Source: Fibrobacter sp. | Lineage (GTDB): Bacteria; Fibrobacterota; Fibrobacteria; Fibrobacterales; Fibrobacteraceae | DNA: 64,000 nt | Direction of reading: 5' to 3' | NCBI GenBank assembly: GCA_017526585.1 | Contig: JAFXRC010000012.1 | Location: 1-64,000, forward strand | In this document: piece after piece, positions 1-64,000 of the stretch | Layout: each line of letters begins with the position of its first letter | How positions within the stretch are numbered: position 1 is the stretch's first letter | Made by a program: the position numbers and the translations under genes | Notes under the pieces: model-generated | What the model saw: the letters and a program-made list of their open reading frames with translations, nothing else | What the model was told of the DNA's origin: nothing | Databases searched by the model: none

Positions 1-54
1 CCATGTAAGGTTGCCGCGGTATTTGTACCGCTGCGATATGCTGTAGCTTTTCAT
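1..54 (-). CDS. start of a probable tyrosine-integrase gene (partial)
   Basis: An ATG on the minus strand at 54 opens a frame that stays open to the window edge (18 codons, beginning MKSYSISQRYKYRGNLTW). The short basic/aromatic start with a Y-[KR]-G-x-x-x-W pattern resembles the N-terminal arm-binding domain of phage and island tyrosine recombinases, but 18 residues cannot prove it. The position next to a tRNA fragment (298-336) is where an integrase would be expected. No clear Shine-Dalgarno precedes it. The identification is inference; the open frame is what is seen. Confidence 0.4.
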   Translation of the reverse strand, partial: MKSYSISQRYKYRGNLTW

Positions 55-224
55 ACAAACAAATCTACTAAAATTTGCCTAAAAGTCGGCTCACAAAAAG
101 CTCACAAATGTCTCACATCATACCCGATTTTTGGCGGTTTCCCCCGTCTTTCGGGAAAAACCATTACAAGCGACGGAGAACCGCGACAGACAGTCCAAAT
201 CGCGCCGGAAACCTTGATTTTACT

Positions 225-258
225 GATAAAAAAGGCCCGGAGGCTTTTGCCTTCGGGC
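225..258 (-). terminator. rho-independent terminator downstream of the tRNA fragment
   Basis: On the minus strand a 10-bp stem (GCCCGAAGGC / GCCTCCGGGC, one mismatch) closes an AAAA loop and is followed by CTTTTTT. It lies about 40 nt beyond the tRNA 5' half and would end a tRNA transcript. It also separates that unit from the putative integrase gene. Confidence 0.8.
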
Positions 259-297
259 TTCCAATGGAGTACTTTCTGAAAAATTTCCGGGGCTGGG

Positions 298-336
298 TTG
301 ATAGTCCGCGGCTCTAACCAATTGAGCTAAAGTCCC
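298..336 (-). pseudogene. tRNA 5' half, 3' half missing
   Basis: Reading the minus strand from 336: acceptor 5' strand GGGACTT, TA, a D-arm with stem GCTC/GAGC around AATTGGTTA, then anticodon-stem strand GCGGA and loop CTATCAA. The sequence is textbook up to about tRNA position 38. It then continues CCCAG instead of a pairing TCCGC, and no T-arm (GGTTCGAATCC type) or 3' acceptor strand follows before the terminator. The loop resembles that of tRNA-Asp (CTGTCAA) but the identity is uncertain. A promoter box and a terminator still flank it. A likely cause is integration of an element into the anticodon region with the intact tRNA rebuilt at the other end. Confidence 0.6.
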
Positions 337-346
337 GATAGTGCGC

Positions 347-354
347 CAAATATA
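347..354 (-). promoter_or_regulatory. TATATTTG promoter box of the tRNA unit
   Basis: On the minus strand TATATTTGGCGCA lies 10 nt before the first tRNA base. TATATTTG fits the Bacteroidetes-type TAnnTTTG -7 element. The same 14-base string CTATATTTGGCGCA occurs before rpsP at 40400-40407. Confidence 0.55.
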
Positions 355-380
355 GTCTTTTTTTTTCGGAAAAAGGGACG

Positions 381-1814
381 TTAAAGTCCGAGTTCTCCAA
401 AAATCAGCAGGTATTTGGAAATGGTCCTGCACCATTCGTAGTGGAATCCGCTGTAGGCGTTCACTACGCACTTGTCCCAGTCGGCGACTTCTGTCTTGTA
501 GACATTCAGGGCGTCCTTGACGCAACGCAGCATCTGGTGCGGGGCGTTGGCGTCATCGACGAGGAATGCATTTGCTTCGCCTGCGGTTTCGAGCGCATAG
601 CTCGTAAGCATTGTGGCGACTCCTACCGTGCGACCTGTGAGGGGAAGCGTACCGGCTGCCATTGCCTTTAGGATAATCGAAGAGGATGGCTCGCGGAGAT
701 TGGCGGCGAAAAGGGCGTCTGAGCCTGCGAGCGTATCGCGCAACAGGATGATTCCATCGTCCTTGTCGTTGTCGAGGTCCTGCAGATACATGTTTTCGGG
801 ATACTGCTGGGCGAAGTCCTGGTAGTAGCCCCATTCACTGTTTTTCGACGAAATACCGACGATGATAAAGATGTCCAGTCGCGTAATGTCGGAGAGTACC
901 GTGGCGAGCGTTTCGGATGTGTTGCCCGCTTCTTCGTCCAGATGGACGTAAAGCACCATGCGGTTCTTGAAGTCGACTCCCAACTTATTCTGCAACTTTG
1001 CCTTGGCTCGTGCCTTGGCTTCCTTGATGGGCAGGTTGTCGTCGAGGTTGAAGTCCCATACCTTGTAGCTTACGCCGAACTGGACGCCGATAAGCTTGTC
1101 TGCGCAGCGGTTTAGGAATCCGCTGATGCCGCCGGGCAAGTTGGTGTTGAGCATGGCGTCGCGGTAGCCCGGAGACGGGAACAGCACCTTGGTGGCATAC
1201 AGGATGCCCGCCTTCAAGAGGCTGACCTTGCCCCAGAATTCGTATCCGTCCATGTTGAAGTCTTTAGCCGGAAGACCAATCTTTCCGATTTCGCTTGCAG
1301 CAATGTGGAAATCGTAGGTGATGTTGTGGACGGTAAAGAAGAAAGGAATTTTTCCGGCGAAGTCTTGGTAGGTGGTCTGGGCGAGGGCGCCTGCGAGGGC
1401 TCCGCCCCATTCGTGACCTAGAACGGCCTGGCACTGGAAGTGCGAAGCTTCGGCGTAGGCGAGTGCTGCCGATGCGAGGAAGGCGAACCGGATATGGTTG
1501 TCTGTATACGGGGCACTCTGCGGAGGGCCGTATACATAAGGTCTGCCGAAATACTCCTCATTATATATATAGGTGTGCAGCGGGTCCTTTTCGGATACCC
1601 ATATTTCGTAAGGCTTGTTCTGGAGCTTTTCAACACCCTTGAAGATACAATGGTAGGAATCAATGTCAGCGAGCAGACTTTTGAAGAAGGGGGAGCAGGT
1701 TATAACAGTAGTCCCGGCGCTAGCGAAGGCGTCGGTCATGCGATTGACCGCTGTAGCCAGTGGGCTGGTCTTTCTCCAGTTTCCGGCTTCGGGGCTTACA
1801 ACTAGGATGTTCAT
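381..1814 (-). CDS. glycogen/starch synthase-like protein (GT5 fold)
   Basis: 477 residues, close to GlgA length. The N-terminal Rossmann half begins MNILVVSPEAG, has TVHNI near residue 160 and an EFWGKVSLLKAGILYA segment near 190-205 that matches the GT5 EFxGKxxxxKAGIxxA signature. The C-terminal half has an EPSSSIILKAMAAGTLPL stretch like the EPCGLxQxxAMxYGT region. Known GlgA enzymes transfer glucose from ADP-glucose to glycogen. The N-terminal KTGGLAD sugar-nucleotide loop reads KTSPLAT here, so donor binding or activity may be altered. Start ATG 1814; transcribed toward the tRNA fragment. It may work with the GH57 branching enzyme at 50029, or be a diverged regulator. Family is firm, catalysis is not. 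Confidence 0.75.
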   Translation of the reverse strand: MNILVVSPEAGNWRKTSPLATAVNRMTDAFASAGTTVITCSPFFKSLLADIDSYHCIFKGVEKLQNKPYEIWVSEKDPLHTYIYNEEYFGRPYVYGPPQSAPYTDNHIRFAFLASAALAYAEASHFQCQAVLGHEWGGALAGALAQTTYQDFAGKIPFFFTVHNITYDFHIAASEIGKIGLPAKDFNMDGYEFWGKVSLLKAGILYATKVLFPSPGYRDAMLNTNLPGGISGFLNRCADKLIGVQFGVSYKVWDFNLDDNLPIKEAKARAKAKLQNKLGVDFKNRMVLYVHLDEEAGNTSETLATVLSDITRLDIFIIVGISSKNSEWGYYQDFAQQYPENMYLQDLDNDKDDGIILLRDTLAGSDALFAANLREPSSSIILKAMAAGTLPLTGRTVGVATMLTSYALETAGEANAFLVDDANAPHQMLRCVKDALNVYKTEVADWDKCVVNAYSGFHYEWCRTISKYLLIFGELGL

Positions 1815-1914
1815 CCGCTACGCGTTCTCCAAACAAAATTTTACTTTCGAAGTAAGTTTAGCATAAATTTATTTAATTATTTTTAGAATGAAAGTACAAA
1901 AAGTGTTTTTTTTA

Positions 1915-1971
1915 CAAAAAAAGCTTTTAATCTATCTATATTAGTTGAAAACAATCAACTGAAGGAAACAA
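1915..1971 (+). promoter_or_regulatory. promoter and RBS of the TPR lipoprotein gene
   Basis: An AT-rich stretch with TTTACA and, downstream, TATCTATATTAG is followed by an AAGGAAAC ribosome site just before ATG 1974. The TATATT box is like those before several other genes in the window. The assignment is by eye. Confidence 0.45.
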
Positions 1972-1973
1972 AA

Positions 1974-3029
1974 ATGAAAAAAATGCTAATTGCCTCTTTG
2001 GCTGCCGCTGTCGCTTTCACGATGGTCGGTTGTAAGGGTACCAATGAAAAGCGTGGTGACGAACACCTGAAGGAAGGTCGTTATCGCAATGCCATCAATT
2101 CCTACCTGGAAGCTAAGAAGAAAGGCAGCATGTCCGATGAATTTTATGATAACTTCACGCTCGCCCTGGTGCGCGCTGCCGAAGCTGAAGCCAAGAAGGA
2201 CTTGAACAGCGACCTGATCAACGGCTACTTTGACAAGGCTTCCGTGAACATGGCTGAAGTCCAGAACGCTGAAGTCGTGGAAGAATATGTGACCAAGCTT
2301 GCAACGATCGGTAAGCAGCAGGCCGCCCAGGAAGGCATGGACTACGGCACGATCGTGAATGCCTTTGCTAAGATCGACTCTGCTCTCGTGACCGCCAAGG
2401 CCAAGGGTGCTGGCGAAGCTGCCGTGAAGACCATCCGCACGGAAGCTGAAAACGCTTATGTCGCAAAGAACCTCTCTGACGCCGTGGGCGAATCTGACCC
2501 GGTGGTGAGCGAATACCAGATTATGAAGATTGCCGAAATGGCACCGGAAAACGCCGATGTGAAGGCTGCTCTGAACAAGAGCCGCAAGGGCACTCGCGGT
2601 TACTTCCTGATCTTCGGTGAACAGATTGGCGAACCGGTCAGCCGCCGCATCGACAAGTGGGGCTACGTGATGGCTTTCCCGACTATCAAGATGGCTCCGG
2701 GTTCTCTCTCTGGCGAACTCCAGTTCTGGGCTTCGACGGGTAACAACACCGAACTTGATCCGTCCAAGATTAAGGTTGTATCTACCGACGGTCGTGAAGC
2801 AATTGCCAAGGCTAGCGGTGGCTGGTGCGAAGCCGAAGTCCTCGTTGGCAAGAAGGGTCAGGAAAAGATCGAAAAGAAGAAGCAGGCTATCAAGGGCGGC
2901 AAGGGCAAGCTCATGAACGAGTTCCAGTGCTCCGTGAACGTCTCCTTCTCCTTCCCGAAGGACTTCGTTCCTGACTATGTGGAATACAAGGACGAATACG
3001 GCATTGGCCGCAAGTTCCTCGGTCAGTAA
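1974..3029 (+). CDS. TPR-like outer-membrane lipoprotein
   Basis: 351 residues. A lipoprotein signal (MKKMLIASLAAAVAFTMVGC) ends in lipobox VGC, so Cys20 should be lipidated. It is followed by a helical stretch EHLKEGRYRNAINSYLEAKKKG typical of one tetratricopeptide unit, then more alpha-helical sequence to about 200. The C-terminal 130 residues look beta-rich, with a positively charged EKIEKKKQAIKGGKGK segment. Good AAGGA ribosome site, monocistronic, closed by a strong terminator. The bias toward a few highly used codons (aag, gaa, ctg, gtg) suggests a highly expressed gene. Specific role unknown; an envelope structural or assembly role is inference. Confidence 0.7.
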   Translation: MKKMLIASLAAAVAFTMVGCKGTNEKRGDEHLKEGRYRNAINSYLEAKKKGSMSDEFYDNFTLALVRAAEAEAKKDLNSDLINGYFDKASVNMAEVQNAEVVEEYVTKLATIGKQQAAQEGMDYGTIVNAFAKIDSALVTAKAKGAGEAAVKTIRTEAENAYVAKNLSDAVGESDPVVSEYQIMKIAEMAPENADVKAALNKSRKGTRGYFLIFGEQIGEPVSRRIDKWGYVMAFPTIKMAPGSLSGELQFWASTGNNTELDPSKIKVVSTDGREAIAKASGGWCEAEVLVGKKGQEKIEKKKQAIKGGKGKLMNEFQCSVNVSFSFPKDFVPDYVEYKDEYGIGRKFLGQ

Positions 3030-3057
3030 TTTATTGCTGCTAGAGAATTTTAGTGGA

Positions 3058-3086
3058 CGCCCTCGGTTAACTCCGAGGGCTTTTTA
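3058..3086 (+). terminator. terminator of the TPR lipoprotein gene
   Basis: GCCCTCGG-TTAACT-CCGAGGGC followed by TTTTTAT, 29 nt after the stop codon. Confidence 0.85.
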
Positions 3087-3281
3087 TATAGGTGTTACTG
3101 GGGCGTTCGAACCCCGTTAGAAAGGGTAGCGAAAGACTTGAATCAAAGCTTGGACCGACTGCGAGATTTGTAACGAACGAGCCCCGGTGTAACCGGCTAG
3201 CGAGTGAGTGCAAATATCGCGAGGAGGTCCTTGTTGAACTTGACAAGGCTTTCGCGAGGGGAATGCCTTCCCCTTCATAAA

Positions 3282-3304
3282 AAAACACCGGGCAGAACCC
3301 GGCG
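3282..3304 (-). terminator. second terminator beyond the barrel gene
   Basis: On the minus strand CGCCGGGTTCTGCCCGGTG followed by TTTTTTT. Stem CCGGG/CCCGG with a short loop. It lies beyond the terminator at 3343-3366, so it backs it up. Confidence 0.7.
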
Positions 3305-3342
3305 CTTAAAATCCTTATGCAGGTGCTCTTGTCTGTGAGTAA

Positions 3343-3366
3343 CAAACGCCTCGTATTAACGAGGCG
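3343..3366 (-). terminator. first terminator of the barrel gene
   Basis: On the minus strand CGCCTCGTTAATACGAGGCG followed by TTTGTT, about 60 nt past the stop of the gene at 3426-4556. Confidence 0.75.
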
Positions 3367-3425
3367 TGGTTACGAGAGCGAGCGCTCTGGGTACGTACTT
3401 TTATGATTGGGCGCGAGCAGTCGTG

Positions 3426-4556
3426 TTAGAAACTAGCCTTGCCACTCAAGCCGAGGGAGAATCTTCCCTTGCCGAACGGGGTGTTGTCCGTGTCGGTGAA
3501 GTTGTAACCGTACCAGATAACGATTTCGGTCTTCATGGTGGGGTAGAGGTAGTGGTTCATACCCAAGAAGGTGAAGTCGTCCTTGTGCTTTTCGGTATCC
3601 GGGTCGTGGTATTCGTAGCTCACGCCCAACGTATACTTCTTGTGGATGTTGAAGCTCGGTTCAATCGCGAACAGCATCTGGTCGTCCGTCATGAGCTGCG
3701 GTGCGGCGTCGTATTCCTTGTCGGTGATGGTGTAGGCGAATGTAGTGGCAAGGTTGAAGATAGCGTAGTTCATGCTGGGTTCAAGCAAGAAGGAGTGGAC
3801 TCCCTTGCCCTTGTACGGATGCAGGCCCCAAACGACATAGATGTCATAGTTGAACTTTTCGTAACTCTTGCTCCAGTCGACTTCGGTACCCAGAACGTAG
3901 GTGTGGGTACGCTCGATTTCGGAGCCGAACACCCAGTCGAGGCTGGGGGTGATGATCAAGTGTTCGTCGGTGTGGTTCAAAAGCGGGAAGGCGTAAGTGG
4001 TGAACATCGCGATGGTGTGGTCCGTGTTGTCGGATGCACCCAGGTAGAAGGAGCCCTTGCCGTATTTTTCGTTGCCGACATCGAGCCCGACACCGCGCAG
4101 CTTCTGTTCACGAGTGATCACGGCGTAGCGGGAAACATCGCGCCAGAAGTAGTAGTTGTACGCACCTGCACTGTAAGTCATGTCGCCAAAGACGAGGCTC
4201 ACTTCGTGGCTCACATCCCAGCGGAACTGGACTCCGTCGAAATCGAAGGAGTTGTTGCGACCATCACTGCCCATGGCGGTCGAACGAGCAAGTCCGTGGC
4301 GGACTTCGGATTCCTGAAGGTCACCGTTTTGGTCCACGAATGTGCTATGGGTTGTTCCCATGACGACGACAGAGATGTTTTCATCAAGATGAGCATGGAG
4401 AGCGAGGTCGATATCCTGGTTCCCTGCGTTGGTGGGGTCAAAGTCGCTGTCAAAATAGCTGGCGTAGTCCATATTTACGTCGCCGTGGACTTCGATGTCT
4501 GCGGCGAACGCTGCGGTGGACGCTACCATAGCCAGGGGCAAAATCAGTTTGCGCAT
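3426..4556 (-). CDS. outer-membrane beta-barrel (porin-like) protein
   Basis: 376 residues from ATG 4556. That start puts a clean signal peptide, MRKLILPLAMVASTAAFAAD, at the N-terminus; upstream in-frame codons would bury it. The mature protein is made of alternating hydrophobic/polar strands rich in Tyr, Trp, Asp and Gly, and ends in GLSGKASF. A terminal aromatic residue is the usual BAM recognition signal of outer-membrane barrels. No named porin family is recognised. Divergent from the lolA-like gene, with about 125 bp between the starts. Export and fold are well supported; substrate is unknown. Confidence 0.7.
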   Translation of the reverse strand: MRKLILPLAMVASTAAFAADIEVHGDVNMDYASYFDSDFDPTNAGNQDIDLALHAHLDENISVVVMGTTHSTFVDQNGDLQESEVRHGLARSTAMGSDGRNNSFDFDGVQFRWDVSHEVSLVFGDMTYSAGAYNYYFWRDVSRYAVITREQKLRGVGLDVGNEKYGKGSFYLGASDNTDHTIAMFTTYAFPLLNHTDEHLIITPSLDWVFGSEIERTHTYVLGTEVDWSKSYEKFNYDIYVVWGLHPYKGKGVHSFLLEPSMNYAIFNLATTFAYTITDKEYDAAPQLMTDDQMLFAIEPSFNIHKKYTLGVSYEYHDPDTEKHKDDFTFLGMNHYLYPTMKTEIVIWYGYNFTDTDNTPFGKGRFSLGLSGKASF

Positions 4557-4682
4557 ATCAGTTTCCAATAAGAATTGAATTTTTTCTTGTGCAAAGATAG
4601 AAATTTCCATGGCGGAAAGCCAATTGCCTAGGGGCGTAATTTTGTAAATTTGCTTATATTCCTTATTATATGGAGTCCTGAA

Positions 4683-5315
4683 ATGCGCGGTTTGTTTCAT
4701 TTGTTTGCCCTAGTCCTGTTTTTTGCCGTGGTTCCTTCCATGTCGATGACTGCTGATCAGGCCATGGAAAAGTCCAAGGCTTGGTTCAAGTCGGGAAAAG
4801 CCTGGAGTCTTGATTTTAGGGTCCAGGTATTCTATGCGGATTCTCCGGATATCGCGTCCCAGAATGGGAAACTCCTGGTGGCTGAGGGCGACCGCTTTGT
4901 CCTGGATATGGCTGGAATCAAGTTCTATAGCGATGGCGAAAGCTTGTGGCAACACAACATGGAGCAAAAACAGGTGCTGATCAAGTCTGTCGAAGACTTG
5001 TCGAGTTCCTTGCACCCGTCGGAACTTTTGTTCAAGTACCTGAACTGTAAGGCCAAGGAAATTTCGGAAGGGGAGTTCGGCGGAGAGAAACTGTGGGTGC
5101 TGAAGCTGGACCCGTCCAAGTATGCAGGCCAGTTTACCCAGATGGAAGTCTGGCTTTCCAAGAAGGATTTTTCGCCGAAGCGCCTTTACACGGTGGATCC
5201 ATCGGGGAATGGTTCCTGGTACAACATTGTGAACCTGAAGGTGATGAAGTCGGTTGCTCCGGGAGACTTCAAGTACAAGCCGATCAAGGGTGTCGATGAA
5301 ATCGATATGCGATAA
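4683..5315 (+). CDS. lolA: LolA-like outer-membrane lipoprotein carrier
   Basis: 210 residues. Start ATG 4683 is chosen because GGAG sits 7 nt upstream and the protein then begins with a signal peptide (MRGLFHLFALVLFFAVVPSMS). The mature part has the LolA pattern: a helix AMEKSKAWFKSG, then a curved sheet of short strands (FRVQVFYADSPDIASQNGKLLV, DGESLWQHN, LWVLKLDPSK, QMEVWLSKKDFSPKRLYTVDPSGN). LolA ferries lipoproteins through the periplasm. It heads a tight run into a secreted protein, a PorV-like barrel and recF. It could be a LolA-fold paralog with another cargo. Confidence 0.75.
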   Translation: MRGLFHLFALVLFFAVVPSMSMTADQAMEKSKAWFKSGKAWSLDFRVQVFYADSPDIASQNGKLLVAEGDRFVLDMAGIKFYSDGESLWQHNMEQKQVLIKSVEDLSSSLHPSELLFKYLNCKAKEISEGEFGGEKLWVLKLDPSKYAGQFTQMEVWLSKKDFSPKRLYTVDPSGNGSWYNIVNLKVMKSVAPGDFKYKPIKGVDEIDMR

Positions 5316-5330
5316 AGAAGGATATTGACG

Positions 5331-6938
5331 ATGCTTATGAAAAAGTGTTCGGTGATGCTGTTGGTAGGGCTCATGGCTGCGGCATCTTTTGCCGCAGAGA
5401 CGCTCTTTAGTAATTATGCGTTGAATGTGAACGAAGCCGGAAAGCCCGGTGCGCTTTGGGTGTTTTCTCGTGGTGATATCTATAGCGGTGCAACGCTCTT
5501 GACCTTGAACTTGGGAACATCGGGTGTGCAAGTTTCCGGTTCCGAGCAGGGGCAGGTTTCTGATTCCATGACGGCAGTACAGGATGGAATTTTTAGCGAT
5601 GTGCTTGCTGAACATAGGCGGACACCGTCGGTCTATGCGGGAAAGCTGGGCTATGTGCTTCCGATGGTCGGCTTGGATGACGAAGGAAACCATTTGCAGC
5701 CTTCGGGCTTCTTGTCGGTGCGAGGCGTAGACAATATCGTAGAGACACCGTTTGAAGTATTCGAAGCTATGGAAGATCTTGACTCGGCTATGCATTATGC
5801 CGTGAGTGGATTCGCATACGATTCTGTCAAGAATCAGCTTTGGATGGCGCGCGGAGCCGCGGGGCTTGGCTTGTATGACTTTTCTGGCAAGGGCTCAGCG
5901 AAAAAGGAAAATTATGTGCTGAATACTTCTACCGAAACTTTGGAACTTGCCAAGTCCAACTACAAGTGGAATGCCAAGAAAAATCCGTATGTATTTGACG
6001 TGAAGCAGCACCCTGAAACGGGAGAGCTTTGGCTTGCGACATCGAAGGGGCTTTGGAAGCGCAGCTCGGATGGCAAGGTTTCGAAGGTCTCGACAAAGTT
6101 GGATTCGACGGCTCGCGTGACGGGTCTTTGGATGGGCGGCGACCCGCTTCAGATTATCTCAGAGACTTCTTACAAGGAGAAGGAGTCGGTGAAGGGTGCC
6201 TTGTGGGTGCTCCGCAAAAAGGCGAAGGATTTTTCGAAGGTCGTGTTCCTGGATACAGCGGGCAAGGCTCAGAAGAAGGATGTCTACGATGATGGGGACT
6301 TCACCGTGAGTGGAGTTGCCTTTGTCGGAAAGACTGCCTTTGTCGCTGTCGGTACATCCGGCGGTTCTGTCAGCGGATACTTCAAGCTGGATTCTGCGGG
6401 AATCCGTGCGTGGGACAAGGATGATGACGGCAAGAACCAGTGGCTCTATGGTTATGAAACCGGTGCGACGGACCGCGATGCAATTATCACGTCTATTTGT
6501 TCGTTCCCGTTGAAGAAGGATTTGACGGGGCTTGCGATTGCCACATACGGCAACGGAATTTCTGTTTCAGCCGATTCCGGGAAGACCTGGTCTACGATTC
6601 TAAACCGCGCCAAGCTGGGCGGCAATCTGGGTTCCATCCGCATGGTTCCTTCGGTGATTACGGCGGGGGACCAGTCGCTGGTTTCTTATAAGGTTGGCAA
6701 GGAATCGAAAATTACGATTGATGTGTTTAGCTACGATATGCGGAAAATCCGCACCATCGTCAAGGATGCGCCCCGCGATGCAGATGCTTCGCGCAGCACG
6801 AATCCCAAGGAAGACTTCTGGGATGGAAAGGACAAGACGGGTAGGCCCTGCACCATGGGCGTCTACTATGTGCGCGTCAAGGACAACCACGGTCATGTCG
6901 GCTGGGGAAAGGTGATGACCTTGGGAGGGCACAAGTAA
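5331..6938 (+). CDS. secreted beta-propeller protein with C-terminal FlgD-like Ig domain
   Basis: 535 residues. AAGAAGGA lies 9 nt before ATG 5331; a TTG at 5325 and an ATG at 5337 are alternatives. The signal peptide ends near SFAAET. The middle has repeated blade-like motifs (ETGELWLATSKGLWKRSSDG, ISVSADSGKTWS) typical of regulator/BNR propellers. The last 110 residues (ITIDVFSYDMRKIRTI, WDGKDKTGRPCTMGVYYVRV) match the FlgD Ig-like module that Bacteroidetes and Fibrobacter use as a C-terminal sorting or anchoring domain. The next gene, a PorV-like barrel, begins at the last base of this stop codon. Possible type IX-like cargo; function inferred. Confidence 0.65.
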   Translation: MLMKKCSVMLLVGLMAAASFAAETLFSNYALNVNEAGKPGALWVFSRGDIYSGATLLTLNLGTSGVQVSGSEQGQVSDSMTAVQDGIFSDVLAEHRRTPSVYAGKLGYVLPMVGLDDEGNHLQPSGFLSVRGVDNIVETPFEVFEAMEDLDSAMHYAVSGFAYDSVKNQLWMARGAAGLGLYDFSGKGSAKKENYVLNTSTETLELAKSNYKWNAKKNPYVFDVKQHPETGELWLATSKGLWKRSSDGKVSKVSTKLDSTARVTGLWMGGDPLQIISETSYKEKESVKGALWVLRKKAKDFSKVVFLDTAGKAQKKDVYDDGDFTVSGVAFVGKTAFVAVGTSGGSVSGYFKLDSAGIRAWDKDDDGKNQWLYGYETGATDRDAIITSICSFPLKKDLTGLAIATYGNGISVSADSGKTWSTILNRAKLGGNLGSIRMVPSVITAGDQSLVSYKVGKESKITIDVFSYDMRKIRTIVKDAPRDADASRSTNPKEDFWDGKDKTGRPCTMGVYYVRVKDNHGHVGWGKVMTLGGHK

Positions 6939-7990
6939 TGCTTAGACAAAAGAATTTTGCTTGCCGCCCCTGGTTTGCTGCCGTCGTGGCACTTTTGCTT
7001 GTGTCTTCGGCTGTTGCGGGGAAGCGCGCTACGCTGGGTAGCTTCGATGGCTTTGTGGAACGCATGGGTGCGGGTACGCGTGAACTTGGTCGAGGCAATA
7101 CGGGCTCTGCCGATACGGCGTCGATGCCGGCGGCGTATTGGAACCCCGCCATCCTTGGTTTCCGCGAAAACTTTGCCTATACGCTGAATGCCGAAAAGCG
7201 CGACTTGGATCGTATGGGCGGCTCCCTGGGACTGGAATCTAAGATTGGAAAGCGCATGGGGGTAGGCCTTGCGATGCTTTACCGTGGCGACTTGAACTTC
7301 GACGTGATTAACGAAGATGATGAGACCATGGGCACGGCGACGCCGTACTTTACCATGATGTACTTGGGCTTTGCCTACCGTGCTACGCGTCGAGACGCAT
7401 TCGGCCTTTCGCTTTCGATGAGCTACGACAATCTGGACATCGCGGAATACTACGATGGCGTGGAACTAGTCGATGACTACCGCAGCCCAGTAACGCTCAA
7501 CCTGAGTTGGCTTAGGCAGTGGAATGACAAGTGGTCTACTTCGGTGGTGATTCGCAACCTGAGCTTTAGCGAGAACTTGTCTGCAAAGTGGAGCAAGAAC
7601 ACGAGTACGGACAACTCCGTTGCGAGTACCGAAGGGGTGCGTCCGAAGGTGTTGCAGATTGGTCTCGGTTACCGCACCAAGCTGCTTGGCAGGTCGGCAT
7701 ATGCCTGGATGGAAGCGCTTGATTACCAGGTTGCCGATGAGTTCTTGGCGTTCGATCCGGATTTGCATGTGTGGACGGGCCGCGTCGGTTTTGAGTACGA
7801 AGTTATTACAGATGGAACGCTTCGCCTGGGTATGGACGATCTCGACTGGACGGTGGGTGCGGGCTACAAGTTCAACATTCGCATTGGCAAGAAGAAGTAT
7901 CCGTTCGATGTGAACTATGCCCTGATCTATGAAACTGAGGCGGGAATCTGGACTCCTCTCAGCTTTGGCCTGCGGGGCTATATTCCGTGA
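6938..7990 (+). CDS. PorV/PorQ-like outer-membrane barrel protein
   Basis: 350 residues with a signal peptide (hydrophobic core WFAAVVALLLVSSAVA). The mature start ..GRGNTGSADTASMPAAYWNPAIL.. is the conserved pattern of the FadL-type PorV/PorQ barrels (G-x-x-N-T-G-x-A-D, then a WNPA motif). Alternating strands continue to the C-terminus. PorV proteins act as outer-membrane shuttles in type IX secretion. Start ATG 6938 overlaps the previous stop by one base and its stop overlaps the recF start, so translation is probably coupled. The pairing with a FlgD-tailed secreted protein fits a secretion or surface-attachment role. Confidence 0.65.
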   Translation: MLRQKNFACRPWFAAVVALLLVSSAVAGKRATLGSFDGFVERMGAGTRELGRGNTGSADTASMPAAYWNPAILGFRENFAYTLNAEKRDLDRMGGSLGLESKIGKRMGVGLAMLYRGDLNFDVINEDDETMGTATPYFTMMYLGFAYRATRRDAFGLSLSMSYDNLDIAEYYDGVELVDDYRSPVTLNLSWLRQWNDKWSTSVVIRNLSFSENLSAKWSKNTSTDNSVASTEGVRPKVLQIGLGYRTKLLGRSAYAWMEALDYQVADEFLAFDPDLHVWTGRVGFEYEVITDGTLRLGMDDLDWTVGAGYKFNIRIGKKKYPFDVNYALIYETEAGIWTPLSFGLRGYIP

Positions 7991-9213
7991 TTTCCAAAAT
8001 CCACATTGAAGGTGTGCGTAGCCTTTCCGAGTTCGATTGCGAGTTCGGACCGGGCATCACCGTGGTTCACGGTATAAACGGTTGCGGCAAGACGACGCTT
8101 CTGGAATCGGTTCACTTGCTTTCGCAAGGTTTTTCTTTTAGAGCACGTGACTTAAAGGAGCTTATCGCCTGGAAGGGGGATCAGTTCCTGATTCGTGGAG
8201 AATTTGAAGAAGAGCGTCTTGCAAACCAGGTGAATCGTGCTATCCGTGTAGGACGCCGTAGCTGCGAAGTACGTGAAAACGGCGAGTCGCTCAAATCCCC
8301 GGCGGCCTTTTTCGGAAGCTTACCGGCGGTGGTGATGCAGCCTTCGGACATTGAACTTTTGCGGGGCGCCCCTGAAGTCCGTCGCAGTTGGCTCGATGAA
8401 ATCCTCTGTTTCCGTTCGCCGGCGAACGCTTCTGTTTTAAGGCGTTATCGTCGTGTGCTGCAGCAGCGCAATAAGTGGCTCCGCGATTACAAACGCAGCG
8501 ATGGTGCGCTCTCTGTCGGCGGCGAAGACTTGTTCCATATTCTGACGGAACAGCTGATTGACTTGGGTGCAAAACTTTGGGCGGCGCGCCTGTCGTTGTC
8601 GAAGGAGATTTCCCCGATTATCACGGGCTATTACCGTAGACTGTCGGGTGGCGTCGATGAAATTACCTGTGCCTACAAGAGCTCAATTCTCAAGGAACTC
8701 GACGCGCTTGACGGTGCGGAGTTCCTTGACGATTCTGATCTGGACCGGGCTGCGTTCGCAGCTGAAAGCGGAGCTCCTTACCGCATTGCGGATAATATCT
8801 CCGGCGAATGCGACGATGGCTCTGTTGATGAAGAGTCGCTGCGGATAGCCTATGGTCGCAAGCTTTCGGGGCTAGAAATTGCAGAAAAGTCCTTTGGCGG
8901 TACTCTGGCGGGGCCACACCGCGACGACCTGGGCGTGTGCATCGGTGGTGCCGAAATGCGGTCGTCGGGGTCGCAGGGACAATGCCGTTCTGCTGCGGTT
9001 GCCATGCGTTTTGCCGCGGTCGATGTGGCGAGCCGCTACCTGAGCAAGCCGATCCTTCTGCTGGACGATATTTTTGCTGAACTCGATGTGAACCGCCGCG
9101 ATTCCGTCGCTACCCTCATTCGCGAAAAGGGCTGCCAGGTGATTATCGCGACACCGCAGTTCGAGGAACTGCCGTTTAAGGCAGATGCTGAAATTGGACT
9201 TAGTCTCAAATAA
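7987..9213 (+). CDS. recF: DNA replication/repair ATPase RecF
   Basis: 408 residues. Walker A is GINGCGKTT at about 30-38 and the C-terminal Walker B/D-loop is LLLDDIFAELD. FxRAR-like and QPSDIELLRGAPEVRRSWLDE motifs are typical of RecF, and GPHRDDL is also present. RecF loads RecA at single-strand gaps with RecO and RecR. Start GTG 7987 overlaps the stop of the barrel gene (GTGA). Unusually, recF sits behind envelope genes instead of beside dnaN and gyrB. A terminator follows. Confidence 0.92.
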   Translation: MISKIHIEGVRSLSEFDCEFGPGITVVHGINGCGKTTLLESVHLLSQGFSFRARDLKELIAWKGDQFLIRGEFEEERLANQVNRAIRVGRRSCEVRENGESLKSPAAFFGSLPAVVMQPSDIELLRGAPEVRRSWLDEILCFRSPANASVLRRYRRVLQQRNKWLRDYKRSDGALSVGGEDLFHILTEQLIDLGAKLWAARLSLSKEISPIITGYYRRLSGGVDEITCAYKSSILKELDALDGAEFLDDSDLDRAAFAAESGAPYRIADNISGECDDGSVDEESLRIAYGRKLSGLEIAEKSFGGTLAGPHRDDLGVCIGGAEMRSSGSQGQCRSAAVAMRFAAVDVASRYLSKPILLLDDIFAELDVNRRDSVATLIREKGCQVIIATPQFEELPFKADAEIGLSLK

Positions 9214-9218
9214 AAAAA

Positions 9219-9245
9219 CTCTGCGTTTTAAACGCAGAGCTTTTC
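9219..9245 (+). terminator. terminator after recF
   Basis: CTCTGCGTTT-TAA-ACGCAGAG followed by CTTTTC, just past the recF stop. Confidence 0.8.
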
Positions 9246-9254
9246 ATCTGTAGA

Positions 9255-9302
9255 TCCTTCGACTCCGGGCTTCGCCCTCGCTCAGGATGACACTTCGTGT
9301 CA
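9255..9302. repeat. dispersed CCTTCGAC...GCTCAGGATGAC repeat plus small hairpin
   Basis: CCTTCGACTCCGGGCTTCG..GCTCAGGATGAC resembles a short extragenic repeat common in many bacterial genomes. It runs into TGACACTTCGTGTCA, a perfect 6-bp hairpin that contains the mscL stop codon. A related CCTTCGACAAGCTC string occurs inside the YfhO-like gene at 18993. Confidence 0.5.
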
Positions 9303-9743
9303 CTTCTTCAGCAAGTCGCGGATTTCGGTGAGGAGCTTTTCTTCGGCGCTCGGTTCAGGAGGTGCGGGCGGTTCGGCAGGCTTCTCTTCTTCTTTCTTGC
9401 GCATGTTCTGCACGAAGCCGAGGAACTTCTTCATGACGATGAACACCACGATGGCAACGATGAAGAAATCGACGACATTGCCGATGAATGCTCCGTACGG
9501 AATCTGTGCGCCGGAAGCGGTTGTGTAGGTGAGGGCCTTGAGTCCTTCGCCGGCGCCTTCTGCACCACCAGCTGCGATAAGGGCGTTTACGCAGGGCATG
9601 ACGATGTCGTTGACGAAGGAGGTGACGATTTTGCCGAAAGCACCACCGATGATAACACCGATGGCCATGTCGACGATATTGCCCTTGAGAGCGAAGGCCT
9701 TGAATTCTTCGATCAGGGATGTTGCTTTACCTTTGATACCCAT
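9300..9743 (-). CDS. mscL: large-conductance mechanosensitive channel MscL
   Basis: 147 residues. ATG 9743 is supported by AAAGGATCC about 5 nt upstream. The N-terminal amphipathic helix and TM1 (KGNIVDMAIGVIIGGAFGKIVTSFVNDIVMP) and TM2 (FFIVAIVVFIVMKKFL) match MscL closely. The C-terminal bundle (LLTEIRDLLKK) is preceded by a Pro/Glu-rich stretch that is longer than usual. The channel opens under membrane tension to release solutes during hypo-osmotic shock. Monocistronic. Confidence 0.95.
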   Translation of the reverse strand: MGIKGKATSLIEEFKAFALKGNIVDMAIGVIIGGAFGKIVTSFVNDIVMPCVNALIAAGGAEGAGEGLKALTYTTASGAQIPYGAFIGNVVDFFIVAIVVFIVMKKFLGFVQNMRKKEEEKPAEPPAPPEPSAEEKLLTEIRDLLKK

Positions 9744-9825
9744 ATTGGATCCTTTTGTTGAAGTTAAGATAAAAATATGTTTAAAATATCTCTTTGGCAA
9801 GAGTGTTTTCTAAATTTTGCATGCT

Positions 9826-10695
9826 ATGTCATGGTTCGTTTTAGCTCTATTGTCGGCGTTCTTTCTGGGGTGTTACGACCTCGCCAAGAAAAAATCGGTA
9901 CAGGATAACGCCGTCCGGGTGACGCTCTTCTTTTGCAGCGCCTTTTACGCCCTTTTTATGAGTCCACTCCTGTTGACGGGGCACTGTGAAAGCATGCCCT
10001 TGCAGAGCCATTTCTACTTGTTCGGCAAGGCAGCCATCGTGGGTGGCAGCTGGATTCTGACCTATAATGCGCTGGCTCATTTGCCTCTCAGCATTGCAAC
10101 GACCATACGTGCCCTGGCTCCGGTGTTTACGATATTTATTGCTGTCACCTTTATGGGGGAACGCCCGTTTGCGCTCCAGTGGGTCGGTGTTGCCGTCTGT
10201 ATCTGTTCGTATGTAGGCTTAAGTTTGGCTGGCCGCAAAGAAATGGGGCATTTCTTTAGCAACGGCTGGGTGATTTGCATGGTGCTGGGGACGATTCTTG
10301 CTGCATGCAGCGGCGTGTACGACAAGTTTATATTGCAGCGGATGAACTTTGATCCGCTGACGGTGCAGGTGTGGTTCAGCATCTATATGATGCTTTGGCA
10401 GTTCGTGATTTGTGCCGTAACCTGGTTCCCGACGCGTCATAAGACGACCCCGTTCAAGTTCCGTTGGTCCATGTTGCTGGTCGCCATTCTTTTGATCGTG
10501 GCGGACCGTTGCTATTTTGTTGCTGTAAGCGACCCCGATGCATTGATTTCGATTATTACGGTGTTCCGTCGCTCCAGTGTGTTGATTTCGTTCTTTGCAG
10601 GGCTCTTGTTCTTCAAGGAACGCAAGAGCAAGATGAAGTTTGTGGCACTGCTTGGAGTGATTCTTGGTATCTGCATGATCGCTCTCGGGAAGTAG
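9826..10695 (+). CDS. EamA/DMT-family inner-membrane transporter
   Basis: 289 residues with about ten hydrophobic helices in two homologous halves. The EamA signature (ALAHLPLSIATTIRALAPVFTIFIAVTFMGERP) ends the first half and ISIITVFRRSSVLISFFAGLLFFKER ends the second. Drug/metabolite transporters of this type export small metabolites, or occasionally import them; the substrate cannot be read from sequence. ATG 9826 is preferred over the in-frame TTG at 9817; no strong ribosome site is visible. coaE begins 4 nt after its stop. Confidence 0.8.
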   Translation: MSWFVLALLSAFFLGCYDLAKKKSVQDNAVRVTLFFCSAFYALFMSPLLLTGHCESMPLQSHFYLFGKAAIVGGSWILTYNALAHLPLSIATTIRALAPVFTIFIAVTFMGERPFALQWVGVAVCICSYVGLSLAGRKEMGHFFSNGWVICMVLGTILAACSGVYDKFILQRMNFDPLTVQVWFSIYMMLWQFVICAVTWFPTRHKTTPFKFRWSMLLVAILLIVADRCYFVAVSDPDALISIITVFRRSSVLISFFAGLLFFKERKSKMKFVALLGVILGICMIALGK

Positions 10696-10699
10696 TTGT

Positions 10700-11266
10700 A
10701 TGAAAGGCATTACCGGTTCCATAGGCGCGGGCAAGTCCCTGGTAGGTGCGATTTTACGAGAGCGTAAAATCCGCGTTATCGATGCTGATATCGCGGTGCA
10801 TCACCTGTATCGGGACAACCAAGAGCTGCGCCAGACAATCGCAAGTGAATTCGGTGCAGATATGCTGACAGAAAAGGGGATTAGCCGAGGGAGAATGGCG
10901 GAGCTGGTTTTTAAAGACCCTTCGGCTCGGTTGCGTCTGGAAGCACTTGTGTATCCGGTATTGACGGATTACCTGCTTCGTGCAAATCCTGCTTTTGTCG
11001 AAGCGGCGCTATTTGAAAACGTGCCAAAATTAGTAGAGCGCCTTGACGAAATATGGGTGGTGATCGCTTCTGAAGAAGTTCGCTTGAATCGTCTTATGGC
11101 AAAGCGTGGCTTTAGCGAAGAAGATGCCCGTCGCCGCATTGAACTGCAAAAGTCACGCGATAGCGAAGCCTACTGGCGAGGCCTTTTCCCCGGCAAGGTG
11201 CTGCGCTTTATCGACAACTCCCTAGATGAATCTGCGTTGAGTGACGCGGTTATGTCGCTCCTATAA
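10700..11266 (+). CDS. coaE: dephospho-CoA kinase CoaE
   Basis: 188 residues, normal for the family. P-loop GSIGAGKS at 6-13 and the acceptor motif DADIAVHHLY near 32 (CoaE usually DADxxxRxL). A LID-type region MAKRGFSEEDARRRI and an FIDN motif near the end also fit. It phosphorylates the 3'-OH of dephospho-CoA, the last step of CoA synthesis. The arginine often following DADxx is His here, a mild variation. Co-transcribed with the EamA gene. Confidence 0.9.
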   Translation: MKGITGSIGAGKSLVGAILRERKIRVIDADIAVHHLYRDNQELRQTIASEFGADMLTEKGISRGRMAELVFKDPSARLRLEALVYPVLTDYLLRANPAFVEAALFENVPKLVERLDEIWVVIASEEVRLNRLMAKRGFSEEDARRRIELQKSRDSEAYWRGLFPGKVLRFIDNSLDESALSDAVMSLL

Positions 11267-11293
11267 AAAATACAGCATCGGATCGATGCTGTA
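11265..11293 (-). terminator. terminator of the GH9 gene
   Basis: Minus strand TACAGCATCG-ATC-CGATGCTGTA followed by TTTTTTATA. It overlaps the coaE end and may also slow plus-strand transcription. Confidence 0.8.
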
Positions 11294-11341
11294 TTGGGTG
11301 TGTTGGGAGGGAGTGTTTTTTGTTTGGAGTATCGGTTCCGC

Positions 11342-13234
11342 TTAGCGGATGTGCTTGCCGCTAACGTTGAAATACTGAATTTTTCCGTCGCGGTCGGTTT
11401 TTTGAACCTGAACAGCTCCGTTGCGGATGATAAGCTTGCTACCGACGGAAATCTGCTTTTGGAGGTTTCTTTTTGCCTTGATTCCATCGGCGACCTCCAT
11501 GAAATGGTCCGGAACGGTTTTGATGTCGTAGGTTTTTCCTGTGGTCGAAATTGCTTGTAGGCTACCGACGACATAGGCAAATGGCGCATTCCAGTTGATG
11601 GCGACTTCGTTGGTGGCGTAGCTGCAGCTGTTGTCGTAATAGGATCTTGCCACGGCGTCGTATTGAACATATTTCGAGGCGCAGTCATTGGCGGAGTAGT
11701 TCGGACCACCCACAAGCATGCCGGGAATGGGTTCGTCGATTCCGTCAGCTTGACTCGGGCGATGGTGCGGATTCTTTGCTGAGTTGACTCCGTAGCCAGT
11801 GAGGTAGGAAATGTTGAGCGGGTTACGTCCCAGAATGTAGTCTATAATGGCGGTTGCTGCATTCAGGTATTTTTCTTCCTTGGAAAGAATGTAGGCGTGA
11901 ATCAGGACCATGCCCTTGTTTGCCGCGAAGCTGTTGGATCCCCAGTTGAAGTCTTCTTCCAGAAGAGGAACTCCGTAGCCGTTGTTATCGAGAGAATTGA
12001 GGATGGTGTCGGCGAGTGAGAAAATACATGCTCTGGCAGAATCCTGGATGTCTGTGTCAAAAATTTCAGGATTCGTTGCAATGGTGAAGGCTGCAAGGGC
12101 GTAGGTATACTGCCAGCTTTGCAGTACCCAACGGAATTTCTTGAAGGGGTACTTTTTGAAAACATCGGCAAAAACAGGATTCTTGGAAATTCTGTAAAGT
12201 TCTGTGTTTGCCCAGATTTCTTCGTCGATTGGATAACCGTCGCTATAAGTTCCTGTGTTGACTCCGGCGGGCTGCTCAAAGAGGGCTGCTTCGTTGTTTA
12301 ATGCCCATATTCTTGCCTTGGATGCGGCTGTTGCGCACTTTACCGCGAAATCCTTGTCGTAGGGGGAATAAATCTCTGCGGCAAGAGCAGCGACAGCAGC
12401 CAAGTTCCAAGATGCCGTAACGGACTTACCGATGGCATATCGTGCGGCGACATCTTTTTCGGGCATCACGGTTCCGCTGAATTTTAGCGTGGTGAGCTTG
12501 TGGAAAACGCCTCCATCGTCATCTTGCATGGTAAGCATCCAATCGAGATTCCAACGGATTTCGTCGAGAATGTCGGGAATATCGTTCTTACTTTCGGGAA
12601 TGTTTAGGTTAAACTTCTTGAAGTATTCCTTGTTCTGCTGGTAGAGCTGTAGTAGTGTGTAGGTTGAAATACCGGAGTTGACGATATACTTGCCGTAGTC
12701 GCCGGCATCGTACCAGCCTTTGGAACCATCGAAAGTTGCTTCTGTATCGGTTTTTCCGGTAGAAGCGTGATACTTGACATCGGTGTCTGGGTGACCAGCG
12801 GCACGGGCGTAAATACCTGCATATTCTTCGGTGAGTGCCGTGGATGCGCGCTGGAAATAGAAGAACTTGAGGGAAGCCTTTGTGACATCTTCGAAGGCGT
12901 TGTTTGCGATGATAATCGGGTGCCCAATCGGTTCGTCGTTGAGGTAGGCTTGGTAATTTCCTTCGGTCGTGATTTCAGAAAAATCGACTAGGGATGCAGC
13001 GGTGTCGCCTGCAGGAAGCCATACCTTAGCTTTCGGAACGGTTACTTTGAGAACATCTTTTCCACTAGAGTTCTTGAAAACGATGTCCTTGCCTTCTGCA
13101 CCGACAACAGCCATCTGCTTCTGGGATTTAGTGATGAACCCAACCTGGTTTTGGTCGGCGGTTGCTGCGAAAAGGGGCGAAACGCTTAGTACTGAAAGCG
13201 TGAGTGCCGTTGTGAAAATTTTGGTGAATTCCAT
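11342..13234 (-). CDS. secreted family 9 glycoside hydrolase (endoglucanase)
   Basis: 630 residues; AAAGGA lies a few nt before ATG 13234. Signal peptide to about residue 24 (SPLFA-ATA). Residues 25-110 form the CelD-type N-terminal Ig-like domain. The catalytic domain begins about 118, with DAGDYGKY at 176-182 (Asp176/Asp179 base), HHRP at 490-493, and Asn542-Glu543 as the predicted acid in DNSCSYATNEVAINWNAP. This is a complete GH9 active site, so it should cut beta-1,4-glucan with inversion. The last 60 residues are basic (NLQKQISVGSKLIIRNG, YFNVSGKHIR) and may be a short Fibrobacter-type terminal attachment module. No CBM is seen. Monocistronic. Confidence 0.92.
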   Translation of the reverse strand: MEFTKIFTTALTLSVLSVSPLFAATADQNQVGFITKSQKQMAVVGAEGKDIVFKNSSGKDVLKVTVPKAKVWLPAGDTAASLVDFSEITTEGNYQAYLNDEPIGHPIIIANNAFEDVTKASLKFFYFQRASTALTEEYAGIYARAAGHPDTDVKYHASTGKTDTEATFDGSKGWYDAGDYGKYIVNSGISTYTLLQLYQQNKEYFKKFNLNIPESKNDIPDILDEIRWNLDWMLTMQDDDGGVFHKLTTLKFSGTVMPEKDVAARYAIGKSVTASWNLAAVAALAAEIYSPYDKDFAVKCATAASKARIWALNNEAALFEQPAGVNTGTYSDGYPIDEEIWANTELYRISKNPVFADVFKKYPFKKFRWVLQSWQYTYALAAFTIATNPEIFDTDIQDSARACIFSLADTILNSLDNNGYGVPLLEEDFNWGSNSFAANKGMVLIHAYILSKEEKYLNAATAIIDYILGRNPLNISYLTGYGVNSAKNPHHRPSQADGIDEPIPGMLVGGPNYSANDCASKYVQYDAVARSYYDNSCSYATNEVAINWNAPFAYVVGSLQAISTTGKTYDIKTVPDHFMEVADGIKAKRNLQKQISVGSKLIIRNGAVQVQKTDRDGKIQYFNVSGKHIR

Positions 13235-13360
13235 AAAGCATCCTTTTGTTTGTCCTAAATCTATACCTTTTGCAATCTGCTAGGTAGGGGGGCGTATGAA
13301 GAAAGTGTTTTCAGTTGAAACCAAGATGTTCCTTTCTTTTTCAAGTTTTGAGCAGTTTTC

Positions 13361-13368
13361 TATCTTTA
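13361..13368 (+). promoter_or_regulatory. TATCTTTA box 4 nt before the ATG of rlmD
   Basis: TATCTTTA-GTAT-ATG: the box ends 4 nt before the start codon at 13373 and no Shine-Dalgarno is present, so the mRNA is probably leaderless. Confidence 0.5.
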
Positions 13369-13372
13369 GTAT

Positions 13373-14596
13373 ATGCAGTTGGAACTCCGTATCGAAAAAT
13401 TGGTGCAGGGCGGCGAGGGCTTTGCTCGACTGCCCGACGGTCGAGCCTGTTTTGTGCAGGGTGCCTTGGCGGGGGAATTTTGCCGTGTTGAATTGACGCG
13501 TGACAAAAAGGACTTTGCGCACGGGAAGCTCGTTAAAATTCTTGAGAGAAGCCCTGATCGAGAAACTCCTAGATGTGCCAATTACAACAAATGTGGCGGC
13601 TGCAGCTTGCAGCATTTGTCTGCCGAAAAGCAGGCTCTGTATTACGAGTCGGTTTCTCGGGAAAATTTTAGACGGCTAGCTCATGCGGATTTACCTGAAA
13701 ATTTTAAAATTCATATGGGTCCCGCATGGGGCTATAGAAACCGTGCCCGCGTGGTGATTTCCCGTGCAAAAGATGGAAAAGTCCGCTATGGGTTCCGTAT
13801 GCAAAAAAGCAACGGTATTATACCGTTCGCAAATTGTCCGGTATTGACGCCTGCTGTTAATGAATTCCTGAAAGCGAACGCTTCCAAAATTTATGAGGAA
13901 TCGGTACAGAACGCAAAACGACCTCCTCGGAATTTTGAACTAGATGTGAATGTGTTTGATAATGGGAACGGCAAGGTCAGCTACTATTATAAGGGGATGC
14001 CAGCAGCTGATTTTGAAAAGAAAGCGGTGAGTGTTGTCGAAATTGCGGGTAAGAAAATCCGTTCAGATGCTTCCGTTTTCTTTCAGAGTAACTTGTCTCT
14101 CTTGCCGGAGCTTGTGTATGCTGTGCAGAATGCAGTAGACGAAGGCATTGCTAGCGGTGAAGCGAGTGACGCCTGGTTGATTGACCTTTTCAGTGGTGTA
14201 GGCTTTTTTGCCGCTATCCTAAAAGATAAATTCAAAAAAATTACGACGGTCGAACGCGACGATGGTTGCCTGAAACATGCCAAGGAGAACCTCTCTGGTG
14301 GCGGAAATGTCGAGAATGTTTCGGCGCCTGCAGAAGATTGGCTTGCAAAGAATGTGGTGGACTGTCCAGCCACTTTGATTGTGGATCCGCCGCGTACGGG
14401 GCTTCCGCCGAGCGCCTTGGATGCCATTGTGAAAAGTTCTGTTAACAGAGTAATCTATGTTTCCTGCGATCCGGTGACGCTTGCGCGAGATTTTACAAAG
14501 TTCCGTGAGGCTGGTTTTTGCCTAAAAAAGGCGGAAGGCTTTGCCTTTTATCCGCAGACGCCGCATTTGGAAATGTTGTTTGTGCTTTCGCGCTAG
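13373..14596 (+). CDS. rlmD: 23S rRNA (uracil-5-)-methyltransferase, RlmD/RumA family
   Basis: 407 residues. An N-terminal TRAM-like domain (LRIEKLVQGGEGFARLPDGRACFVQGALAGE) is followed by a [4Fe-4S] cysteine cluster, CANYNKCGGCSLQHL, near 68-82. The Rossmann methyltransferase has FSGVGFF, the IVDPPRTGL motif, and YVSCDPVTLARD with the catalytic Cys, plus the closing EMLF. These enzymes make m5U in 23S rRNA with SAM; the exact uridine (747, 1939 or both) cannot be told. Start fixed by the TATCTTTA box just upstream. Confidence 0.88.
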   Translation: MQLELRIEKLVQGGEGFARLPDGRACFVQGALAGEFCRVELTRDKKDFAHGKLVKILERSPDRETPRCANYNKCGGCSLQHLSAEKQALYYESVSRENFRRLAHADLPENFKIHMGPAWGYRNRARVVISRAKDGKVRYGFRMQKSNGIIPFANCPVLTPAVNEFLKANASKIYEESVQNAKRPPRNFELDVNVFDNGNGKVSYYYKGMPAADFEKKAVSVVEIAGKKIRSDASVFFQSNLSLLPELVYAVQNAVDEGIASGEASDAWLIDLFSGVGFFAAILKDKFKKITTVERDDGCLKHAKENLSGGGNVENVSAPAEDWLAKNVVDCPATLIVDPPRTGLPPSALDAIVKSSVNRVIYVSCDPVTLARDFTKFREAGFCLKKAEGFAFYPQTPHLEMLFVLSR

Positions 14597-14650
14597 CCGA
14601 AAAATCCTGAAATTTCTAGTTTGTTTAAAGAAAGTTTGATGGAGGCTTGT

Positions 14651-15088
14651 ATGAAAAAATGGATGATGATGCTTTCGTTGGCTCTGCTGGGCCTGCTTTC
14701 GGGTTGCCATGTGGAAAAGACGGCTATCGTATGCGGCAGGGAATGGAACCCCGCCTTGGAAGTGGTCGCGGATACGGCGAGCGAATTCGAGATGAAGGAT
14801 CCGCTTATTGTCCAGTTCCGTTACGGGCAGAACTTTGATTTTGCGAAATTGAAGACGACCTTCTTTGAAGGAACTCTTGCTAATCGCGGTCCTGAAATCT
14901 GGACGCACGAAGTGGCTGTGAGTGAAAAAATGGGTGTCTACACGCTGCAGGGCAAGTCCCGTCGCGGTGGGCTGATGACGGCTCGCGAACTCAGCCGCAA
15001 GAAGGAACCAGGCTCTATTGTCATCGAAGTATCGGGTGACGGCAAGGTTCTCGCCGCAAAACAAATCCTTTTGACCAAGAATCGGTAA
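14651..15088 (+). CDS. small lipoprotein, first of three
   Basis: 145 residues. GGAGG 5 nt before ATG 14651 decides the start. The signal MKKWMMMLSLALLGLLSGC ends in lipobox LSGC. The mature protein is beta-rich (KDPLIVQFRYGQNFDFAKLKTTFFEG, SIVIEVSGDGKVLAAKQILL) and resembles a single Ig-like or C2-like sandwich. A further Cys follows (AIVCGREW). It starts a run with the lipoproteins at 15092 and 16021 at gaps of 2-3 nt, so they are co-translated. Family not recognised. Confidence 0.65.
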   Translation: MKKWMMMLSLALLGLLSGCHVEKTAIVCGREWNPALEVVADTASEFEMKDPLIVQFRYGQNFDFAKLKTTFFEGTLANRGPEIWTHEVAVSEKMGVYTLQGKSRRGGLMTARELSRKKEPGSIVIEVSGDGKVLAAKQILLTKNR

Positions 15089-15091
15089 TTC

Positions 15092-16018
15092 ATGAAATCT
15101 CTATGCCTATGCGCTATCACAGCTGCCCTTGTCCTTGGCGGTTGCGGTGAATCCAAGATTAACGTCCAGTACAAGCTGCCGGAACCTGTCCTGGTGGAAC
15201 TCTATACAGAAGGGTATTTCTCAACCATCGACCTGAAGGGCGACGAAAAGGTGGGCACGAGAACTGCCGCCTATGCGACTCTTGCATATTCCAATGTGGG
15301 GGATACCCTTAAGGTTCACCGCGAATATGTGATGGACAAGTCTCAGGGCTACCTTAAGAACTACATGCCGTCGGAACTTGCGTGGCGCGTGAAGTCCGTG
15401 GATATGACGGCGGTGGACCGCGAAGTGAAAAATGTCGAGGGTCTGGATGCGGGTTATGACTCGCTTTTGGCCCGTATTCCCATGCCCGAAGTCTGGCGCA
15501 AACAGCTCCTGAACCCTGAATACAAGCCGCACCTGAAGCGCCTGGAAAAGCACCGCTGGGAAATGGACCATATGCTTCTAGGAGAAGTCCCGACCAAGGG
15601 GAACATTACACAGATGCTCAAGGACCAGGGACGCCTGAACTTCGCCCTGATCAAGGTGGACTCCGTGGTGGTGAAGGGCTTTGAAAACCGCGACCACCGT
15701 CGCTGCCTGGATTACATTGTCTACTTGCAGGAGACGGAAAGCTTCCCTTACTATATATGGGAGCAGCACGTAAATAGTAACATCGTCCCCGATAAGTTCA
15801 AGAAGTACAACAAGGGGCTCAAGGCGGAATACCAGACCCAGTTCGAGGTGATGATCGACCCGACGACGGGTGTTCCCTGTCAGGAACGCGAAGTGAAGGT
15901 CGGTACGCACACGATGGTGAACCCCGATACCAAGGATACGGCGACCTTCAAGAGCCAGATTACTCTGGAACGCCTTTATACGGTCAAGAAACCTGATGCA
16001 GAGGAACAAGAAAACTAA
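15092..16018 (+). CDS. lipoprotein, second of three
   Basis: 308 residues beginning MKSLCLCAITAALVLGGCGES with lipobox LGGC. The rest is soluble and charged: EYVMDKSQGYLKNYMPSEL, then a helical RIPMPEVWRKQLLNPEYKPHLKRLEKHRWEMDHMLLGEVPTKGN segment, then strands ending FKSQITLERLYTVKKP. The repeated heavy use of Asp/Lys pairs and Trp suggests a periplasmic or outer-membrane-facing scaffold. No known domain recognised. Two bases separate it from the next lipoprotein. Confidence 0.6.
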   Translation: MKSLCLCAITAALVLGGCGESKINVQYKLPEPVLVELYTEGYFSTIDLKGDEKVGTRTAAYATLAYSNVGDTLKVHREYVMDKSQGYLKNYMPSELAWRVKSVDMTAVDREVKNVEGLDAGYDSLLARIPMPEVWRKQLLNPEYKPHLKRLEKHRWEMDHMLLGEVPTKGNITQMLKDQGRLNFALIKVDSVVVKGFENRDHRRCLDYIVYLQETESFPYYIWEQHVNSNIVPDKFKKYNKGLKAEYQTQFEVMIDPTTGVPCQEREVKVGTHTMVNPDTKDTATFKSQITLERLYTVKKPDAEEQEN

Positions 16019-16020
16019 AA

Positions 16021-16473
16021 ATGCGTAAGGTTGCCTACTTATACCTTTTTTCCGTATGCGTGCTTCTGTTGGTGGGGTGCGCATCCCATCCGTCGCCGCA
16101 ACAGACGATGGTGGACGACCGTTATATGGTCTACAAGGAAATGTACAAAGCTTATAGCGAAGCTGAAAAAAATTACCTGAACCTGCTCTTCAACATTGAA
16201 CGCATGCCCGAAGAGGAAGAGCTTTGGATGATGAAGCGCGACCGGATGCTTGAGCTGATGCAGCTTAAGGAATTGATGTTGAACGCCCGTGCGGAACTGG
16301 ATCAGGCGATGCAGGAATGGGAACGCCACATGATTGACCTCCAGGCGGAACAGAAACAGGCTCAGGTGAAGAAATTCAACCCGAATTTTACGGGGAAGGA
16401 TGCTCAGCGGACAAGTCCTGGTCAGCTGCTTCCGGGCGAAGTCAAGCCTAAGCAGAAGTACGGCGAGCTGTAG
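16021..16473 (+). CDS. lipoprotein with helical coiled-coil body, third of three
   Basis: 150 residues. MRKVAYLYLFSVCVLLLVGC is a lipoprotein signal (lipobox LVGC). Residues 30-115 are almost all helical and charged (YKEMYKAYSEAEKNYLNLL, LMQLKELMLNARAELDQAMQEWERHM), with heptad-like Leu/Met spacing that predicts a coiled-coil hairpin. The tail is proline-rich and basic. Together with its two upstream neighbours it may form one envelope complex. Unknown function. Confidence 0.6.
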   Translation: MRKVAYLYLFSVCVLLLVGCASHPSPQQTMVDDRYMVYKEMYKAYSEAEKNYLNLLFNIERMPEEEELWMMKRDRMLELMQLKELMLNARAELDQAMQEWERHMIDLQAEQKQAQVKKFNPNFTGKDAQRTSPGQLLPGEVKPKQKYGEL

Positions 16474-16554
16474 TTGAAATTTTTTTCTGAATTGCTTGCT
16501 TTTTAGAAAAAAAATGTATATCTTATAGAAAAGAGCTTTATTCAGGAGAATCCT

Positions 16555-16677
16555 ATGGGAAAGATCATCAAGTACGTCGCCATTGTCGCCGCATGCATTA
16601 TTTCGGCTTTCGGCGTGTATTGCCTTATTAAGTATTCTTCTGCTGAAGACAAAATCGAGAACAAGTCGGAAGAATAA
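16555..16677 (+). CDS. 40-residue single-pass membrane protein
   Basis: ATG 16555 follows a good ribosome site (CAGGAGAATCCT). The product reads MGKIIKYVAIVAACIISAFG then VYCLIKYSSAEDKIENKSEE. Two lysines precede a 19-residue hydrophobic helix and an acidic/polar tail, the shape of a small inner-membrane regulator or assembly peptide. It has its own promoter-like box (GTATATCTTATAG at 16515-16527) and terminator, so it is a separate transcription unit. No family recognised. Confidence 0.65.
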   Translation: MGKIIKYVAIVAACIISAFGVYCLIKYSSAEDKIENKSEE

Positions 16678-16694
16678 TCACACACGCTTTTCGT

Positions 16695-16733
16695 GAAAGG
16701 AACGATCACTAACAAGTGACCGGTTCTTTTTGT
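16695..16733 (+). terminator. terminator after the 40-residue gene
   Basis: AGGAACgaTCACT-AACA-AGTGAccGGTTCT followed by TTTTG. Two stem blocks with an internal bulge. Confidence 0.7.
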
Positions 16734-16751
16734 TTTAACTAAATTAATCAC

Positions 16752-19565
16752 ATGAATTTCTTAAATAAGAAGCCTGCTTTCTTTGTGGCGCTATCCGCCA
16801 TTTTCCTTGGAATTTTGCTGATCGTGTTCCGCGATTTCGCGTTTGACCCGAATCAGCTCATGCTCAACAGCGACCAGCTGAACGGTATCGGTAGCCGCAT
16901 CTTGCGAGCCGAATCTGCCGTACTCACGGAATGGGACGATTCCCGCCTGGGTGGCGTGCCGACGATCGACGCCTTATTCGCCGACGCCTACCATCCGCTG
17001 GTGTGGGTGCAGTTCCTGATGGACCCGGCCCGCGCTGTGGGCTTCAAGTTCATTCTCACACTGTGGGTCGCCTTCATGAGTGCCATGCTCTTGGCGTGGA
17101 ACCTGACGGGGAACCGCTGGTGGGCGGGACTCCTCGGCATGCTTTACGCTTTTTCGCCGGAATTCTTTACCTACCTGTACGGTGGCCATGACGGCAAGAT
17201 GATGGTCTTTGCGATTGCACCTCTTTCGCTGCTTGCTATCCGCAAGATTGTGCGCTCGGGTAGCATTCCTTACATGATCGTGCTTGCGCTCTCGGTCGCG
17301 TGGATGATTCTCGGTTCGCACCTGCAACTTACTTACTTGTTCCTGTGGGGTGCTGGCCTTTACACGCTTTACGAAGTCGCCTTCCATTGCGATGCCCTAA
17401 AGACTCGCGGCAAGCGCCTTGGCCTTGCTGCGGTGGGCCTCGGTTTTGGCCTTGCGCTTTCTTGCTTCCAGATTGTGCCTCCTTACATGTACACGACAAC
17501 GCAGTCGGTGCGTGGCGATGACAGCCACACCAATTACGGTCATGCGGTCAGCTGGTCGTTGCATCAGGAAGAAATGGCTCAGATTCTGTTGCCGGGCTTT
17601 GTGGGCGTAGACGTTTACGAACAGAACGAAAAGACGGGCAATCTCGAAGGCTCCTCTTTTGTGAATGTGACCATGGACGAATACCGCAGAATGGCGGGTG
17701 GTTCGCCCTTCTATTGGGGACACAACAGCTTCAAGCTCGACCACAACAACGCGGGCGCCTTGCTGACTTTCCTCGGATTCCTTTGCCTGTTCTTGCCGGG
17801 AAAACGTCGCTATGCGACCTTCTGGGGCCTAGGCGCAGTCATCGCCTTGAGCTACGGCATGGGCGACCATTCTCCGCTGTTCAAGTTGTGGTACAATGTG
17901 CTTCCCGGTGTCAAGAACTTCCGCGCTCCGGGCATGGCTCTGTTTTGGTTGCCGCTCTTGCTGGTGATGATGGCGGGTCCAGTTCTCAAGGCTTTCAGCG
18001 ACGTGTTTGCCGCAAAGTCCGCCGAAGAACGCTACGAAGCTGATGCTCTTAAGCGTGCCTTGCTGCATGGTACGGCAATGTATGGCTTGCTGCTGGTTCT
18101 TGCCCTAGTGGCGCGCTTTGCCTGGACGACTTTCATTGGTCCCGTCGGTCTTGTAGTGATGGTGATTTACGCGGTTCTTTGTCTTGGCGTGATGAGTCTA
18201 GACGACCGCGGCAAGCCGTTCAGCGTGGCGAACTTGACGGAAGCTTTCCAGAAGGGACTTCCGGGAACTCCGCGCGTTTTGCAGGCATGCATCTTTATTG
18301 GCTTTGCTTACCTGGGCGTAATGCTCATGAGTGGTCAGAAGCTGCTGCAGGACTCGGTGACGGCGCCGTACTTTAAGCCTCTCAACGAAATTGTGATGAA
18401 CGCTTCGGCAGGGAAGGTGGTGCCCGGCTTTGTGCTGATTCTTCTGATTGTCGCTGCGACCTGGGTCGTGTTTAAGTGGAAGGCCGGAATCCCTGCGAAG
18501 GCATTGGCGCTTGCCATTGCTGCGGGTCTGGATTTGTACTTTATCGATGCGGCGTTTGTACAGAATGTGCCTGCTGCTGAATACTTGCAGCCGAACAACG
18601 CCATTGTGACGGCCATCAAGGCTCCTTACAAGGCTGATTCGCTGAATACGCCGCGCGTGCTGTCGCTTTCACGCAACAAGGCTCTTAGCGGAAACATCTT
18701 CTCGCAGTACCACATGCGCAATGCCGACGGTATCCATGATAACGAACTCGCTTCTTACCGTGCATTCCGTGGCGGTCAGACCGATGCGAATTACCTGATG
18801 AACATCAATGACCCCGAAGCAGCACATCCGTTCCTCGACTTGATGAATGTGGGCGCAATCATTTTCGATAGCCGCCAGGGGACGACCTACATGCCGATTC
18901 CGACGGCGATGGGCGAGGCTTACCTCTACGGCGAAGCCGTCGTGATGGATGACGATGCAGCGATTAAGACGCTGCAGACTCAGGCGGCGATTCGCCCTTC
19001 GACAAGCTCTGGGACCTTAGCTGAACCGGTGGCAGAACCCGCCGCTGAACCGGCTGCGGACTCCGCTGTAACGGCTTCTGCAGACAGCGCTGTTGTTGAT
19101 TCCGCAAGTGCCGAAGCTGCGAAACCAGCCGCTATCGCTGCTCCTGAATTTGGCGACGAACCGGGTAAGTTTTTCTACAAGGAAAAAGTTATTTTGTCCG
19201 AAACTCCTGAATTCGATGGCAAGGGTAGTGTGGCGGCAAAGGGACCGATTCAGGGCTTTGCAAAACTTGTCGCCAGCCCGAAGATGGACACGCAGGTGTT
19301 CAATGTGACGGCTGACCGCGCAGGTTTCATGGTTGTTGCCGGTAACTATCACCCGTACTGGAAGGCTTATGTGAACGGCAAGGAATCTAAGGTTTACAAG
19401 GCTTTCGGAACTTTGCGCGCTGTGCAGATTCCGGCTGGCAATTCCGAAGTCCGCATGGAATACCGCAGCGCCCCGTTCCACAAGACCGTTTGGGTGAGTT
19501 TGGTTGCCGCCGTGCTGCTGGTTGCTCTCGGTGCAGCCGCTGCTGTGCGCTGCCGCAAGAAGTAA
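16752..19565 (+). CDS. YfhO-like polytopic membrane protein
   Basis: 937 residues with about a dozen hydrophobic helices over residues 10-600 and a final one near 915. LSDQLNGIGSRILRAE and GGHDGKMMVFAIAPLSLLAI suit the GT-C-fold YfhO/DUF6541 group, in which some members attach sugars to cell-wall or surface polymers at the membrane. Residues about 610-890 form a large extracytoplasmic domain (GFMVVAGNYHPYWKAYVNGKE is the typical YfhO C-terminal strand motif). That domain is interrupted at about 748-790 by a low-complexity RPSTSSGTLAEPVAEPAAEPA linker that starts with a genomic repeat sequence. The specific substrate is unknown. Confidence 0.7.
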   Translation: MNFLNKKPAFFVALSAIFLGILLIVFRDFAFDPNQLMLNSDQLNGIGSRILRAESAVLTEWDDSRLGGVPTIDALFADAYHPLVWVQFLMDPARAVGFKFILTLWVAFMSAMLLAWNLTGNRWWAGLLGMLYAFSPEFFTYLYGGHDGKMMVFAIAPLSLLAIRKIVRSGSIPYMIVLALSVAWMILGSHLQLTYLFLWGAGLYTLYEVAFHCDALKTRGKRLGLAAVGLGFGLALSCFQIVPPYMYTTTQSVRGDDSHTNYGHAVSWSLHQEEMAQILLPGFVGVDVYEQNEKTGNLEGSSFVNVTMDEYRRMAGGSPFYWGHNSFKLDHNNAGALLTFLGFLCLFLPGKRRYATFWGLGAVIALSYGMGDHSPLFKLWYNVLPGVKNFRAPGMALFWLPLLLVMMAGPVLKAFSDVFAAKSAEERYEADALKRALLHGTAMYGLLLVLALVARFAWTTFIGPVGLVVMVIYAVLCLGVMSLDDRGKPFSVANLTEAFQKGLPGTPRVLQACIFIGFAYLGVMLMSGQKLLQDSVTAPYFKPLNEIVMNASAGKVVPGFVLILLIVAATWVVFKWKAGIPAKALALAIAAGLDLYFIDAAFVQNVPAAEYLQPNNAIVTAIKAPYKADSLNTPRVLSLSRNKALSGNIFSQYHMRNADGIHDNELASYRAFRGGQTDANYLMNINDPEAAHPFLDLMNVGAIIFDSRQGTTYMPIPTAMGEAYLYGEAVVMDDDAAIKTLQTQAAIRPSTSSGTLAEPVAEPAAEPAADSAVTASADSAVVDSASAEAAKPAAIAAPEFGDEPGKFFYKEKVILSETPEFDGKGSVAAKGPIQGFAKLVASPKMDTQVFNVTADRAGFMVVAGNYHPYWKAYVNGKESKVYKAFGTLRAVQIPAGNSEVRMEYRSAPFHKTVWVSLVAAVLLVALGAAAAVRCRKK
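18993..19023. repeat. extragenic-type repeat embedded in the YfhO-like reading frame
   Basis: CGCCCTTCGACAAGCTCTGG followed by GACC. It encodes RPSTSSGT, the telltale translation of a repeat normally found between genes. An Ala/Pro/Glu-rich, repetitive stretch follows directly. It appears to have been inserted in frame and tolerated in a linker. Confidence 0.5.
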
Positions 19566-19781
19566 TTAATTGACGCGTTCGCCTTTGTTGTTCGTTCCAG
19601 GTTTTGCCTTTGCGAAATAGAGCGCGCACGGAACGACGATGCATGCCGCATAGCACAGGCTGATGACGGTGTCGAAGCTTTCGCTTTCGGTAAGCGATGC
19701 GGGCAGAAGAAGGCTGCTGATGAGTTTTAGCGCTGCTGCGACAAGAAGTCCGACAATGATTCGTGCGATGATTTTGCTCAT
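19566..19781 (-). CDS. small two-helix membrane protein
   Basis: 71 residues from ATG 19781 (MSKIIARIIVGLLVAAALKLISSLLL). A second helix lies at SLCYAACIVVPCALYFA, and the tail is basic. An upstream in-frame start would extend it to 87 residues but adds a polar stretch before the first helix. Its stop immediately abuts the end of the convergent YfhO-like gene. No ribosome site is obvious. The coding case rests on the helix pattern. Function unknown. Confidence 0.5.
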   Translation of the reverse strand: MSKIIARIIVGLLVAAALKLISSLLLPASLTESESFDTVISLCYAACIVVPCALYFAKAKPGTNNKGERVN

Positions 19782-19849
19782 GCCAAGAATGTAGCTTTTC
19801 TTGGGTGCAGTCAGGGACCGCGTCAGCACGAAATTACTAAATTAGGGGC

Positions 19850-21292
19850 ATGAATATCCGAATTTCTGCGATTGCATTAGCTTGCCTGGTGGGAATTGCC
19901 GTTAGTGCCGACCCCAGGATGGAACAGGGTGCCCGTTTTGAGGCGAAGGGTGAATTTGAAATGGCGCTTGGTGAATACCGCGCGATTCTTGCCGAGAACC
20001 CGAAGAGTGCCGAAGCCTATTTTGCCGCGGCCCAAGTTCGCATGAAGATGAAGGATTACAGCGGGGCGCTTGCCAACTACCGCCTTGCTTACAAGTTTGA
20101 ACCCACGATGAGTGCCGCCTACGAAGGTGCCGCCAAGGTGTACGAAGCCCTGGGACAGAAGGCGAAGGCTGAGGTTGAACGTGCGAAGGATCCGAAGAAC
20201 AATCCCGTTGCTGAGACTCAGGCGGAAGCTCCTGCAGCTGTTGCGGAAGCCCCGAAGGCAGAACCGGCTCCTGCTGCGCCTGTAGCCGAGGCTCCGAAGG
20301 CTGAACCTGCTCCGGAGACAAAACCGGTTGAAGCGGCAAAGCCTGAACCGAAACCCGTCGAAACTGCCAAGGTGGAAAAGGCTGCTGAGCCTGCTAAGGT
20401 GGAACCGGCGAAGACCGAAACCAAGGCTGCGGAACCCGCAAAGGCAGAGCCTGCGAAAACGGAGACTGCTCTTCCGACGGATCCGTTTGAAAAGGGCAAG
20501 GCTCTCTATGCTGAAGGCAAGTATAAGGAAGCTGCTCCGATGTGGCGTGAAGTGTTGCGCAAGCAGCCGGGACACGCCGGTGCGTATTTCTACGCGGGTC
20601 TTACCCGTTACCAGCTCGGCGAAATGGACAAGGCCGAGTTCAACCTGAAGAAGGGTCTTGAATACAAGGAAGAAGGTAACGACGCGAACTTCTTCTTGGC
20701 AAAGATCGCACAGAAGGCCAACAAGCAGGATCAGGAACTCAAGTTCCTTGCTGCCTATATGAAGAAGGCTGCTCCTGGCGCCAAGTACCGTGCCGCCGCC
20801 GAAGAACGCATTGCCGAAATCAAGGCGGCAAAGGAAGCGAAGAATCAGCCGGCTGCAGAAGCGGCTCCGGCAACCGAAACGGTCGCAAAGACTGAAACGA
20901 AGGCTGTGGACGCTGCTCCGGCACAGGACGCGAGGACTGCTCCGGCAGAAGTTGCTGCAGCTCCTGTTGCAGACATCGCAGACGCCCCTTCCAGCACTCC
21001 GACGCTTGCCAATGCGAACTTGCTTTACAGCGCCGGTAGTATTGAGTCTGCCGTCAAGATGTACAAAGCATTGCTCGAAACGGAACAGCAGCCTGAAGAA
21101 CGCTACTTTACCATGTTGCAGCTGGGGAATGCTTATCGTGAACTCCGCGACTTCCACAGTGCCGTGGTGCGTTACCGCGAAGTGGTGCAGCAGTTCCCGG
21201 ATTCTGACTGGGCTGCCGAAGCCGAACGTGCACTCGAAGATGCCGTGTGGCTCGAAAAGCATGCTTCTGAGTTGCCGCGCAGAACGAGATAA
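19850..21292 (+). CDS. secreted TPR protein with Ala/Pro/Glu/Lys-rich linkers
   Basis: 480 residues. Signal peptide MNIRISAIALACLVGIAVSA. Two or three TPR units lie at 25-110 (GEFEMALGEYRAILAENPKSAEAYFAAA type). A low-complexity APKAEPAPA linker runs from about 120 to 205 and a second TPR block covers 212-300 (EGKYKEAAPMWREVLRKQPGHAGAYFYAG). Another linker (about 320-380) precedes a final TPR/YbgF-like block (RELRDFHSAVVRYREVVQQFPDSDWAAEAERAL). The architecture is a periplasmic protein-interaction scaffold spanning distance with disordered linkers. Partner unknown. Confidence 0.7.
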   Translation: MNIRISAIALACLVGIAVSADPRMEQGARFEAKGEFEMALGEYRAILAENPKSAEAYFAAAQVRMKMKDYSGALANYRLAYKFEPTMSAAYEGAAKVYEALGQKAKAEVERAKDPKNNPVAETQAEAPAAVAEAPKAEPAPAAPVAEAPKAEPAPETKPVEAAKPEPKPVETAKVEKAAEPAKVEPAKTETKAAEPAKAEPAKTETALPTDPFEKGKALYAEGKYKEAAPMWREVLRKQPGHAGAYFYAGLTRYQLGEMDKAEFNLKKGLEYKEEGNDANFFLAKIAQKANKQDQELKFLAAYMKKAAPGAKYRAAAEERIAEIKAAKEAKNQPAAEAAPATETVAKTETKAVDAAPAQDARTAPAEVAAAPVADIADAPSSTPTLANANLLYSAGSIESAVKMYKALLETEQQPEERYFTMLQLGNAYRELRDFHSAVVRYREVVQQFPDSDWAAEAERALEDAVWLEKHASELPRRTR

Positions 21293-21333
21293 GGCTAGTT
21301 TGGCTGCTTGTTAATAACATTTGACTTTGAAAA

Positions 21334-21378
21334 AAGCGAAGCCGTAGGTATATTTATATAAAGCCTGCGGCTTTTTGG
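21334..21378 (+). terminator. terminator between the TPR gene and the GH16 gene
   Basis: GCCGTAGG ... CCTGCGGC with a 15-nt AT-rich loop, followed by TTTTTGG. The loop contains TATATTTATATAAA, which could also serve as promoter sequence for the GH16 gene. Confidence 0.65.
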
Positions 21379-21405
21379 TGTAGTGGGTAAGGTATGGAGT
21401 TGAAT

Positions 21406-22932
21406 ATGAAGTATTTAAATGTGCTCGCTTTGCTTGCGGTGTCTTTCGCGTTCGCCGACCCGCCGTCGAATTTTAGCGGTTGGGAAAAGGTATTCGAAGA
21501 CAATTTCGACGGCACAAGCCTTGACAAATCCAAATGGAACCCGACTTACAACTGGGGCCCCACTCACAACCACCGTGCCTATTGCGCCGAAGAGAACGTG
21601 ATTGTCTCTGATGGTACGCTCAAACTTAAAGGCGAAAAGAAAACGCATCCTGATGCTAAGGGAAGAACGGCGAAGTTCAACGGCAAAGAAATTCCGGTGG
21701 ACTACACTTCGGGTGCCATCGACACCAAGGGCAAATTCGAAGTCAAGTACGGCTACATCGAAGGCCGCTTCAAGGCTCCGTCGCAAAAGGGAACCTGGCC
21801 TGCGTTCTGGACGCTGCAAGACGGCTGGCCTCCCGAAATTGACATCTTGGAAATTCCCGCTTCGCGTAAGCAGCACCATTACTACTTGCATTACACGGAT
21901 CCGAGCTGGTATAGCAGCCATGGCTCGGCATGGGATCACGAAGCTTCCTTCGGCGGTCATAAGGATGACGACGTGGACCGTTCCGCAGGATTCCATAACT
22001 ACGGCGTGGAATGGGACGAAGGCACTCTCAGCTTTTACTTTGACGACAAAAGATTTGCAAGTTACAACCGCCCGACTGAAATCAAGCAGCTTGCGGCGCA
22101 GTACATTATCGTGAACCTGGCTATTGGCGGCTGGGCTGGCGATGACATTGATATTACGACTGACAAACCTGCCTACTTTGAGGCGGACTGGGTGCGCGTG
22201 TGGCAAGCGAAACCCGCAAAGCCAGATACGGTGCGTATCATGTCGATGAACTTTGGCACGTGCATGGTTAGAACTGCAGAAGACAAGCTTGCTCTTGGCG
22301 ATTGCAATTCCGATGCTGCCGTCGTAACGATCACTCCGCTTTCTTCGACGACATACCGCATCAACTTTGGTGACATGTCCATTGACACTCCGAACGAATC
22401 GACCGATGCCGGCATTACCATGGGGCTTTACAAGTGGAACGGTGGCGGACACCAGAAGGTTGTGATGGAAAAACAGTCCGGCTACGAAGGCTCCGTGGTG
22501 CGCATGAAAATGCAGCACAGCAGCATGTACTTACGTGCAACGACGGATGGCGAGCGCGTGGTGCAGAGCTGGGCCGATGACTGGGAATGGAACCAGATGT
22601 GGCGCCTGCTCGGCAAGGACGATGTTGTTCCCTCGAAGGATACGACGAAGAAAGATACGTCTATAACGGACACCGGTAAGACTGCGCTCGGCAATTTTGC
22701 TCTTGTGTACGGGACTTCGGTGCATTATGCGGACAATCGCTTGTTCGTAGAACTCGGCAGTAGCTTTGTGAATGGAGCGAATGTGCGGATCCTTGATTTG
22801 CAGGGGCGCGAAGTTATACGTAAACAGGCTACGCACACGGCTGCATTTGATGTGTGCTCCCTTGCTTCGGGAATGTACCATGTGGTGGTGCAAAATAAAA
22901 ACCGCACGGATATCCGGCGGTTCAAGAAATAA
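21406..22932 (+). CDS. secreted GH16 endo-beta-glucanase with trefoil-like and T9SS-like domains
   Basis: 508 residues. GGAG 6 nt before ATG 21406 decides the start (an ATG at 21394 is in frame). Signal peptide ends AFA-DPP. The catalytic domain (about 24-270) has normal, non-permuted order, unlike the circularly permuted Fibrobacter lichenase. Its active site is EIDILEI: Glu144 nucleophile, Asp146, Glu149 acid/base. The ExDxxE spacing is that of laminarinase-type GH16, so beta-1,3- or mixed-linkage glucan is likely. Residues about 275-410 look like a beta-trefoil (ends QSWADDWEWNQMWRLL). The final 80 residues (VRILDLQGREVIRK, LASGMYHVVVQ, RRFKK) resemble a type IX type-A sorting domain. Confidence 0.9.
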   Translation: MKYLNVLALLAVSFAFADPPSNFSGWEKVFEDNFDGTSLDKSKWNPTYNWGPTHNHRAYCAEENVIVSDGTLKLKGEKKTHPDAKGRTAKFNGKEIPVDYTSGAIDTKGKFEVKYGYIEGRFKAPSQKGTWPAFWTLQDGWPPEIDILEIPASRKQHHYYLHYTDPSWYSSHGSAWDHEASFGGHKDDDVDRSAGFHNYGVEWDEGTLSFYFDDKRFASYNRPTEIKQLAAQYIIVNLAIGGWAGDDIDITTDKPAYFEADWVRVWQAKPAKPDTVRIMSMNFGTCMVRTAEDKLALGDCNSDAAVVTITPLSSTTYRINFGDMSIDTPNESTDAGITMGLYKWNGGGHQKVVMEKQSGYEGSVVRMKMQHSSMYLRATTDGERVVQSWADDWEWNQMWRLLGKDDVVPSKDTTKKDTSITDTGKTALGNFALVYGTSVHYADNRLFVELGSSFVNGANVRILDLQGREVIRKQATHTAAFDVCSLASGMYHVVVQNKNRTDIRRFKK

Positions 22933-22945
22933 GGATGTTGCAATG

Positions 22946-22976
22946 AAAAACGCCTCTCTGCGGAGAGGCGTTTTTT
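22946..22976. terminator. bidirectional terminator between GH16 gene and rlmI
   Basis: AAAAA-CGCCTCTC-TGCG-GAGAGGCG-TTTTTT: a perfect stem with A and T runs on both sides, serving both convergent genes. Confidence 0.85.
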
Positions 22977-22986
22977 GCGAAAGGTC

Positions 22987-24180
22987 TTAGATGACTTGAA
23001 CGAGTAAGCCCTTCAGGTACTGGCCTTCGGGGAATGCCGTATTCACGGGGTGGTCGGCGGGTTGGCCGAAGCGTTCAATGATTTGAACGCGCCGTCTCGC
23101 ATCGGCGGCGGCATCCGCGATAATCTTCTGGAACAAGTCCATTTCCATAAGGCCCGAGCAGCTAAACGTCGCGAGCATGCCGCCTTCGGCCAAGAGCTTC
23201 ATGGCGAGCAGGTTGATGTCCTTGTAGCCGCGGGCACCCTTCTGCAGATTGTCCTTGCTTTCCACGAACTTGGGCGGGTCCAGCACGATAAGGTCGAAGG
23301 TCTCGGCCTTGTCGCGGCACTTGCGCAGATACTGGAACACGTCGGCTTCCACATGGGTGGCGTGGGCGGTGCTGAGCTTGTTGCGCATGATGCCTTCCTT
23401 GGCGAGCTTGAGCGCGTCTTTGGAAACATCCACCTGATAAACTTTTTCGCAACCGCCGCGGAGAGCGTAGAGACCGAATCCGCCGGTATAGCAGAAGCAG
23501 TTCAGCACCTTCTTTCCCTTGGAAAGTTCACCGATGCGACGACGGGCGTCGCGCTGGTCCAGGTAGTATCCGGTCTTGTGGCCGTTCTTTACGTCGATGG
23601 GGAAGAGGATTCCGTTTTCGTTAATGATGACCGGTTCGTCGGGCACTTCACCGTAAACGCATCCGGTGCGCAGCGGCAGGCCTTCTTTTTTGCGCACGTC
23701 GGAATCGCAGCGTTCATAGATGCCGCGACAGTGCGTCTTTTCGGCCAGCAATTCGTAAATGTCTTTGCGGTGGACTTCGGCGCCAGCGGCCAAGATTTCG
23801 ACAGAATAGATGTCGGCGTACTTGTCGATGATGCAGCCTGGAATGCCGTCGTTCTCGGCGTTAATCAGGCGGAAGGCTGATTCCTTGTCTTCGATGTCAA
23901 AGCCTCGGCTCTTGCGTGCGGCGATCGCGCGGTCGAGCAAGTCGCTAAAGAATTCGCGATCGATGTTTGCCTTTTCGCCGAACGTCCAGAAACGCCCGCG
24001 GATCTGGGACTTGGGCGAGTACGCCGCAAGACCCAGAAAATCGCTCTTGTAGCTGTAAACTTCAACGGTGTCGCCAAGTTCCGGGTCGCCGATGACTTCG
24101 TCAACGGCTCCGCTAAAAATCCAAGGGTGGTAACGCAGTGCGGACTTTTCGCGTCCGGCTTTCAAAGTAATCGCTTTCAT
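22987..24180 (-). CDS. rlmI: 23S rRNA (cytosine-C5)-methyltransferase RlmI-like
   Basis: 397 residues. An N-terminal PUA-like domain (ALRYHPWIFSGAV, GDTVEVYS) leads to a class I methyltransferase with DVKNGHKTGYYLDQRDAR, NCFCYTGGFGLYALRGG, DPPKFV and a TFSCSGLM motif holding the catalytic Cys. E. coli RlmI makes m5C1962 in 23S rRNA. Start ATG 24180 is preceded only by CTATATTTACCCTC, with no ribosome site, suggesting a leaderless mRNA. Divergent from vanZ-like with 62 bp between the starts. Confidence 0.88.
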   Translation of the reverse strand: MKAITLKAGREKSALRYHPWIFSGAVDEVIGDPELGDTVEVYSYKSDFLGLAAYSPKSQIRGRFWTFGEKANIDREFFSDLLDRAIAARKSRGFDIEDKESAFRLINAENDGIPGCIIDKYADIYSVEILAAGAEVHRKDIYELLAEKTHCRGIYERCDSDVRKKEGLPLRTGCVYGEVPDEPVIINENGILFPIDVKNGHKTGYYLDQRDARRRIGELSKGKKVLNCFCYTGGFGLYALRGGCEKVYQVDVSKDALKLAKEGIMRNKLSTAHATHVEADVFQYLRKCRDKAETFDLIVLDPPKFVESKDNLQKGARGYKDINLLAMKLLAEGGMLATFSCSGLMEMDLFQKIIADAAADARRRVQIIERFGQPADHPVNTAFPEGQYLKGLLVQVI

Positions 24181-24185
24181 GAGGG

Positions 24186-24193
24186 TAAATATA
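24186..24193 (-). promoter_or_regulatory. TATATTTA box 5 nt before rlmI ATG
   Basis: Minus strand CCCTGCAG-GTTAC-TATATTTA-CCCTC-ATG. Box to ATG is 5 nt and there is no Shine-Dalgarno. The CCCTGCAG lead-in recurs before murB. Confidence 0.5.
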
Positions 24194-24226
24194 GTAACCT
24201 GCAGGGAGCCTACTTGTCTATTATTC

Positions 24227-24234
24227 TATCTTTG
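24227..24234 (+). promoter_or_regulatory. TATCTTTG box 8 nt before the vanZ-like ATG
   Basis: TATCTTTG-GCGCCACG-ATG. It matches TAnnTTTG and continues GGCGC like the tRNA and rpsP promoters. Start so close that the transcript is probably leaderless. Confidence 0.55.
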
Positions 24235-24242
24235 GCGCCACG

Positions 24243-24671
24243 ATGTTTGAAAGCGTATTCGACAAATACCCCTTCTTTAGAGCCGTCCCCTGCGTGCTTT
24301 GTATGGCAATCATTTTCAAGCTGTCATCGCTCACGATGGAGCAGCTGGAAGATTTTCCGCATGTCTGGGACAAGCTGGCGCACTTCTGCGAGTATGCGAC
24401 GCTTGCCGGCTGCTACGCGATGCTTTGGACTCGGGGAGAATGGTCTAAGCGCCAGTGGCTGCGCGTGCTGGTAGTGGGCGTGCTTGCGCTTGCTTATGGT
24501 TGCACCGACGAATACCACCAGAGTTTCGTTGAAACTCGCGATAGCAGCGTGCTCGACTTGGTGGCGGACTTGACGGGTGGACTCACGGGCGGCATTGTTT
24601 ACGCCATTGTCACGCGGATTTTGAATCGCTATGACCCGGTGCCGGAAAAACAGTCCTCCGTAGAAGACTAA
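24243..24671 (+). CDS. VanZ-family membrane protein
   Basis: 142 residues with four hydrophobic segments. The family motifs are visible: WDKLAHFCEYATLAGCYAML (D-K-x-x-H-F-x-x-Y) and YGCTDEYHQSFVETRDSSVLDLVADLTGG (D-E-x-H-Q-x-F-x-x-x-R-x-x-x-x-D). VanZ-like proteins are inner-membrane proteins of poorly known function; the teicoplanin link applies to one plasmid member only. Its stop codon overlaps that of convergent murB by 4 nt. No ribosome site, leaderless-type start. Confidence 0.82.
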   Translation: MFESVFDKYPFFRAVPCVLCMAIIFKLSSLTMEQLEDFPHVWDKLAHFCEYATLAGCYAMLWTRGEWSKRQWLRVLVVGVLALAYGCTDEYHQSFVETRDSSVLDLVADLTGGLTGGIVYAIVTRILNRYDPVPEKQSSVED

Positions 24672-25576
24672 AATTCCCCAAGCAGTATGATTTCGCGGTG
24701 TAGTTTAATGCCGAATTTCTCGGCGACTTTCTGCTGTACAAATTCGCTTAATTGCTTGATGTCGCTTGCGGTTGCGCCGCCTGCGTTCACGATGAAGTTG
24801 GCATGCACGGTGCTGACTTCGGCGCCACCGATGCGGTAGCCCTTGAGCCTTGCTTGTTCAATGTAATAGCCCGGTGCGATTTGCGTGGGTGTGTCGGCAG
24901 CTCCAGCGGAAAGGCGTTTGAAGGTGGAACCAGCATTTGGCATATTGAGAGGCTGTGTTGCTTTGCGCTTCGCCATACATTCGGCGAGTTCCGCTTCGAG
25001 GTCGACGACCGTCTTGTCGAGACTCGCTGCGGTCGGCAATTGGAATGTCGCCGAGAGAATGGTCGCGTTGATTTGCTGGAAAAAACTTTTCCTATACCCG
25101 AAGGCGCAGTCGGCGTTGGAGTATTCGCGAATGTTTCCGTCGCTGTCAAGAACGGTTACCACTGTACAGTAAGTTCCGATTTCTTGCCCATAGGCGCCCG
25201 CATTCATGTAAATTGCGCCGCCCAAGGTTCCGGGAATTCCGGCGAGCTTATGGATGCCTGCAAAACCTTGCTTGAGTACGCTGCGGGCGAACCTGCCGAG
25301 TGGAACGGCTGCTCCAACTTTGAATGTTCCGCTTCCAAGATCTTCAATCGAAGAAAACTCTCCGGCAAGTGTTATGATCACGCCGTTGAATCCTTTATCC
25401 GAGACAAGTAGATTTGTTCCGTTCCCTAAAACAAAGTAGGGAAGTCCCTTTTCGCGGGTCAAGCCGAAAGCTTCTTTGAGGTCGTCCTGGCTGTCCACTT
25501 TCGCAAAATAGCGTGCGGGGCCCCCCACCTTAAAGGAGGTGTGCTTGCTCATGGGCTCGTTTTCAAGGATTTGCAT
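24668..25576 (-). CDS. murB: UDP-N-acetylenolpyruvoylglucosamine reductase MurB
   Basis: 302 residues. FAD-binding motifs SKHTSFKVGGPARYF and LGNGTNLLVSD, then AGIPGTLGGAIYMNAGAYG and GYRKSFF, then MPNAGSTFKR with the catalytic Ser, and VHANFIVNAGGATASDI. It reduces UDP-GlcNAc-enolpyruvate to UDP-MurNAc in the cytoplasm. Start ATG 25576: an in-frame TTG at 25582 lies inside the TATATTTT promoter box, so translation begins at the ATG. The short length and GYRKSFF loop suit a type IIb enzyme. Ends overlapping vanZ-like. Confidence 0.93.
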   Translation of the reverse strand: MQILENEPMSKHTSFKVGGPARYFAKVDSQDDLKEAFGLTREKGLPYFVLGNGTNLLVSDKGFNGVIITLAGEFSSIEDLGSGTFKVGAAVPLGRFARSVLKQGFAGIHKLAGIPGTLGGAIYMNAGAYGQEIGTYCTVVTVLDSDGNIREYSNADCAFGYRKSFFQQINATILSATFQLPTAASLDKTVVDLEAELAECMAKRKATQPLNMPNAGSTFKRLSAGAADTPTQIAPGYYIEQARLKGYRIGGAEVSTVHANFIVNAGGATASDIKQLSEFVQQKVAEKFGIKLHREIILLGEF

Positions 25577-25580
25577 GTGC

Positions 25581-25588
25581 AAAATATA
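25581..25588 (-). promoter_or_regulatory. TATATTTT box 4 nt before murB ATG
   Basis: Minus strand CCCTGCAG-AAAC-TATATTTT-GCAC-ATG with no ribosome site. Close copy of the rlmI arrangement. Confidence 0.5.
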
Positions 25589-25631
25589 GTTTCTGCAGGG
25601 TTGAAGTGTTTTCTGGAAGGGGTGTAGTTTC

Positions 25632-25639
25632 TATTATTC
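25632..25639 (+). promoter_or_regulatory. TATTATTC box 6 nt before the CHC2/TOPRIM gene
   Basis: TATTATTC-CTTCAA-ATG. A weaker match than the others but the same spacing and also without a Shine-Dalgarno. Confidence 0.35.
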
Positions 25640-25645
25640 CTTCAA

Positions 25646-26764
25646 ATGACTGCTGAAGAACTGAAACAATTCAAGGCGGCGATTTCGATAACTGCTGTCG
25701 CCCAGAATCTAGGCCTAAATGTGGAACGCGGACGCTTTCGGTGTTTCTTTCCGCAGCGTCATGCCCATGGGGATCAGACTCCATCTGTATCCATTTCCGA
25801 AGAGCGCGGAACATTCCGTTGCTGGGTATGCGACGATGTTCGTGGCGATGTGATTTCTCTGGTGCAGATTGCAAAGAGCTGCAGCTTTACGGAGGCGTTG
25901 AGCTGGCTCATGGAACAGTACCCGTTCCTGGTGCCGCCTTCAGCACGTAAGGAAATGACGCGGCTTGCGGCTCGTTCAGCCAATTCCGCACCCCAGTCCC
26001 GTTCCCGTGTCGAAGCACCGGTTGTAGAAATCGCTCCGCCGCCAGCCCCCGAAGAAGTTCCGCTGGTGAGCGAAGATGAACGTAAGAAAATCATCTTGTC
26101 GTTCCTGAAGCGACTTTCTCCTGTCGATGACACTCCCGCAGCGAAGTGGCTCACGCGCCGTCGCATCTACAAGCCCGTCTGGGACAAGATGCTCTTGCGT
26201 ACCATCACGAATTACGAAGCGGTGAATAAAAGTCTCAAGGCGGATTTTGGCGAAGAAGTTCTCAAGTATGTGGGGCTCTTCAACGATAAGGGCCACTTAC
26301 GCTACTATAAGCACCCCCTGATTTTCCCGTATCTCGACACGCTACGAAGGTCCTTCTATTTTCAGGCACGGGCAATCGACAATACCGTTGTTCCGAAGGA
26401 ACTCAATTTGCGCGGAACGGTGCCGTTCCCGTACAACCTGTCAGCGCTCGACCAGAAACCGGGGTGGGTGTACCTTTGCGAAGGGGTGGTTGATACGCTC
26501 ACCTTCCTGGGGCAAAAAATTACCGCCGTTGGGATTCCTGGCGTACGTAGCTTTAAAGTCGAATGGCTGAGCTATTTTAAGGGGAAAAATGTGGTGCTTT
26601 GCCTGGATCATGACGAAGCGGGCCGTTCTGGTATGGAATATATCGGCAAGTTGTTTACGCAGGCGGGCATCCATAATGTAATTTTGGGCGAAGGTATGGA
26701 AAACCTGCCGACCGCGATGAAGGAAGGCGAAGATATCAACGACTGGTTCGGAGGAAAGAAGTAG
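25646..26764 (+). CDS. CHC2 zinc-finger/TOPRIM primase-like protein
   Basis: 372 residues. A CHC2-type zinc ribbon is at 30-75: Cys33, His39/His41, then Cys59 and Cys62 in RCWVC. A linker (100-145, Pro/Glu-rich) leads to a DnaG-like region and a TOPRIM domain with Glu279 (YLCEGVVDT) and the DxD pair Asp321/Asp323 (CLDHDEAGRSG). All metal ligands are present, so RNA-primer synthesis is chemically possible. It lacks the DnaG C-terminal helicase-binding domain, and the main dnaG is presumably elsewhere. Such stand-alone proteins are common in phages and plasmids, but no mobile genes surround it. Its stop overlaps the start of the GT51 gene by one base. Confidence 0.75.
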   Translation: MTAEELKQFKAAISITAVAQNLGLNVERGRFRCFFPQRHAHGDQTPSVSISEERGTFRCWVCDDVRGDVISLVQIAKSCSFTEALSWLMEQYPFLVPPSARKEMTRLAARSANSAPQSRSRVEAPVVEIAPPPAPEEVPLVSEDERKKIILSFLKRLSPVDDTPAAKWLTRRRIYKPVWDKMLLRTITNYEAVNKSLKADFGEEVLKYVGLFNDKGHLRYYKHPLIFPYLDTLRRSFYFQARAIDNTVVPKELNLRGTVPFPYNLSALDQKPGWVYLCEGVVDTLTFLGQKITAVGIPGVRSFKVEWLSYFKGKNVVLCLDHDEAGRSGMEYIGKLFTQAGIHNVILGEGMENLPTAMKEGEDINDWFGGKK

Positions 26765-27657
26765 TGGACAAGGTGAAGTTGTATTTGGATAAGGTGAAGC
26801 GTTTTTTCAGGTGGTTTGCAAACACCACGTTTGCGAAGGTCACTGGGTTTATCTTCAAGTGGCTGTACCGGACCATCAACTTTATCATTCGCCAAGCCTT
26901 GTTGATTCTGATCATCTATTCGGCGGTATTTTCGGTGGCGGCATCCTATGCGCTCTACCGTGCCTTTATCTATGGTTATGATATCTACGATGGGGTGGCG
27001 CAGCTCAAGGATGCCCAGCCCGAAATGAGCAAGTACATGGAAGCCCTGCAGGATTCCAGTCCGAATATGCAAATCAAGCACACCTATGTTCCGCTTGATT
27101 CCATTAGTCCCTACTTGCGCAAGGCGGTGATTGCGAGCGAAGATGCCGGTTTCTATTTCCATCCGGGTTTTGATATTCGCGCTATTGCAGAGGCTCTCGA
27201 TGCCAACCAGGTGGCGGGCAAGACCAAGTTCGGTGGATCTACGATTACTCAGCAGCTTGCAAAGAATTTGTTCCTGAGTGGCGAACGTTCGTTCAACCGC
27301 AAGTTCAAGGAACTTGCCTATGCGCTCTTGATGGAACACGAACTGGGCAAGGACCGCATTTTGGAACTTTACCTGAACTACGCCCAGTGGGGAAAGGATA
27401 TTTTCGGCTGCCAGGAAGCGTGTCTTGCTTACTATAAGAAGAGTTGCTCCAAGTTGAGCGTGGACCAGGCAATCAACCTGGCGGCGATGCTTGCAAGTCC
27501 TGGAAAGCACCACCCGAACATGCGCGAGAGCCAGTTCATGGCAAAACGCCGCGCGGTCATATACCAGAATATGTTCCCCAAGAAGGACAGCGTCCTTGTG
27601 GATTCGCTCCGCCAGCTGATGGCGCCTCCTCCCAAGGATTCAAGCGTCGCAAAGTAG
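26764..27657 (+). CDS. mtgA: monofunctional peptidoglycan glycosyltransferase (GT51)
   Basis: 297 residues from GTG 26764, which overlaps the preceding TAG. A long basic N-terminus (to about 35) leads to one transmembrane helix (QALLILIIYSAVFSVAASYAL). The GT51 motifs follow: IASEDAGFYFHPGFD with the catalytic Glu, GGSTITQQLAKNLFLS, then RKFKELAYALLMEHELGKDRILELYLN. It polymerises lipid II into glycan strands on the periplasmic face. No transpeptidase domain. The N-terminal extension before the helix is longer than in E. coli MtgA. Confidence 0.9.
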   Translation: MDKVKLYLDKVKRFFRWFANTTFAKVTGFIFKWLYRTINFIIRQALLILIIYSAVFSVAASYALYRAFIYGYDIYDGVAQLKDAQPEMSKYMEALQDSSPNMQIKHTYVPLDSISPYLRKAVIASEDAGFYFHPGFDIRAIAEALDANQVAGKTKFGGSTITQQLAKNLFLSGERSFNRKFKELAYALLMEHELGKDRILELYLNYAQWGKDIFGCQEACLAYYKKSCSKLSVDQAINLAAMLASPGKHHPNMRESQFMAKRRAVIYQNMFPKKDSVLVDSLRQLMAPPPKDSSVAK

Positions 27658-27663
27658 GACTTT

Positions 27664-28071
27664 CTACAAAGCCGTTACGACAATTTCCCTCTCGGTTTCC
27701 GAGAGGATTTTTATTTCGATTTTATGCGTGATGCCGGGATCGTTGTCTTCGATGCGCTCCGGCCATTCAATCAAGCTGATTCCTTTTTCAAGGTAATCTG
27801 GATCGAGCCCGACTTCGTAGAGGTCGGCTCCGCCTTCGAGACGGTAAAGGTCGAAGTGGAATATGGGCGGATCGTTCGGGTATTCGTGCAGTATGGTGTA
27901 GGTGGGGGAGCAGACTGCACCCTCGAAACCCAGCCCCTTACAGACGCCGCGGCTGATGACGGTCTTTCCGGCTCCAAGATTGCCAAATAGCGCCACCTTG
28001 TCGCCCGGCTTTAGGGTGCGTCCAAATTCGACGGCCCAGTTATAAGTCTCTTCTTCGCTGTGGAAAAGCAC
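27664..28071 (-). CDS. tsaE: tRNA t6A biosynthesis ATPase TsaE
   Basis: 135 residues. Walker A GNLGAGKT near 29-36, SPTYTILHEY switch region, FDLYRLEGGADLYEVGLDPDYLEKGISLIEWPER: the complete TsaE signature. With TsaB, TsaC and TsaD it makes N6-threonylcarbamoyl-adenosine at tRNA position 37. Start GTG 28071 lies one base after the nspC stop, so it is translated from the same mRNA. Confidence 0.93.
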   Translation of the reverse strand: MLFHSEEETYNWAVEFGRTLKPGDKVALFGNLGAGKTVISRGVCKGLGFEGAVCSPTYTILHEYPNDPPIFHFDLYRLEGGADLYEVGLDPDYLEKGISLIEWPERIEDNDPGITHKIEIKILSETEREIVVTAL

Positions 28072-28072
28072 T

Positions 28073-29224
28073 TTACAGCTTCTCCTTGAACTGCTCGTAA
28101 GTAAACTTGTGCAACAAGTGGAATTTACCGCTTTCGTCGAACTTGCCGATGCTCGGATGGCGTACCCCGTTGAAGAACGTGGTCTTCACCATGGTGTAGT
28201 GGATCATGTCCAAAAAGATGATCTTGTCGCCGACCTTGAGAGGTTCGTCAAACGAGAAGTCTCCGAGCTGGTCGCCAGCTAAGCAGGAATTTCCGGTTAG
28301 TTTGTATGTATACTTCTTTTCGTCAGGCATACCAGCACCAATTACGGCAGGGCGGTACGGCATTTCGAGACAGTCGGGCATGTGCGCACTGATAGATACA
28401 TTCAAGATGGCGATATCCATCTCGTTATGCACGATGTCGCCGACAGAAGCAACTAGTTCGCCGGTCTGCCAGCCGACGGCTTCGCCCGGTTCCATAATGA
28501 CGGTGAGGTGCGGGTAGCGGCTGTGGAAATCATTCAGGATGCGTACGAGTTCTTCGCGGTGGTAATCCTTGCGGGTAATGTGGTGTCCGCCGCCGAAGTT
28601 CACCCATTTCATTTGGGGCAGGTATTTGCCGAAGTGCTGCTCGAAAGCCTTGAGCACGCCTTCCAGTGCATCGGCGTCCTGTTCGCAGAGGGCGTGGAAG
28701 TGCAGCCCCTCGATGCCGTCCAAGAGTTCCGGTTTGAACTCCGCCTCGGTGACGCCTAGTCTTGAGAACTTTCCGCATGGATTGTACAGGTCGGTCTCGA
28801 CGGTGGAAAACTGCGGGTTTACCCGGATGCCTGCGCTGACTCCTGCGGCCAAGGTTTTCTCTTTAAAACGGGTCCACTGGCTAAAACTGTTAAAGGTGAT
28901 GTGCCCAGCACAGGCTAAAATCTGGTCGATTTCGTCATCTTCGTAGACGGGGGCAAAAACATGGACTTCCTTGTCCATTTCTTCTTTGGCGAGTCTCGCT
29001 TCGTTTAGGCTGGAAGCGGTTGCTCCGGCAAGGTACTGTCTGATGAGCGGAAAACTGCGCCAGAAGCTGTAGCCTTTCAGGGCGCAGATGATTTTGACAT
29101 TCCCGCGCTTCTGGATATCGTCTAAAATTTCCATGTTGCGGCGGAGTCTAGTCTCGTCCAGCACAAAACAGGGGGACGGAACCTGCGTATAATCGAGCGG
29201 ATTGCCTAAAGAAATGTTTTCCAT
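28073..29224 (-). CDS. nspC: carboxynorspermidine/carboxyspermidine decarboxylase NspC
   Basis: 383 residues from ATG 29224. An in-frame ATG at 29263 lies upstream of the promoter box and is rejected. Fold III PLP decarboxylase: Lys in CALKGYSFW binds PLP, HFHALCEQD and NFGGGHHITRKDYH contact substrate/phosphate, EPGEAVGW binds PLP, and SCLAGDQLGDFSF is the cysteine-containing segment from the partner subunit. It decarboxylates carboxy(nor)spermidine in the alternative spermidine pathway. The partner dehydrogenase is not in this window. Confidence 0.92.
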   Translation of the reverse strand: MENISLGNPLDYTQVPSPCFVLDETRLRRNMEILDDIQKRGNVKIICALKGYSFWRSFPLIRQYLAGATASSLNEARLAKEEMDKEVHVFAPVYEDDEIDQILACAGHITFNSFSQWTRFKEKTLAAGVSAGIRVNPQFSTVETDLYNPCGKFSRLGVTEAEFKPELLDGIEGLHFHALCEQDADALEGVLKAFEQHFGKYLPQMKWVNFGGGHHITRKDYHREELVRILNDFHSRYPHLTVIMEPGEAVGWQTGELVASVGDIVHNEMDIAILNVSISAHMPDCLEMPYRPAVIGAGMPDEKKYTYKLTGNSCLAGDQLGDFSFDEPLKVGDKIIFLDMIHYTMVKTTFFNGVRHPSIGKFDESGKFHLLHKFTYEQFKEKL

Positions 29225-29229
29225 GTGCC

Positions 29230-29237
29230 CAAAGATA
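29230..29237 (-). promoter_or_regulatory. TATCTTTG box 5 nt before nspC ATG
   Basis: Minus strand GG-TATCTTTG-GGCAC-ATG. Exact TAnnTTTG match; probable leaderless transcript for nspC-tsaE. Confidence 0.55.
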
Positions 29238-29292
29238 CCTTTTTTTGCCCCTCGACCCACCATTTTTGTATCCTTTAACTACATTTACAGCG

Positions 29293-30207
29293 ATGAGTGT
29301 ATCCATGTATAAGCATATTGTTCTTTCGATTTTGTCCTTGGCTTTCGTAGGAATGCCTTTGGCCCAGACGGCTCCCGCTAACGCTGCTGCCGCCAATCCT
29401 GCACCTGCCGTTTCGGCTCAGACTGCCACCCCTGCTCCGGCACCTGCGGCTAAACCAGCCCAAGCTCCGGCACAAGCCGCTGCCCCTGCCGCAAAACCCG
29501 CTGCTCAGCCGGCGAACCTCGCGAAGGTGGAATCTCAGGTGGTTGCGACCCCGCGTGGAGCAACGGCTACCTTGGACGAAATGATTCAGGCGAAGCTCGA
29601 TTCCATGAACCATGTGGTTCCTGCCACGGGTGCTCGCAATGTGGATAGTGTCGCACAGGTCAAGACGGACAGCGTCCGCAAGTTGATCCAGCAGGGCAAG
29701 TACGTTCAGCGTGCCCGCTACGACAAGAGCAATTTCGACCATTGGAATATCGATACGGTTCTCCAGAAGAAGATGAAGGAACAGGTCTTCGGTGCATGGC
29801 GCACTCCCATTATCGCCCATGGTCACGCCTTCCGTGACGCAGAACTCCGCTTCGGTGCCAACGATACGCTGGTGGGCATTACTCGTACCTATTCCGATTC
29901 GGGTCGCTACCAGATGACCGGCGAATACACTTTCAAGGCGCGCTACCGTTTCGATAGCGAACGCACCCTTGTGAGCCGCGAAGTGTTCAAGGATCGCCAG
30001 GTGGTTCGTTGGGACTACATCACGTTCGATATCGTCAAGGACTCTCTGCTTTACAACCTGAACAAGCTGGAATTCCGCGACCTGAACGATAACTGGCTTA
30101 ACGCCCTGCAGGGTTTCGACAATATTCCCGCAGAAGTCTATATTCGCGATGCGAAGGGCACTGCTGAAATGAAGCAGGCTCAGGAAAAGAGCAAGCAGAA
30201 AAAGTAA
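29293..30207 (+). CDS. secreted protein with Ala/Pro linker and lipocalin-like beta domain
   Basis: 304 residues from ATG 29293 (ATG 29305 gives an equally good signal peptide, MYKHIVLSILSLAFVGMPLA). Residues about 20-75 are Ala/Pro low complexity. The C-terminal 170 residues are beta-rich: FRDAELRFGANDTLVGITRTYSDSGRY, FKARYRFDSERTLVSREVF, VVRWDYITFDIVKDSLLYN, which resembles a lipocalin-type barrel. It precedes the FecCD permease by 9 nt and the ATPase overlaps that in turn. It therefore occupies the place of a solute-binding protein, yet shows no two-lobed binding-protein fold. Role is inference. Confidence 0.6.
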   Translation: MSVSMYKHIVLSILSLAFVGMPLAQTAPANAAAANPAPAVSAQTATPAPAPAAKPAQAPAQAAAPAAKPAAQPANLAKVESQVVATPRGATATLDEMIQAKLDSMNHVVPATGARNVDSVAQVKTDSVRKLIQQGKYVQRARYDKSNFDHWNIDTVLQKKMKEQVFGAWRTPIIAHGHAFRDAELRFGANDTLVGITRTYSDSGRYQMTGEYTFKARYRFDSERTLVSREVFKDRQVVRWDYITFDIVKDSLLYNLNKLEFRDLNDNWLNALQGFDNIPAEVYIRDAKGTAEMKQAQEKSKQKK

Positions 30208-30216
30208 GGTTTCCTC

Positions 30217-31209
30217 GTGAAGGAGAAACCGGTGCGGCGCATCAATACTCGTATTTTGGTTGCGTTTGTGCTGCTTGTTTCTTTGGCAGGACTTCTCTCT
30301 TATTTGACTATTTTCTCTGGAACGGTCGGGCTGTCTTGGTCTGACCTTTCTTTTCGTAGCTTGCCTTATGCTTCGGTACAGTCGCAGATTCTATGGGAGA
30401 TTCGCATTCCCCGACTAGTTGCGGCGGTCCTTTCTGGGCTTTCGCTTGCCGTAGCAGGGCTTTCTCTACAGACGCTTTTTAGAAACCCGTTGGCGGGTCC
30501 CTTTGTGTTGGGAATCAGCAGTGGCGCTAGCTTTGGCGTTGCGCTTTCTCTGCTCCTGGGGTTTAGTTTCGGGCATTTTGGCGTGCTTTCTGCTGCGGCA
30601 GTCGGCGCTATGGCAGTCACGGCTCTGGTGATGCTTGTGGCGGCGCGCTTTGAAAACTCGACGGTGCTCCTAATTGTGGGCCTGCTGGTGGGGTACTTTA
30701 TCGATGCCCTGATAAGCTTGATGATTGTAGGGAGTGATGCCGAATCGCTGCGCGTGTATGTGTCCTGGGGTATGGGTAGCTTTGGTCGTTTGACTTTGGA
30801 CTCGGTCTGGGTTTTCGCCCTTGCGGTTCTGGTGGGGCTATCGCTGGTTCTGTTGTCGATTCGCTATCTAAATGCAGCAAGGCTCGGCGATGATTTTGCG
30901 AAGGGACTTGGCGTGAATGTTCGTCGCGGTCGCATGATGGTACTCCTGGGTGCATCCCTTTTGGCGGCGTCGTCGACTGCGTTCTGCGGTCCTGTTGCGT
31001 TTGTGGGAATTGCGGTTCCCCATTTGGCGTTTATGCTTTTCAAGACGAGTAACCATCGGGTATTGCTACCGGCTTCAGCCTTATGCGGAATCGTCCTTTG
31101 TCTTGCGTCATGTCAATTTTCGACAGTGCCTTTGAATGCGGTCCTGAGCCTGGTTGGTGTTCCGGTAGTCCTGTGGGTAATTGTCCGTGGGGGAGGGGTG
31201 CGTCGGTGA
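30217..31209 (+). CDS. FecCD/BtuC-type ABC transporter permease
   Basis: 330 residues, start GTG 30217. About ten membrane helices. The family motifs are present: WEIRIPRLVAAVLSGLSLAVAGLSLQTLFRNPLAGPFVLGISSGASFG in the first third and FCGPVAFVGIAVPHLAFML near residue 260, followed by the LPASALCG segment. Such permeases import iron-siderophores, haem or cobalamin using periplasmic binding proteins. Metal chelate or corrinoid is likely but the exact substrate is open. No riboswitch or TonB receptor is adjacent. Confidence 0.88.
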   Translation: MKEKPVRRINTRILVAFVLLVSLAGLLSYLTIFSGTVGLSWSDLSFRSLPYASVQSQILWEIRIPRLVAAVLSGLSLAVAGLSLQTLFRNPLAGPFVLGISSGASFGVALSLLLGFSFGHFGVLSAAAVGAMAVTALVMLVAARFENSTVLLIVGLLVGYFIDALISLMIVGSDAESLRVYVSWGMGSFGRLTLDSVWVFALAVLVGLSLVLLSIRYLNAARLGDDFAKGLGVNVRRGRMMVLLGASLLAASSTAFCGPVAFVGIAVPHLAFMLFKTSNHRVLLPASALCGIVLCLASCQFSTVPLNAVLSLVGVPVVLWVIVRGGGVRR

Positions 31210-31943
31210 ATCAATCCGTTTTGCTTAAGTGTGAAGACCTTGTCTTTGGCTACGGCTCCTCGGAGAAGAAGGCGACGGGGCTTGCAGCGCCCTTCAATTT
31301 TGAACTTTCCGCAGGGGAAGTGGTTGCGCTGCTGGGTGAAAATGGCTGCGGCAAGAGTACATTCTTGAAAACGGCTTGTGGCTTGGTTAGTGCAGTTTCA
31401 GGACGTGTAATCCTTGAAGGTCACGCTATGGATGAAATCCCGGTGAGAGACCGAGCCAAGCTTGTTTCGCTGACACGCATGGGTGGCGTTGCGTGTGACC
31501 GTATGACGGTTCGTGACTATGTCTCGCTGGGACGCATGCCGTATGCCGGACTTTTCGATGGGCGCTCGGCAGAAGACGAACAGATTGTCGACGAGTCGAT
31601 TCGCCTTTTGGAACTAGAAAAGTTTGCAGACCGCTGGGTGTCCGAGCTCAGCGATGGTGAACGAAGTCGAGTCTACCTTGCCGAAGCGATTGCCCAACAG
31701 GTCAAGGTGCTGTTGCTCGATGAGCCGAACGCCTTTTTGGATATTCCCCGGAGCAGGAAGCTTTTTGAAATGCTTAGGATGCTTGCGAAGGAAAGGCGTA
31801 TGGGAGTCATTGTCTCGACGCATTCCGTGGAATATGCCGAAAAATACAGCGACCGGATAATGGTCATCGAGAACGGGGTTGTTTGTTGTGCCGCTGCGGG
31901 CGATGCCCGTGCAGAAGGTCTGCTCGACTGGACGAAACCCTAG
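31206..31943 (+). CDS. ABC transporter ATP-binding protein (FecE/BtuD type)
   Basis: 245 residues. Start GTG 31206 overlaps the permease stop by 4 nt (GTGA). Walker A is GENGCGKST, the Q-loop region reads LVSLTRMGGVAC, the signature is LSDGERSR and Walker B is VLLLDEPNAFLD, with H-loop STHSVEYAEKY. The signature has Asp in place of the first Gly of LSGGE, seen in some FecE-like ATPases. It drives the permease at 30217. Its stop overlaps that of the convergent sigma54 activator (CTAG). Confidence 0.9.
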   Translation: MNQSVLLKCEDLVFGYGSSEKKATGLAAPFNFELSAGEVVALLGENGCGKSTFLKTACGLVSAVSGRVILEGHAMDEIPVRDRAKLVSLTRMGGVACDRMTVRDYVSLGRMPYAGLFDGRSAEDEQIVDESIRLLELEKFADRWVSELSDGERSRVYLAEAIAQQVKVLLLDEPNAFLDIPRSRKLFEMLRMLAKERRMGVIVSTHSVEYAEKYSDRIMVIENGVVCCAAAGDARAEGLLDWTKP

Positions 31944-33277
31944 ATTTCTTTTAAGTTGACGCCTAGATGATTTAGGCGATTGTAGAGGGCGGTGCGGAAA
32001 AGTCCGAGCTTTTGCGCCGCTTCGCGAACGGAACCGTTGCAATTACGGATGGTTTCTATCAGGAATTCTCGCTCCTGGTTTTGCTGCATTTGGCGGAATG
32101 CCTCGTAGCTCAATTCGGTGCCGATTTCAGGCTTGACGGGGGTTGGAATCTTGGCAACACTAGGAATTTGCCTGCCTGCGCCTATTTGGATGTCTTCGGG
32201 GCGCAAAATTCCCGAATTGGTAAAGCAAAGGGCTCGCTGGATAACGTTTTCTAGTTCGCGGATGTTTCCTGGCCAGTCGTATTCCTGCATCTTGTGCAGG
32301 GCGTCCATGGAAAGCGTGTACTTTTCGCCGGGCCCCTGATAGATTTGGATGAAGTAATTGGCGAGGTCTTCGATGTCTTCTTTACGTTTTCGTAGCGGAG
32401 AAATTTCCATCGAGATGACATTCAGGCGGTAATAGAGGTCTTCGCGGAATCGCTTTTCGGCGATTTCCTGTTCCAGGTCTCTGTTCGTTGCCGCGATAAT
32501 GCGAACGTCGATGTTTTTCGTCTTGTTTGCGCCGAGGGGGCGGATTTCCTTGTTCTGCAAAACACGCAGAAGTTTCACCTGGGCATGCAGCGGCATGTCG
32601 CCGATTTCATCTAGGAAGATGGCTCCGCCATCGGCCATTTCAAAAAGCCCTATTCGATCTGTCTGAGCTCCGGTGAAGGCGCCGCGCGTGTGCCCGAAGA
32701 GTTCGCTTTCGAAAAGCGTGTCGGGAATGGCGCTGCAATTCACGGTGATGAACTTGTCGTACATGCAGGCGATTGCCTGGGCAATCAGTTCCTTGCCGAC
32801 TCCTGTTTCACCTTGGATGAGCACCGGTCCTGAGTGGAGAATGGCGCGTTCCACAGTCTTTCGGAGTTCCTGCATGGCGTGGCTTTTGCCGACCAGGTGG
32901 CTCATGCGCTCGCGGAAAATTTTCCTTGCGTTGTGAATTTCCTTGAGCTTTGCGATACGCGTCATCAGGTGGACCTTGAGAGATTCCACGGAGAGGATGC
33001 TGTCGTAGAGCTTGCTTGAAATTCCGCTGAACTGTTCAGGGGTTACGGCGTAGACGAGAATCAGCGAATTTGGGGATTGCTCGCGAAACGCCGTAAGGAT
33101 TTGGACATTGTAATCTGAAAAGGAATCTAGATCCCAAATGATAAGCGGAACTTGAGGAAAATTGTCCGCTGTTGGAATGTCTCGGAAAATATCTACCGGA
33201 TAATCTACCGACGAAAGAACGTCCTGTATGAACAAGGACGTTGCATTTTCTTTCGCGAAAAGGTTGATGGTAGCCAT
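31940..33277 (-). CDS. sigma54-dependent activator (NtrC family)
   Basis: 445 residues. Residues 1-110 look like a receiver domain but lack the usual acidic pocket and lysine, so phosphorylation is doubtful. The AAA+ domain (about 125-365) is intact: Walker A GETGVGKE, ESELFGHTRGAFTGA with the sigma54-contacting GAFTGA loop, Walker B GGAIFLDEIGDM, and arginine fingers in FREDLYYRLNV. The Fis-like helix-turn-helix ends the protein (NGSVREAAQKLGLFRTALYNRLNHLG). It is last in rho-proC-activator (17-nt gap). Its targets and signal are unknown; no -24/-12 promoter was found by eye. Confidence 0.9.
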   Translation of the reverse strand: MATINLFAKENATSLFIQDVLSSVDYPVDIFRDIPTADNFPQVPLIIWDLDSFSDYNVQILTAFREQSPNSLILVYAVTPEQFSGISSKLYDSILSVESLKVHLMTRIAKLKEIHNARKIFRERMSHLVGKSHAMQELRKTVERAILHSGPVLIQGETGVGKELIAQAIACMYDKFITVNCSAIPDTLFESELFGHTRGAFTGAQTDRIGLFEMADGGAIFLDEIGDMPLHAQVKLLRVLQNKEIRPLGANKTKNIDVRIIAATNRDLEQEIAEKRFREDLYYRLNVISMEISPLRKRKEDIEDLANYFIQIYQGPGEKYTLSMDALHKMQEYDWPGNIRELENVIQRALCFTNSGILRPEDIQIGAGRQIPSVAKIPTPVKPEIGTELSYEAFRQMQQNQEREFLIETIRNCNGSVREAAQKLGLFRTALYNRLNHLGVNLKEI

Positions 33278-33294
33278 TCTCTAAGATCTACCAA

Positions 33295-34101
33295 TTATTT
33301 TCCCAGTTCCTTGCTGCGGTCGGTGCCTGCGACAACGGCCTTGATGAGCGTGCTGCGGAAGGCGCCTTCTTCAAGGGCGTTGATGCCTGCAATGGTAGTG
33401 CCTGCGGGAGAGCAGACCATGGCGCAGAGGTCGCTGGGGCTCTTGCCGGACTGCTTCACGAGTTCTACGCTACCTTCAATGGTGCCGAGTGCGAGTTTGA
33501 GCGCCACATCGCGAGTAAGGCCGGCCTTCACGCCACCGCGGGTAAGACCTTCGATGAATTCGAAGACGTAGGCGGGGGCGCTGCCCGAAAGACCGGTCAC
33601 TGCATCCATCAGCGATTCTGCCACGCGGCAGGTAACGCCAATGTTGCCAAAGATCTTTTCAGCGATAGCGAGTGTTTCTTCGGTAACTCCATCCGTAGCG
33701 AGACCCACGGAACCCTTGCCGACGGTCAGCGGCAAGTTCGGCATCACGCGGAGAATCTGGTTCTTTTCACCCAAAACTTCGATGAGAGCCTTGCGGGTCA
33801 CGCCTGCCATGATGCTCACGAAAGTCTTGGTTGCCTTTTCAGCAGCAGCTGCGGCCTTCCATTCGGCTGCGACCAGCTTGAAAATCTGCGGCTTCACGCA
33901 AAGGAAGGTCACGTCGGCCTTGTTGAGGCCTTCGGCAAAGCTTGCCACGCGAACGCAACCGAGGGCGGTGACTTCGGCGGCAGCCTTATCGGACGGGTCA
34001 AAGAAGAAAATGGTAGAAGGATTGGTGCCGGCCTTCAAGAGACCGCGGAGAATGGCACCACCCATGTTGCCTGTACCAGCAAAAAAGATTTTTTCTGACA
34101 T
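33295..34101 (-). CDS. proC: pyrroline-5-carboxylate reductase ProC
   Basis: 268 residues from ATG 34101, with AAGGAATTC upstream deciding this start. N-terminal Rossmann motif FFAGTGNMGGAILRGLL; FLCVKPQ; MPNLPLTVGKGSVG; ending with the substrate-binding ALSGSAPAYVFEFIEGL (here TGLSGSAPAY) and VCSPAGTTIAGINALE. It reduces pyrroline-5-carboxylate to proline with NAD(P)H. It follows rho by 19 nt and precedes the sigma54 activator. Confidence 0.95.
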   Translation of the reverse strand: MSEKIFFAGTGNMGGAILRGLLKAGTNPSTIFFFDPSDKAAAEVTALGCVRVASFAEGLNKADVTFLCVKPQIFKLVAAEWKAAAAAEKATKTFVSIMAGVTRKALIEVLGEKNQILRVMPNLPLTVGKGSVGLATDGVTEETLAIAEKIFGNIGVTCRVAESLMDAVTGLSGSAPAYVFEFIEGLTRGGVKAGLTRDVALKLALGTIEGSVELVKQSGKSPSDLCAMVCSPAGTTIAGINALEEGAFRSTLIKAVVAGTDRSKELGK

Positions 34102-34120
34102 TCTGAATTCCTTTTTTTTG

Positions 34121-36079
34121 TTAGCGACCGTTGTCTTTTGCCTTGGACCAAAATTCAAGCAGTTCGGCATTGGTCTTGTATTCTTTCATTCGTTTAATGA
34201 TCTTGTCCATGATTCCGTTTTCGGTTTCATTCTGCGCATCTTGGCGGAATTTCCAAATCACGTTGCGTTCGTAAAGGGTGAGTAGACGCTCTTCCTTTCG
34301 GGTTCCGGACTTGAATATGTCGATGGCGGGCCAGGTGCGCTTTTCGGCGAGACGGCGGTCGAGCACCAGTTCCATGTTACCCGTTCCCTTGAATTCTTCG
34401 AAGATCACTTCGTCCATGCGGCTGCCCGTTTCGATCAGGGCCGTGCCGATGATGGTGAGAGAGCCGCTCTTCTGGACGATTTCACGGACCGGTTCACCTT
34501 CATGTGTCAGAACGATCTGCCCGTTGGAATCCTTGACGAAGTCGCCGAGCTTGTCGGCAATCTTGCGTGCTGCACCGAAGAATTTCTTCGGGAACTGCAT
34601 GGCGTTGGCGTCCACACCGCCCGAAAGAATTTTTCCGGAGTGCGGGATCACCACGTTGTTTGCACGGGCAAAGCGGGTGATGGAGTCGAGCAACACCACG
34701 ACGTCCTTCTGCTGTTCCACGAGTCGCTTCGACTTTTCGAGCACCATGGTAGCGACGCGGGCATGGTGGTCAGGCGGTTCATCGAAGGTCGATGCGACCA
34801 CTTCCGCCTTGAGTGCCGGGTTGTTCTCGACGAGTTTGCCCACGATTTCGCGCATTTCTGTCACTTCTTCGGGACGTTCGTCAATCAGGAGCACGATGAT
34901 GGTGACTTCGGGGTGGTTCGATGCAATGGCGCGAACCATGTTCTGCAAGAGAATCGTCTTACCGGTGCGCGGAGGAGCCAGGATGATGCTGCGCTGACCC
35001 TTACCGATGGGGGAGAACAGATCCATGACTCGCGTGGTGAGTTCGTCCTTGTTCCATTCGAGCTTGATTTTTTCGTTCGGATGAATCGGGGTCAGGTATT
35101 CGAATGCCACGCGGCGCTTGATTTTTTCGGGATCTTCGAAGTTCACCTTGTCTACGCGGCGAAGCGCATAGTACTTATCGTTCTGATCGCGCGGCGGACG
35201 GGCAAGCCCTGCCACTGTGTCGCCGACCTTGAGTCCGAGCTTACGAATCAGGTTCTGGCTGACATAGACATCGTCGGGACCCTGTTGGTAGTTGAATTCG
35301 GTATTGCGGAGGAATCCATGTCCTTGCGGCGTGATTTCCAGGAGACCTTCGGCGTAGATAATGTTGTTCTCGTTTTCGAGGCTCTGCAGAAGCAGTCCAA
35401 GGGACTGTTTGCGGTAGCGCCTGAAGTCCAGGTTTTCCTTTTGGGCTGCGAGTTCCTGCAAGTCGCTCATAGTCATTTTGCGATACTTGCTCCAGCATTC
35501 GCGGGCCTTGTTCCAGGCTTCGGAATCAGGTTCCGGAAGAGGAGTCTGGTCTTCTTCTTCGGGCTGGAATCGCTGGTTCTGGCGGTTGTTCTTGTCGAAA
35601 CGGCGGTTGTTCTTGTTGAATTTGTCGAAACGGCGATTCTGCTGGTTTTGGAAGCGTTGTTGTCCATCGCCATTCTGGTTTGCGTTCTGGTCGCCCTGGT
35701 TGGCTTCAGCACCTTCTGCCTGGGGCTCTGCGTTAGGTTCCATCTGCGCGACAGCTGCGCCCTGTTCTTCATTCGGTGTTGCTACTTGGGGGGCGGCTTG
35801 TTCTTCTATCGGTTTTTCTGTGACCGGAGCGATGGGGGCTTCTACTTGTTCTGCCTTGATTTCTTCGCTGTCACTTGCTTTGTGTGTTTTTTTGGCTTTC
35901 TTGGACTCGGAGTCGTTGTCGTTTTTGGCCGCCTTCGGGGCTCTTGCGCGCTTGGGCTTGATGGTTTCTCCTTCAGGAGCATTCTCAATGTTGATATTCA
36001 GCTCTGCCGGAATTTCGACGCCTGTAGATTCTTGATCTGCCAAATGTGTACCTTTAGAAGTTTTTTTTGCTGGAGCCAC
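34121..36079 (-). CDS. rho: transcription termination factor Rho with long N-terminus and an insertion
   Basis: 652 residues versus about 420 in E. coli. Residues 1-180 are disordered: acidic/Ala/Gln-rich, then Asn/Arg/Phe-rich ([20 protein letters not shown]). From about 190 the standard Rho domains follow: [14 protein letters not shown], a cold-shock RNA-binding domain (GFLRNTEF), Walker [23 protein letters not shown], and the Q-loop region [27 protein letters not shown]. About 28 extra residues (about 507-537) sit between GAARKI and [11 protein letters not shown], where Rho normally has only EEGG. The rest ([25 protein letters not shown]) is standard. It unwinds RNA to end transcription; first gene of a three-gene operon. 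Confidence 0.95.
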
Positions 36080-36207
36080 GATGGTTTCCTACTGTAAATG
36101 AAAAAAGATTTGTTGATTGAGTTAGATGTAAATAAATGCGCCTGAGTCGGAATAATGCATCCGCTAATAAAGATTAGGCACCTATAAAATAAATAAAAAA
36201 AACGTAT

Positions 36208-36245
36208 TTGTCACGGGAAAAGGGGCTTTTTTGCGAAAAAACGCC
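36208..36245 (-). terminator. terminator of the ribosomal/cNMP operon
   Basis: Minus strand GGGC-gTTTTTT-CGC-AAAAAA-GCCC followed by CTTTT, just after the stop at 36252. Confidence 0.6.
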
Positions 36246-36251
36246 CAATTT

Positions 36252-37199
36252 TTACTTTGTTCCCTCGACGAGTCCCTTGTCGAGCAGGGGGTAAATTCGA
36301 TTGAGCTCCATTAGGTCTAGAATGGAGTCGAAGTCTCCGAAGAAGAAAGGAATTTCGCTGATTTCAGGGAGCTTTTCCTTGGAGTCGATCGATACCGATG
36401 CGTTCAGTAGCTTTCGGTCAATCAGTGAGAGAAGCGTTCTTGTGGTGAGCGTTGCGCCGTGCATTGCCTTGCGCGAATTTTTCAGCAAGTCTGGTGTCGC
36501 TACGGAGAACATGCCGTTCTTGAGCGGCTCGGTGTTCTGCTGCACGGTCTTGATGACGGCGCTTAAGACCATCTGGTCGGTCATCGAAAGAATTTGCGGG
36601 GGAGTCTTCTTGTACCGGGCGCGGAAGCATATGCTTTCGTACAGAAGGTGGACTACGCTTGGATTCTTGACAAGGACATCGGCTCCCTGCATTTTAAGAA
36701 TGTCGAGCTCTTCGAGCAGTTGCAGAAGCTCCTTGAGATCGTCGCGAGCGATGTTGAATAGATTGTGAACGCTGTCAAAAATTTCTGAGAACGGAACTCC
36801 GCCGTCCTTGTCCGCCTTTGCGGAAAGCGAGCCTAGAATATAGAGCAGGCTGGGGAGTGCCTTGATCTTGTCGCTCTTGTGCTTGTTGCTTTGCGCAATG
36901 GCAAGGCGACCTGTCAAGAACTGCATGATCGACTTGAACCAGGCGGGAGATTTTTCGAGAGCGCTTTCGAGATTTTCCGATGTGATTTCCTGGAGCTCGG
37001 AATCTTCGGTTGCAGTGACGGTTTCGCTGCAGGGCTCGTTTTTAAGGAGCGAAAGTTCGCCAATTAAGGCTCCCGGACCGTAAACGTTCGTGTCGCCATT
37101 TCGCGTATTGGTTCCGCATAGTTCGCCATTACGGACAACGTAGAGATTCTTACCGAAATCCCCTTCGAAGAACAGTACCTGACCTTCTTCTAGCGTCAT
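36252..37199 (-). CDS. cyclic-nucleotide-binding-domain protein, second copy
   Basis: 315 residues. Residues 1-100 form a cNMP-binding beta-roll: EGQVLFFEGDFGKNLYVVRNGELCG, GPGALIGELSLLKNEPCSETVTATEDSEL. The G-E-L-S segment matches the phosphate-binding cassette, but the Arg expected later in that cassette is not evident. The remainder is helical with no CRP-type helix-turn-helix recognised. Overlaps the preceding paralog by 4 nt. Both sit after rplS. They could be sensor or scaffold proteins; nucleotide binding is unproven. Confidence 0.7.
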   Translation of the reverse strand: MTLEEGQVLFFEGDFGKNLYVVRNGELCGTNTRNGDTNVYGPGALIGELSLLKNEPCSETVTATEDSELQEITSENLESALEKSPAWFKSIMQFLTGRLAIAQSNKHKSDKIKALPSLLYILGSLSAKADKDGGVPFSEIFDSVHNLFNIARDDLKELLQLLEELDILKMQGADVLVKNPSVVHLLYESICFRARYKKTPPQILSMTDQMVLSAVIKTVQQNTEPLKNGMFSVATPDLLKNSRKAMHGATLTTRTLLSLIDRKLLNASVSIDSKEKLPEISEIPFFFGDFDSILDLMELNRIYPLLDKGLVEGTK

Positions 37200-38125
37200 A
37201 GCACCCCCCGGATATTGGTTTCGTAGCGGAGAGCCTTCAAGAAGTAGAGAACCTTCGACTTGTTGATATGGAAGAGATCAGAATTGTTCTTTTCTGCGCT
37301 GAACCATTCCAATTTCAGCAGGTTAATCCACTGGGTCACTGCTGCATTGGGGAACTTCTGCTTAATGAACTGAATCCATTCGGGACCATTCTTGGAGATG
37401 GTCTCGTCCTCGGTTGACAGGTATACCAGAATCTGCTTCAGCTCTAAAGTTAACTTGTATGGAACGAAACTTTCTCCGTTGTCGTTGCAACGAAGGTAGT
37501 CAGTGAATATCCGCAGTAGTTCCGAATCGATCGCCCTGCAGAAGATGCGCTTATTCTTTTCTGAAAGCTTTATCAGGTGTCTGCGCAAAAGGGATTTCAG
37601 GTCCTCTTCGACGGTAATGGTCGGAATCTTCGTCAAAAAGCTGAATTCGCGGATAAGCTCGGCGAGGTTGAAGTCTGTCTTTTCGCTCTTGTGGCTCAGG
37701 TATTCGGCGAGACTCAAGAGCGTATTCTGCACGCGCGTCTCGACGGCGGAACGCTTTAGCTGGTGCGTCTTTGCGGAGATACTCCGGATAAGAGCCAATA
37801 GCCACAGCGGAAGTCGCTTGAGCTCGGATTCCATGCAGTCTTCGGTGACAAGCGTAATTTTGGAATCCTTGGCTGCCGAAAGTTCGTACTTGAACGGTTC
37901 GCGTTCCAGGAGTGCGGCTACCCCGACCAGGTCCCCTGGTCGCATGGTGAATACCGTTGAATAGGGGGGGGTCGTTTCGCGGGCGACGAGTTCTCCGTCT
38001 TCAAGAATGACGATATTTCGCTCTTCGCTTCCGGGAGAGTAAACAACAAAACCCGCCTTCACGCTTTGGTGCGTGGGCGGGATAACTTGTTGCCGGACTG
38101 GCTGTCGGGAATCCCCCGTAATCAT
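37196..38125 (-). CDS. cyclic-nucleotide-binding-domain protein, first copy
   Basis: 309 residues. After a 20-residue lead the cNMP-binding fold spans about 22-115 (VKAGFVVYSPGSEERNIVILEDGELVAR, RPGDLVGVAALLEREPFKYELSAAKDSKI). The cassette GVAALLEREPF lacks a clear E/R pair. A central helical region has a possible winged-helix (ELIREFSFLTKIPTITVEEDLKSLLRRHLIKL). Same overall layout and size as the gene at 36252, so they probably arose by duplication. Twenty-eight nt after rplS, so likely on the ribosomal operon transcript. Confidence 0.7.
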   Translation of the reverse strand: MITGDSRQPVRQQVIPPTHQSVKAGFVVYSPGSEERNIVILEDGELVARETTPPYSTVFTMRPGDLVGVAALLEREPFKYELSAAKDSKITLVTEDCMESELKRLPLWLLALIRSISAKTHQLKRSAVETRVQNTLLSLAEYLSHKSEKTDFNLAELIREFSFLTKIPTITVEEDLKSLLRRHLIKLSEKNKRIFCRAIDSELLRIFTDYLRCNDNGESFVPYKLTLELKQILVYLSTEDETISKNGPEWIQFIKQKFPNAAVTQWINLLKLEWFSAEKNNSDLFHINKSKVLYFLKALRYETNIRGVL

Positions 38126-38153
38126 CGGAGAACAACCGCCTTATTGCCGTTAA

Positions 38154-38501
38154 TTAGTCCTGACGTTCTTCGATACGGGCTGCCTTACCGCGGAGGTTGC
38201 GCATGTAGTAGATGCGAGCCTGACGGACCTTACCCGGACGGTCGAGAACGATAGAGTCGATGCGGGGGGAGTGGAGCGGGAAAATACGTTCCACGGCCAC
38301 AGAGCCGCTCATCTTACGAACGGTGAGAGTTGCGGAAATGCCGGTATTCTTCTTCTGGATCACGACACCCTTGAACGGCTGGATACGTTCCTTGGTGCCT
38401 TCGATCACCTTCACGTTCACGGTGACGGTGTCACCTGCGCGGAAGTCAGGAAGGTCGGTCTTCAAATTTTCGTTATGGATTGCTTCAATGTTCAGGGACA
38501 T
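38154..38501 (-). CDS. rplS: 50S ribosomal protein L19
   Basis: 115 residues, standard length. [33 protein letters not shown] and [25 protein letters not shown], then [20 protein letters not shown] are unmistakable. It sits at the 30S-50S interface. Follows trmD by 15 nt in the usual rpsP-rimM-trmD-rplS order. Confidence 0.97.
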
Positions 38502-38516
38502 TTGTGTACCTCGTTT

Positions 38517-39221
38517 TTATTTGATGCCAAATTTAGAATCTTTTTCAAGATTTTTAAAGATGTCTGGACGTCTTTCTTGCGTTCTTTTGAACGATTCTTG
38601 GCGTCTCCAGGCTTTTATGTTCGCATGGTGACCCGATAAGAGCACTTCGGGGACCTTTTTTCCTTCAAAAACTTCGGGTCGTGTGTAGACCGGCCATCCC
38701 AGTACCCCCTGCGCAAAGGAGTCCGTGTCGCCGGATTCGCGGTTTCCGAGGGCGCCGTCGATCAGTCTAACGATGGCGTCGGTCACGAGCATCGCCGGAA
38801 GTTCGCCACCGCTTACGACAAAGTCACCGATGGAAATTTCCAAATCGACCTCGGACTGGCGGATGCGGTCGTCGATTCCCTTGTAGTGTCCACAGACGAG
38901 CACCAGGTGACTTTCGTGAGAAAGCTCTTCCGCCATCTTGTGGTTGAAGGGTATTCCATCTGCCGTGAGGTAGATGACCTTTCCGCCATCCTCCTTGACT
39001 CCCGTGCTGCGGATCGCTTTCGCCAAGGGCTCCGGTCTTAGGACCATTCCCGGCTCTCCGCCGTAGGGGACATCATCCACCTGTCCGTAGTCGTTGATGG
39101 CAAAGTCGCGCAGGTAGACGGTGTTGAATTCCATCAGTCCCTTGCTCTGGGCGCGTCCCATGATAGAAGACTTCATGGGCGTAAACATTTCCGGAAAGAT
39201 GGTGATGCAGTCGATCTTCAT
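38517..39221 (-). CDS. trmD: tRNA (guanine37-N1)-methyltransferase TrmD
   Basis: 234 residues. ATG 39221 has a strong GGAGG upstream. MKIDCITIFPEMF, the trefoil-knot SAM site LVCGHYKGIDDRIRQSEVDLEISIGDFVVSGGELPAMLVTDAI, and the C-terminal LSGHHANIKAWRR are diagnostic. It makes m1G37 in tRNAs, preventing frameshifts. The start overlaps the rimM stop by 4 nt. Confidence 0.97.
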   Translation of the reverse strand: MKIDCITIFPEMFTPMKSSIMGRAQSKGLMEFNTVYLRDFAINDYGQVDDVPYGGEPGMVLRPEPLAKAIRSTGVKEDGGKVIYLTADGIPFNHKMAEELSHESHLVLVCGHYKGIDDRIRQSEVDLEISIGDFVVSGGELPAMLVTDAIVRLIDGALGNRESGDTDSFAQGVLGWPVYTRPEVFEGKKVPEVLLSGHHANIKAWRRQESFKRTQERRPDIFKNLEKDSKFGIK

Positions 39222-39775
39222 CTTTCCTCCGGACAAAGGCTCTTTAAGTAGTCCTTGTCACAGGTAATGAACTTGCCATCTCCGTCCACATTCAAGACGC
39301 AGTCGTCTATCCAGGGGGCGAGGATTGTCTTTGAAGAATATGCATTCTGAAAAGCGGGATCGAACTTGATGTGAAACGCGTTCACGGTCGGCAGTTCCTC
39401 GACTCCGAGGACTTCGCCGATGTCGGTTCCGTCTTCCAGTTTTACGCGGAATCCTTCCAGCTCGTCAAGGTAGAATTCGCCCTCGGGGAGGGGGAGCCTT
39501 TCCGATTCGGGGATCATCAGGTCTCCGTTGACGAAATGGGTGAGCGATTCGGGCGTATCGTATCCCTTGAACTTGAGCAACCACAGATTGTTTGCAAGCC
39601 TGGAATCTTCCAGCGTCAATTGAACCGTCTCGCCATTGGTCTTCTTTAGCATCACATCCGAGAGCTTCTCGTGACGGTTTAAGTCATGAGTCAGCGGCAT
39701 CGCCTTGATGTAGCCCTTGACACCATGGGTGCGCATGAGCTGGCATACGGTGATGTATTCTTCGGATTCAGACAT
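39218..39775 (-). CDS. rimM: 16S rRNA processing protein RimM
   Basis: 185 residues. N-terminal RimM barrel (CQLMRTHGVKGYIKAMPLTHDLNR) and C-terminal PRC-barrel (LPEGEFYLDELEGFRVKLEDGTDIGEV, then APWIDDCVLNVDGD). It binds ribosomal protein S19 and aids 30S head maturation. A terminator lies between rpsP and this gene, so it needs read-through or its own promoter. Confidence 0.95.
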   Translation of the reverse strand: MSESEEYITVCQLMRTHGVKGYIKAMPLTHDLNRHEKLSDVMLKKTNGETVQLTLEDSRLANNLWLLKFKGYDTPESLTHFVNGDLMIPESERLPLPEGEFYLDELEGFRVKLEDGTDIGEVLGVEELPTVNAFHIKFDPAFQNAYSSKTILAPWIDDCVLNVDGDGKFITCDKDYLKSLCPEER

Positions 39776-39837
39776 GAAAGACGTAGGAGGGTTTAGTGAG
39801 CGCTGAAAGGCGGTTGTCCATTTTCAAGAGGCGTTCG

Positions 39838-39872
39838 CTTAAAAAAATCCCGTGTCCGCTTGGGGCACGGGG
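39838..39872 (-). terminator. terminator/attenuator between rpsP and rimM
   Basis: Minus strand CCCGTGCCCCAAGCGGACACGGG followed by ATTTTTTTAAG. It lies 19 nt past the rpsP stop and inside the usual operon, so it probably lowers rimM-trmD-rplS expression relative to rpsP. Confidence 0.8.
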
Positions 39873-39890
39873 TTTCCTTAAAAGCAAAAA

Positions 39891-40334
39891 TTATGCTTCG
39901 GCAGCGGGAGCTTCTGCGGCAGGAGCTTCGGCGGCGGCAGCGGCTTCAGCAGCGGCGGCTTCCTTGGCGGCCTTTTCAGCTTCGATCTTGGCGAGAGCCT
40001 TAGGACCGAGCTTGGCCTTCTTGGCCTTTTCAGCACGCGGAGCAGCGGTCTTGCCTTCGATGGAGCGACCGGCGCGGATTTCGTGGAACAGGTCCATGAT
40101 GCCGACCTTCTTGAGGAGGCTACGGACGGTGTCGGACGGCTGTGCGCCAGTCTGGAGCCACTTGAGCACCTTTTCCTGGTCGAACTTGATGTCCGGGGTC
40201 TTCTGGTTCGGGTTGTAGAAACCGACCTGTTCGATAAAGCTATCGTCGCGGGCCTTGCGGGAGTCGATGACCACGGCGCGGTAGATGGGGTTGTGACGCT
40301 TGCCGAAACGAGCGAGACGGATAACGGTTGCCAT
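39891..40334 (-). CDS. rpsP: 30S ribosomal protein S16 with long Ala/Glu tail
   Basis: 147 residues, versus about 80 in E. coli. The first 85 (VIRLARFGKRHNPIYRAVVIDSRKARD, QTGAQPSDTVRSLLKKVGIM) are ordinary S16. They are followed by a basic linker (APRAEKAKKAKLGPKALAKIEAEKAAKEA) and an Ala/Glu/Pro repeat tail. Tails of this sort are seen on S16 in the Bacteroidetes group. First gene of its operon, with promoter CTATATTTGGCGC at 40400 giving a 5' leader of about 60 nt. Confidence 0.96.
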   Translation of the reverse strand: MATVIRLARFGKRHNPIYRAVVIDSRKARDDSFIEQVGFYNPNQKTPDIKFDQEKVLKWLQTGAQPSDTVRSLLKKVGIMDLFHEIRAGRSIEGKTAAPRAEKAKKAKLGPKALAKIEAEKAAKEAAAAEAAAAAEAPAAEAPAAEA

Positions 40335-40399
40335 TTTAACCTCTTTTTGTGAAAATCCCGTTTTTTAGGGGAATTTGGGGTTTGTTTTATTGTTTGCGC

Positions 40400-40407
40400 C
40401 AAATATA
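40400..40407 (-). promoter_or_regulatory. TATATTTG promoter box of rpsP
   Basis: Minus strand CTATATTTGGCGCA, the same 14 bases as before the tRNA remnant (347-354). It lies 66 nt before the rpsP ATG. Confidence 0.55.
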
Positions 40408-40666
40408 GCAAAAGAATCTTGTTTGTAAAGGACGGCAATGTAAAAATTTCCGTTCTTTGCATATAAATTAACTGAAAATTGGCGTTTTTTGACGAAAAAT
40501 GGCCGTTTTGGGGGCGAAAAGGTGCTTGTTGAAATGCTCCGATGGAAGCGCTTTTGGCCGGATCTGGCGGCTTGGATTGCGCTCGGCACATACTTTTAGC
40601 TTACGGCAATCTTTCCGCTGTGTTTTTTTATGTATTTTAACAAAGAAATTTATCCAGAGGTGTTTA
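40408..40666. other. intergenic region between rpsP and the GGDEF gene
   Basis: About 330 bp lie between the divergent starts. Apart from the rpsP promoter the only features are AT-rich stretches and the AGAGG ribosome site before 40667. The reading frame of the GGDEF gene stays open upstream to 40499, but that part has no signal or domain and is treated as non-coding. Confidence 0.5.
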
Positions 40667-42454
40667 ATGGATAACAAGTTGACGTTCGCTGATACGGCTA
40701 TCGCTCTTTCGCTTGACTACGAGTGCGTTTTTTTCGTTGATGCGGAAAATGCTAACTATGCCATGTATGCCCTCCATGGGAACCACCAGTCTTTGCAGTT
40801 GAGCGAAACGAGCGATTTCTGGGAAGACACCCGTGTGAATCTCCAGACGGTTGTCTACGAAGAAGACCGGCGGCATTTTGCAGAGGTGGTTTCCAGGGAT
40901 CACCTGCTTTCTGCGGTGCAAAACGACAACACCTATACGTATAAATATCGGATTGTCGTCGATGGGGAACCGGTGTGGTACGTGATGAAGGTGGTTCTCG
41001 GCAAGTCGAATGGAAAAGACTACCTGATCATTGGGATTACCAACATCGATAAGCAGGAACGAGAACGGCAAAGCCTGGAACAGAAAGCTTCCAAGAGCGC
41101 GACCTATGGTCAAATTGTGATGGCTCTTGCCGAACGGTACGACGCCCTTTACATGGTGGACCTTGAAACGGACCATTATGTGCAGTACAAGAGCGAACGA
41201 ACTTTCTGCGAGCTGAGTGTTGCGCTTGAAGGCGACGACTTCTTCAATCAGCTGCGCAAGGACGCCCTGTCGGTTGTTTATAAGGACGACATTGATCTGA
41301 TAACGGCGGCACTTACCAGGGATACCTTGCTCAAGGAACTGGACGACTATGGAGTATTTGCCCTGACCTACCGCCTGAATACTCCGAAAGGCCCGCAGTA
41401 TGTGAAGTTGATTGCGGTTTATTCCGACACGAAGCATATCGTCATCAGTGTGACAAACATTGATGCCCAGATGCGCCGCGAAATGGAACTGAGGAGCCTG
41501 GTGTCCAAAAGCGAAGTCTACGGCCAGATCGTGATGGCTTTGGCAGAGCGCTACGACGCCCTTTACATGGTCGATCTGGAGACGAACCATTTTGCTCAGT
41601 ACAAGGCCGAGCGCATGTACAGTGAACTGAGTGTCGCTGCCGAAGGGGAGGACTTCTTTAACCAGCTGCAGAAGGATGCCCTGTCGGTCGTGTATGCCGA
41701 AGACATCCCGCTTATTCAGGCGGCACTGACGCGCGAGTCATTGCTGGGAGAGCTCGACGAAAACGGCTTGTTTACGATCAGCTATCGGCTCAATTCGCCA
41801 AACGGCCCCATGTATGTGAACCTTGTCGCTGTGTATTCCGACAAGACGCACGTGGTGATCAGTATCACCAATGTCGACGCCCAGGTTCGCCGCGAACAGA
41901 AGATGAGGGAAGAAGCGAACATCGCCTTCGAAAGGGCCCGCCGCGACGACCTGACTGGCATCAAGAACAAGAATGCCTATGGTGAATTTGAACGGGCGCT
42001 GGACCTGCAAATTCGGTCGGGTGACGATGTCGAGTTTGCGATCGCCATTTGCGATGTGAACGGCCTAAAAACTGTTAACGATACGCAAGGGCACATTGCA
42101 GGGGACAACTACATCAGGAACGCGTCTAAGCTAGTGTGCGAGACGTTCAAGCATAGCCCCGTGTTCCGCGTGGGAGGCGATGAATTTGTTGCAATTTTGC
42201 GTGGGGCCGACTTCGTGAACCGCGAACAGCTGGAACAGCAGCTTTACAATACAGTGAAAAGGAATGCCGATGAAGACAAGGTTGTCTTGGCATGTGGCAT
42301 TTCCGTGTTCGATCAGAAGCATGACAAGAGTGTCTCTGCGGTGTTTGAAAGGGCCGACGCCATGATGTATCGGAACAAAATGGCCCTGAAGGGCGGCCGC
42401 GATGAAATCCTGAACACAATCATCAGAACGATTGGTGCTAGAACGACTATTTAG
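40667..42454 (+). CDS. diguanylate cyclase-type GGDEF protein with three PAS-like repeats
   Basis: 595 residues from ATG 40667 (AGAGG 7 nt upstream). Residues 1-141 are one PAS-like sensor. Residues 142-279 and 280-417 are two nearly identical copies (each begins SK-x-x-x-YGQIVMALAERYDALYMVDLET). The C-terminal GGDEF domain runs from about 425 (DDLTGIKNKNAY) with the signature RVGGDEF at 501-507, so cyclase activity is expected. No RxxD inhibitory site is seen before it. No membrane helix: a cytoplasmic sensor making cyclic di-GMP (or a related dinucleotide). Ligand of the PAS-like domains unknown. Confidence 0.85.
   Translation: MDNKLTFADTAIALSLDYECVFFVDAENANYAMYALHGNHQSLQLSETSDFWEDTRVNLQTVVYEEDRRHFAEVVSRDHLLSAVQNDNTYTYKYRIVVDGEPVWYVMKVVLGKSNGKDYLIIGITNIDKQERERQSLEQKASKSATYGQIVMALAERYDALYMVDLETDHYVQYKSERTFCELSVALEGDDFFNQLRKDALSVVYKDDIDLITAALTRDTLLKELDDYGVFALTYRLNTPKGPQYVKLIAVYSDTKHIVISVTNIDAQMRREMELRSLVSKSEVYGQIVMALAERYDALYMVDLETNHFAQYKAERMYSELSVAAEGEDFFNQLQKDALSVVYAEDIPLIQAALTRESLLGELDENGLFTISYRLNSPNGPMYVNLVAVYSDKTHVVISITNVDAQVRREQKMREEANIAFERARRDDLTGIKNKNAYGEFERALDLQIRSGDDVEFAIAICDVNGLKTVNDTQGHIAGDNYIRNASKLVCETFKHSPVFRVGGDEFVAILRGADFVNREQLEQQLYNTVKRNADEDKVVLACGISVFDQKHDKSVSAVFERADAMMYRNKMALKGGRDEILNTIIRTIGARTTI
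41090..41917 (+). repeat. two tandem 414-bp direct repeats in the GGDEF gene
   Basis: Copies at 41090-41503 and 41504-41917 encode two 138-residue sensor domains. Runs such as YGQIVMALAERYDALYMVDL are identical between them, indicating a fairly recent in-frame duplication. Confidence 0.85.
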
Positions 42455-42517
42455 AGCTTACGCGGGAAACATCTTTTTTTTATTTTTGTGCAGATAATTT
42501 TTAGATGGATAAAAAAG

Positions 42518-44002
42518 ATGTTTAAAGTAGGCTTTGATAACGACGCGTACCTAAGGACGCAGTCCGAAAAGATTGCCGAGCGCATTGCGAAGTTCGGTGG
42601 AAAACTTTATCTGGAATTTGGCGGAAAGCTTTTTGATGACCATCACGCATCCCGCGTGTTGCCAGGTTTTGCGCCCGACAGTAAAATTCGCATGCTCGAA
42701 AAGCTGAAGGACAAAGCAGAAGTCATCATTGCGATTAACGCCGGCGACATCGAGAAAAATAAGGTCCGCGGTGACTTGGGTATTACCTACGACCAGGATG
42801 TACTCCGCCTGATTGACGCCTTCCGCGGTTATGGACTTTTTGTGAGTTCCGTGGTGCTGACCCGCTGGCAGGAACAGCCGAGTGCCGTTGCTTACCAGAA
42901 AAAACTCGAAGGTTTAGGCCTCAAGGTTTATCGTCATTATCCGATTGCGGGTTACCCGAGCAACATTCCGCTGGTGGTGAGCGATGACGGTTACGGCAAG
43001 AATGAATTTGTTGAAACTTCTCGCGAACTTGTGGTGGTGACGGCTCCGGGCCCCGGAAGTGGAAAGATGGCTGTGTGCCTTTCGCAGATTTACCACGAAA
43101 ACAAGCGTGGTGTAAAGGCTGGCTATGCCAAGTTCGAAACCTTCCCGATTTGGAACATCCCGCTCAAGCACCCGGTGAACCTCGCATACGAAGCGGCCAC
43201 CGCCGACTTGAACGACGTGAACATGATCGACCCGTTCCACCTGGAAGCCTACGGCCAGACGACCATCAATTACAATCGCGATGTCGAAATCTTCCCGGTG
43301 CTTAACGCCCTGTTTACCCGCATTCTCGGTGAATCTCCGTATAAGAGCCCGACGGACATGGGCGTGAACATGGCCGGCAATTGCATCATCGATGACGATG
43401 CGGTTTGTGCCGCCGCCAAGCAAGAAATCATCCGCCGCTATTACAATACGCTTTGCGACGTACGTAAGGGCAACGCCGACAAGGACCAGATTTACAAGCA
43501 GGAATTGATCATGGAGCAGGCGCAGATTAGCACCGCCGACCGCCCCGTGATTGCGGCTGCGAACCAAAAGGCTGAACTGACAGGCGGCCCTGCCATTGCA
43601 ATCGAATTGAATGACGGAGCCATTATTTCGGCAAAGACTTCTTCGCTCTTGGGAGCATGTTCCGCTATGCTGCTGGATGCGCTCAAGCATTTGGCCGGAA
43701 TCCCCGACGAAGTTCGCCTGCTTTCGCCCATGGTGATTGAACCGATTCAGAATTTGAAGACAAAGCAGCTCGGCCACAAGAATCCGCGCCTGCACATGGA
43801 TGAAGCTCTAGTCGCTCTCTCTGTTTGCGCTCTGACCGATTACAACGCAAAGATTGCGCTTGAAAAGTTGCCTGAACTTCGCCATTGTGAAGTGCATGCC
43901 AGCGTGATTCTTTCGCAAGTTGACGTGGGTGTGTTCCGTAGGCTGGGTGTGAATTTGACGACGGAACCGAATTATCAGTCCGGCAACCTCTATCACGGGT
44001 AA
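42518..44002 (+). CDS. DUF1846 (UPF0371) family protein
   Basis: 494 residues from ATG 42518. MFKVGFDNDAYLRTQSEKIAERI, FGGKLFDDHHASRVLPGF and the central VVTAPGPGSGKMAVCLSQIYHE (a P-loop-like GPGSGKMA) followed by FETFPIWNIPLKHPVNLAYEAATADL are diagnostic of this family. Its structure is known for firmicute members but its reaction is not; the phosphate-binding-type loop suggests nucleotide or phosphate handling. A stand-alone gene; promoter TATTTTTG at 42480. Confidence 0.85.
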   Translation: MFKVGFDNDAYLRTQSEKIAERIAKFGGKLYLEFGGKLFDDHHASRVLPGFAPDSKIRMLEKLKDKAEVIIAINAGDIEKNKVRGDLGITYDQDVLRLIDAFRGYGLFVSSVVLTRWQEQPSAVAYQKKLEGLGLKVYRHYPIAGYPSNIPLVVSDDGYGKNEFVETSRELVVVTAPGPGSGKMAVCLSQIYHENKRGVKAGYAKFETFPIWNIPLKHPVNLAYEAATADLNDVNMIDPFHLEAYGQTTINYNRDVEIFPVLNALFTRILGESPYKSPTDMGVNMAGNCIIDDDAVCAAAKQEIIRRYYNTLCDVRKGNADKDQIYKQELIMEQAQISTADRPVIAAANQKAELTGGPAIAIELNDGAIISAKTSSLLGACSAMLLDALKHLAGIPDEVRLLSPMVIEPIQNLKTKQLGHKNPRLHMDEALVALSVCALTDYNAKIALEKLPELRHCEVHASVILSQVDVGVFRRLGVNLTTEPNYQSGNLYHG

Positions 44003-44035
44003 AAACGCAGACTAATCTGCGCAATACAGCGTTGC

Positions 44036-44092
44036 TCGTCCCCTCACGTACGTTTTAGTACGCTACGGGGACTCGCGCCTTGTCTTGCTTGA
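44036..44092. repeat. large palindromic element after the DUF1846 gene
   Basis: GTCCCCtcacGTAC-GTTTTA-GTACgctacGGGGAC forms an imperfect hairpin of about 15 bp. It has GCTCGT and ACTCGCGCC flanks like intergenic palindromes. No T-run, so not an ordinary terminator; the next true terminator is at 44152-44183. Confidence 0.5.
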
Positions 44093-44151
44093 TTATTCAG
44101 CGTTTTTGATGAATTGATTTGCTAATCCACCGTTCTAAAAAGTTTTGTAAT

Positions 44152-44183
44152 AAAAAAAGTCGCGACATTGTCGCGACTTTTTA
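44152..44183. terminator. bidirectional terminator
   Basis: AAAAAAA-GTCGCGAC-ATT-GTCGCGAC-TTTTT, between the DUF1846 gene and the convergent acidic-protein gene. Confidence 0.85.
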
Positions 44184-44217
44184 GCTTGTATGCAATTACT
44201 TTGTTTGCTTAGAAGAA

Positions 44218-44904
44218 TTACTTCTTCTTAGAAGACTTTTTCGGGGGGTGGACAGAAATCTTCTTCACGCTCTTGTCTTCAGCCTTGGCGAGTTCAGCTT
44301 CTTCGGCTTCGAAGATTGCCTGAGCCTGCTTCAGGGCTTCGGTCGGGTTGATTTCAATCGCTTCGGAGGCTTCGTCCACGAGTTCGGCGAAGTCATCGTA
44401 CCAATCAGCGAAGATTTCCACTTCGAGGTGGTCGACGCCCGGAACGGTGAGTCGCACGCCGCAGGATTCGCCTACGCGGTCGAGGTACTTTGCCATCTGC
44501 GGCTTGAGGAGCGTGAGGTCGAGACCGTCGAGGTCTTCGGGTTCGAAGTAAACGGCGTCGACATCGTTGTCGTCGTCCTTGGACTTCTTAGACTTCTTGC
44601 CTTCGCACTTGCCACACTTGCACTGACCGTCGCAGCAGTCGTCGTTACCGTACAGGGCCATGTATTCTTCGTCGTCCATGCCGCTGTCGTAGTAGAATTC
44701 GTCTTCTTCGAGGTAAAGGGTTTCAACAAAGATTCCCTTTGCGCCGAGAGTCTTTGCTGCGGCAATGAATTCCTTGAGGTCGCCGCCGAAGTAGCGGGTG
44801 GTTTCCATGTCTTCGTTCAAGGTCTGAACGGGAATGGGGGAGAGCTTCTGCTTCTTGAGGTAGTCGCAGATTTCGTCACTGATGGATTTCTGAGTCTTTG
44901 CCAT
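44218..44904 (-). CDS. acidic protein with Cys cluster, co-transcribed with dapA
   Basis: 228 residues, strongly acidic. A cluster CCDGQCKCGKC at about 89-99 could bind a metal. It is flanked by an acidic stretch before it (EEDEFYYDSGMDDEEYM) and a Lys/Asp stretch after. The second half (about 115-205) looks globular, with LTVPGVDHLEVEIFADWYDDFAELVDEA, and the tail is lysine-rich (PPKKSSKKK). No family recognised. It follows dapA by 18 nt and has a GGAG before ATG 44904. Confidence 0.6.
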   Translation of the reverse strand: MAKTQKSISDEICDYLKKQKLSPIPVQTLNEDMETTRYFGGDLKEFIAAAKTLGAKGIFVETLYLEEDEFYYDSGMDDEEYMALYGNDDCCDGQCKCGKCEGKKSKKSKDDDNDVDAVYFEPEDLDGLDLTLLKPQMAKYLDRVGESCGVRLTVPGVDHLEVEIFADWYDDFAELVDEASEAIEINPTEALKQAQAIFEAEEAELAKAEDKSVKKISVHPPKKSSKKK

Positions 44905-44922
44905 GTGAATCTCCTGGTAAAA

Positions 44923-45879
44923 TTAAACGTGGTACTTCTTGAGGCTCGGGGCCTTTTCGTCGATAAGCTTCATGATGCGGGCGACAGCGTCGGCGCCGTT
45001 AGCCGTGTCCTTCACGCTCACGAGCGGCTGGAACAGCGGGCTGTTGAACAGCGTGCCGAGCGGAATCGGGTTCTTGCGGCAGAACGTGATGTCGACAAAG
45101 TCGCGTGCGGCCTTCTGAAGGTTGTGAGCCGTGTCCTTGTCGCCAGCCTGGAATGCCTTGTAGAGATCGACAAAGGTCTTCGTTGCTTCAGGAATGTTGC
45201 CCGAAGCGCTGATGAGGCCTGTGCCGCCCATTTCGAGCAGGTCTGCGAAGAGACCGTCTTCACCGCTCATGACGGCGAAGTCCTTGCCCTTCGTTTCCTT
45301 GATCACGCGCATCGTGTCTTCGTGGAACTTTTCGCCAAAGCCGAACTCCACGGCCTGCTTCAGACCGATGATGTTCTTGTCTTCGGCGAGCTCGATCAAG
45401 GTGTCGGGGTGCACGTAGCTGGAGGTACGGCCCGGAACATTGTAAATCACGATCTTGGCGCCCGTTTCGCTGCTGAGTGTTCGGTAGTGCTTCAGGAGGC
45501 CTTCCTGCGGCGGGTTGTTGTAGTAGCCGGTCACGCAGAGGACTGCCACTGGGGCAATCTTCTGAACGTTTTCAATCATTTCGATAGATTCGCGAGTGCA
45601 GTTGGAACCGGCGCCGGCAATCACGGGCACGCGTCCGTCCACATAGTCGAGCGTAAACTTGATGATATCCAGGTGCTGCTGCGGAGAAACCGTCGCACTC
45701 TGACCCGTGGTCACGGCAGGGAGCACGCCACTTGCGCCGTTAGCGATCACGTCGTCGATCATCTGGCCCATCTTCTTGTAGTCGATGGAGTTGCGAAGGT
45801 TCTTGGGGTCGTCGTTCTTGAGCGGGGTGAACAACGCGGGGAAAACACCAGTAAGTTGAGAAGCGTTAGTAATCTGCAT
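44923..45879 (-). CDS. dapA: 4-hydroxy-tetrahydrodipicolinate synthase DapA
   Basis: 318 residues from ATG 45879 (AGG 6 nt upstream). The first residues of a longer frame lie in the promoter region and are excluded. TIM-barrel aldolase: GASGVLPAVTTGQSATVS, YNVPGRTSSYV (catalytic Tyr), IIGLKQAVEFG (Schiff-base Lys), SGEDGLFADLLEMGGTGLISASGN. It condenses pyruvate with aspartate semialdehyde for lysine and meso-DAP. It is somewhat longer than usual (about 292), and the usual PGRT motif is intact; a related NAL-type lyase is less likely. Confidence 0.88.
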   Translation of the reverse strand: MQITNASQLTGVFPALFTPLKNDDPKNLRNSIDYKKMGQMIDDVIANGASGVLPAVTTGQSATVSPQQHLDIIKFTLDYVDGRVPVIAGAGSNCTRESIEMIENVQKIAPVAVLCVTGYYNNPPQEGLLKHYRTLSSETGAKIVIYNVPGRTSSYVHPDTLIELAEDKNIIGLKQAVEFGFGEKFHEDTMRVIKETKGKDFAVMSGEDGLFADLLEMGGTGLISASGNIPEATKTFVDLYKAFQAGDKDTAHNLQKAARDFVDITFCRKNPIPLGTLFNSPLFQPLVSVKDTANGADAVARIMKLIDEKAPSLKKYHV

Positions 45880-46138
45880 AGTGCCTACAATGTAGTAAAA
45901 GTTTGCTTTGCGTCTGACTAAAACCCTTCGTTGGGCTCTTATTTGGTTGAAATTTTGAATGTGTTTTGGGCGAATTTCCATTCTTGTTACTTTGTTTGAA
46001 TTTTATTGCAGGCCCAATTCCCCAAAGAAATCCTTGATTACCCCCTTAGGGCGTTGAAAATTACGGATTTGAAGTCTCTAAGGACTCTTTTTTCTATATT
46101 TTACGAAGGAATTTAGAAGATTACAAGTGGAGTCTTTC
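45880..46138. other. divergent intergenic region dapA / lipoprotein
   Basis: About 260 bp. The box TATATTTT at 46095-46102 plus a GGAG ribosome site serve the plus-strand lipoprotein. AT-rich sequence upstream of dapA shows no further structure. Confidence 0.4.
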
Positions 46139-47560
46139 GTGAAGAAAAAGTTGTTTGGTTTATCGGCTAGGACTGCATCAATCGTTGCGGTTCTGCTGTG
46201 CGCCGTCTTGACATCGTGTTTTTTTGAATCAGATGACAATGGTCTTGAAAAATGGCTTTCGGATCAGGGTATGCCCAGTAGTTACAAGGTGCAGACCCTC
46301 AATGTGACGAACCTTACACCGCTGTCGGTTGAAGCTCATCTGAGTACATTCCCGAAATCAGCCGATGTCTATGCGACCTTGGGACGTGCTTCGAACCTGA
46401 CGCACGACCTGGTGTTGGATGTTGGCATTTTACCTGATTCGGATTTTATGAAGAGCTTGAACAAGTCCGACACGGCAGGGGCATACCTCGCCATGTTCTG
46501 GCAGCGCCCTTACTATAAGGCGAAACAGTTCCCGAAAGATTCCGTTCCTAAGGGTGAAAAAATCGATGTGAATGTGAGCTGGAAGCTGGATTTGGGAAAA
46601 GACGAGGATTTCCTGGACAGTATCGCCGATATCGAGGATAGCGTTTGGTACGAGAGCCTTTTGGACTGGGAAGCAGATGGTTCCGAAGATATAAAGATGA
46701 GGATGAGAGTGCCTAAGGGCGATACGGCTCTCAGTCTGGAACTTCCGTCTGCCTTGCTGGAATCGTTGAAGAAGGTGAAGGGAGCGGCCCATTTGCAGTT
46801 GCGCCTTTCTGCTCCCAAGGCGGGGCGTATCTACAGGTTCTTTGGAGAACAAACGAACTATCCGCCGGTATTTACGCTTTACGCGGATTCCGTGAATGGT
46901 ATTTCTTCGAAACCGGCTCGTATGGCCAATGTCATTGCTAGCGAAGAAGATTGCTCCGAATGTCCCGTCCTGCACGGTGGTATATTCGATTCGCTAGTGG
47001 TGGAACTTCCGCCGGAACCGATTCTGGAAGCCTTGTCCGAATTCTATGGTGACGAATTCCCCTACACCGATGGGGATAAAATTGATGTCCGTCAGACGGT
47101 GATTCATGCCGAGCTTACGATGGCTCGCGACGATTCAAAGGGACAAAATGAACTAGGACTGCCTATTCAGGTAGTGGTTGGTTCTTATGTGGATAGTGCG
47201 GATTTGGTTATCCGCCGCATGGAATCTTACCGAGTGAACAATGATGTCGTCTTAGATGAGGGACACCAGAATCTCGTGTTCCATGATGGAGATTCTCTTA
47301 CGGTCCAACTGACGAACGGTGTGCGTGATTTCGTGAATAAGGCTAGTGATGGCCGTTCGCTGAAATTCATGATGCGAATGGGTTACCCGTTCCTGCAGGA
47401 AAAGGATACGACCTATAGCGATTACAGGACTGCAGAAGGTGATACGGTGCGCCTCTACTTCCCCTATTTCGATTATGCCCGTTACGATTTCTCGACATCC
47501 ATGGATAATCCGATGTCTTTGAAAATATGGCTTGCTTCCAAGCGGGGGGATGAAGAATGA
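46139..47560 (+). CDS. large lipoprotein, partner of an outer-membrane barrel
   Basis: 473 residues. GGAG lies 6 nt before GTG 46139; the upstream GTG 46127 overlaps that ribosome site, so 46139 is preferred. The hydrophobic signal ends LTSC, giving lipidated Cys. The mature protein is beta-rich with repeated Asp-Ser-Val motifs (SVWYESLLDWE, LVIRRMESYRV) and a pair of Cys in EDCSECPVL. No known domain recognised. It overlaps the barrel gene start by 4 nt, suggesting a lipoprotein-barrel complex on the outer membrane. Confidence 0.65.
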   Translation: MKKKLFGLSARTASIVAVLLCAVLTSCFFESDDNGLEKWLSDQGMPSSYKVQTLNVTNLTPLSVEAHLSTFPKSADVYATLGRASNLTHDLVLDVGILPDSDFMKSLNKSDTAGAYLAMFWQRPYYKAKQFPKDSVPKGEKIDVNVSWKLDLGKDEDFLDSIADIEDSVWYESLLDWEADGSEDIKMRMRVPKGDTALSLELPSALLESLKKVKGAAHLQLRLSAPKAGRIYRFFGEQTNYPPVFTLYADSVNGISSKPARMANVIASEEDCSECPVLHGGIFDSLVVELPPEPILEALSEFYGDEFPYTDGDKIDVRQTVIHAELTMARDDSKGQNELGLPIQVVVGSYVDSADLVIRRMESYRVNNDVVLDEGHQNLVFHDGDSLTVQLTNGVRDFVNKASDGRSLKFMMRMGYPFLQEKDTTYSDYRTAEGDTVRLYFPYFDYARYDFSTSMDNPMSLKIWLASKRGDEE

Positions 47561-48798
47561 AAAAGCTGCTGCTCGCTTTAGGAATTTTTTCTGGTTTTGC
47601 GTTCTCGTCGATGATTGGGCTTGACGCTCTTGGTCAGGAACAGGTGATGGGCGGGACCGCCTCTGCTGCAGGTCGCGGATTTGCGGGTAATGCGAAGCCC
47701 GGCGATGCCGAAGGTCTTTCGGTGATAAATCCGGCGCGTCTTGCTTTTGATGCGAAGGTTGTCTTCAACCTGAACTTCTCGATGGAGCTGGATGAGGCTC
47801 GCAAGAGGGGACACCATTATTCATTTTCCGAATTGTCTCTCCCGTCGTTCAACCTGTCGTTCCCTATGGGGAACTTCGGTGCCATCGGTCTTTCCCTGTG
47901 GCAGCATTACTCGTCGTCGTTTAACGAAGAGTTTGAAAGCGAGAAGTATGGTTCTGATGTCAAGTTGGAATACCAGGGTAGCGTCTATGAGCTGGTGCCG
48001 ACTTACGCGGTGCGAATTCCGTTTTTCCGTTCGCTCTCCTTGGGTGCCTCGGCGCACATGGTCATGGGTAACACTTCGAGAAACTTGACCCTGGGAGCAA
48101 ATACGGACGATGTCGCAGATGAAGATTCTTGGGCAACGGGAAATTACAAAATTTCGGACTATGTCGATGGAACTTGGGAAATCAAGGATCATCCCGCCTA
48201 TTACACGGCGGCGCTCCAATATCGCGGAAAGATGGTGTCCTACTTCTTCTCTTTCACGACGGGCTATACCTTGGAAAATGTCCTGGATTACAACTTCAGG
48301 TTTAGCGAAATCGATACGCTTGCCGCAAACCGCTACACGCGCGAAGTCGAAGTTCCCGCCTTGCTTGCGACAGGTATCAACTACCGCCTGGCAAAGCGTC
48401 ACAACATAATGCTTGATTTGCTGTGGCGTGCTTGGGATAAGGACATCGAAAACATCGCCGGTGGTTGGAATATGCCGACCGTGACTGAGACGCAGAAGGA
48501 TGTTATGGTGGCCCTGGGCTATCAATGCGATGGAAGTCCGCTTTTCTACGAGTCGTACTGGAACCGTATCAATTACCGAGCCGGTGCGTGGTACAGAAGC
48601 TGGTACATCAAGGATGTATTTGAAGTGGGCGGCTCCCTGGGTGGAGGCTTCCCGCTTGGTCGCAAGGGAACGACGCTTGACATCGCCCTGCAAGGTGGTA
48701 AACGTTTTGCCGATACTGATTCTCAGTGGGAAGAGATGTTTATTGGACTTAGGATCGGTTTGACTGGTATTGCCACTTGGGGAATGGAACGCCGGTAG
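47557..48798 (+). CDS. outer-membrane beta-barrel protein (FadL/PorV-like)
   Basis: 413 residues. Signal peptide MKKLLLALGIFSGFAFSS. The early GGTASAAGRGFAGNAKPGDAEGLSVINPARLAF matches the N-terminal pattern of FadL/PorV barrels (glycine-rich, then NPA). The rest alternates strands with aromatic girdles (YTAALQYRGKMVSYFFSFTTGYT, WYRSWYIKDVFEVGGSLGGGFPLG). Start overlaps the lipoprotein stop. Possible roles are transport or secretion of the preceding product; specific role unknown. Confidence 0.65.
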   Translation: MKKLLLALGIFSGFAFSSMIGLDALGQEQVMGGTASAAGRGFAGNAKPGDAEGLSVINPARLAFDAKVVFNLNFSMELDEARKRGHHYSFSELSLPSFNLSFPMGNFGAIGLSLWQHYSSSFNEEFESEKYGSDVKLEYQGSVYELVPTYAVRIPFFRSLSLGASAHMVMGNTSRNLTLGANTDDVADEDSWATGNYKISDYVDGTWEIKDHPAYYTAALQYRGKMVSYFFSFTTGYTLENVLDYNFRFSEIDTLAANRYTREVEVPALLATGINYRLAKRHNIMLDLLWRAWDKDIENIAGGWNMPTVTETQKDVMVALGYQCDGSPLFYESYWNRINYRAGAWYRSWYIKDVFEVGGSLGGGFPLGRKGTTLDIALQGGKRFADTDSQWEEMFIGLRIGLTGIATWGMERR

Positions 48799-48822
48799 GA
48801 TTTTTAACGAAGGAGGCCTAGC

Positions 48823-50019
48823 ATGGCTGTAAAAAAAGAAACAGATACTAAATCTAGGATCAAGGCTGCGGTCAAGGAAATTGCCGCGAAGACGACCGAC
48901 AAGGTCAAGAAGGTGAAGACCGCGACCGAAACCGCCGCCAAGGAAAAGGTGGCGAAGGTTGCTGCGAAGAAGACCGCAACAAAGACAGCGACCCTCAAGA
49001 CGATGAAGGATGCCGAAGAAAAGGCGGTTAAGGCTGTGGCCAAGGTGAAAAAGGCTGCTGCAACGAAGGTGTCGAAAATTTCTGCCGAAGTAAAGAAAGT
49101 TGCCGCTAAGAAAACGACTGCAAAGACCTCGGCTACCAAGTCGAGCGCAACCAAGGCTTCCGTGAAGACCGTGGCGAACAAGGCCGTTGCTGCAAAGCCC
49201 GCCAAGGCATCCGAAAAGGAAGCTGTTTCGATGGCTCAGTCTTTCGATGCTGAATACCTGGTGCTGATGCAGAAGGATCCGAACTGGATGCATGCCTTCT
49301 GGGAAGTTTCCGAAAACAGAATTAACGAAGCGAAGAAGGGTAAGGGGAAAATCGTTCTTCGCTTGTTCGATGTATCTAGCGACCTTACGGTGCAGCGTGG
49401 CAAGAAGCGCAAGTTCCGTGATATCGAAGTGCCTGCTAACGCTCGCAGCTGGTACGTCGAGAATACGGCAGGCAAGTCTTGCGTTGCTGTTCTCGGTACC
49501 GTATCTGGCAAGAACTTCAAGCCGATTGTCGAATCGGCCCCGGTGATGACTTTTGATAAGTCCGCCGCAGCACCTGCCGCAGATGATGCCTTTGCAAAGG
49601 CGTCCCTCGGCGGTAACACGCTCGGCAACTTCATGAGTTCCGGATTCTCTAGCCAGACGGCTGAATCCTGGCTCAAGCAGCTGGGAGGCAATTTCGGCAG
49701 CTCTTCCGAATCGATGTTCTCCGGAGCCCTATCGAGTGCGGCTCTGCAGTCCAACAACATCGAAGTGTCCAAGGACTCCGTAAATTACGGCAAGGACTTC
49801 TTCCTGTGGGTGAAGACGCGTCTGATCGTTTACGGTGGCACCCGTCCGGATGCACACCTCCAGGTGCGTGGCGAACCGTTCCCGCTGAATCCGGATGGCA
49901 CCTTCAGCTTTGAAGAAGACCTTCCTGATTGCACGAAGATCATTCCGGTGTTCGCTACCGACAAGGATGGCGATTTCCCGACAACGATCGTGCCTATCGT
50001 CGTGAAGCGTACGGAGTAG
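48823..50019 (+). CDS. H1-like Lys/Ala tail fused to DUF4912 domain
   Basis: 398 residues. AGGAGG precedes ATG 48823. Residues 1-130 are nearly all Lys, Ala, Thr and Val with KKTATKTA and KKVAAKKTTAKT repeats, like histone H1 or AlgP tails. From about 140 a globular domain begins (FDAEYLVLMQKDPNWMHAFWEVSENRI), which is the DUF4912 signature. The C-terminal part (about 335-398, LRVRGEPF-like, then LPLNPDGTFSFEEDLPD) is also typical. The GH57 branching enzyme starts 9 nt later; this pairing suggests a link to glycogen. DNA or polysaccharide binding by the tail is inference. Confidence 0.8.
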   Translation: MAVKKETDTKSRIKAAVKEIAAKTTDKVKKVKTATETAAKEKVAKVAAKKTATKTATLKTMKDAEEKAVKAVAKVKKAAATKVSKISAEVKKVAAKKTTAKTSATKSSATKASVKTVANKAVAAKPAKASEKEAVSMAQSFDAEYLVLMQKDPNWMHAFWEVSENRINEAKKGKGKIVLRLFDVSSDLTVQRGKKRKFRDIEVPANARSWYVENTAGKSCVAVLGTVSGKNFKPIVESAPVMTFDKSAAAPAADDAFAKASLGGNTLGNFMSSGFSSQTAESWLKQLGGNFGSSSESMFSGALSSAALQSNNIEVSKDSVNYGKDFFLWVKTRLIVYGGTRPDAHLQVRGEPFPLNPDGTFSFEEDLPDCTKIIPVFATDKDGDFPTTIVPIVVKRTE

Positions 50020-50028
50020 TCCGCTTTA

Positions 50029-51627
50029 ATGGGGGCTCCCGGTAAAATTGTTTTCCTGATGCACGCACACCTTCCGTTTGTGCGGCATCCGGAATATAAG
50101 CGCTTTTTCGAAGAGAATTGGCTGTTTGAGGCTATTGCCGAAACCTACCTGCCGCTAGTGCAGGCGATGCGGCGCCTTTTGGAAAAGGGCGTTCCGGGGA
50201 CGCTCAACTTGAGTATTTCTCCTCCGCTGATAGAAATGCTTTCGGACGAGAACTTGATTCAAAAGTTCTCGGAGCATCTCAAGCGTCAGCTGGAACTGAT
50301 TGAAAAGGAAGTTGCTCGCAACGCTGGGACTGACCTGGAATCGTTATCCCGGTTCTACCTTTCGCGGCAGCAGACTCTGATTGACTTATGGGAAAACCGC
50401 ATCCATCGCGATCTGCTCTCGGAATTCCTTGAGCTTGAAAAGGCGCATAAGCTGAACTTGCTGACATGCGTCGGAACGCACCCGTTCTTGCCGGCGTACC
50501 AGAGCGACCCAGAGTCCATCCGGATGCAGCTCGATGTGACGGTGCGCTGCTTTGAACGCGCCTTTGGTCGCAAGCCGATGGGCGTGTGGCTGCCCGAATG
50601 CGGCTACTTTCCGGGACTCGACAAGTACCTTGCAGAATTCGGGCTACATTACTTTTTCCTAGAAACGCACGGCGCACTCCTTGCAACGCCCACACCCAAG
50701 TACGGCGTGTTTACTCCGCTGCGTACCACGCAGGGACTATACTGCATGGGTCGCGAACAGAAGAGCTCCATGGAAGTCTGGAGTCGCCGCACAGGCTATC
50801 CGGGGCATCCCGAATACCGCGAGTTCTTCACCGACATTGCTAAGGATCGCCCGCGCGATTACCTGGGTGAATACTTCTTCGCGGGCGATACGCCGATTGA
50901 TACGGGCTTCAAGTACAACCGCATCACCGGCGGCGAACAGAAGGAAATATATCGCCCGTGGAACGCGATGCGCCTCGCCGAAGACCATGCGCGTCTCTTC
51001 GTGGTGAATCGCGAGACGACCATTTCGGAACTCCTGGTGAACATGGACGGCAACCAGGCGGCAATGCTTTGCCCCTACGATGCCGAACTTTTTGGACACT
51101 GGTGGTTCGAAGGTCCGTTGTTCCTGGAATCGATGATGGAACGGGCTGCTTCTTCGACTGTCATTGAATTTGCGGGAGCTGACCAGGTGATGACTTCTTC
51201 TGCCGATCCTGAAGCGCACGAACCGGCCTTTTCGAGCTGGGGCGAGGGCGGCTTCGGTTCCGTGTGGATTAACGGCGATACGGACAAGTATTATCCGCAG
51301 TCCTACCGTCTGCGCGCCATGATCGACCATCTGATGTCCATCCGTGAAAAGATGGGGATGGAAACGCCCCGTGGAAAGCTTTTAACCCGCTACATCAAGC
51401 AGATGGAGCGAGAACTTATGCTGTTCCAGTCTTCGGACTGGGCGTTCATGATTCACAACCATTCGGCTGATGGCTATGCCCGCCGCCGCTTGGACGATCA
51501 TTATAACAATGGTCACACGCTTTTTGCTGAGGCATGCAAGGCGATTTTGAGAAATACGGATAAGCCTGCTGCAAATTCCGTCTTGCCGAAGCTTGAAGAA
51601 TCCGACAATATTTTCAGCTGGCTTTAG
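50029..51627 (+). CDS. 1,4-alpha-glucan branching enzyme (GH57)
   Basis: 532 residues. N-terminal FLMHAHLPFVRHPEY is the GH57 start. Glu190 in GVWLPECGYFPGL is the expected nucleophile and Asp351 in CPYDAELFGHWWFEGPLFL the acid/base; the latter motif, with GHWWFEG, is that of GH57 branching enzymes rather than amylases. The C-terminal helical domain (SSDWAFMIHNHSADGYARRRLDDHYNN) is also standard. It adds alpha-1,6 branches to glycogen in the cytoplasm. Convergent with the metallopeptidase gene, 5 nt apart. Confidence 0.88.
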   Translation: MGAPGKIVFLMHAHLPFVRHPEYKRFFEENWLFEAIAETYLPLVQAMRRLLEKGVPGTLNLSISPPLIEMLSDENLIQKFSEHLKRQLELIEKEVARNAGTDLESLSRFYLSRQQTLIDLWENRIHRDLLSEFLELEKAHKLNLLTCVGTHPFLPAYQSDPESIRMQLDVTVRCFERAFGRKPMGVWLPECGYFPGLDKYLAEFGLHYFFLETHGALLATPTPKYGVFTPLRTTQGLYCMGREQKSSMEVWSRRTGYPGHPEYREFFTDIAKDRPRDYLGEYFFAGDTPIDTGFKYNRITGGEQKEIYRPWNAMRLAEDHARLFVVNRETTISELLVNMDGNQAAMLCPYDAELFGHWWFEGPLFLESMMERAASSTVIEFAGADQVMTSSADPEAHEPAFSSWGEGGFGSVWINGDTDKYYPQSYRLRAMIDHLMSIREKMGMETPRGKLLTRYIKQMERELMLFQSSDWAFMIHNHSADGYARRRLDDHYNNGHTLFAEACKAILRNTDKPAANSVLPKLEESDNIFSWL

Positions 51628-51632
51628 TTCAG

Positions 51633-53276
51633 CTAATAAATGACAATAAAGTCTTTCAGCTTGCCGCTGTTGCCTACCCTGAAACGGTAGACTCCGGGTA
51701 CCATAAGCGATTTTACTTCGCTTTCTTCGATGCAGTGGGTGTTGTGGGTATATTTGATTTTTGTAATCAAGTTCCCGCGGCGGTTTCTGATTTCGATGAA
51801 GTCTTTGTTTGGGGATAGCGGCGTGAAGCAGAGAGCTCCGTGGCGCCAGGGCGTGGGGTAGGCGCGCAAGGTGGAATCCTTGACTTCATAGGGAAGCGTC
51901 TGTTCTTCGGAGAATCGGCTTAAGATCCAGACGACGGAATCGATACCGGATTCATTTTTGATGATGGTGTTTGTGGCGTCTACGCTATTCAATGTAGGAA
52001 GGTAGTGAATGCTGTAGGATTTGTCCTTGATGATGGCTAGGCTTGCTCTTCCTATAAAATTTGTCAGGTCAGGTTGATCATTGGTGTAAAAGCCGTAGGC
52101 GAAAGGTTCTATTTCGGGGGGTGCCTGCAGGGAACTTGTTCGCGTATGCCTGAAATTTGGCCAGCTAGATTGGTCTTTGTTGATGAGGAAGGAGCTGTTT
52201 GCTAGAGCAGCCCTTTTACCGGAGAAAGAAAGTCTGACTGCAAATTCGTGGAATAATGAGTCTGCGGAAAGACCTAGTTTTTGGGCGGCTTGGGTAAATT
52301 GATATTCAAACGGCTGCTCGGAATTCTTGGAAAAACTCTCCCAGATGGATTTGTCGAATTTCTTTGCTACTTGGTTATAAAAGAAAAGGTATAGGACTCC
52401 AAGAGAATAATCATCCTTAAATTCGTTTAAAGTCCCTGTATATCCCGCAAGGTCGGGAATGTATTGAATGTAGTCGTCGATATCGGGGTTGTTTATTTCT
52501 TCGACTCCGACAGCGGAGGCTTCGAACCAGAACGTGTTGTGCTTGGGGGTCAGGTAACGGATTTGAATGGCATGGTAAAGTTCATGAGTTGCCGTAACCC
52601 TCAGAGCATTGTTCCATTTTTCTGCATAGGAGTATTTGTAAGTCCTGTTGTATAGTTCAAGATTGGGCTTTCCATAGGCGCAGCTCTTTCCGTTGATGAC
52701 GATGGAATCTGCGGCTGGACTGAAAGCGCTTGGATACATAAAGTCGTTTTCGATCAGCAGCGTGCTTGAGTAGGGAGCGTTGTCGCTTGGCATGGTGATG
52801 GCGTAACACCCGTCTTCGCAACGATTTTTTAGAATGTAGGCAATATCTCTAAAAAGGGTCATCTCGACGATTTCGACGGGATACAGCCCCGATTCTACGC
52901 GTCTTTGATAATGGTATGAAACTGTGTCACCCAGTGGCTTTAACATGCCTGTCTTGTTGATATGAAAGTTCCATGCATCTTCAAGAGCTTTTGCCAGTGT
53001 ATCTACATAGGCGAGGGTTGTTTTGTGCGGGCCTACAAGCGTATAGAAAATTTGAAAGTGGCTTGTTTTTTTTGTATAGACGCTGTCGTAGAAATCTTCG
53101 GTTGCACAATCGGAATAGATGCTGCGGGCCTCTTTTGCAATGGGGCTCACTGCTTTTGTTCGGTGATGCTCATGGATGTTTTGAAAGATCTCCGTTGTGC
53201 CGCATTTGGTGTGTGCCAAGGAGCTTGCGGCAAAAGTCAAGAGAATAATCAAAAATGCAATTGTGCTTTTCATCAT
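51633..53276 (-). CDS. secreted metallopeptidase-like protein with T9SS-like tail
   Basis: 547 residues from ATG 53276 (ATG 53273 also possible; GGTGGGGG upstream). Signal peptide MMKSTIAFLIILLTFAASSLA. A zinc motif HELYH lies near residue 230 in RVTATHELYHAIQI, followed about 20 residues later by WFEASAVGVEE, giving a third ligand candidate as in gluzincins. Similar proteins are annotated as MXAN_6640-type putative peptidases. The last 80 residues (NKDFIEIRNRRGNLITKIKY, VPGVYRFRVGN, KDFIVIY) resemble a type IX sorting domain. It overlaps the UbiD-type gene by 4 nt, an odd partner. Confidence 0.7.
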   Translation of the reverse strand: MMKSTIAFLIILLTFAASSLAHTKCGTTEIFQNIHEHHRTKAVSPIAKEARSIYSDCATEDFYDSVYTKKTSHFQIFYTLVGPHKTTLAYVDTLAKALEDAWNFHINKTGMLKPLGDTVSYHYQRRVESGLYPVEIVEMTLFRDIAYILKNRCEDGCYAITMPSDNAPYSSTLLIENDFMYPSAFSPAADSIVINGKSCAYGKPNLELYNRTYKYSYAEKWNNALRVTATHELYHAIQIRYLTPKHNTFWFEASAVGVEEINNPDIDDYIQYIPDLAGYTGTLNEFKDDYSLGVLYLFFYNQVAKKFDKSIWESFSKNSEQPFEYQFTQAAQKLGLSADSLFHEFAVRLSFSGKRAALANSSFLINKDQSSWPNFRHTRTSSLQAPPEIEPFAYGFYTNDQPDLTNFIGRASLAIIKDKSYSIHYLPTLNSVDATNTIIKNESGIDSVVWILSRFSEEQTLPYEVKDSTLRAYPTPWRHGALCFTPLSPNKDFIEIRNRRGNLITKIKYTHNTHCIEESEVKSLMVPGVYRFRVGNSGKLKDFIVIY

Positions 53277-55102
53277 GCCCCCACCATTATTTTTTCTTCG
53301 GCTAAAATCGTAGCGGCACGCAGCTTCACGGAGTCTGGAACGGTGAGCGCCTTTTGGTGCCAGGGCTTGATTCGCGCATCGACAATTATGGGGGCTTCGC
53401 ATCCCCAATGCTTATCCTGAATGGAAGCGTGAATTCCGTGAAAATCCTTGGCGGGGTCGGAGCGTGTAAAGGTGAGCCACAGAAAATCGTGGAGCTTGGC
53501 GGGATTGAGCTCGCGCAGCGACTCAGCATTGTCGACTAGAGAAATCCACGGGTAGTTTTCGCGGTAAGTCCAGCTTTCAAGTGCCGTTTCGATTTCGTGG
53601 AGTGAACAGTCTGCGTTGCATTGCATCGCAATGACTCCCGGCATGACAATTTCGATTCTTTCGATTCCTGGAATGTTCAGACTTTGCAAATCGGAAGCGT
53701 TGTTACGCAGCTCCCTGCGGACAGGACCTGCAGCGGCAAGAACGAGCTTGGATCCGTGATTGAGCTTTGCTCCGGTGTAGTCCAAGGTGTCGATGGTTGT
53801 TGCCGTCTGGAAGTGCAGATCGCGCTTGAAGTCCATTCGAGAAAGAATATGCGCAAAGAAACGGGGAATGTCGTAGACATCGGTTTCCTTGTCGTCTTCG
53901 ATGGCGGCAATCATCAGGTACTTGGAAAGACTTGCCTGGTTGAATCCGAGAAGGGCGTTTGCTGTTTTCAGAAGTTCCATCGGTTCGCGGTCTTCTGCCT
54001 TGGCGTAAGGCAAGAAACGTTCGTGGGCGAGCGCCAGGCAAAACGGATGAACTCCCGCGTCGTCGACGGCGTGCAACGCGACAAGTCCGGGCACCGATGC
54101 GGGCACCATGGGCTTGGTGATGCGGTGGATGAAATCTCCGAATAGCGTATCTTCTTGTGGCGGGCGTCCGACAACAGTAAAGGGGAATATGGCGTCTTTC
54201 TTGCAAAGAACCTTTTCCACTTTAAGGTAGGGAAAATCGTGCTTGCCGGAGTAGTAGCCGATATGGTCGCCGAAGGGTCCCTCCGGTTTCAGTTCAGGTT
54301 GGATTTCGCCGAGAATGCAAAATTCCGCATCGCTGGAGACAAGGTAATCGTTATGGATAAAGTAACGAAAACGCCTGCCACCGAGCATTCCTGCGAACAA
54401 AAGCTCGCTTAGGTTTTCGGGCATGGGCATCACGGCTGCAACGGTGTGTGCCGGCGAGCCACCGATAAAGATGCTTACCTTGAGAGGTCGCCCTTCTTCA
54501 AGCGCTTTCTGGTGGTGTCTGGCAATGTCCCTTTTAATCTGGTAATGCAGACCGCATTCCTTATCTTGTATGTATTCGTTTCCTGAAGTTTGGATGCGAT
54601 ACATTCCCACATTCGTCTTCATGACGCTAGCTGACTCGCTTGGACGCGTCGCCACTTGCGGGAGAGTGATGAATGCTCCTCCATCTTCGGGCCAGCAGAC
54701 AAGCTGTGGCAAGTCCGAAAGCTTGCATTCGACAAAATCCTTAATGCTTCCACTTTTTTTCGGAAGCGAATGAATGCCGGTGCGTGCCGCACTTAAAAGA
54801 GTGCCTAAACTTGCTTGCTTGAAAAATTCAACGGGATTTGACTTGAAAAGGACTGCGGTGCGTGTTCCTTCGAGAGTGTCTCGGAATAGAAAGTCGATTC
54901 GTTCTTGAGTCCCAAAGATGTTACAGACTGCACGGAACGGGCTTCCCTTGACTCGCTCAAAGAGTATGGCAGGACCTTTGTTTTCAAAAGCCTGACGGGC
55001 GATTTCTGCCATTTCTAGGTACGGATCCACCTCGCGATGGACACGCTTAAGCATCCCTGCTTTTTCGAGATCCAGCAGTGCCTGTTTCAGGTCTTTATAC
55101 AT
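53273..55102 (-). CDS. UbiD-family decarboxylase (menaquinone-type)
   Basis: 609 residues, the size of the SCO4490/HP0396-like group rather than E. coli UbiD (about 490). GAFITLPQVATR, GMYRIQTSGNEY, IFIGGSPAHTVAAVMPMP, and the prenyl-FMN/metal region ELKPEGPFGDHIGYYSG followed by VVGRPPQEDTLFGDFI are typical. UbiD enzymes decarboxylate aromatic acids using prenylated FMN from UbiX (not in this window). The size suggests the late menaquinone (futalosine) decarboxylation, which is inference. Follows the SRPBCC-like gene by 7 nt. Confidence 0.82.
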   Translation of the reverse strand: MYKDLKQALLDLEKAGMLKRVHREVDPYLEMAEIARQAFENKGPAILFERVKGSPFRAVCNIFGTQERIDFLFRDTLEGTRTAVLFKSNPVEFFKQASLGTLLSAARTGIHSLPKKSGSIKDFVECKLSDLPQLVCWPEDGGAFITLPQVATRPSESASVMKTNVGMYRIQTSGNEYIQDKECGLHYQIKRDIARHHQKALEEGRPLKVSIFIGGSPAHTVAAVMPMPENLSELLFAGMLGGRRFRYFIHNDYLVSSDAEFCILGEIQPELKPEGPFGDHIGYYSGKHDFPYLKVEKVLCKKDAIFPFTVVGRPPQEDTLFGDFIHRITKPMVPASVPGLVALHAVDDAGVHPFCLALAHERFLPYAKAEDREPMELLKTANALLGFNQASLSKYLMIAAIEDDKETDVYDIPRFFAHILSRMDFKRDLHFQTATTIDTLDYTGAKLNHGSKLVLAAAGPVRRELRNNASDLQSLNIPGIERIEIVMPGVIAMQCNADCSLHEIETALESWTYRENYPWISLVDNAESLRELNPAKLHDFLWLTFTRSDPAKDFHGIHASIQDKHWGCEAPIIVDARIKPWHQKALTVPDSVKLRAATILAEEKIMVGA

Positions 55103-55109
55103 GGTAACC

Positions 55110-55604
55110 TTATCCGGCGGTTGCGGATTGGTCTATGGCTGCAAAACCCTGTGTCTGCTTCTTGCTTTCGATGGCAAGAAGGGCGTCGCGCATATCCTTG
55201 CGGCTAGCAACCGCATACACGATCGATGCGCTTGCCATGACCTTTGCGAATGTTTCTTCGGGGAACTCGTTGAATCCCTGGAACGAGAATTCATCGTAGC
55301 AGCCCGTGAGGTTGCCTTCGTCTGTGAATTCGTGCGTCGCGTTGAATCCGCGGAAGGGACCCTTGTCGAGACGGACAAGAATTTTCCCATTGTTGATAGA
55401 ACTGATGCGTCCCGTCCAGCATATTTTTCTGAAACCAACGACAACTGTATAGCGGACGATTTCGCCTGCTTCGAGTGCCTTGGGCAAGGTGTAGTGAATG
55501 ACGGGATTTTTACCGATAGTCATGTTCATGGGCGTATAACGCATCGTCTCCAGCATGTTTGCCAGAGTGTATTCCTGCCATGAAGTTTGACTGAATTGAA
55601 CCAT
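55110..55604 (-). CDS. SRPBCC-like small protein
   Basis: 164 residues. The pattern of a long N-terminal helix, strands (VIHYTLPKAL, RYTVVVGFRKICWTGRISSINNGKILVRLDKGPF, THEFTDEGNLTGCYDEFSF) and a long C-terminal helix (PEETFAKVMASASIVYAVASRKDMRDALLAI) suits the START/SRPBCC hydrophobic-ligand fold. It lies 7 nt upstream of the UbiD-type gene, so it could hold that enzyme's hydrophobic substrate, as COQ10-type proteins hold quinones. Fold assignment is by pattern only. Confidence 0.55.
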   Translation of the reverse strand: MVQFSQTSWQEYTLANMLETMRYTPMNMTIGKNPVIHYTLPKALEAGEIVRYTVVVGFRKICWTGRISSINNGKILVRLDKGPFRGFNATHEFTDEGNLTGCYDEFSFQGFNEFPEETFAKVMASASIVYAVASRKDMRDALLAIESKKQTQGFAAIDQSATAG

Positions 55605-55671
55605 ACGCGAATAATTTAGTAAAAGGAATGTTGGTTGATGGTGTTTTTCAGTAAAAAATCGGCGTATTCGT

Positions 55672-55989
55672 CTAAAATTCGAAATCGACGGCGCGACGTT
55701 CCGTTACCACTTTTTTGACAAACGAAACGATAGCAAGGTGTTCCGGATGGTTCTGGTAAATGTCGAGGGCTGCCTTGGTGTGGAAGGTTGTGTCGAGAGC
55801 GATATCGTATTCGACATCGCCGTTGCCGAGTTCAGCCTTATTGAAGTTGAGTCCCGATTCAATGCTCAAAAGACCGGGAATTTTGCCAGCCAAGGCATGG
55901 AAGGCGTCGACCATTTTCTGTCCGTTCTCTTTAGCAGAAGCACCTTCGGCTTCCTTTTTCAATTTCCAAAATACGATATGGCGAATCAT
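55672..55989 (-). CDS. Dabb (stress-responsive A/B barrel) domain protein
   Basis: 105 residues. MIRHIVFWKLKKEA opens the domain, then IPGLLSIESGLNFN, YDIALDTTFHTKAALDIYQNHPEHLAIVSFVKKVVTERRAVDFEF. This is a complete single Dabb fold, a dimeric ferredoxin-like barrel of usually unknown function. It overlaps the end of the GT4 gene by 4 nt, so it is translated with it. Confidence 0.88.
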   Translation of the reverse strand: MIRHIVFWKLKKEAEGASAKENGQKMVDAFHALAGKIPGLLSIESGLNFNKAELGNGDVEYDIALDTTFHTKAALDIYQNHPEHLAIVSFVKKVVTERRAVDFEF

Positions 55990-57173
55990 GAAATCCTCTT
56001 GTTGTTGTAAATTTCTTGGTAGAGATTCAGCTGACGCTTAAAGCATTCATCCCAGCTGAATTTTTCGGCATAGGCACGAGCCTTCTGCTTCAAGGCAAGC
56101 ATATCCGAATGATAAAGTTCGATAATGGTTTCGGCGAGAGCCCTGGGGCTGCGCTCTTTAAGGATGCGACCGGCTCCAGAGTTTCTGACATGTTCTGCGG
56201 CGGCACCGGTGCTTGCGCCGATCTGGGCATTTCCGCATGCCATGCTTTCGAGAATGGAAAGGCCGAAGGTTTCCCAGCCCGAAAGGGCTAGCCCAAGATC
56301 AACGCTTGCATAGATTTTAGCCATTTCGTCGATAGACGAAATGAAACCGGCATATTGGACATACGGGTATGTCCTGGCGGCAAGTCTCACTTGAGGGAGG
56401 TATGGACCGGTTCCTGCAAAAACGAGAGTCGGTTCGCAGCCGAGCCTGTTGGTAATGATGGGGTAGGCGGCGAGCAAGAGCTCGATTCCCTTTTCTTCGC
56501 AGAATCTGTGCGGGAAAAAGATGGTGAGCCTTTCCGGATTGCCCGCTTTCAGTTTTTGTACCAAAGCCTCGTCACGCTTGCTGGGCGAGAACATTTCGAT
56601 GTCGCAGCCCAGCGGAATCCAGTAGCTCTTGGGCATGTGGTGTCTTTCCAGGCGTTTCAGGACTTCGTCGCAAGAAACCTGAACTCCGTCATAGCGCTTG
56701 AATTCCTTTCTTGCATACCAGAAGGCAAGCTTTTTGCTAATGACTCCGAGAGCCTTTCCGAATTTGTTTGTAACGGGGCGCTGCACATAGGTGATCGGAA
56801 AGTCCGCATGCCAAAAACTGAGCAGGACTGCATCGGGAACAATTTTCCTTGCCACCCGGCGAACGAGTGTCGGCAGCAGGTAGGGGGAGCCGACTTCAAT
56901 GACTTGAGGCTTGTACTTTTCCAGGACAGGCCTTATCTGCGAGGGTTTCCACATGAAGCGGTATTCCCATTTGCCTGGGAAGCGGAATGCCTTCACATGC
57001 TCGATGATGAGCCCGTCGCTTTTCTTTTCAGTGAAAGTCTTGGAATCGGGCATCACAAAGACCGATAGCACTTCCTGTTGCTTTTCGTAGAAAGCCATCT
57101 TCTGCAAGTGGTAGCGACGAACGCCACCGCCAGACGGGCTCCAGAAATTATTGAAATCGACGATTGTGAACAT
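55986..57173 (-). CDS. family 4 glycosyltransferase
   Basis: 395 residues in the GT-B fold. N-terminal NFWSPSGGGVRRYHLQKMAFYEKQQE carries the glycine-rich acceptor loop. The C-terminal half has FFPHRFCEEKGIELLLAAYPII, FAGTGPYLPQVRLAA and the E-x7-E motif ALSGWETFGLSILESMACGNAQIGASTGAAAEHV. It should transfer a sugar from a nucleotide sugar to an unknown acceptor, probably lipid or surface glycan. Its start overlaps the stop of the primase-helicase-like gene by one base. Confidence 0.88.
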   Translation of the reverse strand: MFTIVDFNNFWSPSGGGVRRYHLQKMAFYEKQQEVLSVFVMPDSKTFTEKKSDGLIIEHVKAFRFPGKWEYRFMWKPSQIRPVLEKYKPQVIEVGSPYLLPTLVRRVARKIVPDAVLLSFWHADFPITYVQRPVTNKFGKALGVISKKLAFWYARKEFKRYDGVQVSCDEVLKRLERHHMPKSYWIPLGCDIEMFSPSKRDEALVQKLKAGNPERLTIFFPHRFCEEKGIELLLAAYPIITNRLGCEPTLVFAGTGPYLPQVRLAARTYPYVQYAGFISSIDEMAKIYASVDLGLALSGWETFGLSILESMACGNAQIGASTGAAAEHVRNSGAGRILKERSPRALAETIIELYHSDMLALKQKARAYAEKFSWDECFKRQLNLYQEIYNNKRIS

Positions 57174-59068
57174 TAGCCGAGTTCTATCTCTTCTTGCATG
57201 CGGTTGGATAACGGTTCAATCGAAAGCGTTCCCTGGTAAAGTTGGTTGTTGCCAAGTCGCTTGGAATCAACGGTCAGGAACATGTTGCCACCCTTGGATT
57301 CGAGCCAGTAGATGGCGTCGGAATCGCGCAGGTAGGCGCGTGGACCGATGAGACCCTGTTCCGAGTCAATCAGTTCTCCGCCAATAAACATCGGAATGTC
57401 GAGAGCCTTGTAAAGGTCGAGAATCACCGAGGAACGGCGCTCGTGAATGTCGGGCATATCGGCATGGTCAGAAACCTTCAGGTGGTCGATACCATCGACG
57501 ATGACGACCAGGTTGGAATGTTCCTTGACTTCTTCCTTCAAAGTCGATAGCAGTTCCCGGTTGTCGAAGGACGGCTGGTCTTCCCAGATTTCAAGCCTGT
57601 TGCTGCGCACAAAGCCCATTAGGTCGCGTGTCGCTTCGAGAATTTTCTGATTTACGGATTCGTCTTCGCTCTGCTTACGGACCGTAAGCACCGATTCGCC
57701 AATGAGCATGGCGACAAGTCTGTCGAAGATTTGGCGACGCGGCGTTTCGAGCGCGATATAGATCAGCTTGAGCTTAGGGTTGCTCTGGACTAGGTCGAGA
57801 GCGAGACTGGAGAGCAGTGTCGTTTTAAGGCCGAAAGGCTTGGATGAAACGTAGAAACAACCGGACTGGATGCCGTCGATTTCGTGGGTGAGTCTCGGGA
57901 AGGTGTTCAGGGCATAGCCGACGCTCACGTCCGGGGGGCAGCCCATGGCGGTATCGAAGTTTTCCTTGATGTCCTGCAGGAGCATGGAACGGCGGTGCGT
58001 ATGCACCGTATCCTCTTCAGTTTCCTTGACTAAGGAAATTAGCTGGTCGGCACCATTCTTGCGGATGACCTGGTCGACCGTTTCGCCCTTTGGCAAAATG
58101 ATGGACTTGAATTTGAGTCCCAGGTCTTCGGACATCTTCAGGTACTTCTGGATGCGGTATTCCTGTTCCCTGCGGTCCTGTTCGCGGCGAAGGATGACGC
58201 ATACTTCTTCGGCGCCGCATGCCTTCAGCTTGTACAGATGGCTAAGGGAGAGCTCCTGGTACATTGTCGAGACGACACCGGGAATGCCCGCAAGGTCCGC
58301 GGTAAGGGCGTCAAAGAAGCCTTCGACAATCAGCGGCTTGTTGTTGTCGGGCTGGATGTTGAAGGGAATGTCGCCCGGACCTGATGCGTAAGAAATGTAG
58401 CGGTGGGGGCTGTCTGCGTCATCGAGAACGCGACCGTAAACGGAGTGAATCAGTCCCTTGGAGTTTCGCGCGGGAATTGTAATGCGCGGTTCGTGGTAGG
58501 CTTCGAGATTGTCGAGGTAGAAGCTGATCTCGTGGCGTTCGATTCCCGAAAGCATGCAGTAGCTGACAAAAGGTTCCGGATCTCCGCTGTAGTAGCCGAG
58601 ACCATAGAGTTGAGCCTGTCCGATGCTCCAGCCGCGTGCGCTCAAAAAATCCGCAGAAGAGGGGCTCTTGCAGGCTGCCCAGTGGCAGTAGCGGACGAAG
58701 CTTTCGAGAACCTTGGATTTCTCGCCACCGATTTCTTTTATCCAGGGATGTTCGTCCTGCTTGTTGTCGTGCTCGGGTTCAAGTGTTCCTAAAAAGTCTA
58801 CGGCTTCTGCACGTGCTGCTTGTTCTTCGAGTCCGTTGAAGCGGCTGCGCATCACGAACTCGACTAGGTCTCCTTCACTTCCGCACTGCAGACAGCGGTA
58901 GCGCCAGTAGCCAAGGGCGTCATAAAAGAACAAGGACGTTTCTTCGGGAGAATGAAACGGGCAACATGCAATAAGGTTTCTTCCCCAGCGACTCAGGGGA
59001 ATTCCCAGCTGTCTCGGGTGGGTCTTAGCACGCATGATGATTCCGGCATGTTCTTGATCGATAAGCAT
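57173..59068 (-). CDS. CHC2-TOPRIM-DnaB fusion (primase-helicase-like) with eroded motifs
   Basis: 631 residues. Zinc ribbon at about 33-65 (CCPFH ... CLQCG). A TOPRIM domain has the first Glu (LIVEGFFDALTA, near 250) but the second block reads VCVILRREQDRREQ, without the usual DxD. A RecA/DnaB-like C-terminal domain (about 385-610) has SSKPFGLKTTLL in the Walker A position (no GxxxxGKT), YIALETPRRQIFDRLVAML, and NLVVIVDGIDHLKV as Walker B. The layout is that of T7 gp4/Twinkle-type primase-helicases, usually phage genes, but the active-site losses suggest a changed or regulatory role. It heads a minus-strand operon of unrelated genes. Confidence 0.72.
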   Translation of the reverse strand: MLIDQEHAGIIMRAKTHPRQLGIPLSRWGRNLIACCPFHSPEETSLFFYDALGYWRYRCLQCGSEGDLVEFVMRSRFNGLEEQAARAEAVDFLGTLEPEHDNKQDEHPWIKEIGGEKSKVLESFVRYCHWAACKSPSSADFLSARGWSIGQAQLYGLGYYSGDPEPFVSYCMLSGIERHEISFYLDNLEAYHEPRITIPARNSKGLIHSVYGRVLDDADSPHRYISYASGPGDIPFNIQPDNNKPLIVEGFFDALTADLAGIPGVVSTMYQELSLSHLYKLKACGAEEVCVILRREQDRREQEYRIQKYLKMSEDLGLKFKSIILPKGETVDQVIRKNGADQLISLVKETEEDTVHTHRRSMLLQDIKENFDTAMGCPPDVSVGYALNTFPRLTHEIDGIQSGCFYVSSKPFGLKTTLLSSLALDLVQSNPKLKLIYIALETPRRQIFDRLVAMLIGESVLTVRKQSEDESVNQKILEATRDLMGFVRSNRLEIWEDQPSFDNRELLSTLKEEVKEHSNLVVIVDGIDHLKVSDHADMPDIHERRSSVILDLYKALDIPMFIGGELIDSEQGLIGPRAYLRDSDAIYWLESKGGNMFLTVDSKRLGNNQLYQGTLSIEPLSNRMQEEIELG

Positions 59069-59122
59069 CGGTGACCTCGTTCGTTATATTCAAAATCTAG
59101 TATTTTTTTTAATTTTTAGACT

Positions 59123-59704
59123 ATGATTGTCCTTGGAATTGACCCCGGTTCCATTACTACCGGATATGCTTTTTTAGACACCTCGGCAAATGTTCCGAAG
59201 ATTCTTGAATACGGAACACTGCATGCTCCCGCTGCCCAGGCGCTCGAAGACCGTTTGCTTCATATCGTTAGCGAATTGGAAAAACTCCTGGACAAGTATA
59301 AGCCGGATTCTCTAGGAATGGAAGGGGTGTTCTTTGCAAAAAATGCAAAGAGTGCCCTGGTGCTAGGGCACATCCGTGGGGCGATCTTGGTGGCGTGCCG
59401 TAAGCGAGGGCTCTCCTATAGCGAATACAGTCCTCGCGTCGTAAAGCAGGCGGTCACCGGAGATGGGGGAGCTTCCAAGGAGCAGGTGGCAAACATGATT
59501 TTTGCGCGTCTTGGAATCAATGGCGGAGATCTTCCACTCGATGCTTCTGACGCCCTAGCTATTGCTTGGACGCATGCGACACCATCGCCGCTTGACGAAA
59601 ACATTTCAAAGGTCTTGGGTAAAAAGCGCATCTCGACGCGCAAGAAAAAAGCGACGACCAAGCAGTGGATGGACTTGATTGAAAAAATGGGAGGGCATGT
59701 CTAA
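59123..59704 (+). CDS. ruvC: Holliday-junction resolvase RuvC
   Basis: 193 residues. IVLGIDPGSITTGYAFLD carries the first Asp (Asp7), LGMEGVFFAKNAKSALVLGHIRGAILVA the Glu, and LDASDALAIAWTHA the last acidic pair. It cuts four-way junctions with RuvA and RuvB, which are not here. It is longer than usual, with a basic C-terminal extension (KKRISTRKKKATTKQW). Its last base is shared with the start of the next gene. Confidence 0.95.
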   Translation: MIVLGIDPGSITTGYAFLDTSANVPKILEYGTLHAPAAQALEDRLLHIVSELEKLLDKYKPDSLGMEGVFFAKNAKSALVLGHIRGAILVACRKRGLSYSEYSPRVVKQAVTGDGGASKEQVANMIFARLGINGGDLPLDASDALAIAWTHATPSPLDENISKVLGKKRISTRKKKATTKQWMDLIEKMGGHV

Positions 59705-60369
59705 TGGATTGCTATGGATTACGCGCAGTAGATTCTTCCGATTTTGTCAACATTGACGGCTATGTCGTTGATAGACAAATTGTCGAAAGTTTAGACAAAC
59801 TAAAAGAAAGCCTGTCCGGTGCCGGATTTGCGCTGCGCATCGAATCGGCATACCGTCCCTTTGAACGCCAGCTGTCCATCTGGAATCGCAAGGCGAAGGG
59901 GGAACTTAAGCTGCTGAACGCCGAAGGACTCCCCATGGAGCGCCCGACAGACGAAGAGCAGCTGATGTATGCCATTTTAACCTGGTCGGCGCTCCCTGGC
60001 GCAAGCCGTCACCACCTGGGTACCGATCTCGATGTGGTCGATGGAAACGCTTGCCCCGAAGGCTACGAAGTGGAACTCACTCCCGCCGAATGTGACGGCT
60101 TGTTCCGCCCCTTCCATGAAAAGCTCTCGGAACTGATCGGGGCGGCGGAGTCCTTCGGCTTCGACCGCGTCTTTGTTCCGGGCCGTGGAAAAATCCAACC
60201 CGAAAAGTGGCATATTGCACACCTGCCGACATCGCGGAAGTACCTGGAAAATTTCTCGCTTTCCGAATTGAAAGCCCTTTACGAAAAGACTGATATCGCC
60301 TGCAAGTCCGCCTTGCTTGATAATCTCGAAACTCTTGCTCGAGACTATATCTATCCCTATTTTGTTTAG
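59704..60369 (+). CDS. D-alanyl-D-alanine carboxypeptidase (M15/VanY type)
   Basis: 221 residues. Zinc-peptidase motifs: ALRIESAYRPFERQLSIW, GASRHHLGTDLDVVDG (zinc His and Asp) and EKWHIAH (Glu base and zinc His). It removes terminal D-Ala from peptidoglycan or its fragments. No signal peptide is evident, so it may act on cytoplasmic, recycled muropeptides, fitting its neighbour MpaA-like. The start is directly coupled to ruvC. Confidence 0.87.
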   Translation: MDCYGLRAVDSSDFVNIDGYVVDRQIVESLDKLKESLSGAGFALRIESAYRPFERQLSIWNRKAKGELKLLNAEGLPMERPTDEEQLMYAILTWSALPGASRHHLGTDLDVVDGNACPEGYEVELTPAECDGLFRPFHEKLSELIGAAESFGFDRVFVPGRGKIQPEKWHIAHLPTSRKYLENFSLSELKALYEKTDIACKSALLDNLETLARDYIYPYFV

Positions 60370-60379
60370 GTTGCTCTTT

Positions 60380-61057
60380 ATGCCGCGCTCGACGATATCT
60401 CTTCCTTTCAAAGAATATGGCAACTCCGTCCAGGGAGCGTCTCTTCGCTACGTTCCGTGTTCAGGCAAGTGTCGTCTGCTTGTCGTGGCGGGTATTCACG
60501 GCGAAGAACCCGAAACGACGTTTCTCCTGAGCCGCGTCCTTCGTCTATTTGAACGCCCGTTTGAAACGATTGCCTTTGTCCTGTGCGCTAATCCCGATGG
60601 CATGACGCTTGGAACTCGCGCCAATGAAAATGGGGTGGATCTGAACCGCAACTTTCCGACTTCGAACTGGTCTGCGGCTCCTGTCTATGCCCGATCCGTT
60701 CTTGAGGCTCCCCGCGATACAGCCTATTCAACGGGATCGGCTCCTGGCAGCGAACCTGAAACATCGGCATTGGTGCGCTTGATCGAGTCTCTCTCTCCCG
60801 AAACCATTCTTTCGATGCATGCCCCCATGGCTTGTGTCGATGCAAAAGAACGGTCCGTTCTTGTTCAATCTTTGTGCGAATCGTTCAATCTTCCTTGGTT
60901 GCCCGATATCGGGTACCCAACTCCGGGAAGCCTTGGAACTTGGTGCCTAGAACAAAAAAGTCCAGAGTGCATTACTCTGGAACTTCCTAGAATGTCTTTA
61001 GAGGCTTTGTACGACCGCTATGCGGAATCCTTTGCCGACTGGCTTAGGGCTTTTTAG
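60380..61057 (+). CDS. M14 zinc amidase, MpaA-like
   Basis: 225 residues from ATG 60380 (the longer frame has no support). Zinc ligands: His and Glu in GIHGEEPE and a later His in LSMHAP. LNRNFP is the substrate-binding Asn/Arg pair; Glu in CITLELP is the general base. MpaA cleaves gamma-D-Glu-meso-DAP bonds in recycled cell-wall peptides; the length and motifs suit it. Its stop overlaps that of convergent pssA by 4 nt. Close to the VanY-like gene, so both may recycle muropeptides. Confidence 0.85.
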   Translation: MPRSTISLPFKEYGNSVQGASLRYVPCSGKCRLLVVAGIHGEEPETTFLLSRVLRLFERPFETIAFVLCANPDGMTLGTRANENGVDLNRNFPTSNWSAAPVYARSVLEAPRDTAYSTGSAPGSEPETSALVRLIESLSPETILSMHAPMACVDAKERSVLVQSLCESFNLPWLPDIGYPTPGSLGTWCLEQKSPECITLELPRMSLEALYDRYAESFADWLRAF

Positions 61058-61863
61058 CGGCGTTCTTCGATCCTGTTCTTTTCAGCGTTTTCGATGATTC
61101 TCTTGCGCTGGACAAGTCCAACGGTAAAACCGATGATCAGGTAGGCGGAGCAGAGCGTCAGGAGAAATTCCAGCACGAAGGGAACCTTTTCCGAGATGAA
61201 CATGAAACCGCAGATGTAGGTGATGACAATCAGAATTGCCTGGCCGATGTTAAATAGCTGGTTCTTGCGCGGTTGCAGCTTGGGCAAGAACAGCGGACTC
61301 ACCATCAGGATTCCCGTCACCAGCATGACGAACACCGGAAGGAAAATCATTGTCGAATCGGTGTTTTCGAACAGACCCTTGGATTTCAGGAACACAACCA
61401 GAATGGCGTTGATCGCACCGGCGAAGGTGGACGGAAGACCGGAGAAATGGTGGTGGTACGTGTCGGAGTCACAGGCATTGTACTTGGCGAGGCGCATGGC
61501 GGCGCAGAGCACATAGATGGCAAAAGTCACAATCAGAAGGACTCCGTTTGCCTGGAACCAATCGGGACACAGTGTCTTGTAGGTAAAGAAGACTGTAAAC
61601 GCGGGGGCTAGACCAAATGCAATCAGGTCGGCGAGGCTGTCGAACTGGGCTCCGAACTCGGAACTGGCGTTTACGAGGCGCGCGGCAAATCCATCGAGTT
61701 TGTCCAGCAGAACACTCAGGATGATGAAGTATGCGCCCATGCGGATGGAATCAACATTAAAAAACGAACTGAAGGCTCCGGTTGTCCAGCAAATGGCAAA
61801 AACACCGAGCAAAAAATTCATGCTTGTGAAAGCATTCGGCAAAATAAAACGAGACTTACCCAT
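61054..61863 (-). CDS. pssA: CDP-diacylglycerol-serine O-phosphatidyltransferase PssA
   Basis: 269 residues. GGAGG 5 nt before ATG 61863 decides the start. CDP-alcohol phosphotransferase signature LDGFAARLVNASSEFGAQFDSLADLIAFGLAPAF, preceded by FILPNAFTSMNFLLGVFAI, is the PssA type. About eight membrane helices. It makes phosphatidylserine from CDP-diacylglycerol and serine in the inner membrane, the first step to phosphatidylethanolamine. No psd beside it. Confidence 0.9.
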   Translation of the reverse strand: MGKSRFILPNAFTSMNFLLGVFAICWTTGAFSSFFNVDSIRMGAYFIILSVLLDKLDGFAARLVNASSEFGAQFDSLADLIAFGLAPAFTVFFTYKTLCPDWFQANGVLLIVTFAIYVLCAAMRLAKYNACDSDTYHHHFSGLPSTFAGAINAILVVFLKSKGLFENTDSTMIFLPVFVMLVTGILMVSPLFLPKLQPRKNQLFNIGQAILIVITYICGFMFISEKVPFVLEFLLTLCSAYLIIGFTVGLVQRKRIIENAEKNRIEERR

Positions 61864-61919
61864 AAAAACCTCCACTATCAAGTGTTGGTGAAAAGATAGA
61901 TAATTTATGGAAATTTGAA

Positions 61920-61957
61920 TATAGAACCTTGGTTCGGCAGGCTCGCCAAGGTTCTTT
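61920..61957 (-). terminator. hairpin after the oligopeptide-binding gene
   Basis: AGAACCTTGG-TTCGGCAGGCTCG-CCAAGGTTCT lies directly after the stop at 61961 on the minus strand. The 10-bp stem is perfect; the T-run is weak (ATATTC). The loop resembles the TTCGGCAGGCTCGCC extragenic repeat. Confidence 0.55.
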
Positions 61958-61960
61958 CAA

Positions 61961-63712
61961 CTACTTAGCAGGCTTGATACTCCACAGGGCCTTTACACCA
62001 GCCGCAACGACCAGACTTTGTGGTGGTGCATAGGGGTTTTCTTCTGTGGGAAAATTGTCCCAGTGCTTTGTCGAGAACTGGTAGTACTGTGTCGGACGGT
62101 ACATGACCGGGAGAACGGGAATCGTTTCCATGAAAATCCGGTTCAGTTCGCGGTAGGCGTCCTTCAGTTCCTTTTCGTCGGTGAGTGCCGGGATTTTTTG
62201 CAGCAGCTTATCTGCCTGGTCGTTCTTGTAGCGTCCCTGGTTGGCAAACGCTTCTTCTCCGACAGCCTTGAAGGATACGGATCCCATCACTTGCTCGAAT
62301 CGGTTCCAAGGAGAGGCTGCGGAAAGTTCTGCGGTTTGCGTTTTCATGGCGAGGTCGAATGTGCCTAGGCGCAGGTCCTTGTCCCAGACGCTGTAGTCGA
62401 CGAATTTCTCTTCGGCTGCAAGTCCGACATCATGTAGGGATTCGACGATAACCTTGATGGCGTCTTCCCAGTCGGTCCAGCCCTGCGGGCATTCCACGGT
62501 GAAGCTGCGGACCGGTTCGCCCTTCTTGTCGATGAGCTTGCCGTTGTCATCCCAGGAGTAACCAGCATCCTTCAGGATGGACTTTGCCTTCTCGATATCG
62601 TAGGAGTAGCCGTACTTGTCGGCGTCTTCCTTGTTGAAGTACTTGGATTCCGTTCCGAAGGGAAGGATGAAACCCGGTTGGATGACCGGCGTGTAGTTGG
62701 AAACCGCACGGGATTTGATTTTTTCGAAGTTGATGGCGTGGACCATGGCGCGACGCAGGGCTACGTCGTTAAACGGAGCGCGCTGGTGCGAGATGAACAG
62801 CGTGGTGATGGATCCCGGCAGGTGGTAGGGTTCGTTTCTGCTCCAGGCGCGGATGCTGTCCTTTGCCTTGTCCCAGATGCGCGGAAGGAATACGGAGGAA
62901 ATGTCCAGGTTTCCCTTTGCCATGGCGCTGTTGAAATGGTTGTTGCCGTTGTAAAGGGAATGGATGATGTACTTGGGAGCGGGCTTTTGTCCGTTGAATT
63001 TGTAGTTGCCCCAGTAGTTATCGTTTCTTTCCAGTACAATTTGGTCGGGCGAGTAGGTCTTGAGATTGTATGGACCGGACACCACCGGCATGGAGTCGTT
63101 CTTGAACTCCGTGATAAGACTCATGTCGTAGCTCTTGCCGGACTTCGCCCCTTGGATCAAGGGTTCGAATACGGACTTGGGGAGAATCGATGTCTCTGCA
63201 AGGGCGTTCAAGATAATGAGCGGGTTCTTGTTCTTTGCGAAATGGAAGGAAATTTTGTTGTCTCCGTCATTCGTGACCTTGCTCAGGAAGTTCCAGTTGC
63301 CATGTCGCGGAGTGGGGAGTAAGGAGTCTGCTTTGAAGGTGAAAAGGACATCGTCGACCGTAACCGGCGTTCCGTCGCTCCATTTTGCCTTCGGGTCCAG
63401 GTGAACCGTAATTTTGTCTTCGTCGCTGGAGTAGCTGTCCGCGAGCATTGGCTCGAGTTGACCGTTCAGCTGGTTGTAGACAAGAAGCGCTTCATAGGTG
63501 ATTCTGCAGTTTCCGTCAATGGGGAAGTTGGGGTCGTAATCCAAAGGGTTGAATGTTGAAGGGGGGGCCCAATCAAAACCACCGATATACAGCGTTTCGC
63601 TGCGGTCGTATTCCGAACTGCTCTTTTCTGTTGTCTTGCTTTCTTCATTACAAGCAACAAGAAGGAGTGAAAGTAGGGCGGTTCCCCATATGAATGTCTT
63701 TTTTGCTTTCAT
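61961..63712 (-). CDS. oligopeptide/dipeptide-binding lipoprotein (SBP family 5)
   Basis: 583 residues from ATG 63712 (63730 and 63739 are in-frame alternatives). Lipoprotein signal MKAKKTFIWGTALLSLLLVAC. SBP_bac_5 features: YEALLVYNQLNGQLEPMLADSYSSDEDKITVHLDPKAKWSDGTPVTVDDVLFTFKA, then APFNDVALRRAMVHAINFEKI, LKDAGYSWDDNGKLIDKKGEP, and YRELNRIFMETIPVLPVMYRP. It should capture peptides (or another family 5 ligand) for an ABC importer; the permease and ATPase genes are not adjacent in this window. Confidence 0.9.
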   Translation of the reverse strand: MKAKKTFIWGTALLSLLLVACNEESKTTEKSSSEYDRSETLYIGGFDWAPPSTFNPLDYDPNFPIDGNCRITYEALLVYNQLNGQLEPMLADSYSSDEDKITVHLDPKAKWSDGTPVTVDDVLFTFKADSLLPTPRHGNWNFLSKVTNDGDNKISFHFAKNKNPLIILNALAETSILPKSVFEPLIQGAKSGKSYDMSLITEFKNDSMPVVSGPYNLKTYSPDQIVLERNDNYWGNYKFNGQKPAPKYIIHSLYNGNNHFNSAMAKGNLDISSVFLPRIWDKAKDSIRAWSRNEPYHLPGSITTLFISHQRAPFNDVALRRAMVHAINFEKIKSRAVSNYTPVIQPGFILPFGTESKYFNKEDADKYGYSYDIEKAKSILKDAGYSWDDNGKLIDKKGEPVRSFTVECPQGWTDWEDAIKVIVESLHDVGLAAEEKFVDYSVWDKDLRLGTFDLAMKTQTAELSAASPWNRFEQVMGSVSFKAVGEEAFANQGRYKNDQADKLLQKIPALTDEKELKDAYRELNRIFMETIPVLPVMYRPTQYYQFSTKHWDNFPTEENPYAPPQSLVVAAGVKALWSIKPAK

Positions 63713-63799
63713 AAAGTTCAATGAATTCATCCTGTTCATCCCATACAATTTATACATAAATTTAGTGTGTTTTTTCTTAAAAAACCACCAAAATTTGTT

Positions 63800-63842
63800 T
63801 ACAAGTCAAAAAAAAGGCGCTTTTTTGCCCCTTTTTTACCGG
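63800..63842 (-). terminator. terminator of the partial gene at the right edge
   Basis: Minus strand AGGGGC-AAAAAA-GCGCCT followed by TTTTTTT, one mismatch in the stem, ending just after the stop at 63843. Confidence 0.55.
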
Positions 63843-64000
63843 TTACAAAGAAAAACCGTACAGCAATCGTTTTGATGATGCGCTAAACAGGGTATGATTC
63901 AGGACGAACGGTGTTCCTGCACCTCCTGGGGTACTGAATTTCCGTTCCTTTTTGCCCGTTTTGATTGAAATTCCGATGACTTCGTTTCCCTGGTCAATCC
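63843..64000 (-). CDS. C-terminal end of an unidentified gene (partial)
   Basis: On the minus strand one frame is open from the window edge to TAA at 63843 (52 codons). It reads as protein-like sequence, with IDQGNEVIGISIKTGKKERK and later GGAGTPFVLNHTLF, ending LYGFSL. The terminator that follows supports a true gene end. The strand-like pattern and closing aromatic residues fit an exported or membrane beta protein, but the family cannot be named. The other frames on this strand are broken. Confidence 0.5.
   Translation of the reverse strand, partial: IDQGNEVIGISIKTGKKERKFSTPGGAGTPFVLNHTLFSASSKRLLYGFSL

Follow-up and report, generated by a model that had tools for sequence, protein, structure and literature searches.

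Very probably, the window opens at attL of a temperate, myovirus-like prophage that has split the single-copy tRNA-Ile2(CAU) gene of its Fibrobacter host and supplies an intron-containing replacement for it. The window, i.e. the whole stretch of 64,000 nucleotides that was analysed, corresponds to bases 1-64000 of contig C11 of the source genome (G000; 2.85 Mb, 81% complete), and its base 1 is base 1 of the contig, so nothing is readable further to the left in this genome. The source genome was searched for attR, the introned tRNA, the phage portal gene and the downstream host flank, none of which was found assembled; as only the left junction is present there, the remainder of its element has to be deduced from relatives. 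The features at and around the junction are:

1..54, minus strand: first 18 codons of a tyrosine integrase gene, MKSYSISQRYKYRGNLTW, by translation; ATG at 54, running to the contig end
1..302, minus strand: prophage left end on the attP side of attL, cut off by the contig edge, by identity to the element ends of relatives
about 258-228, minus strand: terminator-like hairpin GCCCGAAGGCAAAAGCCTCCGGGC with a T run, by folding, between the broken tRNA and the integrase
303..315, minus strand: attL core AGAGCCGCGGACT, the host-tRNA stretch retained at both attL and attR in relatives
303..336, minus strand: 5' half of tRNA-Ile2(CAU), nucleotides G1 to U33, 34/34 identical to the intact tRNA at the same locus in L059 and L066
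349..354, minus strand: -10-like box TATATT upstream of the tRNA half, with an identical box 5' of the intact tRNA in relatives
381..1814, minus strand: glycogen/starch-synthase-type glycosyltransferase (PF08323, E=3.1e-38), the host gene flanking the site, with an orthologue beside the intact tRNA in empty-site relatives

On the minus strand, positions 336-303 read GGGACTTTAGCTCAATTGGTTAGAGCCGCGGACT, and directly after T33 the sequence switches to ATCAACCCAGCCCCG. A preliminary description of the same sequence had noted a tRNA promoter box, an exact tRNA 5' half of 39 bases and a terminator after the junction. The box was confirmed as the TATATT at 354-349 and the terminator as a GC hairpin followed by a T run, which a simple terminator scan did not call because it permits no bulge in the stem. 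The tRNA half is also real, with the correction that the true identity covers 34 bases and not 39, the AACCC after base 34 looking tRNA-like only because attP itself resembles the anticodon arm. ARAGORN did not call any tRNA in the window. Where the site is empty in other genomes of the genus, the glycosyltransferase gene is again present and an intact tRNA with a CAU anticodon comes after it; in two of these genomes the first 34 bases of that tRNA are identical to the window. Since the initiator tRNA-Met (contig C4) and the elongator tRNA-Met (contig C10) are both located elsewhere in the source genome, the broken CAU gene is, by elimination, that of tRNA-Ile2(CAU), which reads AUA codons. 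The enzyme that enables AUA reading, TilS, is encoded in all four genomes tested; AUA is present in 32 of the 43 ORFs of the window, and its share of isoleucine codons is 8% in the window versus 21% in the prophage of the related genome G003.

The identical left junction (...CGGACT^ATCAACCCAGCCCCG) was read in 12 Fibrobacter genomes and so is not due to chance. The 302 bp on the prophage side are 97.4-98.0% identical to the element ends of G034, G036, G030, G022 and G003, and 95.7% identical to that of G031. Elsewhere in the source genome, on contig C25 (3440-3512 and 3657-3730; L036), a near-identical copy of a tRNA-Arg(CCG) gene lies 217 bp ahead of it; the copy shares the upstream sequence, has a broken T arm and looks like a duplication from another integration event.

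The frame read from position 54 had been taken for the start of an integrase leaving the contig, and its translation agrees with this: its 18 residues are exactly those that open a tyrosine recombinase of 343 aa encoded in L071 and L074. The recombinase of the relatives contains the PF00589 domain (E=3.7e-19), and its ATG is located about 250 bp from the tRNA junction. An integrase with at least 95% identity is found in seven of the 12 genomes with a split tRNA versus none of the 41 others (Fisher p=5e-6). A peptide-pattern search of IMG/VR gave no close integrase relative, and the identity to phage records is about 25-30%, with the closest among the matches listed at no more than 30%.

The extent of the element can be seen from the comparison of the empty-site genome G005 with G003 (100% complete). 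In G005 the tRNA is intact, the upstream 590 bp are 87.8% identical to the attL flank of G003, and the downstream 1.5 kb are 92.2% identical to its attR flank; in G003 both flanks are present 51.5 kb apart. The genes between them code for the integrase, RecT, a helicase-exonuclease, tail sheath, baseplate and tape-measure proteins, terminase, portal and Mu-F proteins, as well as QueC, GTP cyclohydrolase I, a queuine-transferase-like protein and ABC transporter components. The element at the broken tRNA is, judged from these genes, a predicted myovirus-like prophage, and the accessory island that had been supposed to lie left of the window thus turns out, from the element ends of the relatives and the gene content of G003, to be a prophage. 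The element of G030 is only 15.5 kb long and is read as a deletion derivative. The genes for QueC, GTP cyclohydrolase I and the queuine tRNA-ribosyltransferase-like protein (L068, G003 prophage, C2:150917-153806) are the combination that would be expected if DNA or tRNA were modified with 7-deazaguanine. The stretch from the Mu-F gene to the introned tRNA (L069 and L071) holds genes for an ABC transporter, consisting of an ATPase and ABC-2 permeases, and others; they look like lysogenic cargo and are retained in the decayed remnants of G004 and G014.

The right junction was read in ten genomes and consists of the element sequence GGGACAGGGCAGAGC, two variable bases, CGGACT and then CATAACCC of the host tRNA. 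The sequence shared by attP and attB comprises a 13-bp core, AGAGC-NN-CGGACT, plus AACCC beyond a three-base anticodon difference, and attR holds just the tRNA 3' half behind the core. No tRNA was detected by ARAGORN at either junction in L067-L071, where its sole call was a tRNA-Gly outside the element, nor in the attL and attR junction sequences run alone. As neither tRNA half is carried at the phage ends, integration in the relatives splits the host gene for good. The anticodon loop had been named in the preliminary description as a known integrase target, and in the relatives an integrase-borne element does enter there; the further supposition that such an element rebuilt the intact tRNA at its far end has to be given up. 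A tRNA-Ile2-like fragment of the source genome (C70:18943-18978; L037 about 5944-5979, minus strand) covering tRNA positions 7-42 with 94% identity and ending in CATAACCC was considered as the partner half and rejected, as its neighbours are unrelated genes and no integrase is in view; it may be a relic or a decoy att site.

A complete tRNA-Ile2(CAU) gene is located inside the prophage of the relatives, about 2.4 kb from attR and in the opposite orientation. It is interrupted by 237 nt between U36 and A37, directly after the anticodon, and its joined exons are identical at 74 of 74 positions to the intact gene of G008 and G018 and are recognized by ARAGORN as an ordinary CAU tRNA. The insert matches the group I intron model of Rfam (RF00028) over its full length with E=0.0076 and a score of 19.5 bits, which is below the curated cut-off of 50. 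A P1-P9 structure with P3 and P7 arranged as a pseudoknot was written by hand, and its 55 pairs were tested over 11 distinct sequences: 98.7% of the cells pair in helices P1-P9, P3 and P7 included, and 16 of the 55 pairs change on both sides, among them one pair of the P3 pseudoknot helix, a number reached in none of 500 shuffles and compared with 0-3 in slid controls. In P1, CAU36 pairs with GUG of the internal guide in all 11 sequences. The tRNA-Ile(CAU) intron of Azoarcus probably has this CAU-GUG pairing, the same insertion point (after U36) and much the same core motifs.

Group I introns usually end in G (omega-G). For an exact restoration of the tRNA, the 3' boundary in all ten distinct Fibrobacter copies has to be ACGUA^AACCC, so that the apparent omega is A; the nearest G is two bases upstream, and splicing there would leave UA in the anticodon loop, which ARAGORN reads as a different anticodon. 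With omega-G absent, the insert is called a group I intron by its modelled core structure only and is not claimed as a fully standard member of the class. The intron is predicted to splice itself out of the tRNA. Named records with the same intron as in the relatives are Fibrobacter MAGs, including sheep-omasum and horse-faeces isolates, and a search of phage records for the intron gave no relative.

The state of the tRNA-Ile2 gene was then surveyed in 61 Fibrobacter genomes with a direct 75-base tRNA query, and 53 of them were classed as split, intact or introned. The gene is split in 12 genomes, none of which has an intact copy. Every one of the six split genomes in which the attR side is assembled for more than 2.4 kb into the element (G003, G006, G030, G031, G036 and G081) has the introned phage-type tRNA, the other six assemblies either ending about 30-1450 bp from each junction seen or missing the right end. 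In G003 and G030, both 100% complete, no tRNA-Ile2 was found besides the introned one, and the complete empty-site genome G005 has a single tRNA-Ile2. At the level of assembled genomes, the relatives present site-specific insertion into the anticodon arm, whereby the sole intact tRNA-Ile2 gene is lost, and an introned replacement in the same element.

Four genomes (G004, G014, G067 and G069) possess an intact gene together with an introned phage-type copy, which in the two examined, G004 and G014, lies within a prophage remnant without both ends. In five others (G011, G025, G035, G078 and G080) a diverged introned tRNA-Ile2 is the sole copy, and no prophage ends were found at the locus. In the four genomes examined with the host gene in view, this sole introned gene is convergent with the glycosyltransferase gene, the orientation that would be expected after decay of a prophage around its replacement tRNA at the site. 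From G082 (99% complete) the 75-base query recovered no recognisable tRNA-Ile2, whatever its state; the AUA reader of this genome may have diverged too far or be interrupted.

These arrangements suggest a mechanism in which the tyrosine integrase would recombine the 13-bp core where it lies in the anticodon arm of the one tRNA-Ile2(CAU) gene of the host, and the prophage would compensate for the break with its own tRNA-Ile2(CAU) near attR, where the gene and the intron after U36 are seen directly and splicing is presumed. Lysogeny would then depend on the phage tRNA because AUA codons still need reading. In the replacement gene the intron would take away the right (AACCC) half of the integrase target, so the phage should neither integrate into its own copy nor be displaced by a sibling, and in this way the intron may shield the replacement tRNA from the phage integrase. 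After prophage decay, the introned gene may persist as the sole copy of the cell. That a temperate phage uses a predicted self-splicing group I intron as a shield of its att site, and that decay leaves the bacterium living on an introned tRNA, is proposed tentatively, with somewhat less than an even chance of being right.

Given the same prophage biology, the intron could equally be a neutral passenger picked up with the host tRNA gene and having no shielding role, a reading which comes close to an even chance. It is favoured by the five genomes with a diverged introned tRNA-Ile2, for which neither prophage ends at the locus nor a close integrase anywhere in the genome were found, by the occurrence of group I introns in tRNAs of viral contigs, where they are common and the tRNAs need not be att sites, and by the actinophage paper on tRNA-dependent lysogeny, which describes no intron in the phage tRNAs (PMC10865867). 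A shielding role is favoured by the placement of the intron exactly where the AACCC half of the att site is removed, and by the attR sites, as all ten that were read are in uninterrupted alleles; counted over all copies, 0 of 16 introned ones are split versus 12 of 48 uninterrupted ones (p=0.03, the copies not being independent).

Ordinary integration, in which the element brings the missing half and an intact tRNA is rebuilt at the far end, is the usual arrangement for tRNA-targeting integrases (PMC10865867), but it is very improbable here and is refuted for the relatives: both junctions were read in ten genomes, attP and attB share nothing more than the 13 bp and AACCC, there is no tRNA at either end, and an intact tRNA-Ile2 is absent from all 12 split genomes. 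The 5' half might also be the first exon of an introned or split tRNA with no insertion junction, since the break is in the anticodon loop, where group I introns of bacterial tRNAs occur. This hardly deserves any credence and is excluded by the sequence, as the break comes after U33, Rfam detects no intron past the half, the end of the element contains no 3' exon, and what follows is a hairpin and the integrase gene common to the prophages. An assembly chimera of a tRNA and a phage contig has just as negligible a probability; the position of the junction 300 bp from a contig end is typical of repeats, but exactly the same join is present in 11 other genomes, two of which span both ends of the element in long contigs (410 kb and 1.15 Mb).

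tRNA-dependent lysogeny was described in 2024 for actinobacteriophages (Fionnbharth and others), whose core measures about 10 bp and whose phage-borne tRNA has the same isotype, and the Gordonia phages OneUp and Mollymur use tRNA-Ile2-CAT as the target (PMC10865867). The Fibrobacter elements resemble these phages in having a tyrosine integrase at the att site, attB in a host tRNA, a short core, no functional tRNA at attL or attR, a phage-borne tRNA (in six relatives) and no redundant host copy. They differ in the host phylum, in the integrase, which is at most 30% identical to the closest phage records among the matches listed, in the group I intron at the anticodon of the replacement tRNA and in that the tRNA requirement is deduced here from genomes. 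The arrangement in Fibrobacter is, as far as genome comparison can tell, tRNA-dependent lysogeny with a new twist, the att target of the replacement being split by a predicted self-splicing intron. Outside Actinobacteria, the cognate tRNA is likewise substituted in the prophages Lj965 of Lactobacillus johnsonii and of Sinorhizobium meliloti as cited in PMC10865867 and PMC11476347, with no intron reported in those citations.

As for the intron, that of the Azoarcus tRNA-Ile(CAU), a group I intron of subgroup IC3 according to its citation in PMC3984707, is in the same tRNA isoacceptor and has a group I core, whereas the Fibrobacter intron is prophage-borne, belongs to another phylum, and has an extra insertion hairpin in P7 and an apparent omega-A. 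The notion that tRNA introns may protect against integration was put forward for archaea in the Randau-Soell idea and the Caldiarchaeum model (PMC4090602, PMC3293823). There, too, an intron in a tRNA gene breaks attB of an integrating element and was possibly brought by the element itself; unlike the archaeal case, with its protein-spliced introns and reconstituted target, Fibrobacter has a ribozyme-type intron and a separate replacement gene. No paper combining tRNA-dependent lysogeny with intron protection was found in a literature search that left out most subscription journals.

The present case extends tRNA-dependent lysogeny to Fibrobacter and adds to it a component that the cited papers do not describe, an intron that may bar the replacement tRNA as an attachment site, so the archaeal proposal of protection against integration becomes directly testable in a bacterium. 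It also offers a possible reason why group I introns have persisted in the anticodon loops of tRNA genes in bacteria and, if the shielding role holds, a route by which such introns would be fixed at the anticodon. In practical terms, an essential tRNA of these genomes escapes tRNA-finders when these are run with introns disallowed.

In a review of 2014, phage group I introns were known only from protein genes (PMC3984707). The idea that phage tRNAs with group I introns are without precedent was dropped, as a 17-base core motif, GAAGGTGTAGAGACTAG, matches at least 120 IMG/VR contigs. One viral contig (L142, IMGVR_UViG_3300028914_001983, about 8850-9200, plus strand) has terminase-like and UvsX-like genes and encodes a tRNA-Ile2(CAU) of its own, in which the anticodon is followed by a divergent relative of the Fibrobacter group I intron that ends in a normal omega-G (CGUG^AACCC). 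When ARAGORN was run with introns allowed, many of the 80 loci listed (L139-L218) proved to contain a tRNA, often Leu-UAA and often within a tRNA cluster, interrupted by an intron of about 200 nt, and group I introns in phage tRNAs look common.

Follow-up and report, generated by a model that had tools for sequence, protein, structure and literature searches.

Leaderless gene classes have been predicted in many bacteria (PMC3160421, PMC9581028), and a survey of one such class, the TA-led genes, was published by Zheng et al. in 2011 (PMC3160421). In those genes a −10-like box (TANNNT) lies ~10–12 nt ahead of the start codon, in excess over shuffles and without a Shine–Dalgarno (SD) site, while SD-led genes stand alongside. 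The class that we describe here in Fibrobacter shares each of these properties; unlike the TA-led box, however, the Fibrobacter box is of TTT type and is found again, within one genome, at a spacing that leaves a leader. A second point of comparison is the sigma-A promoter of Bacteroidota (TAnnTTTG at −7; PMC7366714, PMC9723704), whose T-A-n-n-T-T-T core is nearly identical to the Fibrobacter box and whose −35/−33 partner is likewise weak or unseen; for example, F. johnsoniae too yielded no −33 TTTG (PMC7366714). In Bacteroidota, leaderless transcripts are rare and SD sites generally absent: the start map of B. thetaiotaomicron gives ~3.7% of 5′ UTRs below 10 nt (PMC7366714), and that of F. 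psychrophilum 5.5% of mRNAs as leaderless (PMC9723704). In Fibrobacter, by contrast, the box lies on the ATG of at least 15% of divergent genes, and SD sites are in use. Mycobacterium tuberculosis and Deinococcus, as cited in PMC9581028, likewise have a large leaderless class beside SD-led genes, with ATG and some GTG starts. Those lineages are unrelated to Fibrobacter, and their leaderless transcriptomes are measured whereas the one here is predicted. PMC9581028 also describes GeneMarkS-2 as predicting leaderless transcription in a set of genomes. Our literature search, which reached neither supplements nor most subscription papers, returned no transcription-start map or leaderless report for Fibrobacter, although the GeneMarkS-2 survey may include a Fibrobacter genome; the text of the 2011 survey names no Fibrobacter or Fibrobacterota. 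The class is thus of a kind known in other bacteria and apparently undescribed for Fibrobacterota.

We propose that Bacteroidota-like sigma-A boxes are placed on the ATG of many Fibrobacter genes, so that leaderless mRNAs would arise alongside a second class that is leadered and in part SD-led, and we put the probability of this reading at roughly 0.87. The word leaderless denotes here a prediction made from the position of the box, and it covers either strictly no leader or one of 0–4 nt. In molecular terms, TATnTTT would be the −10 element of Fibrobacter housekeeping promoters, its preferred form, C-TAT[A/C]TTT, being near the Bacteroidota box TAnnTTTG. In a large gene class, this element would sit 5–6 nt ahead of the start codon; RNA polymerase, starting ~7 nt past the −10 hexamer, would then begin the mRNA at the A of ATG or within 1–4 nt of it, and ribosomes would recognise the 5′-terminal AUG. 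Both the transcription start and the AUG-dependent entry of the ribosome we infer from general knowledge of leaderless mRNAs. Genes in operons, or with the box 22–33 nt upstream, would instead have leadered mRNAs, their own or shared ones, and a GGAG-type site is present in about half of these mRNAs. What can be read directly from the genomes is the position of the box, its restriction to first genes and its conservation together with the ATG.

The window, i.e. the whole 64,000-nt stretch of Fibrobacter DNA that was analysed, contains the loci from which this proposal arose (Table 1). A first-pass annotation had listed six TATnTTT boxes before ATG codons, and all six are present, with the qualification that the box of the CHC2 gene reads TATTATT. 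The gaps that it gave for rlmD, rlmI, the VanZ-like gene, murB, CHC2 and nspC (4, 5, 8, 4, 6 and 5 nt) are each one smaller than the true values of 5, 6, 9, 5, 7 and 6 nt. It had also pointed out that rlmI and murB share CCCTGCAG upstream; the sharing is real, but only 2 of 59 boxed genes have this sequence and relatives do not keep it, which speaks against a shared element.

Table 1. Boxes and the genes that they precede in the window (gap, nucleotides between the last T of the 7-mer and the start codon)
Feature	Position	Strand	Gap or predicted leader	Basis or remark
TATCTTT box	13361..13367	+	gap 5 to rlmD ATG 13373	
rlmD-like (TRAM + U5-methyltransferase)	13373..14596	+	predicted leaderless	ORF call, Pfam
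TATATTT box	24187..24193	-	gap 6 to rlmI ATG 24180	
rlmI-like (PUA + methyltransferase)	22987..24180	-	predicted leaderless	ORF call, Pfam
TATCTTT box	24227..24233	+	gap 9 to VanZ-like ATG 24243	
VanZ-like gene	24243..24671	+	predicted leader ~0-4 nt	ORF call, Pfam
TATATTT box	25582..25588	-	gap 5 to murB ATG 25576	
murB	24668..25576	-	predicted leaderless	ORF call, Pfam
TATTATT box	25632..25638	+	gap 7 to CHC2 ATG 25646	departs from TATnTTT
CHC2 zinc-finger/Toprim gene	25646..26764	+	predicted leaderless	ORF call, Pfam
TATCTTT box	29231..29237	-	gap 6 to nspC ATG 29224	
nspC-like PLP decarboxylase	28073..29224	-	predicted leaderless	start from relatives, Pfam
TACATTT box, within CTACATTT	29280..29286	+	gap 6 to ATG 29293	missed by the first-pass annotation
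Ala/Pro-rich ORF (304 aa), back to back with nspC	29293..30207	+	predicted leaderless	

Pfam domains agree with the gene names at the six boxed loci, and the starts chosen by the ORF caller and by the first-pass annotation coincide at five of the six genes. The exception is nspC, whose protein is up to 95% identical to proteins of Fibrobacter succinogenes MAGs and for which the caller picked an in-frame ATG at 29263; relatives support 29224 as the more probable start. The nspC match places the window in Fibrobacter, and genomes assigned to that genus show similar behaviour. The ATG at 29263, which lies upstream on the minus strand, is preceded by AAAGGA and is not generally conserved in relatives; a start there would yield a longer, leadered form of nspC in this genome. 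Before the divergent neighbour of nspC, CTACATTT or a close form of it is kept ahead of the ATG in relatives, and the window therewith holds three back-to-back pairs (rlmI/VanZ, murB/CHC2 and nspC/29293), each with two boxes in an intergenic region of 62–69 nt. The VanZ-like gene, judged by its longer gap, may have a leader of ~3–4 nt. Elsewhere in the window, the genes for a YfhO-like protein (16752), a TPR protein (19850), a DHDPS-family protein (45879, minus strand) and RuvC (59123) carry CTAAATTA, CTAAATTA, CTACATTG or TAATTTT near the start and are possible weaker members of the predicted class. Some first genes in the window lack both a clear box and an SD site, and an Rfam search of the window gave zero matches.

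To place these loci in a wider frame, we turned to the genome that contains the window (2.85 Mb, 81% complete), of which 1.19 Mb, including the window, was analysed; a self-trained coding model blind to upstream signals called 850 ORFs in it. Genes were divided into those first in their unit (divergent or far-spaced, n = 484), and those internal to operons (n = 228), with divergent genes (n = 262) also counted by themselves. Chance was gauged with 200 dinucleotide shuffles, with a reversed pattern and with a mis-spaced pattern (gap 11–12). In the 1.19 Mb, TATNTTT stands at a gap of 4–9 nt before 47 of the 484 first-of-unit genes, against a shuffle mean of 4.1 and a maximum of 10. In this sample the distances from box to start, of the kind that the first-pass annotation had suggested computing genome-wide, peak at 5–6 nt, the commonest gap at first-of-unit genes; they then fall into a valley at gaps 10–16 (2 observed, 4.8 expected) and rise to a second peak at gaps 22–33 (34 observed, 7.9 expected). 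Additionally, TATMTTTN{5,6}ATG occurs 141 times genome-wide, compared with 15 for the reversed pattern and 29 at gap 11–12.

How large might the class be? An EM fit on divergent genes recovers the motif C-TATATTT, in which the final G of TAnnTTTG reaches only ~30%, and predicts ~33% of these genes to be leaderless; the exact 7-mer alone gives ~15% after background. On tandem and operon-internal genes the fit did not converge on the box motif, the internal one drifting to a purine-rich pattern, and for this reason only the figure from divergent genes is used. Upstream of the box at 53 genes, neither a −35 partner nor a TTTG at ~−33 emerged clearly. Divergent gaps of 60–100 nt hold boxed starts most often (15 of 40 in the 1.19 Mb sample), suggesting compact back-to-back promoters; an excess of doubly leaderless pairs over independence was not significant (p = 0.31 with the exact box, 0.054 with a loose one).

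Might the box instead act on the ribosome? Genomes of the FCB group have been described as having AT-rich non-canonical ribosome sites (PMC9581028, PMC3160421), and the distance from box to ATG is similar to that of a ribosome-binding site; the box could accordingly be an AT-rich, non-SD element within a longer leader, acting through S1 binding or as an unstructured start region, as proposed for that group. Such an element should be present whatever the position in the operon. Inside operons, where a gene depends most on a ribosome site, the box occurs in only 6 of 228 cases, compared with 41 of 262 divergent genes, and GGAG-type sites show the reverse trend, being often found at operon-internal genes. 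Because the box is rare precisely where GGAG-type sites are often used, we regard it as a promoter element rather than a ribosome site. Moreover, the same 7-mer peaks again at 22–33 nt, where a ribosome-binding role is impossible, and its sequence keeps closely to T-A-n-n-T-T-T, which goes beyond mere richness in A+T. A ribosome-binding element is therefore an improbable account of the box.

The distribution of SD sites fits the proposed leaderless class as well. An SD site accompanies the box at 0 of 53 boxed genes but at 34 of 67 genes with the box 17–45 nt away, a difference that is consistent with leaderless starts and is not proof of them, since box and SD site compete for the same place. 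At the six starts of the first-pass annotation, GGAG, GAGG and AGGA are absent in range, in keeping with its statement that none has a ribosome site, and the geometry there largely excludes an SD site. The 3′ end of the 16S rRNA of two congeners (...GGATTACCTCCTTT) has an intact anti-SD. Together with the SD sites of other genes and the leadered population with its box ~22–33 nt upstream, this supports the earlier suggestion that two translation modes coexist.

A different objection is that the boxes are ordinary −10 elements and that the true start codons lie downstream, giving normal leaders. Start calls are generally uncertain, and in murB, for example, another in-frame ATG follows 24 nt downstream; conservation nevertheless makes this objection more improbable still. 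The ATG of murB, CHC2 and rlmI varies hardly or not at all, and codons 2–8 differ mostly at third positions, which shows that these starts are translated. The box itself is found at a gap of 4–9 nt from the homologous start in 28 of 30 relatives for murB, 28 of 29 for nspC, 25 of 29 for rlmI, 16 of 30 for CHC2 (accepting TATNATT or TANNTTT) and 10 of 30 for rlmD, the box of the latter two being kept in only part of the genus; other segments of equal width in the same alignments hold it in 0–3 relatives on average. Most box bases of murB vary by 0–7%, and the bases of CTAnATTT before rlmI mostly by 4–8% (n apart), compared with 35–65% for most bases that flank the rlmI box. The VanZ-like gene has CTAnnTTT at a gap of ~9 nt in many relatives and lacks it in some, and murB outside the genus is mostly without a box at the homologous start.

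Downstream starts are also opposed by the way in which the box tracks starts that have moved. Several rlmD orthologues with N-terminal extensions of 26–41 codons have CTATCTTT or CTATTTTT immediately ahead of the new ATG, and the N-terminus of nspC differs among species with the box still attached to the ATG. Where rlmI closely follows another gene, in genomes G017 and G065, it has lost the box and has GGAG upstream. Some other extended rlmD orthologues (L110–L118) lack both a box and an obvious SD site at the start, and these may represent a third mode, non-SD leadered or coupled. Chance matches in intergenic DNA of ~60% A+T are refuted by the controls, the boxes being about eleven-fold above dinucleotide shuffles, five- to nine-fold commoner than reversed or mis-spaced patterns, and conserved in relatives. 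The leaderless class put forward in the first-pass annotation is thus upheld, as a prediction from sequence, by the sharp peak of box-to-start distances, the restriction to first genes, the lack of SD sites and the joint conservation of box and ATG, moved starts included.

The excess at gap 5–6 is seen throughout the genus and the family, and also in other families of their class. Two genomes of the same order have 72 matches at gap 5–6, against 0 reversed and 6 at gap 11–12; ten genomes of family f3 have 342 against 35 and 107. In most other members of the phylum the excess is weak or absent. No box was seen at the ATG of nspC in Bacteroidales, Campylobacterota and others, or in most of the termite-gut Fibrimonadales sampled. 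The nspC genes of Bacteroidales and Paludibacter (L289, L302 and L316) have ATCTTTG or TATCTTTG ~30 nt before the ATG, a position at which, unlike in Fibrobacter, the Bacteroidota box leaves room for a leader.

A broader and rather doubtful extension would be that Fibrobacteria have two lineage-wide translation classes set largely by gene layout, back-to-back genes tending to be leaderless and those in operons SD-led, and that a gene changes class when it is rearranged; the leaderless class could then be controlled as a group, e.g. by the ratio of initiation factors 2 and 3, by stress or by antibiotics. The orthologues of rlmI would offer a natural example of one gene whose mode differs between an operon and a stand-alone setting. 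Fibrobacter is a major genus of cellulose degraders in the rumen; should many of its promoters start transcription at the ATG, a leaderless class would have to be allowed for in gene-start annotation, in expression vectors and in the antibiotic effects that are predicted. Set beside Bacteroidota, a leaderless class in a lineage with SD sites in use bears on how modes of translation start have been swapped within the FCB group.
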